Part shown: piece after piece, positions 1 to 36,309 of the stretch | Position numbering within the stretch: position 1 is the first letter of the stretch | Layout of the letters: each line of letters opens with the position of its first letter | Virus record (IMG/VR): IMGVR_UViG_3300023297_000041 | Location: 1 to 36,309 of that record | Reading direction: 5' to 3' (one strand) | Source: a virus | Length of the DNA stretch: 36,309 nt | Position numbers and translations under genes: made by a program | Notes under the pieces: generated by a model | The model's input: only the letters and a program-made list of their open reading frames with translations | Databases searched by the model: none | What the model was told of the DNA's origin: nothing

Positions 1-6
1 CAACAA

Positions 7-279
7 ATGACATTTAAAGATATTTTAGTTAATTCATCTGTGGATACTAATGACGAAATCAGAATCAGTAAGCAAACTCACAAAATCCTTGAATTACTCC
101 AAATATGCGATCAGTCCAATACCGCCATGGGGCAAATCGCATTGCAGTACAACGCTCGTATTTACGAAATAAGGCGATATTTAGAACCACACAACAAAAC
201 CATCAAGCTGGTTGTAAAAGGACCTGATGGTATTAACTGGTATGGAATAAGACCTATTAGAGAGGATCATCACAACTAA
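7..279 (+). CDS. Small winged-helix DNA-binding protein (5' end uncertain)
   Basis: A 90-residue protein from the ATG at 7. The frame is open to the window edge, so the true start may lie upstream. Residues about 20-60 form a compact helical unit (KILELLQICDQ, then QIALQYNARIYEIRRYLE) that fits the short helix-turn-helix proteins many phages carry, in which the recognition helix reads like ARIYEIRR. A short beta-rich wing follows (TIKLVVKG, NWYGIRPI). Its TAA shares one base with the ATG of the replication gene, so the two are probably translationally coupled. A replication accessory or regulatory role is inferred from position only. Confidence 0.6.
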   Translation: MTFKDILVNSSVDTNDEIRISKQTHKILELLQICDQSNTAMGQIALQYNARIYEIRRYLEPHNKTIKLVVKGPDGINWYGIRPIREDHHN

Positions 280-1145
280 TGGCTAAGAAAGACCCGAAAC
301 GAGAATTTAAAGGGGTGTTCATACCAAAAGCAATCTGGCTGTCAACCGAGATGAGCCTGGTAGAAAAAGCCTTTTTAGTTGAAATCGACTCACTCAGCAT
401 TAAAGAAAAAGGGTGTTTTGCTAGCAACGACCATTTCATGAACCTGTTTGGCTTAAGTCTTCGGCAGGTCAGTCGTATCATTGCACAGCTATCACAAAAA
501 GAGCTAATAAAAATCGAGAAAACAAGCGAAAAAACCAACCGAAAATGCAAACGAATCTTAATACCTGTATGGACAAAAATGTCCACCCATACCATAGACA
601 AAAACGTCTGCCCTGACCGGACAAAAATGGCTACCCACCATAGACAAAAATGTCCGACACCCATGACAAAAATGGCTACCCCCTATATAAGGAAGAATAT
701 TATCAATACTAATACCAATGAATATACTCAAGAGAATAAAGGAAATACAAAAGATATTCCTGAAAAAGCATTGGAATTAGCATTAAAAAAGATAAAAAAT
801 GAGGCCGGAAAGTACGACCTGGCACTATTCAAAATCATACCCGCCCGCCACAAGGGTGAAAGGACAACATTCAACCGATTGCGGGAGTATCTGATCGCAG
901 AAGTAGCAGCGGATCGGCAGCCAATTGATATTTTCGCCTCTGCAATTGCGTGGGCCACTGAGGCTAAGATTGTTGATGACAACCCAAGGCGGCTCTATGT
1001 CGCAAAATGCAAGCAAGTGACGGGCTTTACTGGCAAGGGTGCGGCGGGGCGGTTACTCAGTGGGATTGGGGATTTTGCAGGCAAAGTTCGTAAATCGCTA
1101 TCACAGCAAAAAGCGGAACTTTTACAAACAGAGGCAAATCAATGA
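279..1145 (+). CDS. Replication initiator, lambda O-like, with origin repeats inside the gene
   Basis: A 288-residue protein. Residues 10-90 look like the winged-helix N-terminal domain of phage replication proteins: FIPKAIWLS, then a helix-turn-helix around SNDHFMNLFGLSLRQVSRIIAQL. The middle (about 95-165) is low-complexity and encodes the iteron array described separately. The C-terminal part (about 165-270) is helical and ends KVRKSLSQQKAELL. In lambda O the N-terminal domain binds iterons inside the O gene and the C-terminal domain recruits the helicase loader; the same layout is seen here. No helicase, primase or polymerase gene is visible in the window, so host replication proteins are probably recruited. 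It overlaps the next gene by ATGA. Confidence 0.7.
   Translation: MAKKDPKREFKGVFIPKAIWLSTEMSLVEKAFLVEIDSLSIKEKGCFASNDHFMNLFGLSLRQVSRIIAQLSQKELIKIEKTSEKTNRKCKRILIPVWTKMSTHTIDKNVCPDRTKMATHHRQKCPTPMTKMATPYIRKNIINTNTNEYTQENKGNTKDIPEKALELALKKIKNEAGKYDLALFKIIPARHKGERTTFNRLREYLIAEVAADRQPIDIFASAIAWATEAKIVDDNPRRLYVAKCKQVTGFTGKGAAGRLLSGIGDFAGKVRKSLSQQKAELLQTEANQ
572..681 (+). repeat. Five iterons, putative replication origin
   Basis: Five copies of a 17-bp unit, consensus GACAAAAATGKCYACCC, lie at 572-588, 597-613, 620-636, 643-659 and 665-681. Start-to-start spacing is 25, 23, 23 and 22 bp, about two helical turns. Several copies are hyphenated dyads (GGAC, six bases, GTCC at the first). Because the spacing is not a multiple of three, the copies fall in different reading frames of the surrounding gene, so they are conserved as DNA rather than as protein. 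This matches iterons embedded in lambda-type initiator genes. Confidence 0.75.
682..805. other. AT-rich stretch next to the iterons, candidate unwinding element
   Basis: Directly downstream of the fifth iteron the coding strand becomes strongly A-rich, with runs such as AATATTATCAATACTAATACC and AAAAAAGATAAAAAATGAGG. It encodes a low-complexity Asn/Thr/Lys/Glu linker. The placement beside iterons is that of a DNA-unwinding element in lambda-like origins. Function is inferred from composition and position. Confidence 0.4.
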
Positions 1146-1540
1146 CAACGTACATCGTTGAAAACCCGGATGATGAGACGGTTTGGGGTCAGCTTGACTC
1201 TTGCCCCGGGGCGATAGGCTGGTCGTTTGCGGAGTTGATAATAAAATTCTGCAAGATTGCAGAGAGTTATAGCGTGAGTTGTTCTTTGAAAAGTCGGTAT
1301 GAGTGTCGAGACCTCGAAACGATAAAGAAAACAATGGCAGAGGTTTATAGCAAATTACCACAAAAAGCAAAAGTAGAAATTAAAGATTATTACTACTGGT
1401 TTTTGGAAAAAGATAAAATAATCGACTGGGAACTATTTGCCCAGGAACGGCCCGACCAGGTTGTGCTCGGCGGAGACGAATTACATAATTCACTGAAAGC
1501 GATAGAAGAATATGCCAATCAAAAAAGAAATGAAAAGTAA
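1142..1540 (+). CDS. Hypothetical acidic protein of the replication block
   Basis: A 132-residue protein that I do not recognise. It starts with an ATGA overlap with the replication initiator, so the two are coupled. It is largely helical, with a Cys-containing middle (residues about 38-60: KFCKIAESYSVSCSLKS, YECRD) and a Tyr/Trp-rich patch KDYYYWFLEKD around residue 80. There is no signal peptide, membrane helix or complete metal-binding set. Position suggests a replication or host-takeover accessory protein, possibly filling the slot of a helicase-loader partner, but nothing in the sequence proves this. Confidence 0.55.
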   Translation: MTTYIVENPDDETVWGQLDSCPGAIGWSFAELIIKFCKIAESYSVSCSLKSRYECRDLETIKKTMAEVYSKLPQKAKVEIKDYYYWFLEKDKIIDWELFAQERPDQVVLGGDELHNSLKAIEEYANQKRNEK

Positions 1541-1823
1541 AGTTAGTTGTAGATGTGGCCTTTGCGGGAAAAGGTTCAGTGTTGATCGAGAGGTCTTAAA
1601 TGGCAACAAGAAGTTCCTTGCGACGCAACTTACGCAGGATTACGCCAAATACGGCTCACCAAAAATTAAAATAACAACCAATGTTCAGCTGGTAGGCAGG
1701 GATATTTGTATGAAGTGCAGCAAGGAAGCGATAATTCGACTTGCTGCAGATCAAGCCGAAGACCTAGGGATGGAAGATGTTAAAACATTACTCAAGGGAT
1801 TTTTAGTTGGGAGGCGCCAGTAG
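1512..1823 (+). CDS. Small zinc-binding protein
   Basis: A 103-residue protein with a CRCGLCGKRF pair near residues 13-22 and a CMKCS pair near residue 66, together a four-cysteine zinc ribbon or treble-clef set. A basic strand region (SPKIKITTNVQLVGRD) lies between them and a helical tail follows. The start at 1512 lies 29 bp inside the previous gene. An alternative ATG at 1530 has a weaker upstream purine stretch. The stop TAG shares its last base with the GTG start of the recombinase, so the two are coupled. A nucleic-acid-binding role is plausible for the fold; the specific role is unknown. Confidence 0.6.
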   Translation: MPIKKEMKSKVSCRCGLCGKRFSVDREVLNGNKKFLATQLTQDYAKYGSPKIKITTNVQLVGRDICMKCSKEAIIRLAADQAEDLGMEDVKTLLKGFLVGRRQ

Positions 1824-2452
1824 TGGCAAAGAAGCAGAAAAAACGCAAGGCCAAAACACAACTTGAGCCAGGGGATTACCTCGATGCTGAGCAGGTCCGG
1901 TTTGTTTTAGAGATTTTAAGGTCTGAGGCAAAAAACGGAAGCTTTCGAACTGCTGTCCGGTTATTTATATTCCAACTATTAGTCAATACAGGACTTAGGC
2001 GCTCTGAGGCGGTAGGCCTGCAGCTGAGAGATCTGCCAGGGGCACACGGGAAAAGCGAGATTGTAGTTCGATGGGAATTAAGTAAGAGCCGGCGGAACCG
2101 CGGTGTGATTATCAGCGACTCATTTAAAACAGTCCTGGCTAGTTATGTCGAGAGATTTTGCAAAAACCAACGAGATACAGCTCCATTATTATTAAATGAA
2201 CATGGCCGGCAGATGACTCCCCGAAATATATTCGACAGGATAAAAACTATCGGTCGTCATGTCGGAATAACGGGGCTCCATCCTCACACAATGAGACACA
2301 CCCACTTAAGCCTTTTGTACGGAATTGACAAGGATCAGATGTTTGTGAAGCACCAAGCCGGCCACTCTAAGCTCGACACCACAAATATATATGTCCATAT
2401 CAGCGATGCTGGGCGTAAAAGGCAGGTTTCTAAGCTGGACTGGCTTGTATAG
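1823..2452 (+). CDS. Tyrosine recombinase / phage integrase, catalytic domain only
   Basis: A 209-residue protein starting at GTG 1823 behind a GGGAGG Shine-Dalgarno at 1809-1814. All tyrosine-recombinase catalytic residues are visible: Arg59 in NTGLRRSE, Lys88 in ELSKS, His155 and Arg158 in HPHTMRH, His181 in AGHSKL and the nucleophile Tyr190 in TNIYVH. A basic N-terminus (KKQKKRKAK) is followed almost directly by the catalytic domain, so the SAM-like core-binding domain of typical integrases (300-400 residues) is missing. It may integrate the phage, resolve genome dimers like Xer proteins, or rely on a partner for core binding. The repeat-rich non-coding stretch downstream is a natural attachment-site candidate. 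Confidence 0.85.
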   Translation: MAKKQKKRKAKTQLEPGDYLDAEQVRFVLEILRSEAKNGSFRTAVRLFIFQLLVNTGLRRSEAVGLQLRDLPGAHGKSEIVVRWELSKSRRNRGVIISDSFKTVLASYVERFCKNQRDTAPLLLNEHGRQMTPRNIFDRIKTIGRHVGITGLHPHTMRHTHLSLLYGIDKDQMFVKHQAGHSKLDTTNIYVHISDAGRKRQVSKLDWLV

Positions 2453-2545
2453 GGGCTATAATAGGCGTAAAGGGATGGGTTTATTATAAAGATAAGGGAT
2501 AAAAAGGATTATGAAATCAAGAGTTGAAACGTCTGATAATTTGCA

Positions 2546-2574
2546 TTGCCAACTCGAAAACGTGCTTTTGGCAA
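2546..2574. repeat. Inverted repeat TTGCCAA / TTGGCAA
   Basis: Perfect 7-bp arms lie at 2546-2552 and 2568-2574, separated by 15 bp. A further half-site (TTGGCAA) occurs near 2744. It could be a recombinase core or arm site, or an operator. Confidence 0.4.
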
Positions 2575-2620
2575 CGTTGATTCAGGGCTTTAAACGGCGA
2601 TTTAGCCACCGAGCACCCCT

Positions 2621-2639
2621 CGTTTTTAGGCTAAAAACG
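2621..2639. repeat. Perfect inverted repeat CGTTTTTA / TAAAAACG
   Basis: Eight-bp arms at 2621-2628 and 2632-2639 flank a 3-bp centre (GGC). One arm recurs at 2719-2726, preceded by a similar CACCCCT context (2613-2619 and 2712-2718). It is a candidate recombinase or regulator site. Confidence 0.45.
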
Positions 2640-2796
2640 CAGAGTACCACTGGGACATCAAACGTTGTAAACAGTTATAAGACAAAAGGATATATCAGAA
2701 AAGCTGGAAAAGCACCCCTAAAAACGGCTTTTTTGGAAATGTGTTGGCAATGTAAAAAACGGGCGTTTAAAGGCTAAAAATAAGGGTAGAAAATCC

Positions 2797-2883
2797 ATGA
2801 AACTTATTAAACCAATACGAGAATTTGCGATGATGATACACGACAATACTAAACTCTTACAGACAGGGGAGGCTTTAGAATAA
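2797..2883 (+). CDS. 28-residue small protein
   Basis: A 28-codon frame with an AAGGG motif about 10 bp upstream. It ends in a TAATG overlap with the next gene, the coupling pattern used throughout this phage. The peptide begins MKLIKPIREFAMMI and is amphipathic. I do not recognise it. Its main support is the packing of the frame against the next start codon. Confidence 0.4.
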   Translation: MKLIKPIREFAMMIHDNTKLLQTGEALE

Positions 2884-3134
2884 TGAGCGAACATTTAATT
2901 TATTGCATAGAAGCTATTACAAAAAACACAGGAAACCCAACTGGGTTATTCATTGGGTACTGTGGCGAAAAGGTATCCCGAATGGCAACTTACGATAGAG
3001 CATTTAAGTTCCATGATGAGAAAACAGCAGGCGTGTTTAAAGTAATATTTTTTGGTTGGGCCAAGGTTAAACTCCCGTCACAGATTGACTTCAAAGTAAC
3101 AGAACACGAAGAAATTACGGAGGTAATTACATGA
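2883..3134 (+). CDS. Hypothetical small protein, intact member of a duplicated pair
   Basis: An 83-residue protein that I do not recognise. It has a mixed alpha/beta pattern with FIGYCGEKVSRM and FKVIFFGWAKVKL. The C-terminal part (FKVIFFGWAK ... DFKVTEHEEITEV) is clearly related to the truncated reading frame at 4065-4176, making it the full-length paralogue. The last codons also carry the Shine-Dalgarno (ACGGAGGT) of the downstream lipoprotein, which starts 4 bp before this gene ends (ATGA overlap). Confidence 0.55.
   Translation: MSEHLIYCIEAITKNTGNPTGLFIGYCGEKVSRMATYDRAFKFHDEKTAGVFKVIFFGWAKVKLPSQIDFKVTEHEEITEVIT
3097..3125 (+). repeat. 29-bp direct repeat, copy 1 (gene end plus ribosome-binding site)
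   Basis: It is identical over 29 bp to 4139-4167. It encodes the C-terminal EHEEITEV and contains the GGAGGT ribosome-binding site for the following gene, so both copies work as a coupled end-of-gene/start-of-gene cassette. Confidence 0.8.
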
Positions 3135-3433
3135 AGTATCTGGTATTGGTAGCAGTATTGTTTTTAACGGGCTGCGTAACGTATTCTTATGAGCACTCGG
3201 AATATTACCCTGACGGCCAACTGAAGGAGACGATCAAGCTCTCCGGGTCCAAAGCAATGGTTAAGGATTATAAGAAAACGCTTGATGTTAATTTGCCTGA
3301 TGGTGCGTTGCTCGGCGTTGATACTGTAGAAACAGAATCCGATCCCAATTATGTATTGGCATTAGCCCGGGCTGTCGAGCAAACCATTATGGCTTACAAC
3401 GGAACTAACGCAATTAAATTCATCAGTGAATAA
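3131..3433 (+). CDS. Small secreted lipoprotein
   Basis: A 100-residue protein with a textbook lipoprotein signal: MK, a hydrophobic run and the lipobox L12-T13-G14-C15, with Val after the cysteine, so outer-membrane sorting is expected in a Gram-negative-type envelope. The mature part has YYPDGQLKE, as in small host-like toast-rack or DUF-type lipoproteins, but I cannot name a family. Phage lipoproteins in early regions often mediate superinfection exclusion (for example Llp of T5). A spanin role is less likely because it is far from any recognisable lysis cassette and has no i-spanin partner next to it. Confidence 0.7.
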   Translation: MKYLVLVAVLFLTGCVTYSYEHSEYYPDGQLKETIKLSGSKAMVKDYKKTLDVNLPDGALLGVDTVETESDPNYVLALARAVEQTIMAYNGTNAIKFISE

Positions 3434-3451
3434 TTTAAAGGAAGGAATAAA

Positions 3452-3616
3452 ATGGACAAGAATGAAGCTGATCAGTTATGCCAACAGAATGGCGACTTGC
3501 TTTTAGACCTATCTGCGGTTAAGGCTGAGAATAAGAGTTTAAAAAAAACTGTGTTAGATTTACAAGAAGAAGTGATGGATTTGCAAAATGGCATCATAGA
3601 AAGCGATGGTGAGTAA
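3452..3616 (+). CDS. 54-residue coiled-coil protein
   Basis: It starts at ATG 3452 behind AAGGAAGGAA and ends in a TAATG overlap with the next gene. From about residue 18 it is a heptad-like helix (LLLDLSAVKAENKSLKK, then VLDLQEEVMDLQ). It shares the DLSAVKxE core and the ESDGE ending with the protein at 4980-5237, and the AVKAE core with the one at 3616-3843, so the three are a family made by duplication. The function is unknown; small phage coiled coils of this kind often bind host proteins or oligomerise. Confidence 0.55.
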   Translation: MDKNEADQLCQQNGDLLLDLSAVKAENKSLKKTVLDLQEEVMDLQNGIIESDGE

Positions 3617-3843
3617 TGGGCTTTAACGAATTATATGATGAAATGGTACGAATCAGAGCTGAACTCGCAGCGGTCAAGGCTGAGAGGGATAGGCTGAGAG
3701 AGGCAATAGGTACGTGCGTAGGGATTATAAGGGCAAGTGGTCAAGTTAACACAAAACTGCTTGCTGATAAGTTGGAACAAGCCTTAAAAGAAAGCGAGGT
3801 GTCCCCGTTGCACTGTTTTATCACAGAGAAAAAGCAACCTTAA
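3616..3843 (+). CDS. 75-residue coiled-coil protein
   Basis: It follows its neighbour by a TAATG overlap. Residues 10-35 form a charged coiled coil (VRIRAELAAVKAERDRLREA), followed by a second helix (TKLLADKLEQALKESE) and a short tail with one Cys and one His. The AELAAVKAERDRL type is common in phage genomes without assigned function. It is related to the coiled coils at 3452-3616 and 4980-5237. Confidence 0.6.
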   Translation: MGFNELYDEMVRIRAELAAVKAERDRLREAIGTCVGIIRASGQVNTKLLADKLEQALKESEVSPLHCFITEKKQP

Positions 3844-3860
3844 AATAAAAGCTGAAATTA

Positions 3861-3896
3861 ATCAAAAGGGAGCGTAATCAGATGGCTGACAGCGGA
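3861..3896 (+). repeat. 36-bp direct repeat, copy 1 (leader plus first codons)
   Basis: It matches 4032-4067 at 34 of 36 positions. It covers the GGGAGCG ribosome-binding site and the first codons (MADSG) of the zinc-ribbon gene, so the leader and start were duplicated. The second copy is recorded separately. Confidence 0.8.
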
Positions 3897-4076
3897 AATT
3901 TAGAATGTCCCGAATGTGATGGCACTATTGAAACCTGCGGGTTCGCTTGTCTCGGCGATGATAAATGGGAATGCCTCAAATGCGGTCGTGTATTTAACGA
4001 TAAGACCGGCGAAATTTTTAAGAAAACGAAAATCAAAAAGGAGCGTAATCAGATGGCAGACAGCGGATGCGTTTAA
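3882..4076 (+). CDS. 64-residue zinc-ribbon protein
   Basis: It has two CxxC knuckles, CPEC at about residues 9-12 and CLKC at about 32-35, spaced as in a classic zinc ribbon, with ECLKCGRVFND resembling TFIIB-type or DUF-type ribbons. The last 12 or so codons run through a second copy of the gene's own leader, so the C-terminus reads KKERNQMADSGCV, the translation of a duplicated ribosome-binding site and start. The natural end was therefore probably altered by the duplication. The role is unknown; a nucleic-acid or protein interaction module is likely. Confidence 0.6.
   Translation: MADSGNLECPECDGTIETCGFACLGDDKWECLKCGRVFNDKTGEIFKKTKIKKERNQMADSGCV
4032..4067 (+). repeat. 36-bp direct repeat, copy 2 (orphan leader)
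   Basis: This second copy of the leader and start of the zinc-ribbon gene has an ATG at 4053 that reads only seven codons (MADSGCV) before a stop. It sits at the junction between the zinc-ribbon gene and the truncated paralogue, and so marks a duplication/deletion breakpoint. Confidence 0.75.
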
Positions 4077-4176
4077 AGAGATCTATCTTGATTGGGCTAA
4101 TTTAATACATAACAGCCAGCCAACTCTCGATTTTAAAATAACAGAACACGAAGAAATTACGGAGGTAGCAATATGA
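4065..4176 (+). pseudogene. 3' remnant of a paralogue of the 2883-3134 gene
   Basis: The reading frame FKEIYLDWANL ... DFKITEHEEITEVAI aligns with the C-terminal third of the 83-residue protein at 2883-3134 (FKVIFFGWAKV ... DFKVTEHEEITEVIT). The N-terminal two thirds are absent: upstream is the orphan zinc-ribbon leader. It has no start codon of its own in frame except inside the zinc-ribbon gene at 3916, out of phase with that gene. The ending still carries the GGAGGT for the next gene and an ATGA overlap, which may be why the end survived. Confidence 0.7.
4139..4167 (+). repeat. 29-bp direct repeat, copy 2
   Basis: It is identical to 3097-3125. It is the surviving end of the truncated paralogue and supplies the Shine-Dalgarno of the gene at 4173. 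Confidence 0.8.
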
Positions 4177-4334
4177 AAACTAAAACCGGAACAAAGGAAT
4201 GGGCTATAGAACCACTGAAATTAGCCCAAAGCGATTCAGCCGTAAAGTTCTTTTATGACGTTATGAAAGATGCGGAAGAACGGGAAAGGTTTGAGACGAT
4301 TGATGGTTTCGGCGTTTTCCCTGACAAGTACTGA
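4173..4334 (+). CDS. 53-residue small protein
   Basis: It starts at ATG 4173 with GGAGGT 6 bp upstream and an ATGA overlap with the upstream remnant. It is a charged helical peptide with Trp10 and a run VKFFYDVMKDAEERERF, ending FPDKY. I do not recognise it. The excellent ribosome-binding site is the main support that it is translated. Confidence 0.5.
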   Translation: MKTKTGTKEWAIEPLKLAQSDSAVKFFYDVMKDAEERERFETIDGFGVFPDKY

Positions 4335-4395
4335 ATTAAAACAAATATTCATCAACACCGTTAACAATAATTTAATTTAAAGAAAGGAAAGTATT

Positions 4396-4635
4396 ATGGA
4401 AGAGCTGTTAAAAGAAATATGTGCAGGGTTAAGGGATGATATTAAAGAGGAATGTGCCACCACAAAAGCTTTAATACTGCATTCTGATTTTAACCTTCCA
4501 GAAAAGTATGCAGGTCAGCACGGCGAAATGAAAGCTAACATAATGCTGGCATATCGCCACCTTGAAGATGCTCGCATGAGAGTTGGCAAAATCTTGCAAG
4601 CTGCTGGCGATGGTGTATCAATTTTAGATAAGTAA
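4396..4635 (+). CDS. Possible Acb2/Tad1-type cyclic-nucleotide sponge (anti-CBASS/anti-Thoeris)
   Basis: A 79-residue protein behind AAAGAAAGGAAAG. The C-terminal half has the pattern HGEMKANIMLAYRHLEDAR followed by MRVGKILQA and a short GDGVSIL tail. I associate this helical-hairpin signature (xxLEDARMRxGKxxQA) with the small phage proteins now grouped with Acb2/Tad1, which sequester cyclic di- and trinucleotides or gcADPR made by CBASS and Thoeris defences. The N-terminal part is a variable amphipathic helix. The assignment is by remembered motif only, and a generic phage helical-hairpin protein remains possible. It sits in an accessory small-gene cluster, where counter-defence genes are expected. 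Confidence 0.45.
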   Translation: MEELLKEICAGLRDDIKEECATTKALILHSDFNLPEKYAGQHGEMKANIMLAYRHLEDARMRVGKILQAAGDGVSILDK

Positions 4636-4642
4636 TTGTAGC

Positions 4643-4675
4643 GCCCTTGCTGATACCGTGATTATCGGCAGGGGC
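4643..4675 (+). terminator. Hairpin with G-U pairs, possible weak terminator
   Basis: GCCCTTGCTGATA (4643-4655) pairs with TATCGGCAGGGGC (4663-4675) over 13 positions when two G-U pairs are allowed, with a 7-nt loop. It is followed by AATTTTA, a weak U-tract. As RNA it is a stable stem. It could be a weak terminator or an mRNA-protecting structure. Confidence 0.45.
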
Positions 4676-4698
4676 AATTTTAGAGAGGATTGATTATG
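4669..4698 (+). repeat. Repeated leader with ribosome-binding site, copy 1
   Basis: CAGGGGCAATTTT followed by AGAGAGGATTGATTATG precedes this gene and recurs at 4954-4982 with one T fewer. It contains the AGAGAGGA Shine-Dalgarno and fixes the start as the ATG at 4696 rather than the in-frame TTG at 4690. Confidence 0.8.
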
Positions 4699-4950
4699 GG
4701 TATCTTTAAAATAGAATGTGGTGCAAGTTGCCGTATTAAAGCGAATAGCAAAGAACAGGCTTTGTCTACGAAATGCGTCAGAGAGTATTTTCCAGAAGAA
4801 GAATTAAGTGAGTTAGAAATTGAAGAAGTTGCACAGGACGAGTGGCTGACGATAAACTTTGAGGGTACGAAAATAACTCACACAGCTAAAGAATGGGACT
4901 GTATCTATGAGGGATTCAGTCCTTTAATGCTTAGTCAAAGTGATTACTAA
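4696..4950 (+). CDS. Hypothetical 84-residue acidic protein
   Basis: The start is set at ATG 4696 by the duplicated leader. It opens MGIFKIECGASCRIKA, then a glutamate-rich helix (EEELSELEIEEVAQDE) and a beta-type end (WLTINFEGTKITHT, EWDCIYEG). It is strongly acidic overall and has no signal or membrane segment. I do not recognise the family. The high acidity is compatible with a host-protein inhibitor or DNA mimic, but that is speculation. Confidence 0.55.
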   Translation: MGIFKIECGASCRIKANSKEQALSTKCVREYFPEEELSELEIEEVAQDEWLTINFEGTKITHTAKEWDCIYEGFSPLMLSQSDY

Positions 4951-4953
4951 CAA

Positions 4954-4982
4954 CAGGGGCAATTTAGAGAGGATTGATTATG
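4954..4982 (+). repeat. Repeated leader with ribosome-binding site, copy 2
   Basis: This second copy of the CAGGGGCAATTT / AGAGAGGATTGATTATG leader places the start of the next gene at ATG 4980. The two copies lie about 285 bp apart and could recombine to delete the gene between them. Confidence 0.8.
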
Positions 4983-5237
4983 CCGAAATGTAAAAGTTGT
5001 GATTATAACCCGCACGAACACGATATGCTTAACGGCTATTGTAGGATGTGTGCAAGCAATTTAACAGAGAAAGCAGAGCAACTCCAATCCGACCTCTCTG
5101 CGGTCAAGGATGAGAGGGATAAATTAAAATATACAATAGGGGCAGCAATTGAGCATTTGTCAGATTCTCAGTGCTGTATGATAAACAATCAAGCAAAAAT
5201 GATTCTAGAAAGTGATGGTGAGAAATGGAAACATTAA
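4980..5237 (+). CDS. Zinc-finger plus coiled-coil small protein
   Basis: An 85-residue protein. The N-terminus has CKSCDYNPHEHDMLNGYC and CRMC, a four-ligand Cys/His zinc site within residues 4-25. A coiled coil follows (EKAEQLQSDLSAVKDERDKL), then a helix and the ending ESDGEKWKH. The SDLSAVKxE core and ESDGE end are shared with the 54-residue protein at 3452-3616, where the DNA also matches closely (GAAAGYGATGGTGAG). It looks like a fusion of a zinc knuckle to the duplicated coiled-coil module. It overlaps the amidase gene by 13 bp. Confidence 0.6.
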   Translation: MPKCKSCDYNPHEHDMLNGYCRMCASNLTEKAEQLQSDLSAVKDERDKLKYTIGAAIEHLSDSQCCMINNQAKMILESDGEKWKH

Positions 5238-5839
5238 TTAAAGCATGTTACTTCAAAGCGAAGTTTGAAAAGAAGAAAAAGATCTGGCAGGAAGGCTACT
5301 GGTCACAGATGATAGCCAAGCACGCCAGGGGCGACTACAGCCATGAGGAACTAAGGATTAAATGGACTGTCATATCTGCATTGTATGATAAATGGGTTGG
5401 TAATAGTGCTTCGTATCGAATTTCTGATCACGCTATTCTACTTCACGCCCTTGTGACCAAACAAGATGTATGCTTTAGCTCATCAGAGCGTGACGGTGGA
5501 GTCAGATTTAAGATGGCCTCACTGGTTTTAAAGAATCCCAAGCGATGGGATATTGAGGATGTTACCGGTGATATGACCAAGGCTGTTACAATGCTCGAGG
5601 GAGCTATCGAGCAAGACGGAAAGAAATACGACTGGCCGGCAGTTATTGGATTTAAACTTTCCTTTATTAATGAGAATCCAGAGAAGTGGTTCTGTAATGA
5701 GATCTGTGACTACCTTAAGATGACAGTGGGATTATGGCCAGAAGGAATTTACAGATTGCACCCGGATGTAAGTCAGCGAATCCAGCGATACATCTCAGAA
5801 CAATACAAGATGAGAACTCAAAGGGACGGCCTTAAATGA
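5225..5839 (+). CDS. Permuted papain-like (NlpC/P60-type) amidase
   Basis: A 204-residue protein with the order of motifs I know from phage permuted-papain proteins (YiiX/YaeF-like): YSHEELRI with His40 as the expected catalytic histidine, CFSSSERDGGVRFKM (about 83-97), KYDWPAVIGFKL (about 134-145) and KWFCNEICDYL with Cys157 as the expected nucleophile. About 40 residues separate the His and FSSSERDGG motifs, longer than usual, including YRISDHAILLHAL. The family cleaves amide bonds in peptidoglycan or lipids. There is no signal peptide. Role here: lysis-related or virion-associated wall hydrolase; the small membrane protein directly downstream supports a lysis-type pair, but this is inference. 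Confidence 0.6.
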   Translation: METLIKACYFKAKFEKKKKIWQEGYWSQMIAKHARGDYSHEELRIKWTVISALYDKWVGNSASYRISDHAILLHALVTKQDVCFSSSERDGGVRFKMASLVLKNPKRWDIEDVTGDMTKAVTMLEGAIEQDGKKYDWPAVIGFKLSFINENPEKWFCNEICDYLKMTVGLWPEGIYRLHPDVSQRIQRYISEQYKMRTQRDGLK

Positions 5840-5976
5840 CACTACAACAGATATTTCCAGCGATTTTAATAATGCTCGATGTTGCTGCGGCGGTGTTATA
5901 TGCCTTTGACGGCGATATTAGGAAAGTTGTTTATTGGCTGGCGGCAGCAGTATTAACGACAGTGGTTACTTTTTAA
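5836..5976 (+). CDS. 46-residue two-helix membrane protein
   Basis: It starts with an ATGA overlap with the amidase gene. Two hydrophobic segments (IFPAILIMLDVAAAVLYAF and VVYWLAAAVLTTVVTF) flank a charged turn DGDIRK, giving a hairpin membrane topology. This type of small phage protein, with D..AAVxY..xGDxRxxxYWxAAAxLT, is widespread and unassigned. Coupling to the putative amidase makes a holin or pinholin-like role worth considering, but there is no direct proof. Confidence 0.6.
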   Translation: MTLQQIFPAILIMLDVAAAVLYAFDGDIRKVVYWLAAAVLTTVVTF

Positions 5977-5992
5977 GAAAGGAATTAAATAA

Positions 5993-6178
5993 ATGCTAGT
6001 ATTATCACGGAAGGTAAATGAACGGATCTTAATTGGCGATGATATTGTTATTACGATTGTAAGGTGTTCTGAAAAAACTGTTAAGGTTGGGATTGATGCA
6101 CCCCGGCACCTCAATATTGTACGGTCTGAACTTACAGGAGCTGCCACTGATGGCAAAGCCACTAATTTAGGGATATAG
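5993..6178 (+). CDS. csrA: CsrA/RsmA-family translational regulator
   Basis: A 61-residue protein with the complete CsrA signature: MLVLSRKVNERILIGDDI at the N-terminus (strand 1 with Leu4 and Arg6), a middle VKVGIDAP and IVRSEL with Arg44, the second RNA-contacting residue. CsrA dimers bind ANGGA sites, often over Shine-Dalgarno sequences, and block or stabilise mRNAs. Its own leader AAAGGAATTAAATAAATG includes a GGA. It lies just upstream of the XRE regulator, forming a regulatory pair. Both key residues are present, so it is probably functional. It could act on host metabolism mRNAs or on phage timing. Confidence 0.9.
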   Translation: MLVLSRKVNERILIGDDIVITIVRCSEKTVKVGIDAPRHLNIVRSELTGAATDGKATNLGI

Positions 6179-6180
6179 AT

Positions 6181-6411
6181 ATGGACTCATTGATAACAGA
6201 GGCGAAATTCCATAGGAGCTTGAACAATATTGAATTAGTTCGCCGCAGGAACGAGGCAGGGCTTAGTCAACAGCAGCTTGCGGATATGCTGGCGGCTAAA
6301 TTAGAGCGTGTGAGCCTGTCCCGTACGTATATAGTACAGCTTGAGAACATAGATAACCCTGACATTCCTATTGGAACTGCGCAGGCCTTGGCAGAAATCT
6401 TTGAAAAATAG
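6181..6411 (+). CDS. XRE/Cro-type helix-turn-helix regulator
   Basis: A 76-residue protein with a clear Cro/CI helix-turn-helix: LVRRRNEAGLSQQQLADMLA followed by a slightly enlarged turn, then SLSRTYIVQLENIDNP and IGTAQALAEIF. It starts two bases after csrA ends, so the two are likely co-transcribed. No peptidase or oligomerisation domain is present, so it resembles Cro more than CI. The perfect palindrome at 6491-6500 just beyond the following terminator is a candidate operator. Role: probably timing between early and late genes, or lysogeny control. Confidence 0.85.
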   Translation: MDSLITEAKFHRSLNNIELVRRRNEAGLSQQQLADMLAAKLERVSLSRTYIVQLENIDNPDIPIGTAQALAEIFEK

Positions 6412-6447
6412 AACAACCTTAATGTCCAAACAATCAGAACTTTAGTC

Positions 6448-6472
6448 AAGCCCGTTAACGCGGGCTTTTTTT
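6448..6472 (+). terminator. Rho-independent terminator after the early/regulatory block
   Basis: AAGCCCG (6448-6454), loop TTAACG, CGGGCTT (6461-6467), then a run of seven T to 6472. It is a classic intrinsic terminator closing the csrA-XRE transcript and separating it from the packaging genes. Confidence 0.9.
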
Positions 6473-6490
6473 ATGCGCCTTCGGAATGTC

Positions 6491-6500
6491 AGTGATCACT
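6491..6500. promoter_or_regulatory. Perfect palindrome, candidate operator for the XRE regulator
   Basis: AGTGATCACT is a perfect 10-bp palindrome in the only sizeable gap (6473-6560) between the regulatory block and the terminase operon. The gap must contain the promoter for the late genes or be crossed by read-through. I see only weak promoter-like boxes (TTGTAA 6504-6509, 17 bp, GAAAAT 6527-6532). A packaging recognition site could also lie here. Confidence 0.4.
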
Positions 6501-6560
6501 TACTTGTAATTTTTGTCAGTCCTGTCGAAAATAGAATCTTATTAAGACAATGGATGTGCT

Positions 6561-6776
6561 GTGGAAAACGGGAAATCCAAATTTTCTATTCAATTGATGG
6601 AGGTTAGCAATGAATTAGGCGACATTTCAAGAATCTTGTTGCTGGCAATTGGTAAATCCTCAGAGCACAAAACCCTAATAATTGAAGAGGCTCTTGAACG
6701 ATTAGGCAGTTGCCAGCAAACACAACTACACAAGCTAAGAAAGATATTTGAGGAACTAAAACGAAATAATGGCTAA
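6561..6776 (+). CDS. Hypothetical helical protein upstream of terminase
   Basis: A 71-residue frame from GTG 6561; an in-frame ATG at 6597 (MEVSNELGD) is an alternative start. Neither has a strong ribosome-binding site. It is mainly helical, with ISRILLLAIGK and HKLRKIFEELKR. I do not recognise it. It overlaps the small terminase by 8 bp, which supports translation. Position at the head of the packaging operon suggests a packaging or regulatory helper. Confidence 0.5.
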   Translation: MENGKSKFSIQLMEVSNELGDISRILLLAIGKSSEHKTLIIEEALERLGSCQQTQLHKLRKIFEELKRNNG

Positions 6777-7440
6777 AAAGGGCACAAAAGGGCAGCGACT
6801 CGAAAAAGGTGAATCGCTTTATACTCCAGACTTGATAACACGAGTTAAGACCATCATTATGGAAATCCAGCCTATAAAGTCTAATGGTTCCTTGCATTAC
6901 GATAAAGTCGCTAAGGTTATGGGGATACCTATCAGGACGTTTAGCACGTGGCGGAGTCCTGAATCTCAATATTACAAACCGTTATTCGTTAAAGCCTTAG
7001 CGTCTGCACACGAAGCACTTGTCGAAATGATCGAATCTGGCCGTATCAAAATGGGGATGATCAAGAGAGCCCAACCATATAACCGGATTAAAAAGACCAA
7101 GGAATTGCGTACTATCGGTCCTGATATGCCAGCAATGGGCAGTATGAAAAAGGCTGGACTATTAGCGGCAGCCAAGAAATTAGGCCTTAAGCCTGACAAA
7201 AAAGACACTAACGATACCATTAAGCAGCTGATTACTGAGTATGTGAATACGCACACCGAGGATGTATTGATCGTTGTCAAGCAGGAAGAGGAGCGTATGC
7301 ACGGTGATGTCTCAGCAGCAAAACTAGTTTTACCAAATATAGGCCCACCTGAAGAGCGATGGAAGGACAGATCAGAAGTTGAAGTTGTTGGTAAGAGTCT
7401 TACCGACATTCTAGCGTTAATGAGTGGAAAAAAGAAATAA
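6769..7440 (+). CDS. Terminase small subunit (putative)
   Basis: A 223-residue protein. The N-terminal region has a helix-turn-helix: HYDKVAKVMGIPIRTFSTWRS at about residues 43-63, followed by helices. A central segment (SMKKAGLLAAAKKLGLKPDK to about residue 155) resembles a SAP-type or helical DNA-binding hairpin. The C-terminus has DVSAAKLVLPNIGPPEERW, a pattern typical of small terminase subunits ahead of the contact with the large subunit. It would recognise the pac or cos site and load the large subunit. It joins the next gene by a TAATG overlap. Confidence 0.7.
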   Translation: MAKKGTKGQRLEKGESLYTPDLITRVKTIIMEIQPIKSNGSLHYDKVAKVMGIPIRTFSTWRSPESQYYKPLFVKALASAHEALVEMIESGRIKMGMIKRAQPYNRIKKTKELRTIGPDMPAMGSMKKAGLLAAAKKLGLKPDKKDTNDTIKQLITEYVNTHTEDVLIVVKQEEERMHGDVSAAKLVLPNIGPPEERWKDRSEVEVVGKSLTDILALMSGKKK

Positions 7441-8993
7441 TGACCGAAGCTGAACTTATCTGTGAGAAAATAATAGGATACCAAAAGAATCCTGTGGGTT
7501 TCTGTACGGAAGTTCTGAGCCTTAAGGAAGAGCATGTTTGGCGGAAGATGGTTAGTATGCTCAATTCTATTAGGGACCATCAGTTTACTGCCGTCAGGGC
7601 ATCGCACAGCGTATCAAAGACGTTTACTTGTGGTAGGGCGGTGCCTTGGTTCAAAACTTGTTTCCAGCCATCTACGGTTATAACCACAGCTCCCAGTGAC
7701 AACCAGGTACGGAATCAGCTCTGGAGAGAGATCCATGCAGCTTACGCAGGTGCAAAAGTCCCACTAGGTGGTAAAATGACTACTCTGCAGTGGGACCTCA
7801 AACCAAGTGCTGAAGTCCTGGCATCTTTAGATCCAGCAGACCGGGAGGCCTGGGAGAAGAATTTTGCTATAGGTTTCTCAACATCTCCAGACTCAGCTAC
7901 TGAACACGCAACAAAAATGCAAGGCTGGCATAATGAATGGCTTTTGATCGTGCTTGATGAGGCCTGCGGTATTAATCCACAGATCTGGAGAACTGCGATC
8001 GAGGCTTTAATCATCGATGAGAGATGTAAGGTTATCGCCATCGGTAACCCCACGGACCCCGAAAGTGACTTTGCGAGAGTATGCCATTCATCAGATCCAG
8101 CATTAAACGAAGGTAATGCAGATTATATCTCCGATGAAGGTTGGCATGTAATCACGATTTCCTGCAAGGATACCCCGAATTACAAACAAGGCAAGCGAGT
8201 TATACCGGGCCTAGCCGGCAGAGAATATGTTGAGAGAATTGAAAAGAAATACGGGCCTGATGGTGATGGAACACGGATTAGGGTAAAGGGATTATTTCCA
8301 ACAAGTAAAGAGGGCACATACTTCGGGGCGAAGCTAGCTGTGGCGCGCAAAGAAAGGCGTGTGGGCGATTTCCCTTATGATGAATCTGCCAAGGTATATA
8401 CATTTAGCGATACTGGCGACCATTGGACGGGTACAGTTTTCGTTCAATTCCTGCGGCAACGAATACGCATCATTGACGATTACTGGGATAATGAGGGTCA
8501 AGGCATTCCTAATTGGGCAAAGGTTCTGCAATCTAAGCCTTATGTTTATGGCGGGCATTTTGGCGGTCCGGAACTGGCTTATGGTACTTCTGGTAAATTC
8601 CAAACTGGTAAAACTACAATAGACTTAGCTGCCGAATTAGGATTCCATCTTCAGGCGATACCAGGGCATAGCTTTGATGATGGTATAGAAGCTGTTCGTT
8701 CAATATTTAACATGCTGGAAATTAACGATAAACAAGCGATTACATTCCTTAAAGCTATTTCAGGCTATGGCAAGAAAAAGAACCTTGCATTATCCACTGA
8801 CGAAATGACTGTATATTCAAAAGGTGAGGCTAAAACATGGCACCGCCACCTTGCCGATGCTCTTAGACACGTTGCAATGCAATATCGATATGGCGAGATT
8901 GGCGGCGATATACTGGGTTATCCGGGTTCGACACCAACTCGAAAAGTTTATGGCGATGATGCCGGAGTTACTGATTTGTTAGAGGTTGGTTGA
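7440..8993 (+). CDS. Terminase large subunit
   Basis: A 517-residue packaging ATPase/nuclease. Walker A is RASHSVSKTF (Lys60-Thr61), where Ser59 replaces the usual Gly before Lys. Walker B is WLLIVLDEACG with Asp173-Glu174. The coupling region AIGNPTDPESDF follows. The C-terminal nuclease of RNase H fold shows VYTFSDTGDHWTG, RIIDDYWDNEG and a final Asp in HRHLADALRHVA. The length matches podovirus-type terminases (about 500-550). It cuts concatemers and pumps DNA through the portal. It is coupled on both sides by TAATG and TGATG overlaps. Confidence 0.92.
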   Translation: MTEAELICEKIIGYQKNPVGFCTEVLSLKEEHVWRKMVSMLNSIRDHQFTAVRASHSVSKTFTCGRAVPWFKTCFQPSTVITTAPSDNQVRNQLWREIHAAYAGAKVPLGGKMTTLQWDLKPSAEVLASLDPADREAWEKNFAIGFSTSPDSATEHATKMQGWHNEWLLIVLDEACGINPQIWRTAIEALIIDERCKVIAIGNPTDPESDFARVCHSSDPALNEGNADYISDEGWHVITISCKDTPNYKQGKRVIPGLAGREYVERIEKKYGPDGDGTRIRVKGLFPTSKEGTYFGAKLAVARKERRVGDFPYDESAKVYTFSDTGDHWTGTVFVQFLRQRIRIIDDYWDNEGQGIPNWAKVLQSKPYVYGGHFGGPELAYGTSGKFQTGKTTIDLAAELGFHLQAIPGHSFDDGIEAVRSIFNMLEINDKQAITFLKAISGYGKKKNLALSTDEMTVYSKGEAKTWHRHLADALRHVAMQYRYGEIGGDILGYPGSTPTRKVYGDDAGVTDLLEVG

Positions 8994-9142
8994 TGAGTGA
9001 AAAAGAAGTAGTACAAAAATTTCAAGATATGTGTATGGAAAGTATTAATCCCGACTTGTACTCGGCTTTGGTTGATGAAATTATTCCTGCACTAAAATTG
9101 GCCAGAACTAAATTAAAACAAGAGCCGGAGCCAGTTAAATGA
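8993..9142 (+). CDS. 49-residue small protein between terminase and head genes
   Basis: It starts by a TGATG overlap with the terminase and ends by an ATGA overlap with the next gene, so it is tightly packed. The sequence is helical: KEVVQKFQDMCME, then LVDEIIPALKLARTKL and an EPEPVK tail. The family is not recognised. Double coupling makes translation likely. Confidence 0.6.
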   Translation: MSEKEVVQKFQDMCMESINPDLYSALVDEIIPALKLARTKLKQEPEPVK

Positions 9143-9333
9143 GTGTATTTGTATCAGGATGTCCGGGATGTGGTCATAAGATTGGCGTGCCAAGACCAGG
9201 TAGTGATCCGGCAACTGATAAGTCTACAATAGAGTGTCCCTTTTGCGGGCATGAGGTTGATAGGAGTTTGGGCTATGAAGTGTCAGAGCCGCCACAGAAA
9301 CAGGAACCTTTTGATTTATTGAGTGTGGAGTAA
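9139..9333 (+). CDS. 64-residue zinc-ribbon protein in the head operon
   Basis: It has two CxxC knuckles, GCPGCGHKIGVPRPG at about residues 7-21 and ECPFCGHEVDRS at about 33-44, a standard zinc ribbon that often appears beside phage portal genes. The C-terminal tail is acidic (KQEPFDLLSVE). It may be a head-assembly or regulatory adaptor; the exact role is unknown. Confidence 0.65.
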   Translation: MSVFVSGCPGCGHKIGVPRPGSDPATDKSTIECPFCGHEVDRSLGYEVSEPPQKQEPFDLLSVE

Positions 9334-9335
9334 CT

Positions 9336-9569
9336 ATGTATCAACTAACAGCAGAAGATAAAAAATGGGAAGCTGAGAGCGATGCTCGAACCTTATCAGA
9401 AGCTCAGATTATTGCAGGTGATGAGCCTCGAATGACTGCGGCCAAAAAGGCAGCTGAGGAACTGGCCGAGAAAGATCGCAAGAATGCGGCGGCACTCGAT
9501 AATGTGGACAAAGTATTTACTAAACAGAAATCGACTAACATGTATCCTAACACTAAGGCGGAAAAATAA
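9336..9569 (+). CDS. Small head-region protein with the NMYPNTK tail
   Basis: A 77-residue helical protein. DARTLSEAQIIAGDEPRMTAAKKAAEELAEK follows a pattern found in unassigned small proteins next to podovirus portals. The C-terminus STNMYPNTKAEK shares NMYPNTK with the end of the scaffold (KVKNMYPNTKD at 13745), while the DNA differs at synonymous positions, so the motif is kept as protein. Since scaffolds contact capsid or portal through their C-termini, this protein probably docks on the same partner. It is coupled to the next gene by TAATG. Confidence 0.65.
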   Translation: MYQLTAEDKKWEAESDARTLSEAQIIAGDEPRMTAAKKAAEELAEKDRKNAAALDNVDKVFTKQKSTNMYPNTKAEK

Positions 9570-9793
9570 TGATAGATGAAATGAAATCAATAGATGCGTT
9601 TTTACAGCAGGAAACAGAGACAATGGCACCGTTGATTATTGAATTTATGAGGGTTCCTCTTGCAAGATTTAATGATGAACAGTTAAGGAAGATAATTCAC
9701 TTTTTAGTAAAAGAAAGCGGTAATAAGAGAGTTACAGGTAGAAGATTTAACGAATTTGCAGAACAACCCGAACCGACAAAGGAAAAACCCTAA
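9569..9793 (+). CDS. Hypothetical helical protein before the portal
   Basis: A 74-residue protein, mostly helical (FLQQETETMAPLIIEFMRVPLARF, then LRKIIHFLVKE) with a proline/charged tail. It has TAATG overlaps on both sides. I do not recognise the family. Co-translation with the portal suggests a head-assembly role. Confidence 0.55.
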   Translation: MIDEMKSIDAFLQQETETMAPLIIEFMRVPLARFNDEQLRKIIHFLVKESGNKRVTGRRFNEFAEQPEPTKEKP

Positions 9794-11499
9794 TGTTTGA
9801 TTTTACTGGTAAAACAGATTTACAAATAGCAGCTATCATAACTAAAGACCATGCTAGGCTTGTGAATGAACGCAGGGACTTTGAGGGGTTATGGGAGATT
9901 GAGAATAAGATATTCCTGCCACGTCGTTACGACCTGCTCCATGCGGGTGTTAAAAAGGGTCAGCAATACGGAGCAAGGGTCTATGATGGTCATCCTGCCA
10001 ATGCAGCTAATAAGTTCTCAATGGGTATGCTCGCACATATGATGAGTAAATCCGTGCCGTGGATACAGTTCGCTACTTCCAAAGCTAAAGTAATGAAAGA
10101 GGATTCTGTTAAAAAGTATGTTCAGGACGCTGCGGAGCAAGTAAATTTTGGGCTTGGCAACTCCAACGTTTATGGACAGAGCGTTTGGTTCTCTAAAGAT
10201 GGTGCCGTTACTGGCACGGCAGTTAGTATACCCGAAGAGGATAAAATAAAAGGCACAATGCACTATCAGACGGTTAGTCCTCGTGACTCCTACAACAAGT
10301 TTGATAGGTTTGGTAATTTGATGGTCTATCATCGCAATATCACAATGTCTGCAATCGAGGCTTACGATGAATTTGATAAGTCTAAACTTCCTACAGAACT
10401 TATTAGGAATGCTAAAGGCGAAAATAGCGGTGACCCATTCAAAGAATACAGTTTGATTTATGCTGTATATCCAAACGCTAATCCGAGAGAGGGTTCGCTT
10501 CGCAGTGAAGATAAGAAATTCAAAGTCTTTTATGTACTCAAAGCTCAAGGGGTTGGTAAAAATGCTCTCGTTCAGCATACGGGTACGCAGATGGGTCCGA
10601 TTATATGGGCTCACGGCAGAGAGCCTGGCACAAATTATGGAGTGTCTATTGCAGCGGATGCACTGACTGAAGGATTGCAGGGTAATAAACTTGGTGAGCT
10701 ATTATTGAGAATGACACATAGAGAAGCTGACCCTGTTACCGAAGCACCGTTGGCAATGAAAGAAAGCGGTATTCAAACTAATCCGGGTGGTCGTAATTGG
10801 GTACCTGAAAAGTATATTGGTCACAACGCAATTCGAGAAATATTTAGTAGTGGTAATTGGCCGATGACTGATGCTCAGGAACAAAGATTGCACGCTACTT
10901 TAGATGACAAATTCTATGTAGGCTTGTGGGACGCCCTGATGACAATGAACGGCCCACAAAAGACGGCTACCGAAGTTATGCAAATTCAAGGCAATAAAGC
11001 TGTATTACTATCGCCGGTATCAGAAGATTTCGAGAATGCTTACCTCAAACAGATAGTTGATGCCCAGTGGGTATTCGAAGAACAAATCGCACGTAGAATG
11101 CCTGATGTGCCTGACATCCTTTTAGAGCCTGAGAATCGGCAGATAGATACAGTATTCATTGGTCCGTTAAATCAACTCCAACGCGCTACAATGCAAACCA
11201 GAGGTACAGTAAACGCATTAGCAGTTATCAGGCAAATTGCAGATATGTGGCCTCAGAGTTTAATCAAAATAAACGAGATGGATTTGCTTGAAGATGCAGC
11301 CATTGCTCAGGGTATGAAACAATCCCTTATTAAAACAGATGAGGAAGTTAAGGCTATTCTTGAGGCTAATGCAGCTGCCGCAGAAGCAGAGCAACAGACA
11401 AATATGGCTATTGAAGGTGCTAAAGCGGCTGGCGGACTCACAAAAGCAATTGAGCAGGACTCTATTTTAGACCAGGCGGCTGGGGCTATGAATGGGTAA
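9793..11499 (+). CDS. Portal protein (podovirus head-tail connector)
   Basis: A 568-residue protein typical of the head-tail connector family of podoviruses (500-570 residues). Motifs: ANKFSMGMLAHMMSKSVPWIQF near residue 70, the central stem region DALTEGLQGNKLGELLLRM (about 298-316) and TATEVMQIQGNKAV, then a long C-terminal helix ending in an Ala/Glu/Gln-rich tail (AAAAEAEQQTNMA) that would line the barrel. Dodecamers form the DNA channel at the unique vertex and dock the terminase and tail adaptor. The start is coupled by TAATG. Confidence 0.9.
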   Translation: MFDFTGKTDLQIAAIITKDHARLVNERRDFEGLWEIENKIFLPRRYDLLHAGVKKGQQYGARVYDGHPANAANKFSMGMLAHMMSKSVPWIQFATSKAKVMKEDSVKKYVQDAAEQVNFGLGNSNVYGQSVWFSKDGAVTGTAVSIPEEDKIKGTMHYQTVSPRDSYNKFDRFGNLMVYHRNITMSAIEAYDEFDKSKLPTELIRNAKGENSGDPFKEYSLIYAVYPNANPREGSLRSEDKKFKVFYVLKAQGVGKNALVQHTGTQMGPIIWAHGREPGTNYGVSIAADALTEGLQGNKLGELLLRMTHREADPVTEAPLAMKESGIQTNPGGRNWVPEKYIGHNAIREIFSSGNWPMTDAQEQRLHATLDDKFYVGLWDALMTMNGPQKTATEVMQIQGNKAVLLSPVSEDFENAYLKQIVDAQWVFEEQIARRMPDVPDILLEPENRQIDTVFIGPLNQLQRATMQTRGTVNALAVIRQIADMWPQSLIKINEMDLLEDAAIAQGMKQSLIKTDEEVKAILEANAAAAEAEQQTNMAIEGAKAAGGLTKAIEQDSILDQAAGAMNG

Positions 11500-11614
11500 G
11501 GGTGATACATATAGACCTGTAGATAGAGAAAAGTATAGTAAAAGTTACGATAGAATTTTTAGTAATAAAAATAAACCGAAAGGAAAAGAAAGTGGCAAAA
11601 CTATTAAAAAATGA
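11492..11614 (+). CDS. 40-residue conserved small phage protein (MGKGDxxRP type)
   Basis: It starts at ATG 11492 inside the portal end and overlaps the next gene by 23 bp. The peptide begins MGKGDTYRPVDREKY and continues with SKSYDRIF and a Lys-rich tail. I recognise this pattern (KGDxxRPxDxxKYxxxYDRIF) from tiny unassigned proteins in many phages, especially near structural genes. Function is not known; it is basic and probably binds nucleic acid or an assembly partner. The conserved pattern makes it more credible than a chance frame. Confidence 0.7.
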   Translation: MGKGDTYRPVDREKYSKSYDRIFSNKNKPKGKESGKTIKK

Positions 11615-11825
11615 AGTGGAAGCAATTGAACGAACCATTCGCAAGTTTGTCAAAAAGGATGGTGGTTTTCGTAAGGGTATAACCTTGAAATCTCAAAAGC
11701 ACGCTCGGAAATTGCTTCACAAGCTCGGTCGCAGAACCGTTACATGGGATTCGAGTATTAACTTCAATATGGTAGCTACTAAGTCAAAGGTTAGACCCAA
11801 AACCCACAAAAACAGTATTGACTAA
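11592..11825 (+). CDS. Small basic protein related to the C-terminal part of its neighbour
   Basis: A 77-residue protein from GTG 11592 with AAAGGAAAAG upstream. VEAIERTIRKFVKKDGGF, then KGITLKSQKHARKLLHKLGRR and WDSSI match the order of motifs in the neighbour at 11868-12605 (VERAIRRFVRKGG, KGVTIGEKAYALGLLEKMGR, WDDSI). It is therefore a stand-alone copy of that domain. It is very basic at the C-terminus. Function is unknown; within the head operon it may be a decoration or DNA-contacting assembly factor. Confidence 0.6.
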   Translation: MAKLLKNEVEAIERTIRKFVKKDGGFRKGITLKSQKHARKLLHKLGRRTVTWDSSINFNMVATKSKVRPKTHKNSID

Positions 11826-11867
11826 TAATAACAAAAACAAAAAAATAATTTAAAAGGAGCCAAGACA

Positions 11868-12605
11868 ATGGCGAAAGTAAAAGACCCAACAAAAAAGGAA
11901 TTACAAAAAGAGTTAGCTGAACTCGAAAAACACAATCTTGTAGATGGTTTGCCCACAAACGATAGTGTTCCACAGGAGCTAAAACGCATTAAGGAAATTG
12001 CGGGGTTGATTGCCCAACATCCCGGCGATCCCGGCGGTAAACATCAAAGCCCACCAATAACAACACATCCCACATCCCTGGGCGATTCTGAAGAGATCAA
12101 AAAGCTGAAGGCAGAAAACCAGCAGCTCAAGGACGCCCAGGCTAGATCTGCAGCAGGTAATAAGATCAAGTCGGCAGATAAGAAACACGGCTATATTCCT
12201 CGCCCTGATGAGATTATGGGTAAAGCTCTGGATAATGCTGAGAGTATAGATCCATCCGACTGGGACGATTCTACTAAGCTGGCTGTTGAAAGAGCTATCA
12301 GGCGTTTTGTTCGTAAGGGCGGATCTCGAAAAAACCACAAAGGCGATTTCTACGACTTGGCAGCTGGATTTAAGAAAGGTGTTACCATTGGCGAAAAAGC
12401 TTATGCACTTGGCCTACTTGAAAAAATGGGCCGTCTTAAAGGCACTGCAAAAGATATTATCGCTTTAATCGAAAAGCGAGAAACACTACCCATTGGTGAG
12501 CAACGCCAAACAGCTAAAGAGTTTAATCAGAAGCTCGAATCGCTCGGTGTGGTATGGGATGACAGTATTCAGGTACCGGGTATGAGTGCCCAATTGCGGA
12601 GCTAA
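11868..12605 (+). CDS. Hypothetical head-operon protein with coiled coil and duplicated domain
   Basis: A 245-residue protein with a strong AAAAGGAG site. The N-terminus is charged and helical (KKELQKELAELEKH), followed by a Pro/Gly/His linker, a coiled coil SEEIKKLKAENQQLKDAQAR (about 74-93) and a C-terminal domain from about residue 125 that is shared with the 77-residue neighbour. The shared unit ends with WDDSIQVPG. I do not recognise the family. Location between portal and scaffold suggests an assembly accessory. No membrane or signal segment. Confidence 0.6.
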   Translation: MAKVKDPTKKELQKELAELEKHNLVDGLPTNDSVPQELKRIKEIAGLIAQHPGDPGGKHQSPPITTHPTSLGDSEEIKKLKAENQQLKDAQARSAAGNKIKSADKKHGYIPRPDEIMGKALDNAESIDPSDWDDSTKLAVERAIRRFVRKGGSRKNHKGDFYDLAAGFKKGVTIGEKAYALGLLEKMGRLKGTAKDIIALIEKRETLPIGEQRQTAKEFNQKLESLGVVWDDSIQVPGMSAQLRS

Positions 12606-12606
12606 T

Positions 12607-12912
12607 ATGGAAGTATGTACGACATTAGATTTTTATAATACCTTGCTGGCCACCGAGAGTGGCCGGCGGGTATGGGCTGAAATGCGGAAAATGGCGAATC
12701 TGTGGTTTAGGGCAGAGCCGCCAATAAAGGAGCATGAAGCCTTAGCACAGTGCGTCTTAGATGAATTTATATTGCGTATAGAAGAAAAATGCGGACTCAA
12801 TACCGTAGATACTGAAAAGATAATATTAGAAGCCCACGCCAAAGCAGCGGCGGCGGCATTGGAAGTTAACAACAAAGAACCCGAAAAAACGGATTTACAT
12901 AACATAAGCTAA
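12607..12912 (+). CDS. Hypothetical 101-residue helical protein
   Basis: The start is chosen at ATG 12607, just after the previous stop with GGAG 5 bp upstream; an earlier in-frame ATG at 12586 inside the previous gene lacks a site. Sequence: TLDFYNTLLATESGRRVWAE, NLWFRAEPPIKEHEALAQCV, then an Ala-rich helix (EAHAKAAAAALEV). I do not recognise it. It sits directly ahead of the scaffold gene. Confidence 0.55.
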   Translation: MEVCTTLDFYNTLLATESGRRVWAEMRKMANLWFRAEPPIKEHEALAQCVLDEFILRIEEKCGLNTVDTEKIILEAHAKAAAAALEVNNKEPEKTDLHNIS

Positions 12913-12923
12913 GGAGTTTTTAA

Positions 12924-13748
12924 ATGCCAGATTTTGATGCAGCAGGAATGTTTGATGTAGATGGAGCTTTTACTGATACCGGACGTAGTTCACTGGTCAC
13001 CGCCGCAGGTGAGGATCACGTAAACACTAAGGTCTTTGACGATGTTAAAGATATGAACGGCCTGGCTAAAGTCTTTGCCGATACAAAGAGTAAGCTTGGC
13101 CAAAAATTAGAAAACGTTATTCAAAAGCCTGCCGAAAATGCCACTGACGAAGAGATCTCAACATACAAGGCTGCCCTGGCCACTGCTTCGGGTGCTCCTG
13201 AAAAGGCTGAGGACTACGAGTTTTTCAAATCTGAAAAATTACCTGACGGTATGGAACGCAGCCAAGAGGCGGAAGATCAGTTTAGGGCAGTCTTTTTTGA
13301 GCACAAAATACCCAAGGAGACCGTTACGGCTCTGACGAAGGTATTTGAAGAGTTTCAGGTAGGTGATTTTGGCAGGATGCAAGAAACCGTCGCCGCAAAT
13401 GATGCTAAGACAGCCGATGATGCTCAAAAGGCCTTTGATACTGAATGCACAGCGATTAAAACAGATTGGCCAGGCGAGAAGCTCTCACTCAATGCACGAA
13501 TTTCATTAGCGGCTATTCAGCAATTTGGTGATGATGAACTTATCGGCAAACTCAAAGAGGCCAAAATGTACGAAAACGCTACCGACCTAAGTAAGTGGCG
13601 AGAGTCCGGTGTTCCTCTGAATACCTTGCGAATATTCCATAAAATCGGATTAGCAACACTCGATGCCAAAGCACTAGGTAATCCAAACGGTTCTGTACTC
13701 ACCGATACCGAGAAAGTTAAAAACATGTACCCTAATACAAAGGATTAA
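12924..13748 (+). CDS. Capsid scaffolding protein (putative)
   Basis: A 274-residue, acidic, mainly helical protein between portal and major capsid genes, the normal place and size for a podovirus scaffold. Residues about 50-110 include LAKVFADTKSKLGQKLENVI and PEKAEDYEFF, a pattern common in scaffolds of this phage group (SGAPEKxEDYxF). The C-terminus KVKNMYPNTKD is short and basic, like scaffold tails that bind the coat protein, and recurs on the small protein at 9336-9569. The ribosome-binding site is AAGGAG. The frame continues after its single TAA into the SEC-C frame. Confidence 0.75.
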   Translation: MPDFDAAGMFDVDGAFTDTGRSSLVTAAGEDHVNTKVFDDVKDMNGLAKVFADTKSKLGQKLENVIQKPAENATDEEISTYKAALATASGAPEKAEDYEFFKSEKLPDGMERSQEAEDQFRAVFFEHKIPKETVTALTKVFEEFQVGDFGRMQETVAANDAKTADDAQKAFDTECTAIKTDWPGEKLSLNARISLAAIQQFGDDELIGKLKEAKMYENATDLSKWRESGVPLNTLRIFHKIGLATLDAKALGNPNGSVLTDTEKVKNMYPNTKD

Positions 13749-14105
13749 AAGATAGTTAGATTAAATAATGATAAGAAGCCAGGGCGAAATGACCCTTGTT
13801 CCTGCGGGAGTGGTAAGAAGTATAAGAAGTGCAGCTTACTCAAAAAAGTCCCTAAAAAGGACAAAATTGACTTGACAACGATGCTAAAGATACTATATTG
13901 TTTAGTGAAGGGTCTTAAGGGCTCATCAATAGTAATAACCAAACGGACTATTGATGAAGCGATGCCAAAAGATTGGCTTCATAAAATGAGAATAGAGCTT
14001 GGCCAAGTAAACGGGATTGACTGTTATAATGTAAAAGTCGAAACCGATATGGACCAAAAGATAGTTAAACCGGCATCAAACATTATACTGCCGGGCAGAA
14101 ATTAG
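13749..14105 (+). CDS. SEC-C motif reading frame without its own start codon
   Basis: Directly after the scaffold TAA (13746-13748), in the same frame, an open frame of 118 codons reads KPGRNDPCSCGSGKKYKKC from about 13776, a SEC-C zinc motif (CxC-x8-C), except that the final ligand position is Ser instead of Cys or His. No ATG, GTG or TTG precedes the motif in this frame; the first TTG is at 13872, after it. Downstream the protein continues GSSIVITKRTIDEAMPKDWL. Possibilities: read-through extension of the scaffold, non-standard initiation at ATA 13752, a decayed gene whose 3' part starts at TTG 13872, or a sequencing error. I cannot decide between these. Confidence 0.5.
   Translation, partial: KIVRLNNDKKPGRNDPCSCGSGKKYKKCSLLKKVPKKDKIDLTTMLKILYCLVKGLKGSSIVITKRTIDEAMPKDWLHKMRIELGQVNGIDCYNVKVETDMDQKIVKPASNIILPGRN
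13872..13899 (+). promoter_or_regulatory. Candidate sigma70-type promoter for the capsid genes
   Basis: A perfect TTGACA (13872-13877), a 16-bp spacer and TATATT (13894-13899, five of six to consensus) lie inside the SEC-C frame. If used, it would start a transcript with a leader of about 365 nt before the major capsid gene. It may be chance within coding sequence, but it is the best promoter match I saw in the head region. Confidence 0.4.
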
Positions 14106-14271
14106 AAGCAAATTTACAAGTGAATAAATCTTTCAGACTACTCGCTTTTTTTAGCGGGCCTGATGCTTAGGGAATAAAGAGTTCCCCGGCTAACAGCCGT
14201 AAGTGTCAGGAGGGCCTGAATGTCAGATTACTCTCCGAAAATTATTAACATTAATTTTTAGGAGTTTAATC
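14106..14271 (+). promoter_or_regulatory. Structured leader of the major capsid gene
   Basis: This 166-bp gap without a gene contains hairpin CGGCT-AAC-AGCCG (14187-14199) and palindrome TCAGG-AGGG-CCTGA (14206-14219); GGGCCTGA also occurs at 14156-14163. The Shine-Dalgarno AGGAG lies at 14260-14264. The stems could stabilise the capsid mRNA or regulate it. The CAGGAG in the second stem-loop contains a GGA that a CsrA protein might bind; that is speculation. Confidence 0.45.
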
Positions 14272-15300
14272 ATGGCAACACTTGCTTTAGGAACAAATCT
14301 AACGCTGGCTGAGATTGTACGCAGAGAAGATCCTAACGGAACTTTAGCTGATATAGTAGACATCCTCAGTCAGACAAACGCTATCGTACAGGATTCTACA
14401 TGGATTCCTTGTAATGATGGCTCCAGCCATCAACACACCCGTTCTGTAACAGAGCCTACCGGTTCTGAACGCATGTACGGTCAAGGTGTTAAGAAAGAAG
14501 CTGGCGTAACAGAAGTAGTAAACGAGCCGACTACACTCTTAGCAGGACTCAGCGAACCAGATGCCGACTTGCTCCGTGGTGCAGCTGGTGGATGGCAAAT
14601 GGCCAGAGCCAAAGAAGATGCTTTCTTCATCAATGGCATGACCAAGACGCACGTAAGCCGTATATTTGACGGTAACAGAAGTACAAATCCCCTTCAGGTC
14701 AACGGTATTAACAACAGAAGCGACTATAATGCTTTGAGTAGCGATTACGTCTACGATAACGCAGGCGGTAACGCTTCCGCCACAGCAAACAAAACCAGTA
14801 TATACATCTTCCAGTATGGCCATAAAAAGGTCAACCTGCTCTATCCTCGTGGTCAGGGCGGCGGCGAAGGTGGATCACCGATCAAGATGCGTGACTTCGG
14901 TGAGAACCTCGTAGCAGATCCAAACAACTCCAGTGCCAGGTATCCAGCAATGCAGAGCTGGTTCCAGATAGCATTCGGTATCGACATCGCTGATCCCCGC
15001 ATGGTTAAACGTCTCTGTAATATTTCAACCAGTAACATCGATGGTGTTGACGACTTTAGCTTTGATGAAGAATTGCTCATCGATGCCTATAACGACCTCG
15101 AAGATGGTGGGATGGGTGCGGTTATTTACTGCAATAGAACCATTAAAGCTCAGATGATGAAACGCGCCAACGAAAAAGGTAACGCTTTCCTCGTAGCTAA
15201 AGAAGGCGAAGGACCTTTCGCTCAGCCAGTTCTGAGATTTTGGGGTATCCCGGTTCGTGAAGTTGCTCAGATAACTAACGTTCAGGCGACTGTAAGCTAA
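14272..15300 (+). CDS. Major capsid protein
   Basis: A 342-residue protein. The start at ATG 14272 has an AGGAG site and the conserved beginning (MATLALGTNLTLAEIVRRED); the upstream in-frame GTG at 14203 would add a leader-encoded tail and is rejected. N-terminal NGTLADIVDILSQTNAIVQD, central YGQGVKKEAGVTEVVNEPT and C-terminal RFWGIPVREVAQI (about 322-334) match the podovirus capsid family that includes many 330-350-residue proteins ending in RGIPIRxxDAI. It forms the HK97-fold shell. It follows the scaffold and precedes a cement protein, and it carries no signal peptide. Confidence 0.88.
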   Translation: MATLALGTNLTLAEIVRREDPNGTLADIVDILSQTNAIVQDSTWIPCNDGSSHQHTRSVTEPTGSERMYGQGVKKEAGVTEVVNEPTTLLAGLSEPDADLLRGAAGGWQMARAKEDAFFINGMTKTHVSRIFDGNRSTNPLQVNGINNRSDYNALSSDYVYDNAGGNASATANKTSIYIFQYGHKKVNLLYPRGQGGGEGGSPIKMRDFGENLVADPNNSSARYPAMQSWFQIAFGIDIADPRMVKRLCNISTSNIDGVDDFSFDEELLIDAYNDLEDGGMGAVIYCNRTIKAQMMKRANEKGNAFLVAKEGEGPFAQPVLRFWGIPVREVAQITNVQATVS

Positions 15301-15349
15301 TTCATCAGCTTAAAACGTTACGAAAAATTTAATTCAAGGAGTACTAAAG

Positions 15350-15805
15350 ATGTACGATATTAATAATGTTTTCACGCATACTTACAGTGCTGGAACAGAC
15401 GCCGACTTGTATCAAACAATCACTGCCGATGCTGCTTCGAGTAATCTTATCGATCTCGATAAAACCAATATCAAACTTGGTGCAGGTAAGCCGATGTTTA
15501 TCATTGCGAAAGTTGGAACTCTGTTTGCTACTACAGTAAGTATGGAAATCAGAATGCAGACGGATACCGATTCCGCTTTTGGAACGGTACTTAAGGATTA
15601 CCTCTTAGGTAGATGGGCTGTTGCTCAATTGACAGCAGGTGCTCTGCTGCTCAATATCCCAATGCCGGTAATGCAGTATCAGCGGTATGTAAGATTGTAT
15701 TTCAATATGTTCACCAACGCAACCGCAGGAACTCTTTTTGCGGCACTAGCAGATTCTCCAGAGGAAGCTGCATTGCAGGTAGACCATGTTGAAGCTGCAA
15801 GCTAA
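15350..15805 (+). CDS. Bbp16-like capsid cement protein
   Basis: A 151-residue beta-rich protein with a CAAGGAG site directly after the capsid gene. The order of features fits the Bbp16 family of capsid cement proteins: SSNLIDLDKTNIKLGAGKP, a hydrophobic strand pair FIIAKVGTLFATTVSMEI, LTAGALLLNIPMP and RYVRLYFNMFTNATAGTLFAAL. These trimers or clasps stabilise the expanded capsid. The gene is followed at once by a strong terminator, so capsid plus cement form the highest-expressed unit. Confidence 0.7.
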   Translation: MYDINNVFTHTYSAGTDADLYQTITADAASSNLIDLDKTNIKLGAGKPMFIIAKVGTLFATTVSMEIRMQTDTDSAFGTVLKDYLLGRWAVAQLTAGALLLNIPMPVMQYQRYVRLYFNMFTNATAGTLFAALADSPEEAALQVDHVEAAS

Positions 15806-15814
15806 CAACAACTT

Positions 15815-15852
15815 GCCAGGCAGGGTTAATCCTGCCTGGCTTTAATTTTTTT
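15815..15852 (+). terminator. Strong terminator after the cement gene
   Basis: A perfect 10-bp stem GCCAGGCAGG (15815-15824) / CCTGCCTGGC (15831-15840) with loop GTTAAT and tail TTTAATTTTTTT. Only 12 bp separate the tail from the next start codon, and they contain the ribosome-binding site. Confidence 0.9.
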
Positions 15853-15864
15853 GGAGATTATACC

Positions 15865-16941
15865 ATGAAAAGGTTACTTTTTTTAATTGTAATAATCACA
15901 CTTCTGGCCGGAAATTGTTTCGGTGGAGCGTCTGGTTATAATTTAGGTGCCGTGGGTCAGCCTATACCATCCGACTGGTTCTCGTCGGGTAGGCAGGTGG
16001 ACTACGGAACTAATGCCCTGCGTAACATGGAGACACTCGTAGCTCTCGGAGTTAATCCAGGCACTGGCTCGATATTCTACGTTGATTCCGGTGTTACAAA
16101 TGAGGGTGATGGTTCCAGCTGGAATAACGCTGTTGACACACTCGACGAAGGCATTAATTTATGCACTGCTGGCCGGGGTGATGTTATCCTCGTAGCACAG
16201 GGTCATACCGAAACAGAGGCTACTTCTGCAACGAGCTTGTTTACTCTCGATGTCGCAGGTGTAACTATTATAGGCTGTGGAAACGGGAGCTACAATTCTG
16301 TGGTTGCTTCCGGTGCCTCCACTGGTCAGATGATGCCCACACTGATTTTAGATGCGGCTGATGCGACTGTGACGATTAGTGCTGCGAACTGTAAGGTTGT
16401 TGGCCTGTTGTTTGTTAGTGATATTGCTGATGTTGCTGTTGGTGTCACCGTTGCTGCGACTGCAGATGGTAGCACTATTCAAGGTTGCGTGTTCAAAGAT
16501 AACGCTGCTAACTTAGAGTTTACAGTGAATATCTCTGTTGCTGCACTGGCACCAGACGTAAAGATACTTGGAAATAAATTCTTTACAACTGCTGCTGCTA
16601 CTACATCTAATGCTATCTTGAGTGCTGCTAATACCGGACTGGTAATCCAAGGCAATACTGCTTATGGGAAATATGCAACTGGAGCTATCTTAACCTCTGG
16701 AGTTTTAACGAGTGCGATTATCACTGATAACATTCTCGTTAATGCAGAAGCCGCAATAGCGATTGCACTTAATGGCACGACTTCAACTGGAATACTTACG
16801 AGGAACTTCCTTGGTGGCGAGGGTAGTACCCTTGCTGCTGTCTTGACAGGTGACGATGCAATGACTTGCTTCGAGAACTATGCCTCCGACACAGCGGGTG
16901 GTAGTGGTGTTATAAACCCAGCCGTTAATGCTGCCGACTAA
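15865..16941 (+). CDS. Signal-peptide-bearing beta-helix protein (surface decoration or fibre)
   Basis: A 358-residue protein behind TTTGGAG. Residues 1-20 form a Sec signal peptide (MKRLL, hydrophobic run, AGNCFGG); the Cys is preceded by Asn, so it is not a proper lipobox. After a linker comes SIFYVDSGVTNEGDGSSWNNA, the opening of right-handed parallel beta-helix proteins, and many short repeating rungs (VTIIGCGNGSY, CKVVGLLFVSD, STIQGCVFKDN, VKILGNKFFTT, LVIQGNTAYGK, SAIITDNILVN). It is probably a trimeric or monomeric beta-helix carried on the virion or released to the cell surface. It lies between two terminators. Confidence 0.7.
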   Translation: MKRLLFLIVIITLLAGNCFGGASGYNLGAVGQPIPSDWFSSGRQVDYGTNALRNMETLVALGVNPGTGSIFYVDSGVTNEGDGSSWNNAVDTLDEGINLCTAGRGDVILVAQGHTETEATSATSLFTLDVAGVTIIGCGNGSYNSVVASGASTGQMMPTLILDAADATVTISAANCKVVGLLFVSDIADVAVGVTVAATADGSTIQGCVFKDNAANLEFTVNISVAALAPDVKILGNKFFTTAAATTSNAILSAANTGLVIQGNTAYGKYATGAILTSGVLTSAIITDNILVNAEAAIAIALNGTTSTGILTRNFLGGEGSTLAAVLTGDDAMTCFENYASDTAGGSGVINPAVNAAD

Positions 16942-16946
16942 TACAT

Positions 16947-16981
16947 GGGAGGGGCTTAGCCTCTCCCTTTTCTTTTTCTTT
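16947..16981 (+). terminator. Terminator merging into the next ribosome-binding site
   Basis: GGGAGGGGC (16947-16955) pairs with GCCTCTCCC (16959-16967) through one G-U pair, with a TTA loop. The U-rich tail TTTTCTTTTTCTTT runs directly into TGGAG, the Shine-Dalgarno of the next gene. No room remains for a promoter between terminator and gene. Confidence 0.85.
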
Positions 16982-16991
16982 GGAGTTTGAA

Positions 16992-17906
16992 ATGAAAACA
17001 ATTCTATTAATTCTGATAATGGTTGTGGCCTTTGTAATTCCAGTAGATGCTGAGCCTCTTGACACCTATCAATCCAGTTGGCACCTTATCCGCGAGACTG
17101 CTGATGAAGATGGTGATAGATTTAGTAACGTGTATGATTTAACAGGCGAAAGTGAAACTGTGCCCGGTGGCAATTTTGCTGGCAAGGATAGCTCTACTGT
17201 TCTCGCTGGTGGACCATTTAGAATCCCCACACTATCTGATACAAGAAGCGAGGGCTATACTCCCGGCTCTAAGTGGATGTTTGCAATCTGCGGTAAGAAC
17301 TACAATGCTCTTGATGATACATTCAGCTATTCCGTAATTGGATGGGGCAAGACAAACGGGATGTTGCAGGTTCTTGCTGAGGGTACTGGTATATTGGGAA
17401 CTCAGGCGGTTAAGGTTTACCCTGACGGCGGCGATGCTATAGGTGAGTTGATTAGCGAAACTGCGGTTACTTACGACCATGTTGGTGCAGCACAAAGCAC
17501 TTATTTTACTGTGACAAACGAAAGCTTTGCCGGTGCAGTACCTTTTATGATAGCGTATGTGACAGGCACAAACATAACTACCGGATTTTACACAGTGGGT
17601 ATATGCACAGACTCTAATAACATACAGATAGCTGTCACCGCCTCAGATGATAATACAGATTCAACAGTACAAATCAACCCTGCTTTCTGGGCCGACACGA
17701 TAGTTTTAGATGCGACAACTAAATGGCCTCTTGATGTAGATGGAGACGGTGCGAATGCACAGGTCTATAACTCTGCTGATAACGAGGTTGCTGTCATTGT
17801 ACTCGATACGACTGGCATAGAGTGGCTGCAATTTGTTATTTGCGGTGCCGATGCTGCTACCGGCGAAGAGGCTGGCGATATTACAGTTTATGGCCGAAGA
17901 TACTAA
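16992..17906 (+). CDS. Signal-peptide-bearing virion/surface protein
   Basis: A 304-residue protein. The start at ATG 16992 follows GGAG by 6 bp; an earlier TTG at 16980 in frame is rejected. Residues 1-20 are a textbook signal peptide ending PVDA before EPLDTYQ. The mature protein is beta-rich, with SEGYTPGSKWMFAICGKNY, YSVIGWGKTNG, GTGILGTQAVKVYPDGG, a Thr/Asp-rich segment, and an ending GEEAGDITVYGRRY. I do not recognise the family; it resembles plain structural proteins located between capsid and tail genes in podoviruses, apart from the signal peptide. Confidence 0.6.
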   Translation: MKTILLILIMVVAFVIPVDAEPLDTYQSSWHLIRETADEDGDRFSNVYDLTGESETVPGGNFAGKDSSTVLAGGPFRIPTLSDTRSEGYTPGSKWMFAICGKNYNALDDTFSYSVIGWGKTNGMLQVLAEGTGILGTQAVKVYPDGGDAIGELISETAVTYDHVGAAQSTYFTVTNESFAGAVPFMIAYVTGTNITTGFYTVGICTDSNNIQIAVTASDDNTDSTVQINPAFWADTIVLDATTKWPLDVDGDGANAQVYNSADNEVAVIVLDTTGIEWLQFVICGADAATGEEAGDITVYGRRY

Positions 17907-17934
17907 ATAATAACAATAAAGATTAGGAGTTGAA

Positions 17935-18597
17935 ATGAATAAGACAGACATTATCAACGCTGCTCTATTCGTTATAGGGTCAAAGAAAATCTTTGCACCT
18001 GCCGATAATACCAAATCCGCAAAATATGCCACTTCAATTTACGATTTCTGTCGGCACTTAGTTTATGATATGCCTATCGACTGGAGATGGGCTATTGCCC
18101 GAAGTAACCAATTAGCCCAACTTGCAGACCCCACCACGGGACCTGACCATCAATATGCACTACCAGATAACTGCGTTAGGCCACTGGCGATGGTTGATGT
18201 AGATGGTGATGAAGTTGAATATACGTTCCAGCCTGGTCTATTGGTGGACGGCGGTAATATTACCAAAACACTGCAAACTAATGTCGATTCCGGCGATGTG
18301 TATATTAAATACATAGTCTTTGTCGAAGATGAGGCGATGTATCCATCTTGGTTCTCACAACTTATTGCTCTAAACATTGCATTATATATTTCAGAGCCTA
18401 TCAAGCAACACACTCCACACTACAATAAAGTAAAAGATATGTTGGATAATGCTTATGTAGTTGCTACCGAGGCGAATGCCTTATGGGGTGTTAAAACCAA
18501 CTCTAAAACCCGCCGACCTGTAGATTTTGGAAACGATGCTCTTGTTAACGCTGCCGTGCAGTCAGAGGGAATTATAATTAATTATGGATTTTGTTAA
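17935..18597 (+). CDS. Tail adaptor, tail tubular protein A (gp11)-like
   Basis: A 220-residue protein behind TTAGGAG. It follows the T7 gp11-type pattern: DIINAALFVIGSKKI at the start, SIYDFCRHLVYDMPIDWRWAIAR (about 34-56), QYALPDNCVRPLAM (about 72-85), VYIKYIVFVEDEAMYPSWF and a helical end. This adaptor ring joins portal and nozzle. It has no signal peptide, in contrast to the genes around it, so it should stay in the cytoplasm with the head. Confidence 0.8.
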   Translation: MNKTDIINAALFVIGSKKIFAPADNTKSAKYATSIYDFCRHLVYDMPIDWRWAIARSNQLAQLADPTTGPDHQYALPDNCVRPLAMVDVDGDEVEYTFQPGLLVDGGNITKTLQTNVDSGDVYIKYIVFVEDEAMYPSWFSQLIALNIALYISEPIKQHTPHYNKVKDMLDNAYVVATEANALWGVKTNSKTRRPVDFGNDALVNAAVQSEGIIINYGFC

Positions 18598-18606
18598 AAG
18601 GCTACA

Positions 18607-19803
18607 ATGAAAAAAGCAATACTAATATTTATTCTATGTGTGGCCACATTGGTATCGGCAATACCGCCACGCAATGTTTATCCCGAGAACATCAAAATAA
18701 GACTTGTTGAAGTTGAGCCGACCATAGTTAACGCCGGCGATGCTGACGGACAGATGCTCTATTGGGACGGCACCAATAGTTACTGGGCCCCATCAGATGA
18801 AGCAAAATTAAAGTGGTTTTCTGCTACAGATATACTTTTAGCAGATACGTTAAACTTAAACAATGCTCTGACGGTCCCTTATGGCGGCACTGGCGGGACA
18901 ACCCTAACCGATGGCGGGATTCTTTTGGGTTCTGGAGCTGGGGCTATTACGGCGCTTGGAGCGGCCTCTAATGGACAGGTGCCTATAGGTGATGGAACTA
19001 CTGACCCTGTTTTAGCAACTATTACCGGCGGATATGCTGTTGATGTCACAAATGCTGCGGGTTCAATAACCGTAGATGTTAATTATACTGATATAAACGC
19101 CAACGAAACCGATCCTTGTTATTCTCTTTTAGGCGTTCCTTATACTGGCGCTGCTGCCGATATATTTTTAGGTAATCATTCATTATATTGCCAATATATA
19201 AAAGCATCAAGTACTATCGTGCCGGCTATTTGGGGCGAAAATACTTATGGCACAGGAGTGTTTGGTACTGCTACTACTGGCACAGGAGTGTTTGGTACTG
19301 CCACTACTGGTTACGCAGGTTATTTTGCAGGAAAAGCTAAAGTAACGAGCACCCTAGTCGTTGACACTTTAATTATTGAGGCGGGCTCTATTACAGATAC
19401 AAACGACAACATAGATTATAACGATACCGATTGGCAAGGAATAGGCTCGCATGTGGCAGGCGATTATACTTCAGTAGTCGCTACTGGCACAGCTCCGTTC
19501 TTTTGTGATTCTACAACTGTTTGCGTGAATTTGAACGCTGATTTGTGGGATGGATACCAGTTTGCAGATTATTTAAATCAAGATGTTACAACAACCGGCA
19601 CACCCACCTTCGCCACCGTAGATGCGGGGTCATCTTGTGAAGCAAATGCTTATACTGTTGGTGGGGTTTCTGGGGTGAGTGGGACGTTAGAACTTGATGA
19701 TGGAACTACAGAAAAAATAACACTTGTATTTACGAGTGGTATTTTAACCTCAAGGACAGTTGCAGCTACAACAAGCTCTGTGTTAGCGGATTGGACCGAT
19801 TAG
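18607..19803 (+). CDS. Signal-peptide-bearing tail fibre
   Basis: A 398-residue protein. Residues 1-18 form a signal peptide (MKKAILIFILCVATLVSA before IPPRN). The mature part has fibre-type sequence: MLYWDGTNSYWAPSD, VPYGGTGGTTLTDGGILLGSG (a motif frequent in phage tail fibres), NGQVPIGDGTTDP, a tandem repeat VFGTATTGTG, and a C-terminal LELDDGTTEKITLVF with a repetitive end. It ends one base before the next ATG. It is probably a trimeric beta-structured fibre on the virion surface that contacts the host. An exported, cell-surface-bound product is the alternative. Confidence 0.7.
   Translation: MKKAILIFILCVATLVSAIPPRNVYPENIKIRLVEVEPTIVNAGDADGQMLYWDGTNSYWAPSDEAKLKWFSATDILLADTLNLNNALTVPYGGTGGTTLTDGGILLGSGAGAITALGAASNGQVPIGDGTTDPVLATITGGYAVDVTNAAGSITVDVNYTDINANETDPCYSLLGVPYTGAAADIFLGNHSLYCQYIKASSTIVPAIWGENTYGTGVFGTATTGTGVFGTATTGYAGYFAGKAKVTSTLVVDTLIIEAGSITDTNDNIDYNDTDWQGIGSHVAGDYTSVVATGTAPFFCDSTTVCVNLNADLWDGYQFADYLNQDVTTTGTPTFATVDAGSSCEANAYTVGGVSGVSGTLELDDGTTEKITLVFTSGILTSRTVAATTSSVLADWTD
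19249..19308 (+). repeat. Two tandem 30-bp repeats in the fibre gene
   Basis: GGCACAGGAGTG followed by TTTGGTACTGCTACTACT occurs twice in tandem (19249-19278, 19279-19308) with one silent change. It encodes GTGVFGTATT twice. The unit is 10 residues, so copy number can change without frame loss, a possible length or phase-variation site in the fibre. Confidence 0.85.
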
Positions 19804-21039
19804 ATGAAATACATTATTATTATATTATTATTTTGTTCGATTACTTTTGGCCTTAATTGGAATCTAAATTCTGATTGCTGGGTAAACTTTGAGGACTTTG
19901 CTATCTTTTCAGATGGATGGCAAACCACTTATGATATAAATGATTTAGCTGATTTTTCAGATGAATGGTTAAGGTATGAATACTATTGCAATGAGCAAGC
20001 TCCAGTTGCTGCTAATTCTGTTGTGAATGTATCGCAATACGAACCTGTTTATATCACATTCTCGGCGTATGACCAAGATGGATTTCTGCCAGTACCACCT
20101 AAACATCTTAAATACCGAATTACTACCCTGCCATCAGATGGCAACGCCTACATTCAAAACACGCTCGAAAATACTTCAAATAGGTTTACCGAAGTCCCTG
20201 ATTGGTGTACTGGCTGGGCGAATAAAGTTATATTTGCTTCCGATACAGTTGGTAATGATACAGTAAAATTTAGGTCTTATGACGGCGAAGAGTTTAGTAA
20301 TGAGGCAACTGTTGACGTTAATGTTATTGCGGCATATGCTGATTATGTATCATTTGATGGTGGCGAAGTTACAATCCCAGATAATGACTATTTAGATATT
20401 AATGATAGTGGCTGGGCAATGAGTATTTGGTATAGAAATATGACCAGCAGTTCCAATGGAAGCATTATTAAAAAAAGAGATAGCAGTCAGGGATGGGATT
20501 TTATTGTTCAATCAGGTAAGTTACTATTTAATCTGTACGATGCGAATGGATTGGTAGTAGCTCTCGAAAGTAACCTCTGCATATCTTATGGCATTTGGTG
20601 GGAAATACTCATTGGAGTTAATGAGGACCCTTGTGATGCTAACAATCAGTATATTTCAATGCAATACTACCAAACAGAAACAAACAGTGGGGAGTATGCC
20701 AATTCAAATGTTTTTGTCTCATCGGTCTACACAAATGATTGCAATGTGATTATCAATCCAAACACTGAAATTGACCATTTAAGATTCTGGGATGATGTAA
20801 GTGAGGAAAGTCATGCAACGACAGTTTTATTCCCAACAAACAGTCGGTGGAATTATACAGAGTCTACATTAGGCATAGGCAATCCATCCAAGGTTCGGTT
20901 TAAAATGGATGAGGGAAGCGGTAGCACAATCACAGATGATAAGGCCAGTGGGCTGGTAGGGACATTCAGCGGGGACGTGTCTTGGATACCTTTGTTTTGG
21001 GACTGGAATAAAAACGGATTACAAAAAATAGAGAACTAA
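19804..21039 (+). CDS. Signal peptide plus dockerin-like plus LamG-type adhesin
   Basis: A 411-residue protein. Residues 1-16 form a signal peptide (MKYIIIILLFCSITFG). Residues 17-60 are dockerin-like: NLNSDCWVNFEDFAIFSDGW and YDINDLADFSDEWL, two calcium-loop/helix halves in the style common in secreted proteins of Phycisphaerae. Residues 65-170 resemble an Ig or cadherin-like domain (EPVYITFSAYDQDG, KVIFASDTVGNDTVKFRSYDG). From 180 on it is LamG/concanavalin-like (DNDYLDINDSGWAMSIWYRN, GSIIKKRDSSQGWDF). It ends with a TAATG overlap into the nozzle gene. It is probably a host-derived glycan-binding adhesin captured by the phage. I would take a fibre role as first choice. Confidence 0.7.
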   Translation: MKYIIIILLFCSITFGLNWNLNSDCWVNFEDFAIFSDGWQTTYDINDLADFSDEWLRYEYYCNEQAPVAANSVVNVSQYEPVYITFSAYDQDGFLPVPPKHLKYRITTLPSDGNAYIQNTLENTSNRFTEVPDWCTGWANKVIFASDTVGNDTVKFRSYDGEEFSNEATVDVNVIAAYADYVSFDGGEVTIPDNDYLDINDSGWAMSIWYRNMTSSSNGSIIKKRDSSQGWDFIVQSGKLLFNLYDANGLVVALESNLCISYGIWWEILIGVNEDPCDANNQYISMQYYQTETNSGEYANSNVFVSSVYTNDCNVIINPNTEIDHLRFWDDVSEESHATTVLFPTNSRWNYTESTLGIGNPSKVRFKMDEGSGSTITDDKASGLVGTFSGDVSWIPLFWDWNKNGLQKIEN

Positions 21040-23624
21040 TGATTAAAAGAGTCCTTATATTTTTGTTGTTATGCTCTAATCTTTTTGGGGCTACAAGTAT
21101 AATCAATGCCTTTAATGCTGGCGAAATATCGCCTCAATTAAATGGTAGAACTGATATTGCTAAGTATTATTCCGGATGCGAGACGCTGGAAAACTTTCTT
21201 GTATTCAGCTATGGTGGAGCGAGTCGACGGCCTGGCACAATGTATATTGCCGATGCCAAAAACTCTGACGAGGCTTGTAGATTAATACCCTTCGAGTTCT
21301 CAACTGAACAAGCTTATATCCTTGAATTTGGCGATGAATATATCAGGTTCTATAAAGATGGTGGGCAGATACAAGATGGGAGCAGCCCTTGCGAAATATC
21401 AACTCCTTATGATACAGACGCTGGCACAAACTTATTTGAGCTGCATTATATCCAATCTGCCGACACGATGTATATTACACATCCAGATTATGCGCCTCGG
21501 AAACTAACTCGAACAGGCCATACATCTTGGACATTAACGGAAGTAGATTTTAAGCGTGGTCCATTCTTAACTGAAAATACTACAACAACAACCATAACAC
21601 CGTCGGCAACGACAGGGACAATCACACTAACCGCCAGTAGTGCTATATTTGATGTGAATGACCACGTTGGTGCTTTGTGGCAGGTAACACATACCGCAGA
21701 GGGGGAATCTGTTTCTGGGTCGTTTTCTCACGATGTTAATGCCCAGGACTCAAACTCACTTACAATGCAGCTCAATCGTAAATATTTGTTCACTACCCAT
21801 GGCACTTGGGCTGGCGATGTGATCCTGCAGCGAAGTTATGATAGCGGGACTGTATGGAAGGATGTCCTTCCTGTTCATTATGAATCTGATGGTAATAGGG
21901 AATATACTGAATCAGAAACCGTCGAGGATGCCATATACAGAGTTCATACCGATGCTAATGATAATGGTATTGATTCAGGCACACTCAAATATAATCTAAC
22001 GGCACTTAGTTTTGATATTGAAGGTGTTGTAGAGTTAACAGTAATAGCGTCCACAACATCAGCAACAGGGACGGTAGAAAATACTCTTGGTGGGACAACT
22101 GCAACCACTAACTGGGCTGAGGGTGCCTTTAGTCTGGATGAAGGATACCCAGCAACGTGCAGCTTCTACGAAGAGCGAATAGCTTATGCCGCCACAACCA
22201 ACCAACCACAAACAGTATGGTTATCCCAAACAGGGGAATGGGATAACTTCCTGGCGGGTAATTTAGATTCTGATGCTATGAGCTATACTATTGCAGCCGA
22301 TGAAGTTAACGCTATCAGGTGGCTTAGTCCCCAAAGCTGGCTGCTCATTGGAACAACTGGCGGCGAGTGGAAGATGGGGTCTGGCTCCGATGGGGCTTTA
22401 ACGCCCACAGATAGAGTTGCAAAAAAACAATCTAATAATGGATCGGCTAATCTGCAGCCGGCAGTATCTAATAATGTTATTATATATGTTCAGAGGCAGG
22501 CTCGCAAGGTTCGAGAGTTAGTTTTTAGCTTTGAAGTTGATAGCTGGTTAAGCCCAGACCTTACGATCCTCAGTGAGCACATAACTAATTCTGGCATTGT
22601 TCAAACGGCTTTTCAAAAAACGCCCGACCCAATACTATGGACAGTACTAACCGATGGCCGTATTGCGACTATGACCTATCAGAGGTCTCAGGACGTTGTT
22701 GGCTGGGGCGAACAGAACTCTGGAGATGCCGATTTTGAGTCGGTGGCGGTAATACCAGGTGATGGCGAGGACGAGGTGTGGGTTTCTGTTGAGCGGTTAG
22801 TGGATGGTTCAATAGTTAGATATATAGAGCAATTCCAACCAAGGGACTTCGGGGCCGACCAAAATGATATATTCTTCGTTGATTCGGGCCTTAGCTTCGA
22901 TGGCGGGGACGCGGTTGTTATTACTGACATAACTTCAGCGTCTCCCGCTGTTGTAACTGCAGCTGCTCATGGCTACTCAGATGGTGACCAGGTGCGAATA
23001 ACATCCGTTGTCGGCATGACCGAAATTAATAACCACGTTTATACTGTTGATGATGCTGCAACAAACACATTTTCTCTTGATGATACGCTTAATAATAACA
23101 TTAATTCAGTGGGTTTCACGGCATATACTTCTGGCGGTTCAGTTGAACAGGTAGAAAATACATTCACAACCCTATCTCACTTAGAGGGCGAGATGGTAGA
23201 TATTTGCGCAGATGGTGAGTTCTATGGCACCGATACAGTCGCAAGCGGAACTATTACGCTTAGTGATTATTATAACACCGTTCACGCAGGTCTAAATTAT
23301 GTTTCAAAACTTGCTCCTATGCAATTAGCGATACCAGGTAATGTTATTGCCGGTAAGACAAAGAGAATTACTGATATTACAGCCCGATTCTACAAGACCT
23401 TGCAATGTAAGTATGGTCCAACTGCTGATTCTGTACTAGACTTATTTGATTTTTCAGAAGAATATACTAATGACATCGATGTCAAGCAGAGCCTGTTTAC
23501 AGGAGAGAGAAAACAGGAATTTGACGGAGACTATCGAACTGTAGGCGAAATATACCTGCAGGTCGATGAGCCAGTGCCATGTTCAATATTGAGTATATCG
23601 CCGGAATTTGAAGTTTATAGATAG
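21039..23624 (+). CDS. Tail nozzle-like protein (tail tubular B-like) with an added signal peptide
   Basis: An 861-residue protein. The conserved podovirus start FNAGEISPQLNGRTDIAKYY (residues 25-44) and NFLVFSYGGASRRPGTMYIA identify the family. Further family motifs: FYEERIAYAATTNQPQTVWLSQTG, WLLIGTTGGEWKMG and QARKVRELVFSFE. An FCCH-type insert lies around residues 631-680 (VVTAAAHGYSDGDQVRI). Unlike the family, it begins with MIKRVLIFLLLCSNLFG, a Sec signal peptide of 17 residues placed ahead of the conserved domain, with no alternative in-frame ATG until the GTM near residue 67. In related phages this protein forms the hexameric nozzle at the tail tip. Confidence 0.82.
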   Translation: MIKRVLIFLLLCSNLFGATSIINAFNAGEISPQLNGRTDIAKYYSGCETLENFLVFSYGGASRRPGTMYIADAKNSDEACRLIPFEFSTEQAYILEFGDEYIRFYKDGGQIQDGSSPCEISTPYDTDAGTNLFELHYIQSADTMYITHPDYAPRKLTRTGHTSWTLTEVDFKRGPFLTENTTTTTITPSATTGTITLTASSAIFDVNDHVGALWQVTHTAEGESVSGSFSHDVNAQDSNSLTMQLNRKYLFTTHGTWAGDVILQRSYDSGTVWKDVLPVHYESDGNREYTESETVEDAIYRVHTDANDNGIDSGTLKYNLTALSFDIEGVVELTVIASTTSATGTVENTLGGTTATTNWAEGAFSLDEGYPATCSFYEERIAYAATTNQPQTVWLSQTGEWDNFLAGNLDSDAMSYTIAADEVNAIRWLSPQSWLLIGTTGGEWKMGSGSDGALTPTDRVAKKQSNNGSANLQPAVSNNVIIYVQRQARKVRELVFSFEVDSWLSPDLTILSEHITNSGIVQTAFQKTPDPILWTVLTDGRIATMTYQRSQDVVGWGEQNSGDADFESVAVIPGDGEDEVWVSVERLVDGSIVRYIEQFQPRDFGADQNDIFFVDSGLSFDGGDAVVITDITSASPAVVTAAAHGYSDGDQVRITSVVGMTEINNHVYTVDDAATNTFSLDDTLNNNINSVGFTAYTSGGSVEQVENTFTTLSHLEGEMVDICADGEFYGTDTVASGTITLSDYYNTVHAGLNYVSKLAPMQLAIPGNVIAGKTKRITDITARFYKTLQCKYGPTADSVLDLFDFSEEYTNDIDVKQSLFTGERKQEFDGDYRTVGEIYLQVDEPVPCSILSISPEFEVYR

Positions 23625-23636
23625 AAGGGAAATAAA

Positions 23637-23843
23637 ATGCCAAAATCAAAATCACCTGACATACAGCCCCCTGCAGCGCCAGCCGCAGCCCCGCCAACAC
23701 CAGGGCCGATAGATACCAGGGTAGCTGGCGAAGATATTAAGAAAAGACAGGCCGCAGCCAAAGGACGCAAGGCCTCTATAGCCACTACTCCAGGCTCACT
23801 GGCGATTAGCGATGTTGATATTCTAAAGAAGACTTTAGGCTAA
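23637..23843 (+). CDS. 68-residue Pro/Ala-rich conserved small protein
   Basis: The N-terminus is Pro/Ala rich (DIQPPAAPAAAPPTPGP), followed by a basic RRQ-type segment (DIKKRQAAAKGRKAS) and a terminal DILKKTLG. Podoviruses often carry a small protein of this design (proline-rich, basic, ending in KKTLLG) between the nozzle and internal protein genes. Function is not established. It has no signal peptide. Confidence 0.65.
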   Translation: MPKSKSPDIQPPAAPAAAPPTPGPIDTRVAGEDIKKRQAAAKGRKASIATTPGSLAISDVDILKKTLG

Positions 23844-23851
23844 GGATTACA

Positions 23852-24307
23852 ATGGTAGAACTGATTAATTACTTACCGGAGCACGCCGAGCAAATAGTTG
23901 CCGAGGGCGATACCGATCCATCTATCAATGTCGGGAACCTTCCTGCTAATTGGGCTGCAATCCGCAAGGGATCGCCGGCAATGACGGGCGTTGCTGATGG
24001 CCGTATTGTTGGTTGCTCTGGCCTTGAAATATGGTGGCCGGGTATGGCCGAGGGCTGGGGTGTGTTCGTTAAAGATATTTATAAATACAGGATGGGACTT
24101 AGATTACTCAAAGATAAATTCTACGAGTGGATGGATGAATATAAACTTAATCGCATTCAGGCACCGTTAAGAGCTGACTTTGAAGATGGTAAAAAACTGG
24201 CGGTGTTTGTAGGGTTCAAATGCGAGAACCCTAACCCTATGAAACGGTACCATTGCGATGATAGCGATGCACTTATGTATTCGATAGTGAGGGAAAGAAA
24301 TGTTTAA
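23852..24307 (+). CDS. GNAT-fold-like internal virion protein, copy A
   Basis: A 151-residue protein. It has the layout of a GNAT domain: LINYLPEHAEQI at the start, MTGVADGRIVGCSGLEIWWPGMAEGW (strands 2-4), a helical section YRMGLRLLKDKFYEWMD and a C-terminal RIQAPLRADFEDGKKLAVFVGF. T7 internal protein A (gp13) and relatives at this genomic spot are GNAT-like. The next gene is a diverged paralogue (both have QAPLRADF or EAPLRADF). It may be structural rather than enzymatic, since the acetyl-CoA loop (Q/RxxGxG/A) is not obvious. Confidence 0.65.
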   Translation: MVELINYLPEHAEQIVAEGDTDPSINVGNLPANWAAIRKGSPAMTGVADGRIVGCSGLEIWWPGMAEGWGVFVKDIYKYRMGLRLLKDKFYEWMDEYKLNRIQAPLRADFEDGKKLAVFVGFKCENPNPMKRYHCDDSDALMYSIVRERNV

Positions 24308-24740
24308 ATTAATAGATTTTGAGCCGGAACACGCTTTAGAGCTTATGGCAGCAGGCATTAAAGAAGAGACTGCCGATTTAGATGCTGAGAGAGTTGAACT
24401 TTTGGCGAAGTTCCCTGCAATGACTGGTATCTGTGACGACACAATAGTTTGCTGTGGCGGGATGATAATACTGTATCCAGAGTACAGAGCAGAATCGTGG
24501 ACTATGCTATCTTCTGAGATACAGAAGTTTAGAGTCGATTATAAGATGATAAAAAAACAAGTACATACCTGGATGACCCAAAATAAGATTGTACGACTAG
24601 AAGCACCATTAAGGGCTGATTTTATGCCCGGCATAACCTTTGCTGAGCATCAGGGCTTCAAGATTGAGGCCATACTAGAAAAGTATCATCCTGACGGTTG
24701 TGACGCTATGTTGCACACTATCATCAAGGAAAGGGCTTAA
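24300..24740 (+). CDS. GNAT-fold-like internal virion protein, copy B
   Basis: A 146-residue paralogue of the preceding protein with the same order of motifs: FKLIDFEPEHALELM, FPAMTGICDDTIVCCGGMIILYP, a helix FRVDYKMIKKQVHTWM and RLEAPLRADFMPGITFAEHQGF, ending MLHTIIKERA. It overlaps copy A by 8 bp. A tandem duplication with clear divergence suggests the two copies form a heteromer or have split roles in the ejected complex. Confidence 0.65.
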   Translation: MFKLIDFEPEHALELMAAGIKEETADLDAERVELLAKFPAMTGICDDTIVCCGGMIILYPEYRAESWTMLSSEIQKFRVDYKMIKKQVHTWMTQNKIVRLEAPLRADFMPGITFAEHQGFKIEAILEKYHPDGCDAMLHTIIKERA

Positions 24741-24741
24741 T

Positions 24742-25263
24742 ATGCCACTTATTACATTGGGCATTATCGCTATTGCTGCAACGGCTGGAGCTACATACTA
24801 CAGTATGCAGCAGGCTAAACAGCAAGCCAATACAGCTAATAAGATAGCTGAAAACAACGCCCAGCAGATTGAGGCACAGGGAGCCGCCCAGGCAAAGCAG
24901 ATAAAGACCGCCTCAAGGGAAAAACAAAGGTTACTGCTGGATGAACGCCGCCGGGCAATTGCACGCAACAGAGCTAAAACTGGAGCCTCTGGTGTAACTA
25001 TGGAAGGCTCACCATTGTTGAACATGCAGGAAACGGCAAAGAATATAACCTTAGATAAGGAAATGGAAAACTATAATGCCGGTATAGAGGCCGATGCTGT
25101 TGTAACAAAGGCAAAATCTGAGGCGGCTTTATGGAGATATAAGGGCAAGTCTGCTATTGCGGCAGGTAAATTACAGGCAGGGGCAGCATTATTTGGTGGA
25201 GCCTCGCAAATGGCCGATATAGGCATGAGTATGAAATCCGCCCAAAATAAAGGGGTTACATAA
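24742..25263 (+). CDS. Internal virion protein B (gp14)-like, membrane-inserting
   Basis: A 173-residue protein. The start at ATG 24742 has AAGGAAAGGG upstream; the longer in-frame start at 24700 inside the previous gene is rejected. Residues 1-20 form a hydrophobic helix (LITLGIIAIAATAGATYY), then a long Gln/Ala-rich helical region (ANTANKIAENNAQQIEAQG), KTGASGVTMEGSPLLNMQET and a glycine/alanine-rich end. This fits gp14-like ejected proteins that form a channel in the host envelope. The N-terminal helix lacks a cleavage site, unlike the surface proteins. Confidence 0.7.
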   Translation: MPLITLGIIAIAATAGATYYSMQQAKQQANTANKIAENNAQQIEAQGAAQAKQIKTASREKQRLLLDERRRAIARNRAKTGASGVTMEGSPLLNMQETAKNITLDKEMENYNAGIEADAVVTKAKSEAALWRYKGKSAIAAGKLQAGAALFGGASQMADIGMSMKSAQNKGVT

Positions 25264-27068
25264 TGCCGATAATAATACCGCAACGAAAAATACTACCAAC
25301 TAAGCAGATAGCCGACACTCGCGTTACAATGCCGATGGATACATTTAATGGCCAGTTTGCGGCAGGTCAGAACCTTGCTAATAGCGTAAAGCAAGTCGCT
25401 GGGTTTATTGGCGATACCGTTAGTAAAACAATCGTGGCCCAGGGCGAAGAGGAATTTACTCAAGCTAAGTTAGATTATGAAACTGAGTTCCGGACTTTTC
25501 AAGCAGGTTTGGGGCAAGATACAGATTACGCAGGGTATACCAAGAAATTTAATAACTGGCATGATAATTATACCGTAGGCAGAGCAAAATTAATTAATCA
25601 TCGAGGAGCACAATCGAGAGCAAAAGCACAGTTCGATTTGAATAGGGCAGTTAGAGGCAGGACGGTTGATACTAACGCCCAAAACGCACTTGTTAGACAG
25701 ACCAGGGCGGCCATACCGAACAAAATAGAATCTTTTGTTGATGAATACTTAGCAGCTGAGACTCCAGAGACTCAGCATAAATCGGTTGCTGAACGCCATG
25801 GGTATTTCCAAACACTAACGCAAACGGGAGTTTTGAATCCTGATGAAGCTATAGCTATTGAAAAAGATTTCCGGAAAGCTCTAGCAAAGAAGGTTGTACA
25901 AAACACCGTTACGGCCATAGCATTAGAAGAGGGTTGGGAAAAAGCTATTGCATGGGGTGGAGATAACCAAAACATTAAAGAACTGGCAGAAGATTTCGAT
26001 ATTGAATTGTCCGATATTACCGCAGCACTCACGCCGATCATGCAACTGGCTAAAGTAAACAGAGCATCTGGAATTATTGAGCTCAATAAACAGCAAGATA
26101 CTGACAGGGAGTCTTTGCGGGGGTTATTAAATTCTGATAGTTCCGTGGGCTATAATGATGCAATTAACGGATCCAGCTTAATTCCCGAAGAAAGGCTTGT
26201 GTGGGACAATCGTTTCGCTAAAAAAGCAAATCACATCATTGATACAAAACAACAAACAGAAGAAGATAGACTTGGAAATATAATAAATGCCAGGAAGAAA
26301 TCGGATTACGCATCTCTGGTTACCGCATCATCTTTACCTGCTACCAAAAAGGCAGAACTTATTGCTGCCAACGAAACAGCATTAAAAGAATCCACTCATA
26401 TTATTACTGATGAACAGGTTAGGGGCGATCTTGAAGAGATGGCTAACGATATTGCAATTGGAGCGACAACTAAAGCACAGGTAACAGATGCTGCTGACAA
26501 GGCCAGGTATGACGAGGAAACTATCGATGACGCGGCATACAAGCAAATAGTTAAACTTGTTGATAGTGAGTTTACCTCTTACCAGGCAACGGCCATGGGG
26601 GAAGCTATCAGTTATGGTGGTGGCCAATTGATCACTGTAACTCACTCTGTTATTGACGATCTATTAAAAATGCAGGCAGCCGGCCAAGAGGTTAATATCG
26701 AACGAGCAGCAAATAAACGTCAGAGCGAATTATGGAATTTAAGTCAGTACCGCAAGGCTATGAATGATTGGTTGGCCGTGCATCCAGAATCTAATTCAAG
26801 TGAGATATACACCGAATCCAGAAAGCTCTTAGTACATTACAAGCGATCACTGGCTGAGGTAGAAAAGGCACGTACTGGCTTTGAGGAACAATTTATAGCT
26901 GAACCAACAAAAGAAAAGGCTATTGAGGGTGTTAACGTGGTGTTTAAAAAGCCTGTCCGTGTAATGAGTCCTGAAGGCGTGACCGGCTGGAGTAGCGAAA
27001 AAGGATATAACGAAAAATTAAAAGACTTGGGTTTTATAAAGATTAGCGATGCCAATAATACTAAATGA
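25263..27068 (+). CDS. Internal virion protein C (gp15)-like
   Basis: A 601-residue helical protein between the gp14-like and the giant internal protein, the position and size class of T7 gp15 relatives. Features: FNGQFAAGQNLANSVKQVAGFIGDTVSK near residue 24, then long charged helices (EEFTQAKLDYETEFRTFQ) with repeated TPR-like spacing. I see no enzymatic motif and no signal peptide. It is probably part of the ejected core complex that bridges portal and channel. It joins the upstream gene by TAATG and overlaps the next gene by 20 bp. Confidence 0.6.
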   Translation: MPIIIPQRKILPTKQIADTRVTMPMDTFNGQFAAGQNLANSVKQVAGFIGDTVSKTIVAQGEEEFTQAKLDYETEFRTFQAGLGQDTDYAGYTKKFNNWHDNYTVGRAKLINHRGAQSRAKAQFDLNRAVRGRTVDTNAQNALVRQTRAAIPNKIESFVDEYLAAETPETQHKSVAERHGYFQTLTQTGVLNPDEAIAIEKDFRKALAKKVVQNTVTAIALEEGWEKAIAWGGDNQNIKELAEDFDIELSDITAALTPIMQLAKVNRASGIIELNKQQDTDRESLRGLLNSDSSVGYNDAINGSSLIPEERLVWDNRFAKKANHIIDTKQQTEEDRLGNIINARKKSDYASLVTASSLPATKKAELIAANETALKESTHIITDEQVRGDLEEMANDIAIGATTKAQVTDAADKARYDEETIDDAAYKQIVKLVDSEFTSYQATAMGEAISYGGGQLITVTHSVIDDLLKMQAAGQEVNIERAANKRQSELWNLSQYRKAMNDWLAVHPESNSSEIYTESRKLLVHYKRSLAEVEKARTGFEEQFIAEPTKEKAIEGVNVVFKKPVRVMSPEGVTGWSSEKGYNEKLKDLGFIKISDANNTK

Positions 27069-30000
27069 CAAAAAGGTTATAGATAATTCCATCGATGATG
27101 ACATCAGTGATGTATTTATCCCTGACATCCAGCCACAATCGAACGTTATAGCAGATCCTGACAGCGTTGGAAATAATGCCAACGAAATCTACGATATTGC
27201 TGTTAACGCTAGTGCTTCTATATCTGATATAGAAAATAATTTTGTTCCCGATAATCAGATGCAGTCGGTGATCAAAGAGAAGGTAGCCCAAAATGTTATC
27301 ATCGAGCAAGCCCGGATAGCCGAGGATGCAGAGCTCCGATCAGAAGCTCTTGACAGACTCATATTTGGTGATGGCCTGGACGATCCTGTATTCGCCGGAA
27401 AAATTGCAACTACCCTACTAAACCCTGTCGAAAAGGAGAGAATGACGGATGCGATTATTACATCGGGCATGTTTGATATTCCACTTGACCATGTTATGGG
27501 CATGGACGATGCTGCTAGGGCTAAGGTCTTTGGCCCTGAATTAAAAGATATCCGAAAAAAGTTTCAGCAGAACCCATTCGATGGCGGGTTCTTTGCAACA
27601 TCTATAGAGGCTTGGAAACGAGGCGATGCGGGTTTTATGGGTGCGATTAATCTTTGGGATGCTGCTGTTCAAAATGCTGATGAGACTAAAGCCAGAGCAA
27701 CACTGGGAACTCTACAAAGAAAAGAAGTTTTTGAGCCCATCGAGGCTAAGGGTATTAAAAAACTGTTTTATTCATCAATGCAAATCATACCCGGTATGGC
27801 TAGGGGTTCATGGGAAGGTATTGATGAAGCTTTTTATGGTGCGGCTATCGGTGCTGGTATGGCATTAGCAGGTGGAGCTGCTGGGCCACAGGCGGTTATA
27901 CCAGAAGAAATAGTTACTGTTCCTGTTGCCACAATGGGCGGACTTAGGTTAGGTGCTTCAATTGGCTCTGCAAAAGTGTGGTATAAACAGGGTGCTGGTC
28001 AGATGTATTTTGATATGACTGAAAAAGGCTATGATCCAAAGGTCGCAAGGATGGTAGCTGGTGTTGCCGCCGTTCCTTATGCTCTTATCGAATTGAGTCA
28101 GGTTACAAAGATTACACCGGGATTGCGGAAAGTGGCCTTGGATAGATCTATCAAAACCGTTGGCAAAGTATTAGCCAATGCCGTTAAAAAGTATGGTAAA
28201 ACTTGGGGCGAAGAGGTTTTCGAGGAGATAATGCAGGAAATTGTCGCTGTAACCGCCGAAGATATAGCGGGGCTTTTAAGCGAAACAACCAATACTGAGA
28301 AATCTACTTGGGAGGGGTTGTTAAAAAGAGGTAAACGTTTATGGGAAACGGCCAAGGGTGCCGGAGAGGGCATGGCCTTATTGCCGATTCCAAACGCTGT
28401 TATAGATGTCAAGTCGGGGATTCAAAACATATCTGCCAGTACCATATCAAAACAAAAGGTACAGGCTAAAGCTCAGGCCTTGACAGTTTCAAAACTCACC
28501 GATGAGTATAGCTTGAAAGTTGCACAGCAGTCTCAAGGTGTCATTGAGATATTAGAGCAAGCCAAAAAGGGCGTTCCCGCCGATCCTGAGACCGGCAAGG
28601 CGGCAGTACCGCCGAGAGTATTACAGCCCGAAGAGGCCAAAATGTTAACTACTCTCAAAGAAAACCTCTCCACCCCAGAGAACATAGTCCACGACCTTGA
28701 GCTTAATTTGCCACCGGAGGCCTTTGTTACCGAAGAGGCTACTATTCCAACGGAAAAACCGAGTACAGAGCAACTTGGGGCTGTGGAGGTGGTAGAAAAG
28801 ACCATAGACGTTGGGGCACCTGTTGGTAAGGAAGGCATTGAGCTTGAGGACTTAGAGGGGACGCCGGTACCTATCAATGAAGATAACACAATAACTCTCT
28901 ACCACAGAACTTCCATTGAAAACGTCGAAAACATCAGAAAAACAGGTGAATTTGTTTCTAAAGAGCAAGGCGAAGTATTTTTTTCTACCAAAGAAAAAGG
29001 CCAAGCAGAAGGTTTTGGCGAGGGCATTATTGAGATTAAAATAGATCCATCAAAGGTGGCATTAGATGACGCTTTTTCTGGAGGTGAAGTACATGTATCC
29101 GTATCCAACAAAGACATTACAGTAGAAAATATAAGCCAGCCTGAAAGTGTTCCACGTGAAGCAAAACGCATAATCTCAGACGAAGCATATACCAAAGCCA
29201 AAAAAGGCCTATTTGGTAAGGGTTTTCGTTCTGGTTTAGATCCTGTAGATTTCAAAAACGCTGCAATCATAGGGACGTATCATTTTGAGAACATGGCAAA
29301 GGCCGGCATCAAAGGTGCTGTTGATTTTGCTGAATGGTCTAAGAGAATGGTGATTGAGATGGGTGAGACTATCAAGCCACACCTAAAGGATATATGGGAA
29401 AAGGCCAGGTCTCCACTATACGCGGCTATATCTGACAAAGAAGGCCGCAAAATGACCATACGAATTAATAAGGAAATCAGATCTCTAGGCGACTATGAAA
29501 CACTCGCTGAAAGTGGTTCAGCACGCAAAGCCGACCTACTCCAGAATATAAGTAAAATCAACTTTGCTAAAGACAGAAAATCATTGCCGGCAGAAGTCAA
29601 AGAGATGTTGACCGGCGAAAATCGCTGGCTATATGAGTATGTAACAACTACAGAACAAAATCCAAGTGCGTTAACATGGGATGAATTTTCCGAGGACTAC
29701 GGCATTGAGGGTTCAGAAAGCGATGTTTTACAGGCTATTAAGGATGCCGTTCAAGGCGGGAAAGAGGGTGGCATAAACCAAAAGGCGTTAAATGAAATCG
29801 CTAAAACTAATCCTTACGCAGCTATGCTTGTGGAATTAAAAAATGCAGTAGAAAATCGCTTGCCTGGTAACAAGATTAACGATATACTACAAGCATATAT
29901 TAATGAGGACTTGTTAGATGACGAAGCAATTGAACAATGGAAAATCGGTCGAGAGCCGGATAAAAAGAGCACGGGCAGCAAGCCAAAAGATAGTTCAAGA

Positions 30001-32871
30001 CTACCTCGCAAGCCAAAAGTCCAGCCAAAAACCAAACCAAAATCAAAAGTAGCCTCTATACCAAAGACACTGCCGGAGAACTTCGCAGTACGTATGGCTG
30101 AAGAAAATGCCGTGCTGGAAAAGATGCTCGCCGAAATGCAAGCCCTGTCAGAAGGGCAGCAGGACAAAGCTTTCAATACCCATCTCAAAGAAGCCATCGC
30201 CAAAAATACAGCTGACGCTAAACAACTCGAGACTGATCGGGCCAGGATAAACGAACTGTTTGAGAAGAGGGTATTTGACGCATCAACTGGCGAGAGGAGC
30301 ATTAAGGAAATAGCCAAATCAGCTGCTGATAGCATGGTTGAGATAGCTAAGAGCGTTCCTGATATGCTAATCAAGGTATTCGAGCCAGCCAAGCTAGTGG
30401 AGACACGGCTAGGCCCTAACGTATATGCCACAGTAATCAAAGGGATGCACTTATCAGAGCGAAGACTACTGGAATTTAACGAGCAGGTGCTCGACGTTGT
30501 TGATATGAACTTTAGGGAGTTAGAGGAGTTTTTTGCAGGGTTCAGTAAAAATGATTTAAAGAATTTTATGCTATCTCGAGGCAAGCCAAGGGGTGACTTT
30601 GCTAAGGAAATCAGGGACAAAGCCTCTGTTGCAGCGCCGGAGGCGTTGAAAGATGGCGGCTTTGAGCGAGCTATCAAGCAAATTGCCGATTTCAACTACG
30701 CTAAATTATCTGAAGTTGCCGGCGGTGATATTGCTAAGGTTAAAGATTACTTCTATGGCCTATACTCTCAATCACCTTCTGAGGTTGACAAATTCATTGA
30801 CCAATACTACCGCACAACAAAGCGGTTTATGGAAGAAAAGAGTTTACCAACGCCGGCGGATGCACTTGAGTTTGGTTTGACGCTAAAGTCGTATAACCCT
30901 GTTACAAACCTCAAATCTGAATGGATGGGCATTGCCAGGCTCGAGGGGATCCAGACGATGCGTAACGAACTAATGAGAATGGGGCGTGGAAAATATATTG
31001 GATCTGTTATAGAGGATGATATTCCGGATGGTTGGGTAAAGATTGGCACAGAGCCCGTTTTTGATGGATTAAGAGCCAACGAAGACCTTGCTCGTTTAAT
31101 AAACAATCTTATTTCTATTAACAAAACCAGTGCGTATCTGCCATTGCGAACTATTAGGGGGATTAATAATGTTCTTCGGATAGCTAAATTTGCAGGCTCT
31201 GCATTCCATTTAACGGTCGAGGCCTCTCAGGCGGTTGCAGATAGCCCATTGTTGAATCCAGCCTCAGCAACAAGAGGGTTCCAGACGGGCTTTAAGACCG
31301 ATGATCCTGCATTCAAAACACCTGAGTACAGGGATTATGTGGGCCTGGGTGGCCACCAGCGAAGCAGTATTGAATCTGAGTCTCAAGCATTGTTTAGCGA
31401 AATAGTTGCTGCCACGGGCGGGCTTGGTGCTACTATTAAAGTCGCTGCAACCCCACTGAAGATCACAAGCCAGTTTACCGAGTGGATGTTTAGTAGTTAT
31501 ATTCCAAAACTTAAATACGTAAAGTATCTTGATTTCATGTCCCAGCAAGAAAAGAAGCTTGGTCGAAGTTTAACTGATGCTGAAAAGATAAATATTATTA
31601 AAGAAGGCCAGAACTTCTATGGCGAAATGAATGAAAAACTGTTCGGTAGATCAGCTACAGTAACTTCCGTTTTAAGGTTTATATTCCTCGCTCCAGGCTT
31701 TGCAGAGGGTAACTATCGTACAATCGCCAAAGGCGCTACTCAGTGGGGAGTAGGGGATACTTACGCAGCTGGCAGGTCTAGGCGTAACGTTGTTAATTCT
31801 CTAATACTCAAATTGATTGCTTCTACTGTAGGCACAATGATATTAACCGGCAAGCCTCCAGAGAAACCTGAAAAAATTGAGGATGTTCGGGACCTATTCA
31901 AAATTGATACAGGTAAAGTTGACGATAGAGGCCGTAGGATTTTGATAGACACCTTGACCTACGATAAGGACTACTACAATTTATTATTAGGCTGGGCCCA
32001 GCACGGCACAACTTCATTGGGTAAAGAGATTTTGCGGAGAGTTGGCGGCATGAGAGCTCCCCTGGCTGATATAACATACGATTTGGTTACGGTTGCATTC
32101 AATAAAGATATTTACGACTGGAAAGGCGATAATGTTATTCGCAGTACTGATTCGGTCCTTACAAAACTTCAAACGCTCGCAGAATTTGAATTAAAAAAAT
32201 TAGAGCCTATATCGGTATCAGTTTTACGGCAGGGACTAAACAAGGGCATGACTCTTCCGGTAGCTATATTGCAATCAATAACAGGCGTTAGACCCACTTT
32301 GACAGAGGCTGAGATACGTAAAGGCCAGGTATTGCGTGATGTATATGAGTTATGGGGCGAGCGAGAGGAAGTCTTTATCTCTGTCCGTACAACTCGAAAT
32401 CCACGCGGGCGGATAGCAGCTTACAACCAAAAGATCGATAGAGTTATGGGTAGTGATAAAGTACCACCGGACATCAAAGAAGAATTTGAGGGCCAATTGC
32501 GTATCGATACTGAAAAGTTCCTTGAGAACAAAGAGAAAAATTACCAGTCCAGCTCCCACACACTCAAGGAGGCCGAGAGAATCAAGGAGCTATTAGTCAA
32601 TTTCAAAATTGAGCCCAAGGGAATATGGGAAGTATCGCCAGAACTGAGCAAAAGGCTATCAGATTTCACGTTTAAACGCCGACGACTGAAGTCGAAAGTG
32701 GATGATGGCCTGGCCGATTCAGCAGAAACAACACAGTCCTTTATTATGAACGGATTGCAATTAAGGATTGGTAAGGTGGCTAAGGTTGTGGCAAACGCAA
32801 AAGATGCCGAACAGCGGCAGCAGTTAATTGATATTGTTGAAAATTTATTAAATTTAGCAAAAACAGATTAA
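27049..32871 (+). CDS. Giant ejected virion protein with an ADP-ribosyltransferase-like domain
   Basis: A 1940-residue protein, the largest in the window, in the place of T7 gp16. Residues about 270-460 are glycine/alanine-rich, membrane-active-looking helices (AAIGAGMALAGGAAG, EEVFEEIMQEIVAV). Residues about 612-700 match an ART fold: TLYHRTSIENVENIRKTGEF (His619), GEVFFSTKEKGQAEGFG and SGGEVHVSVSNKDITVE (Glu680). Residues about 735-800 have DPVDFKNAAIIGTYHFENM and DFAEWSKRMVIEMG, known from large phage polyvalent proteins. A Lys/Pro linker lies near 970-1005. Later FGSAFHLTVEASQA-type and FSSYIPKLKYVKYL motifs match ejected proteins. I did not find a transglycosylase motif. Confidence 0.75.
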   Translation: MPIILNDKKVIDNSIDDDISDVFIPDIQPQSNVIADPDSVGNNANEIYDIAVNASASISDIENNFVPDNQMQSVIKEKVAQNVIIEQARIAEDAELRSEALDRLIFGDGLDDPVFAGKIATTLLNPVEKERMTDAIITSGMFDIPLDHVMGMDDAARAKVFGPELKDIRKKFQQNPFDGGFFATSIEAWKRGDAGFMGAINLWDAAVQNADETKARATLGTLQRKEVFEPIEAKGIKKLFYSSMQIIPGMARGSWEGIDEAFYGAAIGAGMALAGGAAGPQAVIPEEIVTVPVATMGGLRLGASIGSAKVWYKQGAGQMYFDMTEKGYDPKVARMVAGVAAVPYALIELSQVTKITPGLRKVALDRSIKTVGKVLANAVKKYGKTWGEEVFEEIMQEIVAVTAEDIAGLLSETTNTEKSTWEGLLKRGKRLWETAKGAGEGMALLPIPNAVIDVKSGIQNISASTISKQKVQAKAQALTVSKLTDEYSLKVAQQSQGVIEILEQAKKGVPADPETGKAAVPPRVLQPEEAKMLTTLKENLSTPENIVHDLELNLPPEAFVTEEATIPTEKPSTEQLGAVEVVEKTIDVGAPVGKEGIELEDLEGTPVPINEDNTITLYHRTSIENVENIRKTGEFVSKEQGEVFFSTKEKGQAEGFGEGIIEIKIDPSKVALDDAFSGGEVHVSVSNKDITVENISQPESVPREAKRIISDEAYTKAKKGLFGKGFRSGLDPVDFKNAAIIGTYHFENMAKAGIKGAVDFAEWSKRMVIEMGETIKPHLKDIWEKARSPLYAAISDKEGRKMTIRINKEIRSLGDYETLAESGSARKADLLQNISKINFAKDRKSLPAEVKEMLTGENRWLYEYVTTTEQNPSALTWDEFSEDYGIEGSESDVLQAIKDAVQGGKEGGINQKALNEIAKTNPYAAMLVELKNAVENRLPGNKINDILQAYINEDLLDDEAIEQWKIGREPDKKSTGSKPKDSSRLPRKPKVQPKTKPKSKVASIPKTLPENFAVRMAEENAVLEKMLAEMQALSEGQQDKAFNTHLKEAIAKNTADAKQLETDRARINELFEKRVFDASTGERSIKEIAKSAADSMVEIAKSVPDMLIKVFEPAKLVETRLGPNVYATVIKGMHLSERRLLEFNEQVLDVVDMNFRELEEFFAGFSKNDLKNFMLSRGKPRGDFAKEIRDKASVAAPEALKDGGFERAIKQIADFNYAKLSEVAGGDIAKVKDYFYGLYSQSPSEVDKFIDQYYRTTKRFMEEKSLPTPADALEFGLTLKSYNPVTNLKSEWMGIARLEGIQTMRNELMRMGRGKYIGSVIEDDIPDGWVKIGTEPVFDGLRANEDLARLINNLISINKTSAYLPLRTIRGINNVLRIAKFAGSAFHLTVEASQAVADSPLLNPASATRGFQTGFKTDDPAFKTPEYRDYVGLGGHQRSSIESESQALFSEIVAATGGLGATIKVAATPLKITSQFTEWMFSSYIPKLKYVKYLDFMSQQEKKLGRSLTDAEKINIIKEGQNFYGEMNEKLFGRSATVTSVLRFIFLAPGFAEGNYRTIAKGATQWGVGDTYAAGRSRRNVVNSLILKLIASTVGTMILTGKPPEKPEKIEDVRDLFKIDTGKVDDRGRRILIDTLTYDKDYYNLLLGWAQHGTTSLGKEILRRVGGMRAPLADITYDLVTVAFNKDIYDWKGDNVIRSTDSVLTKLQTLAEFELKKLEPISVSVLRQGLNKGMTLPVAILQSITGVRPTLTEAEIRKGQVLRDVYELWGEREEVFISVRTTRNPRGRIAAYNQKIDRVMGSDKVPPDIKEEFEGQLRIDTEKFLENKEKNYQSSSHTLKEAERIKELLVNFKIEPKGIWEVSPELSKRLSDFTFKRRRLKSKVDDGLADSAETTQSFIMNGLQLRIGKVAKVVANAKDAEQRQQLIDIVENLLNLAKTD

Positions 32872-32884
32872 AAGGATTCTCACA

Positions 32885-35530
32885 ATGAAAAAGTTAATCA
32901 TAGTATTATTGTTAATTGTTTGCAGTTATTCTGTGGCCACTATGAGCAGCCAGTCGGCTAAGACTTCGTTATTTACAGGTGATGCCGTAACAACGGCCTT
33001 TACTTTCACGTTCCCCGTAGATACCGGCTCAAGTGGCTCACACGCTGACCTTGAAGTGTATCTGATTGTAACTGCCACAGGAGTAGCCACGCAGCAGACA
33101 GAGACCACACATTACGCCGTATCTGCCACAAATAACAATTTTACTGCCGGCGGCACGGTTACAATGGTTACAGCTCCAACAGCCCTGCAGCAGCTTTTAA
33201 TTGCTCGAGATTCCGGTATCACTCAGAACAGCGATGTTGGCTCTTCGGGTGTGAGGCTTACTATTGAAAACGCATTAGACAAACTAACCCGGATAGGTAT
33301 TGAGCAACAGGATCAAATCGATAGGTCTATCCATATACCCATAACCGATGACCCTAATCTAAGTATGGAGTTAGGCAGTGCCATTGAACGGGCAAACACA
33401 ACTTTAGGCTTTGATGCCGATGGTAATCCAGAACTTTCGACTACGCTCGAAACAAGCGTTGTTATAACCGCCGCAGGTAAGGGATTGATCGATGATGATA
33501 CTTATGCGGATATGAGAACAACCCTTGGGGTTTCCGCCAGTAGCGAGACTAGTATTAGTGGAATATGGACAAATGTCCAAGATTATGATGCGGTTGGCGA
33601 TGGAGCTACCGATGACACAGTAGCGATTCAGGCGGTAATTGATGCTGCAAGCTCAGGTACAATAATCACAGGCAATGGTGCAACGTATGCAGTAAAAGCA
33701 CTATATCTCAAGAGTGATATTATGTTTAGAGATTTTGATTTTTTCTCAATAGCAATGGCAACCGAGGAGGGCTATGATGGATTGAGCCCAGTGAATATCG
33801 GGCATAACGAAACAGACTCTAATGACTATAATGATATTTATGTAACCAACGTCCATATTGATGGTAACCGAACCAATCAAACAGGGATTTCTTCAGCGAT
33901 GAAGCGATCTGGTTTTAGACTCGCCGGTAAAATGCACGATATATATATCGAGAATAGTTCGGCAACTTACTGTGCTGGTGATGGTATTTGGATGGGGCGT
34001 GGTGCTACATTTACAACTGTAGAAGATGCCAATGTTGCTCTCAAGAGGAATATAAATATAACAAATTGCATATTCAACTGGAACAAAAGGCAAGGTGGTA
34101 GTGGTGACTCTATAGAAGATTCCACTATAACTAACTGCCATTTTAATTATAACGGTAGGGCAATTAACGGTGAGACACTTGCAAACGTTCTGATAGGGGA
34201 TACAGCGTGGACTGACTTTCTTGGTTGTGGTGTATGGATAGAATCTTACCAGGCGTTTGACTTTTGGGGGAATCTTAATTTTGTTAATTGCCAGTTCATC
34301 GATAACGAACGGAGCGGACTCTTGATTCACGGCGGAGACTTTGATCCCGACACAGAAGCGAGCTTTGTTGTTCGAGGCCCACTTAACGTAGTGAACTGTT
34401 CCGGAACGCATGGAACGGGTGAACACTACTCAACTGAATGGAGCTATCTCGATGCGTTTACAATCTCGCCATATAGAGACCACAGAGGTATTGACTGGTC
34501 TCCGTTCTGCAATGATGTTAGTTTTATTAATTGTAATACCATAGATCCAAGCCAAGGCCGTTTGCAGGCTTGGAATGTCAATAGGCTTTCGATAATAGGC
34601 GGTTCTTTTTCGACCATAGTTGGTTCAACTACTGATATGATTTTGAATGCTTGTACAAACGTTAGTCTAAGGCACCCACAAGTATCAGATCCGCCAGATA
34701 CAACGATATCCGTTACTGATTGCACCTTCTTAGATAATAGAACCGAGGAACAGGACGATCTCCGGAGCTTCACAAAGGGTACTATCAGGGATATGTTATT
34801 GTATGAAATCCCAACTACCGCATCTTATGTAAATGCTTTGTGGTTCTTTGATACTACTTCAGGTGGAACCGTAACAGACTGGGGCCAGAACTCCCACGAT
34901 CTAACACTCTCAGCAACAATAAGCAGCTGGACTCATTTTTACGAGGGGTTCAGTCCTTATATCCGCCCATCAGGAGCGTTGACTTTTGATATAGCAGACC
35001 ATGATGATTTTTCTTTTAACGGTACTGCTGATACTGCCTTTTCAATAGTTGCGTTATTAAAATACAACCCAAGCAACGGAACTATTCTTGCGAAGAGAGA
35101 TAGTACTACCGGCTCAGAGCAGAAGGAGTGGTTATTCTACACTAATGGCTCTGACGAGTTGACTTTAGAATTATCTGACAACGATTCTGGAGATGGTGGT
35201 AAAGTTACATCTGCCACTGATGCTAATATGACAGCAGATGAGGATGAGGTTCACTGTTACGCAGTTTCTTATGATGGCAGTGCAGCGGGAACTGGGATTG
35301 CTTTCTACCGGGATGGAACCGCAATGGCAGCCACAGCAGCAGATGCTGGAACCTATACTGCTATGAGAAATACTACTTCCAAAGTTGGAAACTACTACAT
35401 AAATACCGTACCGGCAAACGTTACGGGACGGCACTCCTATTTAACTGTTATGGTTATAAGAGAAGAGTTATCAGCTGCCAATATGAAAAGAATAAGCGAT
35501 TTATTACTAAGCTATGCAAACGCCAATTAA
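32885..35530 (+). CDS. Tailspike with signal peptide, virion-binding domain, beta-helix and LamG-like end
   Basis: An 881-residue protein with AAAAGGA upstream. Residues 1-18 are a signal peptide (MKKLIIVLLLIVCSYSVA). Residues 20-160 are the usual phage fibre head-binding domain: TSLFTGDAVTTAFTFTFPVD, ALQQLLIARDSGITQ and NALDKLTRIGIEQQDQIDR. Residues 233-244 DYDAVGDGATDD start a pectate-lyase-type beta-helix with rungs such as ITNCIFNWN and FVNCQFIDNERSG. From about residue 651 there is a LamG/concanavalin-like domain (ALWFFDTTSGG, TILAKRDSTTGS). An in-frame ATG at 32942 (codon 20, MSSQSAK) sits exactly after the signal peptide but has no good ribosome-binding site. Likely role: receptor binding or glycan depolymerisation. 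Confidence 0.8.
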   Translation: MKKLIIVLLLIVCSYSVATMSSQSAKTSLFTGDAVTTAFTFTFPVDTGSSGSHADLEVYLIVTATGVATQQTETTHYAVSATNNNFTAGGTVTMVTAPTALQQLLIARDSGITQNSDVGSSGVRLTIENALDKLTRIGIEQQDQIDRSIHIPITDDPNLSMELGSAIERANTTLGFDADGNPELSTTLETSVVITAAGKGLIDDDTYADMRTTLGVSASSETSISGIWTNVQDYDAVGDGATDDTVAIQAVIDAASSGTIITGNGATYAVKALYLKSDIMFRDFDFFSIAMATEEGYDGLSPVNIGHNETDSNDYNDIYVTNVHIDGNRTNQTGISSAMKRSGFRLAGKMHDIYIENSSATYCAGDGIWMGRGATFTTVEDANVALKRNINITNCIFNWNKRQGGSGDSIEDSTITNCHFNYNGRAINGETLANVLIGDTAWTDFLGCGVWIESYQAFDFWGNLNFVNCQFIDNERSGLLIHGGDFDPDTEASFVVRGPLNVVNCSGTHGTGEHYSTEWSYLDAFTISPYRDHRGIDWSPFCNDVSFINCNTIDPSQGRLQAWNVNRLSIIGGSFSTIVGSTTDMILNACTNVSLRHPQVSDPPDTTISVTDCTFLDNRTEEQDDLRSFTKGTIRDMLLYEIPTTASYVNALWFFDTTSGGTVTDWGQNSHDLTLSATISSWTHFYEGFSPYIRPSGALTFDIADHDDFSFNGTADTAFSIVALLKYNPSNGTILAKRDSTTGSEQKEWLFYTNGSDELTLELSDNDSGDGGKVTSATDANMTADEDEVHCYAVSYDGSAAGTGIAFYRDGTAMAATAADAGTYTAMRNTTSKVGNYYINTVPANVTGRHSYLTVMVIREELSAANMKRISDLLLSYANAN

Positions 35531-35541
35531 GGAGTGATGCG

Positions 35542-35865
35542 ATGACACCAGCAGATATGAAAATAATAGAATTGACGGCGGAAACAACCGTGGAAAAAGC
35601 TATTAAAAAGATTATTCCTATTATGGATGAAAGGATAGAAAATCATTCTACCGCCTGTAAGCTGGATAGGATGGAACATCCGCAGAAGTCCACGTTCTTT
35701 AAGCAAAACTGGAAATATATTGTTATTGCGATAGTAATTCTTTGCAATACCCTTATTCCAATGTTCAAATCAGGCAAACAATTAACCACTAAACAGATAC
35801 AGCAAATAGCAAAACAGGTTCTAATAGCTAAAATAATAGAACCAAACTTGCCGAATCGAAATTAA
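35542..35865 (+). CDS. Single-helix membrane protein, possible holin-type
   Basis: A 107-residue protein behind AAGGAG. The N-terminal 50 residues are charged (TTVEKAIKKIIPIMDERIENH with a Cys/His pair), then one membrane helix WKYIVIAIVILCNTLIPMF (about 57-75) and a basic, amphipathic C-terminus (LTTKQIQQIAKQVLIAKII). Position after the tailspike and the one-helix plan suggest a holin or lysis accessory, but no endolysin is next to it on this strand. Confidence 0.55.
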   Translation: MTPADMKIIELTAETTVEKAIKKIIPIMDERIENHSTACKLDRMEHPQKSTFFKQNWKYIVIAIVILCNTLIPMFKSGKQLTTKQIQQIAKQVLIAKIIEPNLPNRN

Positions 35866-35872
35866 TTCAATA

Positions 35873-36196
35873 TTATCCACTCTTAGGAAGCCCCTTTTTT
35901 TTGAGGTTGAACCTCTCAATAGCATGAGCCACAAAAAAAACAACCCCTAAACAGTAACCCCAAACCGTCCAGCCGATCGCCGCATTGAGTATCAACAATA
36001 CGATTTGAACTCCAAAAGGGGATTTTAAAAAGAGTTTTTCACAAAAAGGACTAACCAACAGAGACACCCAACCGTAGACACTCATAATTGCAGCTACCAC
36101 CACGCTAATCGTAATTATGCCCAGTATAATAGAAATTACTTTAACTATGTGATTTCTGCATCTTTGCCATTTTTGTTTTGGTTCGTGTTCATCCAT
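35873..36196 (-). CDS. Two-helix membrane protein, opposite strand
   Basis: A 107-residue protein. The start is chosen at 36196 (MDEHEPKQKW) because the upstream gene stops there (8-bp ATGGATGA overlap). Two hydrophobic segments, VISIILGIITISVVVAAIM (about 24-42) and VQIVLLILNAAIGWTVWGYC (about 67-86), are followed by a basic end (FNLKKKGLPKSG). It is convergent with the tailspike operon with only 7 bp between the stops. It may be a lysogeny module, exclusion protein or adjacent host gene; I cannot assign it. Confidence 0.55.
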   Translation of the reverse strand: MDEHEPKQKWQRCRNHIVKVISIILGIITISVVVAAIMSVYGWVSLLVSPFCEKLFLKSPFGVQIVLLILNAAIGWTVWGYCLGVVFFVAHAIERFNLKKKGLPKSG

Positions 36197-36308
36197 TCTC
36201 AGGAACCTCAATTTTAACACCAACTTTTTTGGCTATTTTCTGCAACTCTGACCAAAGTTTTTTAGTCTCGGCGGTGGAAGTTACTCGTAAATTAAGCGTT
36301 TTTCCCTC
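36189..36308 (-). CDS. Partial gene, opposite strand (C-terminal 39 residues)
   Basis: The frame enters from the right edge and ends in a TGA at 36189-36191. The visible part includes LRVTSTAETKKLWSELQKIA and KKVGVKIEVPENG, a small alpha/beta end. It is coupled to the downstream membrane-protein gene by an 8-bp overlap. Too little is present to name it. Confidence 0.5.
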   Translation of the reverse strand, partial: EGKTLNLRVTSTAETKKLWSELQKIAKKVGVKIEVPENG

Positions 36309-36309
36309 A

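Follow-up and report, generated by a model that had tools for sequence, protein, structure and literature searches.

The window, that is, the whole stretch of DNA analysed here (36,309 nucleotides), is an entire IMG/VR virus record, IMGVR_UViG_3300023297_000041, and represents a podovirus. Its genes (Table 1) run from the small and large terminase through portal, scaffold, capsid, cement, two accessory genes and the adaptor, and then continue with two accessory genes, the nozzle, two acetyltransferase-like genes, the internal proteins at the gp14, gp15 and gp16 positions and the tailspike. The portal belongs to the head-to-tail connecting family (PF12236), and the presence of an adaptor together with a gp12-type nozzle (phrog_394 and phrog_376; Foldseek matches 8ck1 and 6r21) places the module among the T7-like-tailed podoviruses of the HTVC010P/BPP-1 type, although the signal-free nozzle and fibre that are usual, if not strictly defining, for such modules are not the case here. 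No single-subunit RNA polymerase, the enzyme looked for as a test of Autographiviridae, was found in the window, a possibly incomplete record, and no unassigned ORF of that size is present. Membership in the Inoviridae, which form an ssDNA filament and have membrane extrusion machinery, is ruled out by the tailed-phage terminase, portal and capsid. Given the phage integrase gene at 1823-2452 (PF00589), the phage may be temperate. Other genes include, by sequence, one for a CsrA-like protein at 5993-6178 (MLVLSRKVNERILIGDDIVITIV...), with a CsrA-like ORF also found in the record behind L099 (L201:159-422), and a small lipoprotein-like gene at 3131-3433 (LFLTGC) that is weakly similar to the Cor superinfection-exclusion protein and whose signal lies outside the tail module. 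The acetyltransferase-like genes after the nozzle (23852-24740; phrog_4177) are neighbouring paralogues, and relatives usually have only one.

Table 1. Head and tail genes of the window (SP, signal peptide; the last column gives SP-bearing members in contigs with an SP nozzle)
Feature	Position	Strand	SP in the window	Support	SP in SP-nozzle contigs
Portal	9793..11499	+	none	PF12236, E 5e-59	0/21
Scaffold-like protein (PHROG annotation: protease)	12924..13748	+	none	phrog_458	0/22
Major capsid protein	14272..15300	+	none	phrog_212	0/13
Cement/head decoration protein	15350..15805	+	none	phrog_427	0/10
Accessory tail protein (right-handed beta-helix)	15865..16941	+	15865-15924		
Accessory protein	16992..17906	+	16992-17051		
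Tail adaptor (gp11/gp4-like)	17935..18597	+	none	phrog_394, E 5e-26	0/30
Accessory protein, adaptor-nozzle interval	18607..19803	+	18607-18660		
Accessory protein, dockerin-like N-terminus and LamG-like region (by sequence)	19804..21039	+	19804-19851		
Tail nozzle	21039..23624	+	21039-21089	phrog_376, E 4e-209	
gp14-like internal virion protein	24742..25263	+	hydrophobic N-terminus, not a typical SP	phrog_418	
gp15-position internal virion protein	25263..27068	+	none		0/21
gp16-position internal virion protein (1940 aa)	27049..32871	+	none		
Tailspike: head-binding domain, beta-helix, LamG-like C-terminus	32885..35530	+	32885-32938		

A preliminary description of this DNA claimed six tripartite, signal-type N-termini, and all six are found where it placed them. 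With the cut points (marked by a slash) set by eye according to the -3/-1 rule, they read MKRLLFLIVIITLLAGNCFG/GAS at 15865, MKTILLILIMVVAFVIPVDA/EPL at 16992, MKKAILIFILCVATLVSA/IPP at 18607, MKYIIIILLFCSITFG/LNW at 19804, MIKRVLIFLLLCSNLFG/ATS at 21039 (the nozzle) and MKKLIIVLLLIVCSYSVA/TMS at 32885 (the tailspike). In all six the n-region contains K/R and the clean core of nine residues has a Kyte-Doolittle value of 3.2-4.1, and the features of a Sec/SPase I substrate, a positive n-region, a hydrophobic core and a polar c-region with small residues at -3 and -1, are present in the sequence. The ORF of the 16992 protein formally opens at TTG 16980, yet it is ATG 16992 that has GGAG upstream. 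The same description held that portal, scaffold, capsid, cement and adaptor lack such a segment, and this is borne out, as none of them has a clean hydrophobic 9-mer in residues 1-28; the terminase and both large internal proteins likewise have none within the first 28 residues. The N-terminus of the gp14-like protein (about 24742) is of the transmembrane type, like that of ordinary podophages. The signal detector was rule-based, with shuffled sequences and 400 kb from a Phycisphaerae genome as controls, and scored 0.7% of the shuffled N-termini as positive. When ORFs up to 5.5 kb upstream of the nozzle were scored, 30/86 were signal-positive in contigs with an SP nozzle versus 17/581 elsewhere (p=7e-18).

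At least two of the six tagged proteins had been taken for virion parts, and those two can be named as such, one being the nozzle and the other a tailspike with a head-binding domain. That the protein at 21039..23624 is the nozzle, with the T7 gp12/Carin-1 fold, is firmly established, as PHROG, the structure model and Foldseek agree: the AlphaFold (AF2) model has a mean pLDDT of 90.9 (57-60 for residues 1-20, the claimed signal peptide region) and matches the Carin-1 nozzle (8ck1, TM 0.79), T7 gp12 and P22 gp10. Residues 639-705 of the nozzle form a domain that matches the FCCH domain of ubiquitin-activating enzyme E1 (PF16190, E 1e-10). For the 15865 protein (AF2 pLDDT 71), the Foldseek matches are polysaccharide lyases and tailspikes.

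Relatives were sought in IMG/VR, in 84,980 species genomes and in several hundred genomes of planctomycetes, selected by phylum and by class; the portal protein, used as a query, found none. For the nozzle we used a test that ignores the choice of start codon and asks for a hydrophobic core ahead of the conserved motif. Such a core was found in 43 of 230 distinct nozzles, two of which were false (codons upstream of the true Met), so the N-termini are bimodal, with 41 that carry an SP and 189 that have the usual stretch of about 10 residues. With the two false cases set aside, core hydrophobicity does not overlap between the groups (median 3.2 in SP nozzles versus at most 1.6 in the others). 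In a FastTree phylogeny of 227 rows, from which the N-terminal columns were excluded, 39 of the 41 SP nozzles fall in one clade of 41, whose only members without the signal are L226 and L118; these are two nested losses inside the SP clade. This tree supersedes an early one of 55 nozzles in which the SP groups appeared scattered. SP nozzles L127 and L376 lie outside the main clade, but FastTree gave a long-branch warning, so that it is unsure where L376 and L090 belong, and deep placements are provisional. Nozzles of the SP group share only 40-59% identity with that of the window. One subgroup has LamG-like insertions in its nozzles (L130:10004-13435, L038, L053, L129 and L064).

Related contigs show the same division between head and tail that the preliminary description proposed to look for. 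We applied profiles seeded from the window's proteins to the SP-nozzle contigs; as these contigs were chosen by their nozzle SP, the nozzle count is not evidence, and the spike serves as the independent test. Head, adaptor and gp15-like proteins never carry a signal there (0/117), whereas proteins with the spike head-binding domain do so in 7/7 SP-nozzle contigs versus 1/50 others (p=3e-8). The accessory beta-helix family of the 15865 protein has an SP in 28/36 members in these contigs, and several of the misses are truncated ORFs. Among the gp14-like proteins 2/32 were flagged, of which only that of L103 is convincing; at L103:10573 an apparent signal peptide stands ahead of the usual membrane segment of this internal virion protein. 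In the sister phage L226, a natural loss variant, the signal is absent from nozzle and spike (5424 and 9798) and present on two accessory proteins, and L118 likewise has nozzle and spike without, and accessory proteins with, the signal. This joint loss suggests that nozzle and spike are required in the same compartment. A strict nested rule, by which export of the nozzle implies export of the spike, holds for the 7/7 head-binding spikes but had to be rejected, as it is broken in one subgroup by L038, L367 and L306, in which the nozzle carries an SP but the fibre-like protein after the gp16-position gene does not. L362 and L263 also have a protein without SP after that gene. L090 (17264) is discordant: its tailspike carries an SP and its nozzle does not.

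Several signs point to removal of these segments. In nozzles without an SP, the motif F-x-x-G-E comes after about ten residues (exactly ten in 104/133); in the window nozzle, the 17-residue signal peptide is followed by ATSIINAFNAGE, and SP nozzles in general would keep 7-12 residues before the conserved F after the presumed cut, compared with 10 in most homologues that lack it. Cleavage would therefore give back an N-terminus of native length. The small -1/-3 residues of the nozzles lie at a near-constant distance from the conserved core, the -1 residues having been set by hand so that the composition at -1 is partly there by construction. Pairwise identity is about 26% in the signal segments versus 59% in the adjoining nozzle core, as expected where only physico-chemical character is kept. 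In one sister pair, the SP-less spike of L226 (M-TVASSESIRE) begins exactly at the cut point of L094 (AAA/TVPAGETIRE). Spike homologues elsewhere start with MTIS..., MTVA... or similar, and in the window spike MKKLIIVLLLIVCSYSVA is followed by TMSSQSAKTSLF, in which what appears to be the old start methionine is still visible. Behind divergent signal peptides, L099 and L100, homologues of the 16992 protein, retain E/V-P-x-x-[ST]-Y-x-S-S-W-H-L as their mature start. Many SP starts are preceded by Shine-Dalgarno sites, and we found no in-frame start with such a site in the stretch from the segment to the conserved core of the nozzle. Start sites downstream of the hydrophobic segments, which would have overturned the original claim, are thus unsupported. 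The idea of two pools of each protein is also disfavoured for the nozzle, as no SP-less start exists from which simple re-initiation could make a second form. Taken from sequence, the six N-termini are probably cleavable Sec/SPase I signals, and we infer both translocation and cleavage.

Tailed phages are understood to assemble in the cytoplasm, where the particle is complete before lysis. Tagged and untagged proteins are divided where the short-tail pathway enters its last steps, and we suggest that the virion could be built in two compartments. The distal tail (nozzle, tailspike and the beta-helix/LamG accessory proteins) would be exported to the periplasm through Sec, and portal, capsid, internal proteins and adaptor would stay in the cytoplasm, where the heads would be filled with DNA and capped by the adaptor. 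When the inner membrane opens at lysis, the two halves would join at the adaptor-nozzle interface, so that final assembly would take place outside the cytoplasm. We regard such a build, with its boundary at that interface and joining only at inner-membrane opening, as plausible, with a probability that falls at or a little short of even; joining of head and tail at lysis is itself a conjecture that could go either way. For P22, in vitro joining of heads to tail parts was reportedly found by Israel et al. in 1967 (cited in PMC3741392). Heads capped by the adaptor alone may not hold their DNA, as P22 heads are leaky when gp10/gp26 are missing. A strict form of the rule is weakened by the fibre-like proteins without SP in L038, L367 and L306, by the discordant L090 and by the signal on the L103 gp14-like protein.

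Other readings of the signals appear clearly less probable. The segments might be Sec-targeted but kept as membrane anchors, with tail parts gathering at the inner membrane, where heads dock and the virion is put together bound to the membrane, on its cytoplasmic or periplasmic face. The strong hydrophobic cores and the membrane-type gp14-like proteins of the same phages would fit this, but an anchor needs no cut site, and neither the near-constant spacing of the -1/-3 residues before the core nor the sister protein that begins exactly at the cut point would be expected; we consider it unlikely. Slightly less likely still is export for a second job, such as surface display, superinfection exclusion or polysaccharide breakdown, with the virion using a small unexported fraction. 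The accessory proteins do resemble secreted beta-helix/LamG polysaccharide-active proteins and keep their signals in L226 and L118 where the nozzle has none; for the nozzle, however, no outside job is plausible and no start without the SP exists, and it lost its signal jointly with the spike. Export for folding, on the view that big tail proteins rich in beta structure depend on the oxidising, calcium-rich periplasm, gets the same low probability. Beta-helix and LamG domains are present, and mature SP nozzles are slightly richer in cysteine (0.77% versus 0.58% in SP-less ones), but this gap is smaller than one standard deviation (0.33), homologues of the same fold manage without a signal, and folding would explain why the proteins are exported instead of offering another route. 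An artefact, through capture of genes for secreted host proteins together with their signals or through wrongly placed start codons, is very improbable, since, although the accessory proteins share domains with host secreted proteins, the nozzle and the spike head-binding domains are phage-specific, the trait is retained across nozzles down to about 40% identity, and Shine-Dalgarno sites precede many SP starts with none downstream.

The suggestion that the signals reflect a planctomycete-type host was partly supported as to the host but not as to the cause. Three clade members lie in genome bins, L094 in a Phycisphaerae MAG, L095 in a Planctomycetota MAG of the same class, and L226, binning of phage contigs being weak host evidence; in addition, the LamG segment inserted in the nozzles of one subgroup matches many Phycisphaerae proteins, and the C-terminus of the window spike is related to it. 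The SP-tail phage family therefore probably infects planctomycetes, and the group probably consists of Phycisphaerae phages. That the trait is common to all planctomycete podophages was rejected after N-termini were compared across 392 genomes: the signal is missing from all eight nozzles of other planctomycete podophages whose N-terminus is intact. The trait thus belongs to the phage lineage, and host phylum alone does not explain it. A search for dedicated literature on phages of Phycisphaerae found none.

The preliminary description knew of no phage with a signal-tagged tail set, and no precedent turned up in the open-access literature that we searched. Podoviruses of the HTVC010P/BPP-1 type (Pelagibacter phages, Bordetella BPP-1 and Cobetia Carin-1) have the same nozzle fold and share the order of portal, scaffold, capsid, cement, adaptor, nozzle, acetyltransferase-like protein, gp14-like protein, internal proteins and tail fibre. 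Their nozzles and tail fibres, however, start with MARVAVQ.. or MAIDIS.. and have no signal peptide, and no block of accessory proteins with SPs is present in these phages. The closest working parallel comes from the Inoviridae, in which the virion proteins pIII and pVIII of filamentous phages carry type I signal sequences and pass through SecYEG (PMC4823517). Only the use of Sec is common to both, as an ssDNA filament is extruded through the membrane there, whereas here the head of a tailed dsDNA phage is cytoplasmic and the tag is confined to the distal tail. Lambda Lom and similar moron proteins are phage encoded, have a signal peptide and lie near tail genes (PMC12309495), but Lom is a host outer-membrane protein and not part of the virion, unlike the tagged nozzle and spike. 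The virus is thus a recognisable podovirus, and what appears to be new, as judged from its genes and those of its relatives, is a conserved, non-random signal tagging of the distal tail.

The trait marks a group of probable Phycisphaerae phages, in which L226, L118, L090 and L127 offer natural gain and loss variants for testing why the tail is exported. Export might let tail proteins fold in the periplasm, conceal them from cytoplasmic defences by which tails are sensed or blocked, or keep tail enzymes away from substrates inside the cell. If our reading is true, a stable lineage that exports exactly its distal tail would follow a different assembly logic, and the final joining step of assembly would be one that can be moved across a membrane.

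Follow-up and report, generated by a model that had tools for sequence, protein, structure and literature searches.

The stretch of viral DNA analysed here (the window) is a single IMG/VR record (IMGVR_UViG_3300023297_000041) of 36,309 bases. It raises the question of why a tail nozzle would start with what looks like an export signal. To our knowledge, tailed phages are taken to assemble entirely in the cytoplasm, and a single-copy part of the DNA channel that carries an export signal conflicts with wholly cytoplasmic assembly.

The nozzle gene and its N-terminus

Judged by homology, the product of the gene at 21039–23624 is a nozzle of the T7 type. Residues 20–859 match phrog_376 (E 4e-209) from profile position 6, which is a full-length profile match, and profile comparison also found homology to the solved nozzle 8ck1 of Cobetia phage Carin1 (E 4e-149). 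The adaptor gene (17935) lies upstream and a gp14-like gene (24742) downstream, while two leader-bearing genes (18607 and 19804) stand between adaptor and nozzle (Table 1). The window record features one copy of the nozzle gene, which is single-copy in genome G001 too. An AlphaFold2 model of the nozzle, made with regard to the beta-propeller fold of this protein type, was of low confidence (mean pLDDT 57.9).

Within the conserved family start, N26, G28 and R37 are invariant across ten relatives and F25 is nearly so. By custom, although not by strict definition, a nozzle has this motif within its first few residues, whereas here it begins at residue 25. The initial annotation had described a leader ahead of an otherwise standard nozzle, and the phrog_376 match together with the motif position bears this out.

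Table 1 Features of the window discussed in the text
Feature	Position	Strand	Remarks
Portal, no leader	9793..11499	+	phrog_332; 0/8 homologues with leader
Major capsid protein (GP7 type), no leader	14272..15300	+	PF20911, E 1e-61; 0/9 homologues with leader
Leader-bearing tail-region protein MKRLLFLIVIITLLAGNCFG, putative role	15865..16941	+	5/5 full-length homologues with leader
Leader-bearing tail-region protein MKTILLILIMVVAFVIPVDA, putative role	16992..17906	+	Homologues given in the text
Adaptor (T7 gp11 / tail tubular A type), no leader	17935..18597	+	phrog_394
Leader-bearing tail-region protein MKKAILIFILCVATLVSA, inserted between adaptor and nozzle	18607..19803	+	L020 homologue with leader
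Leader-bearing protein MKYIIIILLFCSITFG with dockerin-like, cadherin-like and LamG-like parts	19804..21039	+	L145 homologue with leader
Tail nozzle protein (T7 gp12 / tail tubular B type) with N-terminal leader	21039..23624	+	861 aa, ATG start
Signal-peptide-like leader MIKRVLIFLLLCSNLFG	21039..21089	+	Rule-based call; cleavage expected at 17/18 or 18/19
Conserved family start FNAGEISPQLNGR	21111..21149	+	Residues 25–37
Internal (ejection) virion proteins, gp14/15/16-like, no leader	24742..32871	+	phrog_418 for the first
Tail spike/fibre with beta-helix, leader MKKLIIVLLLIVCSYSVA	32885..35530	+	881 aa; End_N_terminal and Beta_helix

The stretch ahead of the motif, MIKRVLIFLLLCSNLFGATSIINA, carries two positive charges, followed by a hydrophobic run of eight residues and a plausible site for cleavage. 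Its layout is of the Sec type, with the charged start MIKR followed by the uncharged hydrophobic core VLIFLLLC. The junction reads MIKRVLIFLLLCSNLFG and then ATSIINA, and the predicted mature nozzle would start 6–7 residues before the motif. The cleavage site of the window (LFG/AT or FGA/TS) is mediocre at positions − 3 and − 1, and that of L098 is weak as well, whereas the leaders of L014, L020, L022 and L084 have good small residues there; good sites among several leaders read AFA, AQA, AAA and AIG. A lipoprotein signal for signal peptidase II was rejected, as the lipobox [LVI][AST][GAS]C is absent (the window has LLLC), and inspection of the L018, L020 and L022 leaders found no Cys within a lipobox. 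Leaders were called with a simple, conservative rule made for this analysis, some hits of which are false (L099, the L018 adaptor and a GTG-extended capsid ORF).

The next in-frame ATG after the start is codon 68, in line with the earlier statement that none occurs until near residue 67. The only other ATG, GTG or TTG codons before the motif are TTG 9 and 10, which lie in the hydrophobic core and have no ribosome-binding site. A misread start was rejected because no usable alternative exists from leader to motif and because the leader forms a clean block in the comparison of L084 with L080 (see below); as far as sequence permits, it is excluded. The initial annotation took the leader for an export signal that has been added, as opposed to the product of a misread start, and this claim is supported by the lack of a usable internal start, by retention of the leader in relatives and by the 48-nt block.

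Distribution and upkeep of the leader among nozzles

Direct nozzle searches yielded plain, i.e. leaderless, relatives at first. Nearer kin were found with the capsid protein, and in all three of these in which the nozzle was reached (L014, L016 and L017) a leader precedes the motif. IMG/VR and GTDB were also searched by profile, and together with Planctomycetota genomes and additional viral searches this gave 191 nozzle records. A leader was called in 15 of the first 107 (not counting L099, a further hit that is false by read-through) and in 8 of the further 84, while about 168 of the 191 records are plain. Removal of duplicates left 13 distinct leader-bearing nozzles on many contigs and one GTDB genome, all of which were placed in the tree; L348 is the least certain of them because its start is unclear. 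The nozzles of the seven cultured phages examined are all plain, and their starts lie no more than about 17 residues from the motif. In plain relatives the median number of residues that precede it, Met included, is 10. We also checked whether most unrelated homologues have the leader. They do not, and as most nozzles are plain, the leader was rejected as a general nozzle trait.

The nozzle tree was built with the leader left out. When signal-bearing and plain nozzles were mapped on it, the trait switched several times, needing 4 changes on the 81-row tree (at least 3 forced by starred branches) and 6 on a 66-row quick tree (at least 4 forced), counts that do not separate gain from loss. Sister nozzles that differ in the trait are L084 versus L080 and L266, L098 versus L121, and L083 versus L269. 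The nozzle DNA of L084 contains an in-frame block of 48 nt, encoding most of the leader, that is flanked on either side by sequence alignable with L080. In the alignment of N-termini with nozzle homologues, the leader appears as an in-frame addition before the usual N-terminus, and in the sister pairs its removal would give back that N-terminus. The predicted mature start lies mostly 6–9 residues before the motif, compared to 7–10 (Met included) in most plain proteins. By sister alignments and motif distances alike, the predicted mature N-terminus matches that of leaderless homologues.

Seven related nozzles, that of the window among them, have retained the leader through turnover of its residues. 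The leaders of the relatives have only 5–10 residues in common with that of the window, but all still meet the signal-peptide rule, which randomised leaders of equal divergence pass in 2–25% of draws each. What is conserved is hydrophobicity with flanking charge, in cores of about 7–13 residues, and not a codon or protease motif. On this comparative evidence, a chance origin of the leader is excluded, and the leader is real, selected and export-like. A cysteine excess, as for disulfides, in leader-bearing nozzles is weak (p 0.05).

Plain nozzles also occur close by. G511:C12, a sister phage from the same host order, has a plain nozzle and a plain spike with leaders on other genes, and in G815 a plain nozzle stands beside three leader-bearing genes. 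The leader is therefore dispensable and not obligatory. As a plain nozzle can occur alongside leader-bearing tail-region genes, the switch acts gene by gene.

Leaders on other genes and the probable host

Leader-type starts were also observed in the tail spike (32885) and in genes 15865, 16992, 18607 and 19804. Alignment with cultured fibres and sister phages places the spike leader before the usual fibre N-terminus. Its ATG has an AAGGA ribosome-binding site, whereas the internal ATG (codon 20) has none. In a sister pair, the spike of L098 reads MKTKTQLSIILLLVMYSTAAA (ending STAAA) and then TVPAGETIREF, while plain L121 has M followed by TVASSESIRESF; the plain form is also that of the cultured Pelagibacter and Methylophilales fibres, and L347 fits the pattern. 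The nozzle had been regarded as the cleanest case of an added leader. It is a clean case but not the sole one, since the spike is equally clean and its family includes a leaderless member in a sister phage. That the leader is common to other tail-region genes, recurs on other branches of the nozzle tree and was gained or lost several times was invisible to the initial annotation.

Leaders are found in homologues of the 16992 type in L018, L020, L349 and L352, with plain copies in L349 and L353. The terminase and scaffold of the window are leaderless, like its portal, capsid, adaptor and ejection proteins. A signal call on the capsid ORF is an artefact of an upstream GTG, the true capsid start being MATLALG. 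None of five adaptor homologues has a leader once the false positive in L018 is set aside, and the ejection-protein homologues are plain except for the gp14-like gene of L020.

By family, leader counts are 9/10 for the nozzle, 5/5 (full-length) for the 15865 type, 2/3 for the 16992 type, 1/1 each for the 18607 and LamG types and 1/2 for the spike. Nozzle, spike and tail-region homologues together have leaders in 19 of 22 cases, compared to 1 of 53 capsid, packaging, adaptor and ejection homologues (the gp14-like gene of L020; two false hits set aside). Fisher's test of outer and tail-region against inner families gave p about 2e-14 (computed with 19/21), a split that is partly circular apart from nozzle and spike because the outer role of the four tail-region proteins is itself presumed. 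Near leader-bearing nozzles 39 of 142 genes were rule hits, compared to 7 of 540 (1.3%) near plain nozzles (p 4e-22, or 2e-15 without the nozzle genes, with loci counted as independent and kinship ignored).

The host of the window is likely a member of the class Phycisphaerae (Planctomycetota), as suggested by sequence comparison. L098 sits in a MAG classified as Phycisphaerae, and its contig, C18, is a near-complete phage that has tail genes along with those for terminase, portal and capsid. In the 19804 protein, the dockerin-like segment (residues about 17–60) resembles proteins encoded by numerous genomes from a single Phycisphaerae order, and the protein has some match in 34 of 59 genomes of that order. 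A host from this order is likely for the window. L145, a long-tailed phage of the same order, has four leader-bearing genes. The leader was rejected as a trait of all Planctomycetota phages, as other nozzles found in the phylum are plain. It is likewise unsupported as a trait of all phages of the order, where the rule gave 16 of 201 terminase neighbourhoods, false hits included. Phages of the phylum and the order thus mostly lack leaders, and the host alone therefore does not explain the trait.

Possible function and relation to known systems

Taken together, the comparisons show a leader that fits a signal peptide, is maintained and is placed exactly before the canonical N-terminus, whereas export, cleavage and the site of tail assembly are predictions. 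We give about an even chance to the reading that the leader is a working Sec signal peptide, with nozzle and spike exported and cleaved and tail completion taking place outside the cytoplasm. Like the neighbouring tail-region proteins, nozzle and spike would be synthesised as precursors, cross the cytoplasmic membrane via Sec and be trimmed by signal peptidase, which would give them back their normal N-terminus. Heads filled with DNA and fitted with portal and adaptor would remain in the cytoplasm and meet the exported nozzle and spike only at lysis, once the membrane opens; tail completion would therefore take place outside the cytoplasm. We infer nozzle export and outside completion because the nozzle is essential and its gene single-copy, which leaves the leader-bearing protein as the one that virions must use. 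Tail growth in T7 follows packaging and adds adaptor, nozzle and fibres in this order (PMC6702177), and nozzle and spike are therefore late parts.

A wider formulation for the short-tailed group that probably infects Phycisphaerae is held somewhat more tentatively, at slightly under even chances. Assembly would be split, with heads, portal and adaptor cytoplasmic, while Sec-exported nozzles and spikes would undergo maturation in the periplasm and be added to the heads either at that site or once the cell has lysed. The export signal would be a switch gained and lost many times on ordinary tail genes. Observations that count against export are the less than ideal cleavage site of the window, the L020 leader on a gp14-like ejection protein, the plain nozzle and spike of G511:C12 and the plain nozzle of G815. 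We know of no late assembly outside the cytoplasm in tailed phages.

The leader could instead be a temporary membrane anchor, with the body of nozzle and spike not released to the periplasm, tails added at the membrane and the leader then cut or kept. A positive start and a hydrophobic core would insert into a membrane as well, and some cleavage sites are weak (window, L098), but hydrophobic runs of 7–13 residues are below the usual membrane span, several leaders have the good sites listed above and leader removal is favoured by how well the mature N-terminus agrees with plain relatives, which makes an anchor unlikely. Export for another job, such as surface display or release for coating, polysaccharide degradation or blocking of rivals, with enough nozzle escaping for virions, appears rather improbable. 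The leader-bearing neighbours with secreted-type domains (LamG, dockerin-like, beta-helix) do resemble proteins of the likely host order, yet the nozzle forms part of the DNA channel, has no obvious purpose beyond the virion and comes as one copy with no second start. A role as pro-peptide or translation aid, in which the leader would have no contact with the export machinery and would either be removed in the cytoplasm or stay on in the virion without harm, is quite doubtful: the A/T-rich ATG AAA codons with which many leader genes open might favour initiation, but conservation concerns hydrophobicity and flanking charge and no codon or protease motif, and leaders occur almost only on outer-part and tail-region genes. 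An artefact (wrong start codon, assembly error or chance hydrophobic stretch) is hardly credible: the ORF caller picks the first start and the rule gave the false hits named above, but 13 distinct nozzles on many contigs and a GTDB genome, at a 2–25% chance each, already refute it, and the window nozzle has no usable internal start.

The nozzle itself is of a known type, and its putative export-tagged form is new. T7-type nozzles (gp12 / tail tubular protein B; phrog_376; Carin1 8ck1) are alike in whole-length homology, tail-module position near the adaptor and family start motif, but those of the cultured phages examined are leaderless, whereas the window nozzle has an export-like leader of 17–18 residues in front. 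In filamentous phages, the coat proteins pIII and pVIII are virion proteins with a cleaved signal peptide that are joined to the particle at the membrane. The window nozzle would be like them in this respect. Filamentous phages differ in being non-lytic, extruded, headless and tailless, with coat proteins unrelated to those of the window. Phage lysis proteins (SAR or Sec endolysins, e.g. PMC8951688, and spanins) use the host export route too, but are not virion parts. Secreted dockerin/LamG proteins of Phycisphaerae have a dockerin-like segment after the leader in common with the 19804 protein, the gene for which, unlike theirs, belongs to a phage tail module and lies between those for adaptor and nozzle. 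We found no report of signal peptides on nozzles or other tail structural proteins in the literature searched, which mostly lay outside subscription papers.

The leader pattern suggests that part of the tail is assembled outside the cytoplasm, a place in which such tails are not known to form. The assembly site can be tested directly, since there are sister pairs that differ in the signal, and the trait could show how phages handle the unusual cell organisation found in Planctomycetota. Signal peptides were reported to be lacking from DGR target proteins encoded by phages, which the survey concerned read as agreeing with phage origin (PMC6199706). In genome mining, such absence could no longer serve as a mark of phage structural proteins.

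As to where leaders come from, copying between genes within one genome is clear only in L014 (26/30 nt) and weak in L020. The core of the L014 nozzle leader consists of heptad repeats (TTCTTGT/GTCTTGT). Of 159 genomes from the Phycisphaerae order, 43 contain DNA that matches short parts of this leader region, a hint that leaders may arise from host-type repeat DNA.

Leaders and repeat DNA in related phages

Leaders, the signal-peptide-like N-terminal stretches that precede the family start motif of the nozzle (the T7-type tail-tip protein), were also examined in two related phages with leader-bearing nozzles, L014 and L020. In L014, the DNA that codes for the core of the nozzle leader consists of tandem heptad repeats. 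Interspersed DNA in the likely host order, within the Phycisphaerae, matches short stretches of this leader region in 43 of 159 genomes. This signal peptide was possibly born from repeat DNA. Repeat-like DNA matching the start of another L014 tail-region ORF (translation NHEGHEVTRRGLL...ILCVLCVLCVICG) was observed in 119 of the 159 genomes.

In L020, the adjacent genes at 3382 and 4379 carry similar leaders (NKTILLILLMASCIFAAD and RKTIILLILLMACFTCAAD) on apparently unrelated bodies; the DNA similarity of the two leaders barely exceeds that of shuffled sequences. Leaders are otherwise found on nozzle, spike and tail-region genes and almost never on capsid, packaging, adaptor and ejection genes; a gp14-like internal virion protein of L020, which bears an N-terminal signal-peptide-like leader, is the single clear exception to this split.

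Coordinates of the features described
Record	Positions	Feature
Window	3131–3433	Lipoprotein-like gene
Window	5993–6178	CsrA-like protein
Window	19804–21039	Dockerin/LamG-type protein
Window	23852–24740	Acetyltransferase-like gene pair
Window	27049–32871	gp16-like ejection protein
L014	16360–16570	Start of tail-region ORF
L014	17590–17680	Nozzle leader region with heptad repeats
L020	9224–9814	gp14-like protein
L075	7584–8765	Apparently divided nozzle ORF
L145	11322–12902	Dockerin/LamG-type homologue

Genes neighbouring the nozzle

The nozzle ORF of L075, a relative without leader, is apparently in two pieces separated by a beta-helix-like spike ORF. In the window, a tandem pair of acetyltransferase-like genes lies between the nozzle and the ejection proteins; several cultured relatives feature one gene annotated as acetyltransferase at the matching position. 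The dockerin/LamG-type gene is located within the tail module. Its product resembles secreted Phycisphaerae proteins, with a dockerin-like segment (DCWVNFEDFAIFSDGW...DINDLADFSDEWL) ahead of cadherin-like and LamG-like parts. A homologue is present in L145, a long-tailed phage in the same host order.

Ejection protein and small genes

The gp16-like ejection protein (1940 aa) matches phrog_6170 at residues 611–689, and its segment LYHRTSIENVENIRKTGEFV... appeared by eye to be akin to an ADP-ribosyltransferase-type fold. Also by eye, a 61-aa protein (MLVLSRKVNERILIGDDIVITIV...) looked similar to the RNA-binding regulator CsrA. The small lipoprotein-like gene in the early region has the lipobox LTGC; its match (E 0.008) to phrog_1119, the Cor superinfection exclusion family, is weak.

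What the first reader, a model, noticed from the sequence alone, without database searches (positions are those of the whole stretch)
28885..29150. ADP-ribosyltransferase-like domain inside the giant ejected virion protein
Residues about 612-700 show LYHRTS (His619), FFSTKEKGQAEGFGEG and a GGEVHV ending (Glu680), the H / S-T / E order of ART folds. Since this protein class is injected with the DNA, the domain could modify a host protein at the moment of infection, like T4 Alt, or act in conflict with other phages. Downstream LPD-like motifs (DFAEWSKRMV) fit the polyvalent-protein theme.
Basis: partly seen in the sequence, partly recalled or inferred. Interest (0 to 1): 0.7.

Follow-up and report, generated by a model that had tools for sequence, protein, structure and literature searches.

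The report
ADP-ribosyltransferase module in phage ejection protein
A short-tailed phage carries, inside the giant protein it most likely injects with its DNA, a small enzyme-like module of the ADP-ribosyltransferase fold that recurs in many otherwise unrelated phage proteins, so it is probably a portable tool for chemically tagging molecules in the newly infected cell.

Summary
Residues 612-696 of a 1940-aa ORF (27049-32871) contain H619, the FFST/GFG stretch and E680 as stated. This is a discrete, conserved domain, found stand-alone and in 12 giant phage proteins; between most pairs of the giants it is the only shared segment. In 22 aligned members E680, H682, D674 and F676 are invariant and H619 is in 21. 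No Pfam or NCBIfam model reports it; PHROG 6170 ('unknown function') does. AlphaFold2 models of the window domain (pLDDT 81) and a stand-alone relative (92.6) match the ADP-ribosyltransferase superfamily (KptA/Tpt1 best, Z 8.0 and 8.4; then TreTu, RhsP2, diphtheria-type enzymes, PARPs), with H619 in strand 1 and E680 at the start of the last strand. Gene order fits a T7-type ejection protein. A syntenic phage keeps the C-terminal 934 residues (66% identical) but has a different N-terminal half with an HNH/AP2 domain and no ART, so the payload appears exchangeable.

The parts
27049..32871 (+). giant ORF, 1940 aa, gp16-like ejection/polyvalent protein
   Evidence: gene order; no Pfam domain above cut-off; PHROG 28077 and 6170 matches
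28882..29136 (+). ART-fold domain, residues 612-696
   Evidence: phrog_6170 match at 611-689, E 8.4e-6; family alignment; AF2 model and fold matches
28903..28905 (+). His619 codon, strand 1, predicted NAD-binding histidine
   Evidence: 21/22 conserved; strand E15-21 of the model; alignment start offsets place it on known catalytic His positions
28978..28986 (+). F644-F645-S646, strand 2; aromatic plus Ser
   Evidence: F/Y at 644 in 21/22, S at 646 in 20/22
29011..29019 (+). G655-F656-G657 (family GYG)
   Evidence: aromatic in 22/22, G657 invariant
29068..29094 (+). D674-x-F-x-x-G-E680-x-H682, predicted catalytic Glu at the start of the last strand
   Evidence: D674, F676, E680 and H682 invariant in 22; strand E81-86 of the model
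27775..28635 (+). residues 243-529, module with hydrophobic segments shared with L015 and some cultured phages
   Evidence: 30% identity to L015 over 290 aa; matches to Phage zth2-2, Cobetia phage Carin1 and another; hydrophobic peaks at 288-353
29161..29409 (+). residues 705-787, LPD-like stretch including DFAEWSKRMV
   Evidence: 31% to a 'DarB-like antirestriction' giant protein of Bacteroides phage BKO1-TP3, E 2e-3
27049..30060 (+). exchangeable N-terminal half (payload segment), no similarity to the syntenic allele in L040
30061..32862 (+). constant C-terminal half, residues 1005-1938, 66% identical to L040
25263..27068 (+). large ORF in the gp15 position; residues 379-601 conserved (46%) in L040
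24700..25263 (+). internal virion protein (gp14-like), phrog_418
   Evidence: E 2.8e-15
21039..23624 (+). tail tubular protein B-like, phrog_376
   Evidence: E 4.1e-209
17935..18597 (+). tail tubular protein A-like, phrog_394
   Evidence: E 4.8e-26
32885..35530 (+). tailspike-like protein
   Evidence: endosialidase N-terminal and beta-helix Pfam hits, phrog_13893 and phrog_2234 tail

Best explanation
Residues 612-696 are a compact ADP-ribosyltransferase-fold domain with an H-(F/Y)-E active-site signature, carried as an exchangeable payload in the N-terminal half of a T7-type ejection protein. On infection the protein would enter the cell with the DNA. The domain would bind NAD+ (H619 on the ribose, F644 and F656 around the nicotinamide), and E680 would stabilise the oxocarbenium ion so that ADP-ribose is moved to a host macromolecule, most likely a protein, biasing the cell towards the phage or blunting an early defence. 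Shown here by computation: the domain, its conservation, its fold, its modular spread and the payload exchange. Inferred: catalysis, injection, target and effect.
For: Fold: the window model (pLDDT 81, pTM 0.75) matches KptA/Tpt1 (Z 8.0), TreTu (7.4, 83 aa, 2.9 A), RhsP2 (7.3, 94 aa, 2.9 A) and diphtheria-type enzymes (to 7.2). The relative L017 (pLDDT 92.6) matches Tpt1 at Z 8.4, 2.3 A over 77 of 86 residues, and by title 42 of the 50 rows are ADP-ribosyltransferases or KptA. Viral library: E 1.7e-6 to 1e-3, including a Mycobacterium phage Silverleaf protein that UniProt names ADP-ribosyltransferase. Active site: H619 21/22, E680 22/22. If no gap lies between the first aligned residue and the His, L017 H6 falls on chain positions DT 21, ExoA 440, tankyrase 1184 and RhsP2 1490, the known catalytic His (or Arg); the Glu falls within 1-4 residues of DT E148, ExoA E553 and tankyrase E1291 (ranges; RhsP2 R1490 and the beta-5 Glu from PMC12340436; other residue numbers from general knowledge). 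Delivery setting: T7-like gene order and a gp14-like internal virion protein; a relative fused to head maturation protease and head morphogenesis domains (L025); partners ddrB-ParB (L018) and ADPrib_exo_Tox (L029), typical of polyvalent proteins. Payload exchange: L040 keeps the C-half at 66% and replaces the N-half. Selection.
Against: No Foldseek PDB match passes E 0.001, and Z near 8 is close to what unrelated models can reach, so the fold call rests on the consistency of hits. The two models share one family alignment and are not independent. No atomic overlay of the active site could be made. Two of three mycobacteriophage relatives have His instead of Glu at the E680 column, L015 has Tyr for His619, and L016 has WHLC for YHRT, so some members may be inactive. 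No proteomics: virion packaging and injection are inferred. No target evidence.
Confidence: 0.62

Rival explanations
1. The domain is an RNA-directed ART or KptA-like RNA end-processing enzyme: delivered at infection, it would modify or repair host or phage RNA (for example tRNA cut by a defence nuclease) rather than a protein.
For: KptA/Tpt1, an RNA 2'-phosphotransferase, is the best fold match of both models, although tied with others. One relative is fused to a polynucleotide kinase-like/HAD domain (L021) and one to a 2'-5' RNA ligase (2H) domain (L020). Mycobacteriophage stand-alone relatives sit inside tRNA arrays beside a DUF4417 'nuclease' gene.
Against: E680 is invariant in the 22 aligned members, whereas KptA does not rely on a beta-5 Glu (general knowledge). 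The domain is acidic (window 9 K/R against 16 D/E; no member of the family is net basic), unlike the basic RNA- or DNA-binding surfaces reported for RhsP2 and DarT (PMC12340436). No tRNA lies near any of the other 23 loci scanned. Fusions to HNH-free partners such as GNAT, ParB and head proteins are as common.
Confidence: 0.22
2. The domain is an NADase or a protein toxin acting in phage-phage or phage-host conflict (superinfection, defence) rather than an injected host-modifying enzyme.
For: Stand-alone versions lie on mobilizable actinobacterial plasmids; of 296 actinobacterial genomes only the starting one had a match, so it belongs to mobile elements.
Against: No conserved partner gene that could be an antitoxin or immunity gene: upstream neighbours differ (DUF4417, phrog_7112, a 308-aa plasmid ORF). 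In giant proteins it sits in virion-type operons.
Confidence: 0.1
3. The domain keeps the ART fold but is catalytically dead and only binds a ligand or has a structural role in the ejection machine.
For: Substitutions at H619 or E680 in a few relatives.
Against: H619, E680, H682 and GYG are among the best conserved positions across unrelated hosts and architectures; a structural role would not explain absence of the domain from the syntenic phage L040.
Confidence: 0.06

Closest known systems
PHROG 6170 (stand-alone proteins of Lclasvirinae mycobacteriophages; one named ADP-ribosyltransferase in UniProt)
   Same: same sequence family: phrog_6170 E 8.4e-6 on the window protein; hhalign E 8e-14 with a member; YHRT, FFT/S and GYG motifs
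   Different: stand-alone, about 115 aa, in tRNA arrays; His instead of Glu at the E680 column in two of three; DDEFP stretch not kept
ART-PolyVal (PF18760; Tox-ART-HYD2 clade; Roseovarius Plymouth podovirus 1 vRNAP)
   Same: ART-type LYH...FF(T/S) start; sits inside giant virion-type phage proteins (PMC5512222)
   Different: ends in Asp (H-Y-D) instead of Glu; no match of PF18760 in 19 phage records with this domain although it rings in RPP1; hhalign probability 2.8%
T4 Alt (Alt/VIP2 clade)
   Same: ART packaged in the head and injected with the DNA; the model for deployment (PMC5512222)
   Different: R-S-E active site, separate protein of a myovirus; no sequence relation detected
KptA/Tpt1 and TreTu (solved structures)
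   Same: nearest folds, 77-86 residues at 2.3-4 A
   Different: no detectable sequence relation; KptA has an extra N-terminal lobe and no beta-5 Glu (general knowledge); TreTu is a secreted antibacterial toxin of an Rhs protein
T7 gp16 ejection protein
   Same: same place in the gene order, giant, variable N-terminal enzymatic domain (lytic transglycosylase in T7), conserved C-terminal part (PMC8954989)
   Different: carries an ART module instead; 1940 aa instead of 1318; no sequence match to T7 gp16 found

Membership tests
ART superfamily | split beta-sheet ART core | tested here: met
   both AF2 models match ART structures across the whole domain; Foldseek PDB probability up to 0.99 but E only 0.018
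ART superfamily | catalytic residues in place: His/Arg in strand 1, Glu at the start of strand 5 | tested here: met
   H619 in the first strand, E680 just before the last strand; conserved 21/22 and 22/22; geometry not overlaid atom by atom
ART superfamily | NAD+-dependent ADP-ribose transfer | not testable with these tools
   needs an enzyme assay
H-Y-E (ARTD/diphtheria-type) clade | Tyr in strand 2 stacking on nicotinamide | tested here: inconclusive
   F644 in the window; F in 14, Y in 7 of 22; second aromatic at 656 in 22/22
R-S-E clade (T4 Alt) | Arg in strand 1 | tested here: not met
   H619; His in 21 of 22
ART-PolyVal PF18760 | match to the family model | tested here: not met
   no hit in the Pfam scan nor in 19 records, positive in RPP1
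ART-PolyVal PF18760 | Asp in strand 5 (H-Y-D) | tested here: not met
   Glu in 22/22
PHROG 6170 | match to the family model | tested here: met
   E 8.4e-6, residues 611-689; genome search 4.9e-9
KptA/Tpt1 | match to the KptA family sequence model | tested here: not met
   Pfam and NCBIfam scans gave no KptA hit
Podovirus ejection protein (T7 gp16-like) | place after gp14- and gp15-like genes and before the tail fibre/spike | tested here: met
Podovirus ejection protein (T7 gp16-like) | present in virions and ejected | not testable with these tools
   needs proteomics
Polyvalent protein | several unrelated effector domains in one giant protein | tested here: inconclusive
   one ART domain and one weak LPD-like match in the window; relatives show ddrB-ParB, GNAT, 2H, a second ART and HAD/PNK partners

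The most novel reading that the evidence does not exclude
A T7-type ejection protein works as a polymorphic effector carrier: a constant C-terminal half and an exchangeable N-terminal payload (ART here, HNH/AP2 in a sister phage), with the ART acting on RNA at entry to undo or pre-empt tRNA-cleaving defences.
Probability: 0.15. Interest if true: 0.8.

Novelty: new variant of a known kind. Interest (0 to 1): 0.52.

Why it matters
ART domains in virion-borne polyvalent proteins are known, but this small family (about 80 aa, H-(F/Y)-E with GYG and DDEFxxGExH) has no Pfam or NCBIfam model and is filed as unknown function in PHROGs. It is the common denominator of many unrelated giant phage proteins, so one assay could give a function to a large set of dark proteins. 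The pair window/L040 also shows wholesale payload exchange on an ejection protein, which makes testable whether podovirus ejection proteins are a delivery platform for host-modifying enzymes.

Tried and rejected
Pfam and NCBIfam on the domain gave nothing or only chance hits. A sequence search of solved structures gave nothing credible. ART-PolyVal membership was tested and rejected. Toxin-antitoxin pairing was considered and rejected because partners differ. A tRNA-array link was tested on 24 loci and found only in the mycobacteriophage locus. Recent transfer of the cassette between the window and L002 was rejected: synonymous sites are saturated. Spread in actinobacterial chromosomes: only the starting genome of 296. 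DarT and PARP relations appear only at fold level. The first domain-based scan of genome contigs found nothing, nor did a scan of viral contigs with the M. intracellulare plasmid member. The paper describing TreTu and the 2015 ART review were not held.

Full report
What is there. The finding lies in ORF 27049-32871 on the + strand, 1940 aa. The quoted peptides are at the stated residues: LYHRTS 617-622, FFSTKEKGQ from 644, GGEVHV 678-683, DFAEWSKRMV from 759. The window is a 36,309-base virus record. It carries terminase, head-tail adaptor (portal-type), major head protein, tail tubular proteins A and B (phrog_394, phrog_376), an internal virion protein (phrog_418), a 601-aa ORF, the giant ORF and a tailspike, in T7-like order. 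An integrase gene near a replication initiator suggests a temperate podovirus.

A discrete, conserved domain. No Pfam model reports the domain, and the NCBIfam hits on it are chance, but phrog_6170 of unknown function matches residues 611-689 with E 8.4e-6. Scans of viral contigs and genomes gave 27 loci, read out. The domain occurs as a stand-alone protein of about 90-140 aa in phages and on actinobacterial elements, and inside giant proteins of 646 to 2499 aa. All-against-all BLAST of 13 giant proteins shows that for most pairs the only shared segment is this domain of about 85 residues. Against L002 it is 63% identical over 121 aa with no other significant match along the two proteins. Third codon positions there are nearly random while the protein is kept, so it is an old module under purifying selection and not a recent transfer between these two phages.

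Fold. AlphaFold2 on the window domain with 22 family members gave pLDDT 81 and pTM 0.75, with strands 15-21, 42-46, 59-65, 70-75, 81-86 and a helix at 23-32 (model residue n is protein residue n+600). With the stand-alone relative L017 as first sequence it gave pLDDT 92.6 and pTM 0.82 with the same element order. The two predictions use essentially the same family alignment, so they are not independent. The second look at PDB matches gave for the window model KptA/Tpt1 Z 8.0 (86 residues, 3.8 A), TreTu 7.4, RhsP2 7.3, diphtheria toxin up to 7.2, PARP16 5.5, DarT1 5.3; for L017 Tpt1 Z 8.4 (77 residues, 2.3 A). By title 42 of 50 rows are ADP-ribosyltransferases or KptA. Foldseek alone is weaker: best PDB E 0.018, probability 0.99, and 0.062. 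Z of 7-8 can arise for unrelated models, so the weight lies in the consistency of the list. In the viral library the best matches are phage proteins of the same kind, including one named ADP-ribosyltransferase in UniProt.

Active site. Across 22 members G657, D674, F676, E680 and H682 are invariant; H619 and T621 are in 21, S646 in 20, and position 656 is Y or F in all. H619 is in strand 1 and E680 just before the last strand. From the alignment ranges, and assuming no gap before the His, L017 H6 falls on position 21 of diphtheria toxin, 440 of exotoxin A, 1184 of tankyrase 1 and 1490 of RhsP2. These are the catalytic His, or in RhsP2 the Arg (R1490 from PMC12340436; the others are general knowledge). 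Counting back from the end, the Glu falls within 1-4 residues of the catalytic Glu of diphtheria toxin, exotoxin A and tankyrase 1. PMC12340436 describes the Glu at the start of strand beta-5 as common to almost all ARTs. The signature is therefore H-(F/Y)-E plus a conserved E-x-H. This is not the R-S-E of T4 Alt and not the H-Y-D of the ART domain that Iyer et al. described as the standard one in polyvalent proteins (PMC5512222). PF18760, that family's model, rings in its founding phage but in none of 19 records with the present domain, and profile comparison finds no relation.

Delivery and payload exchange. L040, from the same metagenome sample as L002 and L005, is a syntenic phage. Its giant protein (2108 aa) shares residues 1005-1938 at 66% identity but nothing detectable before that, and it has no ART domain. 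Its N-terminal half holds an HNH-endonuclease/AP2-like domain instead. The 601-aa ORF upstream is conserved only in its C-terminal part (residues 379-601), so the replaced segment is flanked by conserved sequence on both sides. T7 gp16 also has an exchangeable N-terminal enzymatic domain and a conserved C-terminal part (PMC8954989). Other carriers of the domain are joined to head maturation protease and head morphogenesis domains (L025), ddrB-ParB (L018), a second ART-type domain (L029), GNAT and 2'-5' RNA ligase (L020), or polynucleotide kinase/HAD (L021). This fits virion-borne polyvalent proteins. Packaging and ejection of the window protein remain inferred.

Mechanism. Best supported: an NAD+-dependent transferase delivered at entry, modifying a host macromolecule, most likely a protein by analogy with T4 Alt. 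The main rival is an RNA substrate. For it: KptA is the best fold match (tied with others), there are RNA-repair fusions in L020 and L021, and the mycobacteriophage relatives sit in tRNA arrays. Against it: the beta-5 Glu, the acidic composition and the absence of tRNAs near the other loci. An NADase or toxin role is less likely because no partner gene is conserved.

Verdict. It is a new, unnamed variant of a known kind: ART effectors in virion-borne giant phage proteins. Function is untested.

Noticed in passing
L021:4947-5777: A 276-aa phage protein begins MKLLREYIGMLLAE, which resembles a T4-type capsid-targeting peptide (resemblance from memory), followed by the ART domain and a polynucleotide kinase/HAD-like domain.
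   Followed up: partly
L040:3519-9845: The sister phage's giant protein has an HNH/AP2-like domain at residues 868-938 in the half that replaces the window's ART half.
   Followed up: partly
window 25263-27068: The 601-aa ORF before the giant ORF is also conserved only in its C-terminal part (379-601) against L040.
   Followed up: no
window 5225-5839: ORF with a match to phrog_1128, enoyl-CoA hydratase-like, in the moron/host takeover category.
   Followed up: no
window 1823-2452: Integrase-like ORF (phrog_216) near a replication initiator, suggesting a temperate podovirus.
   Followed up: no
L008:2272-3321, L009:1292-2330, L010:259-1306: In Lclasvirinae mycobacteriophages the stand-alone relative directly follows a DUF4417 'nuclease' gene inside a tRNA array, a stable two-gene unit of unknown role.
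   Followed up: partly
L002, L005, L040: Three of the related podovirus contigs come from the same metagenome sample (3300035698), so co-occurring phages carry different payloads.
   Followed up: no
window 21039-23624: The tail tubular protein B-like ORF has an E1_FCCH domain hit (E 9.7e-11) at residues 639-705.
   Followed up: no
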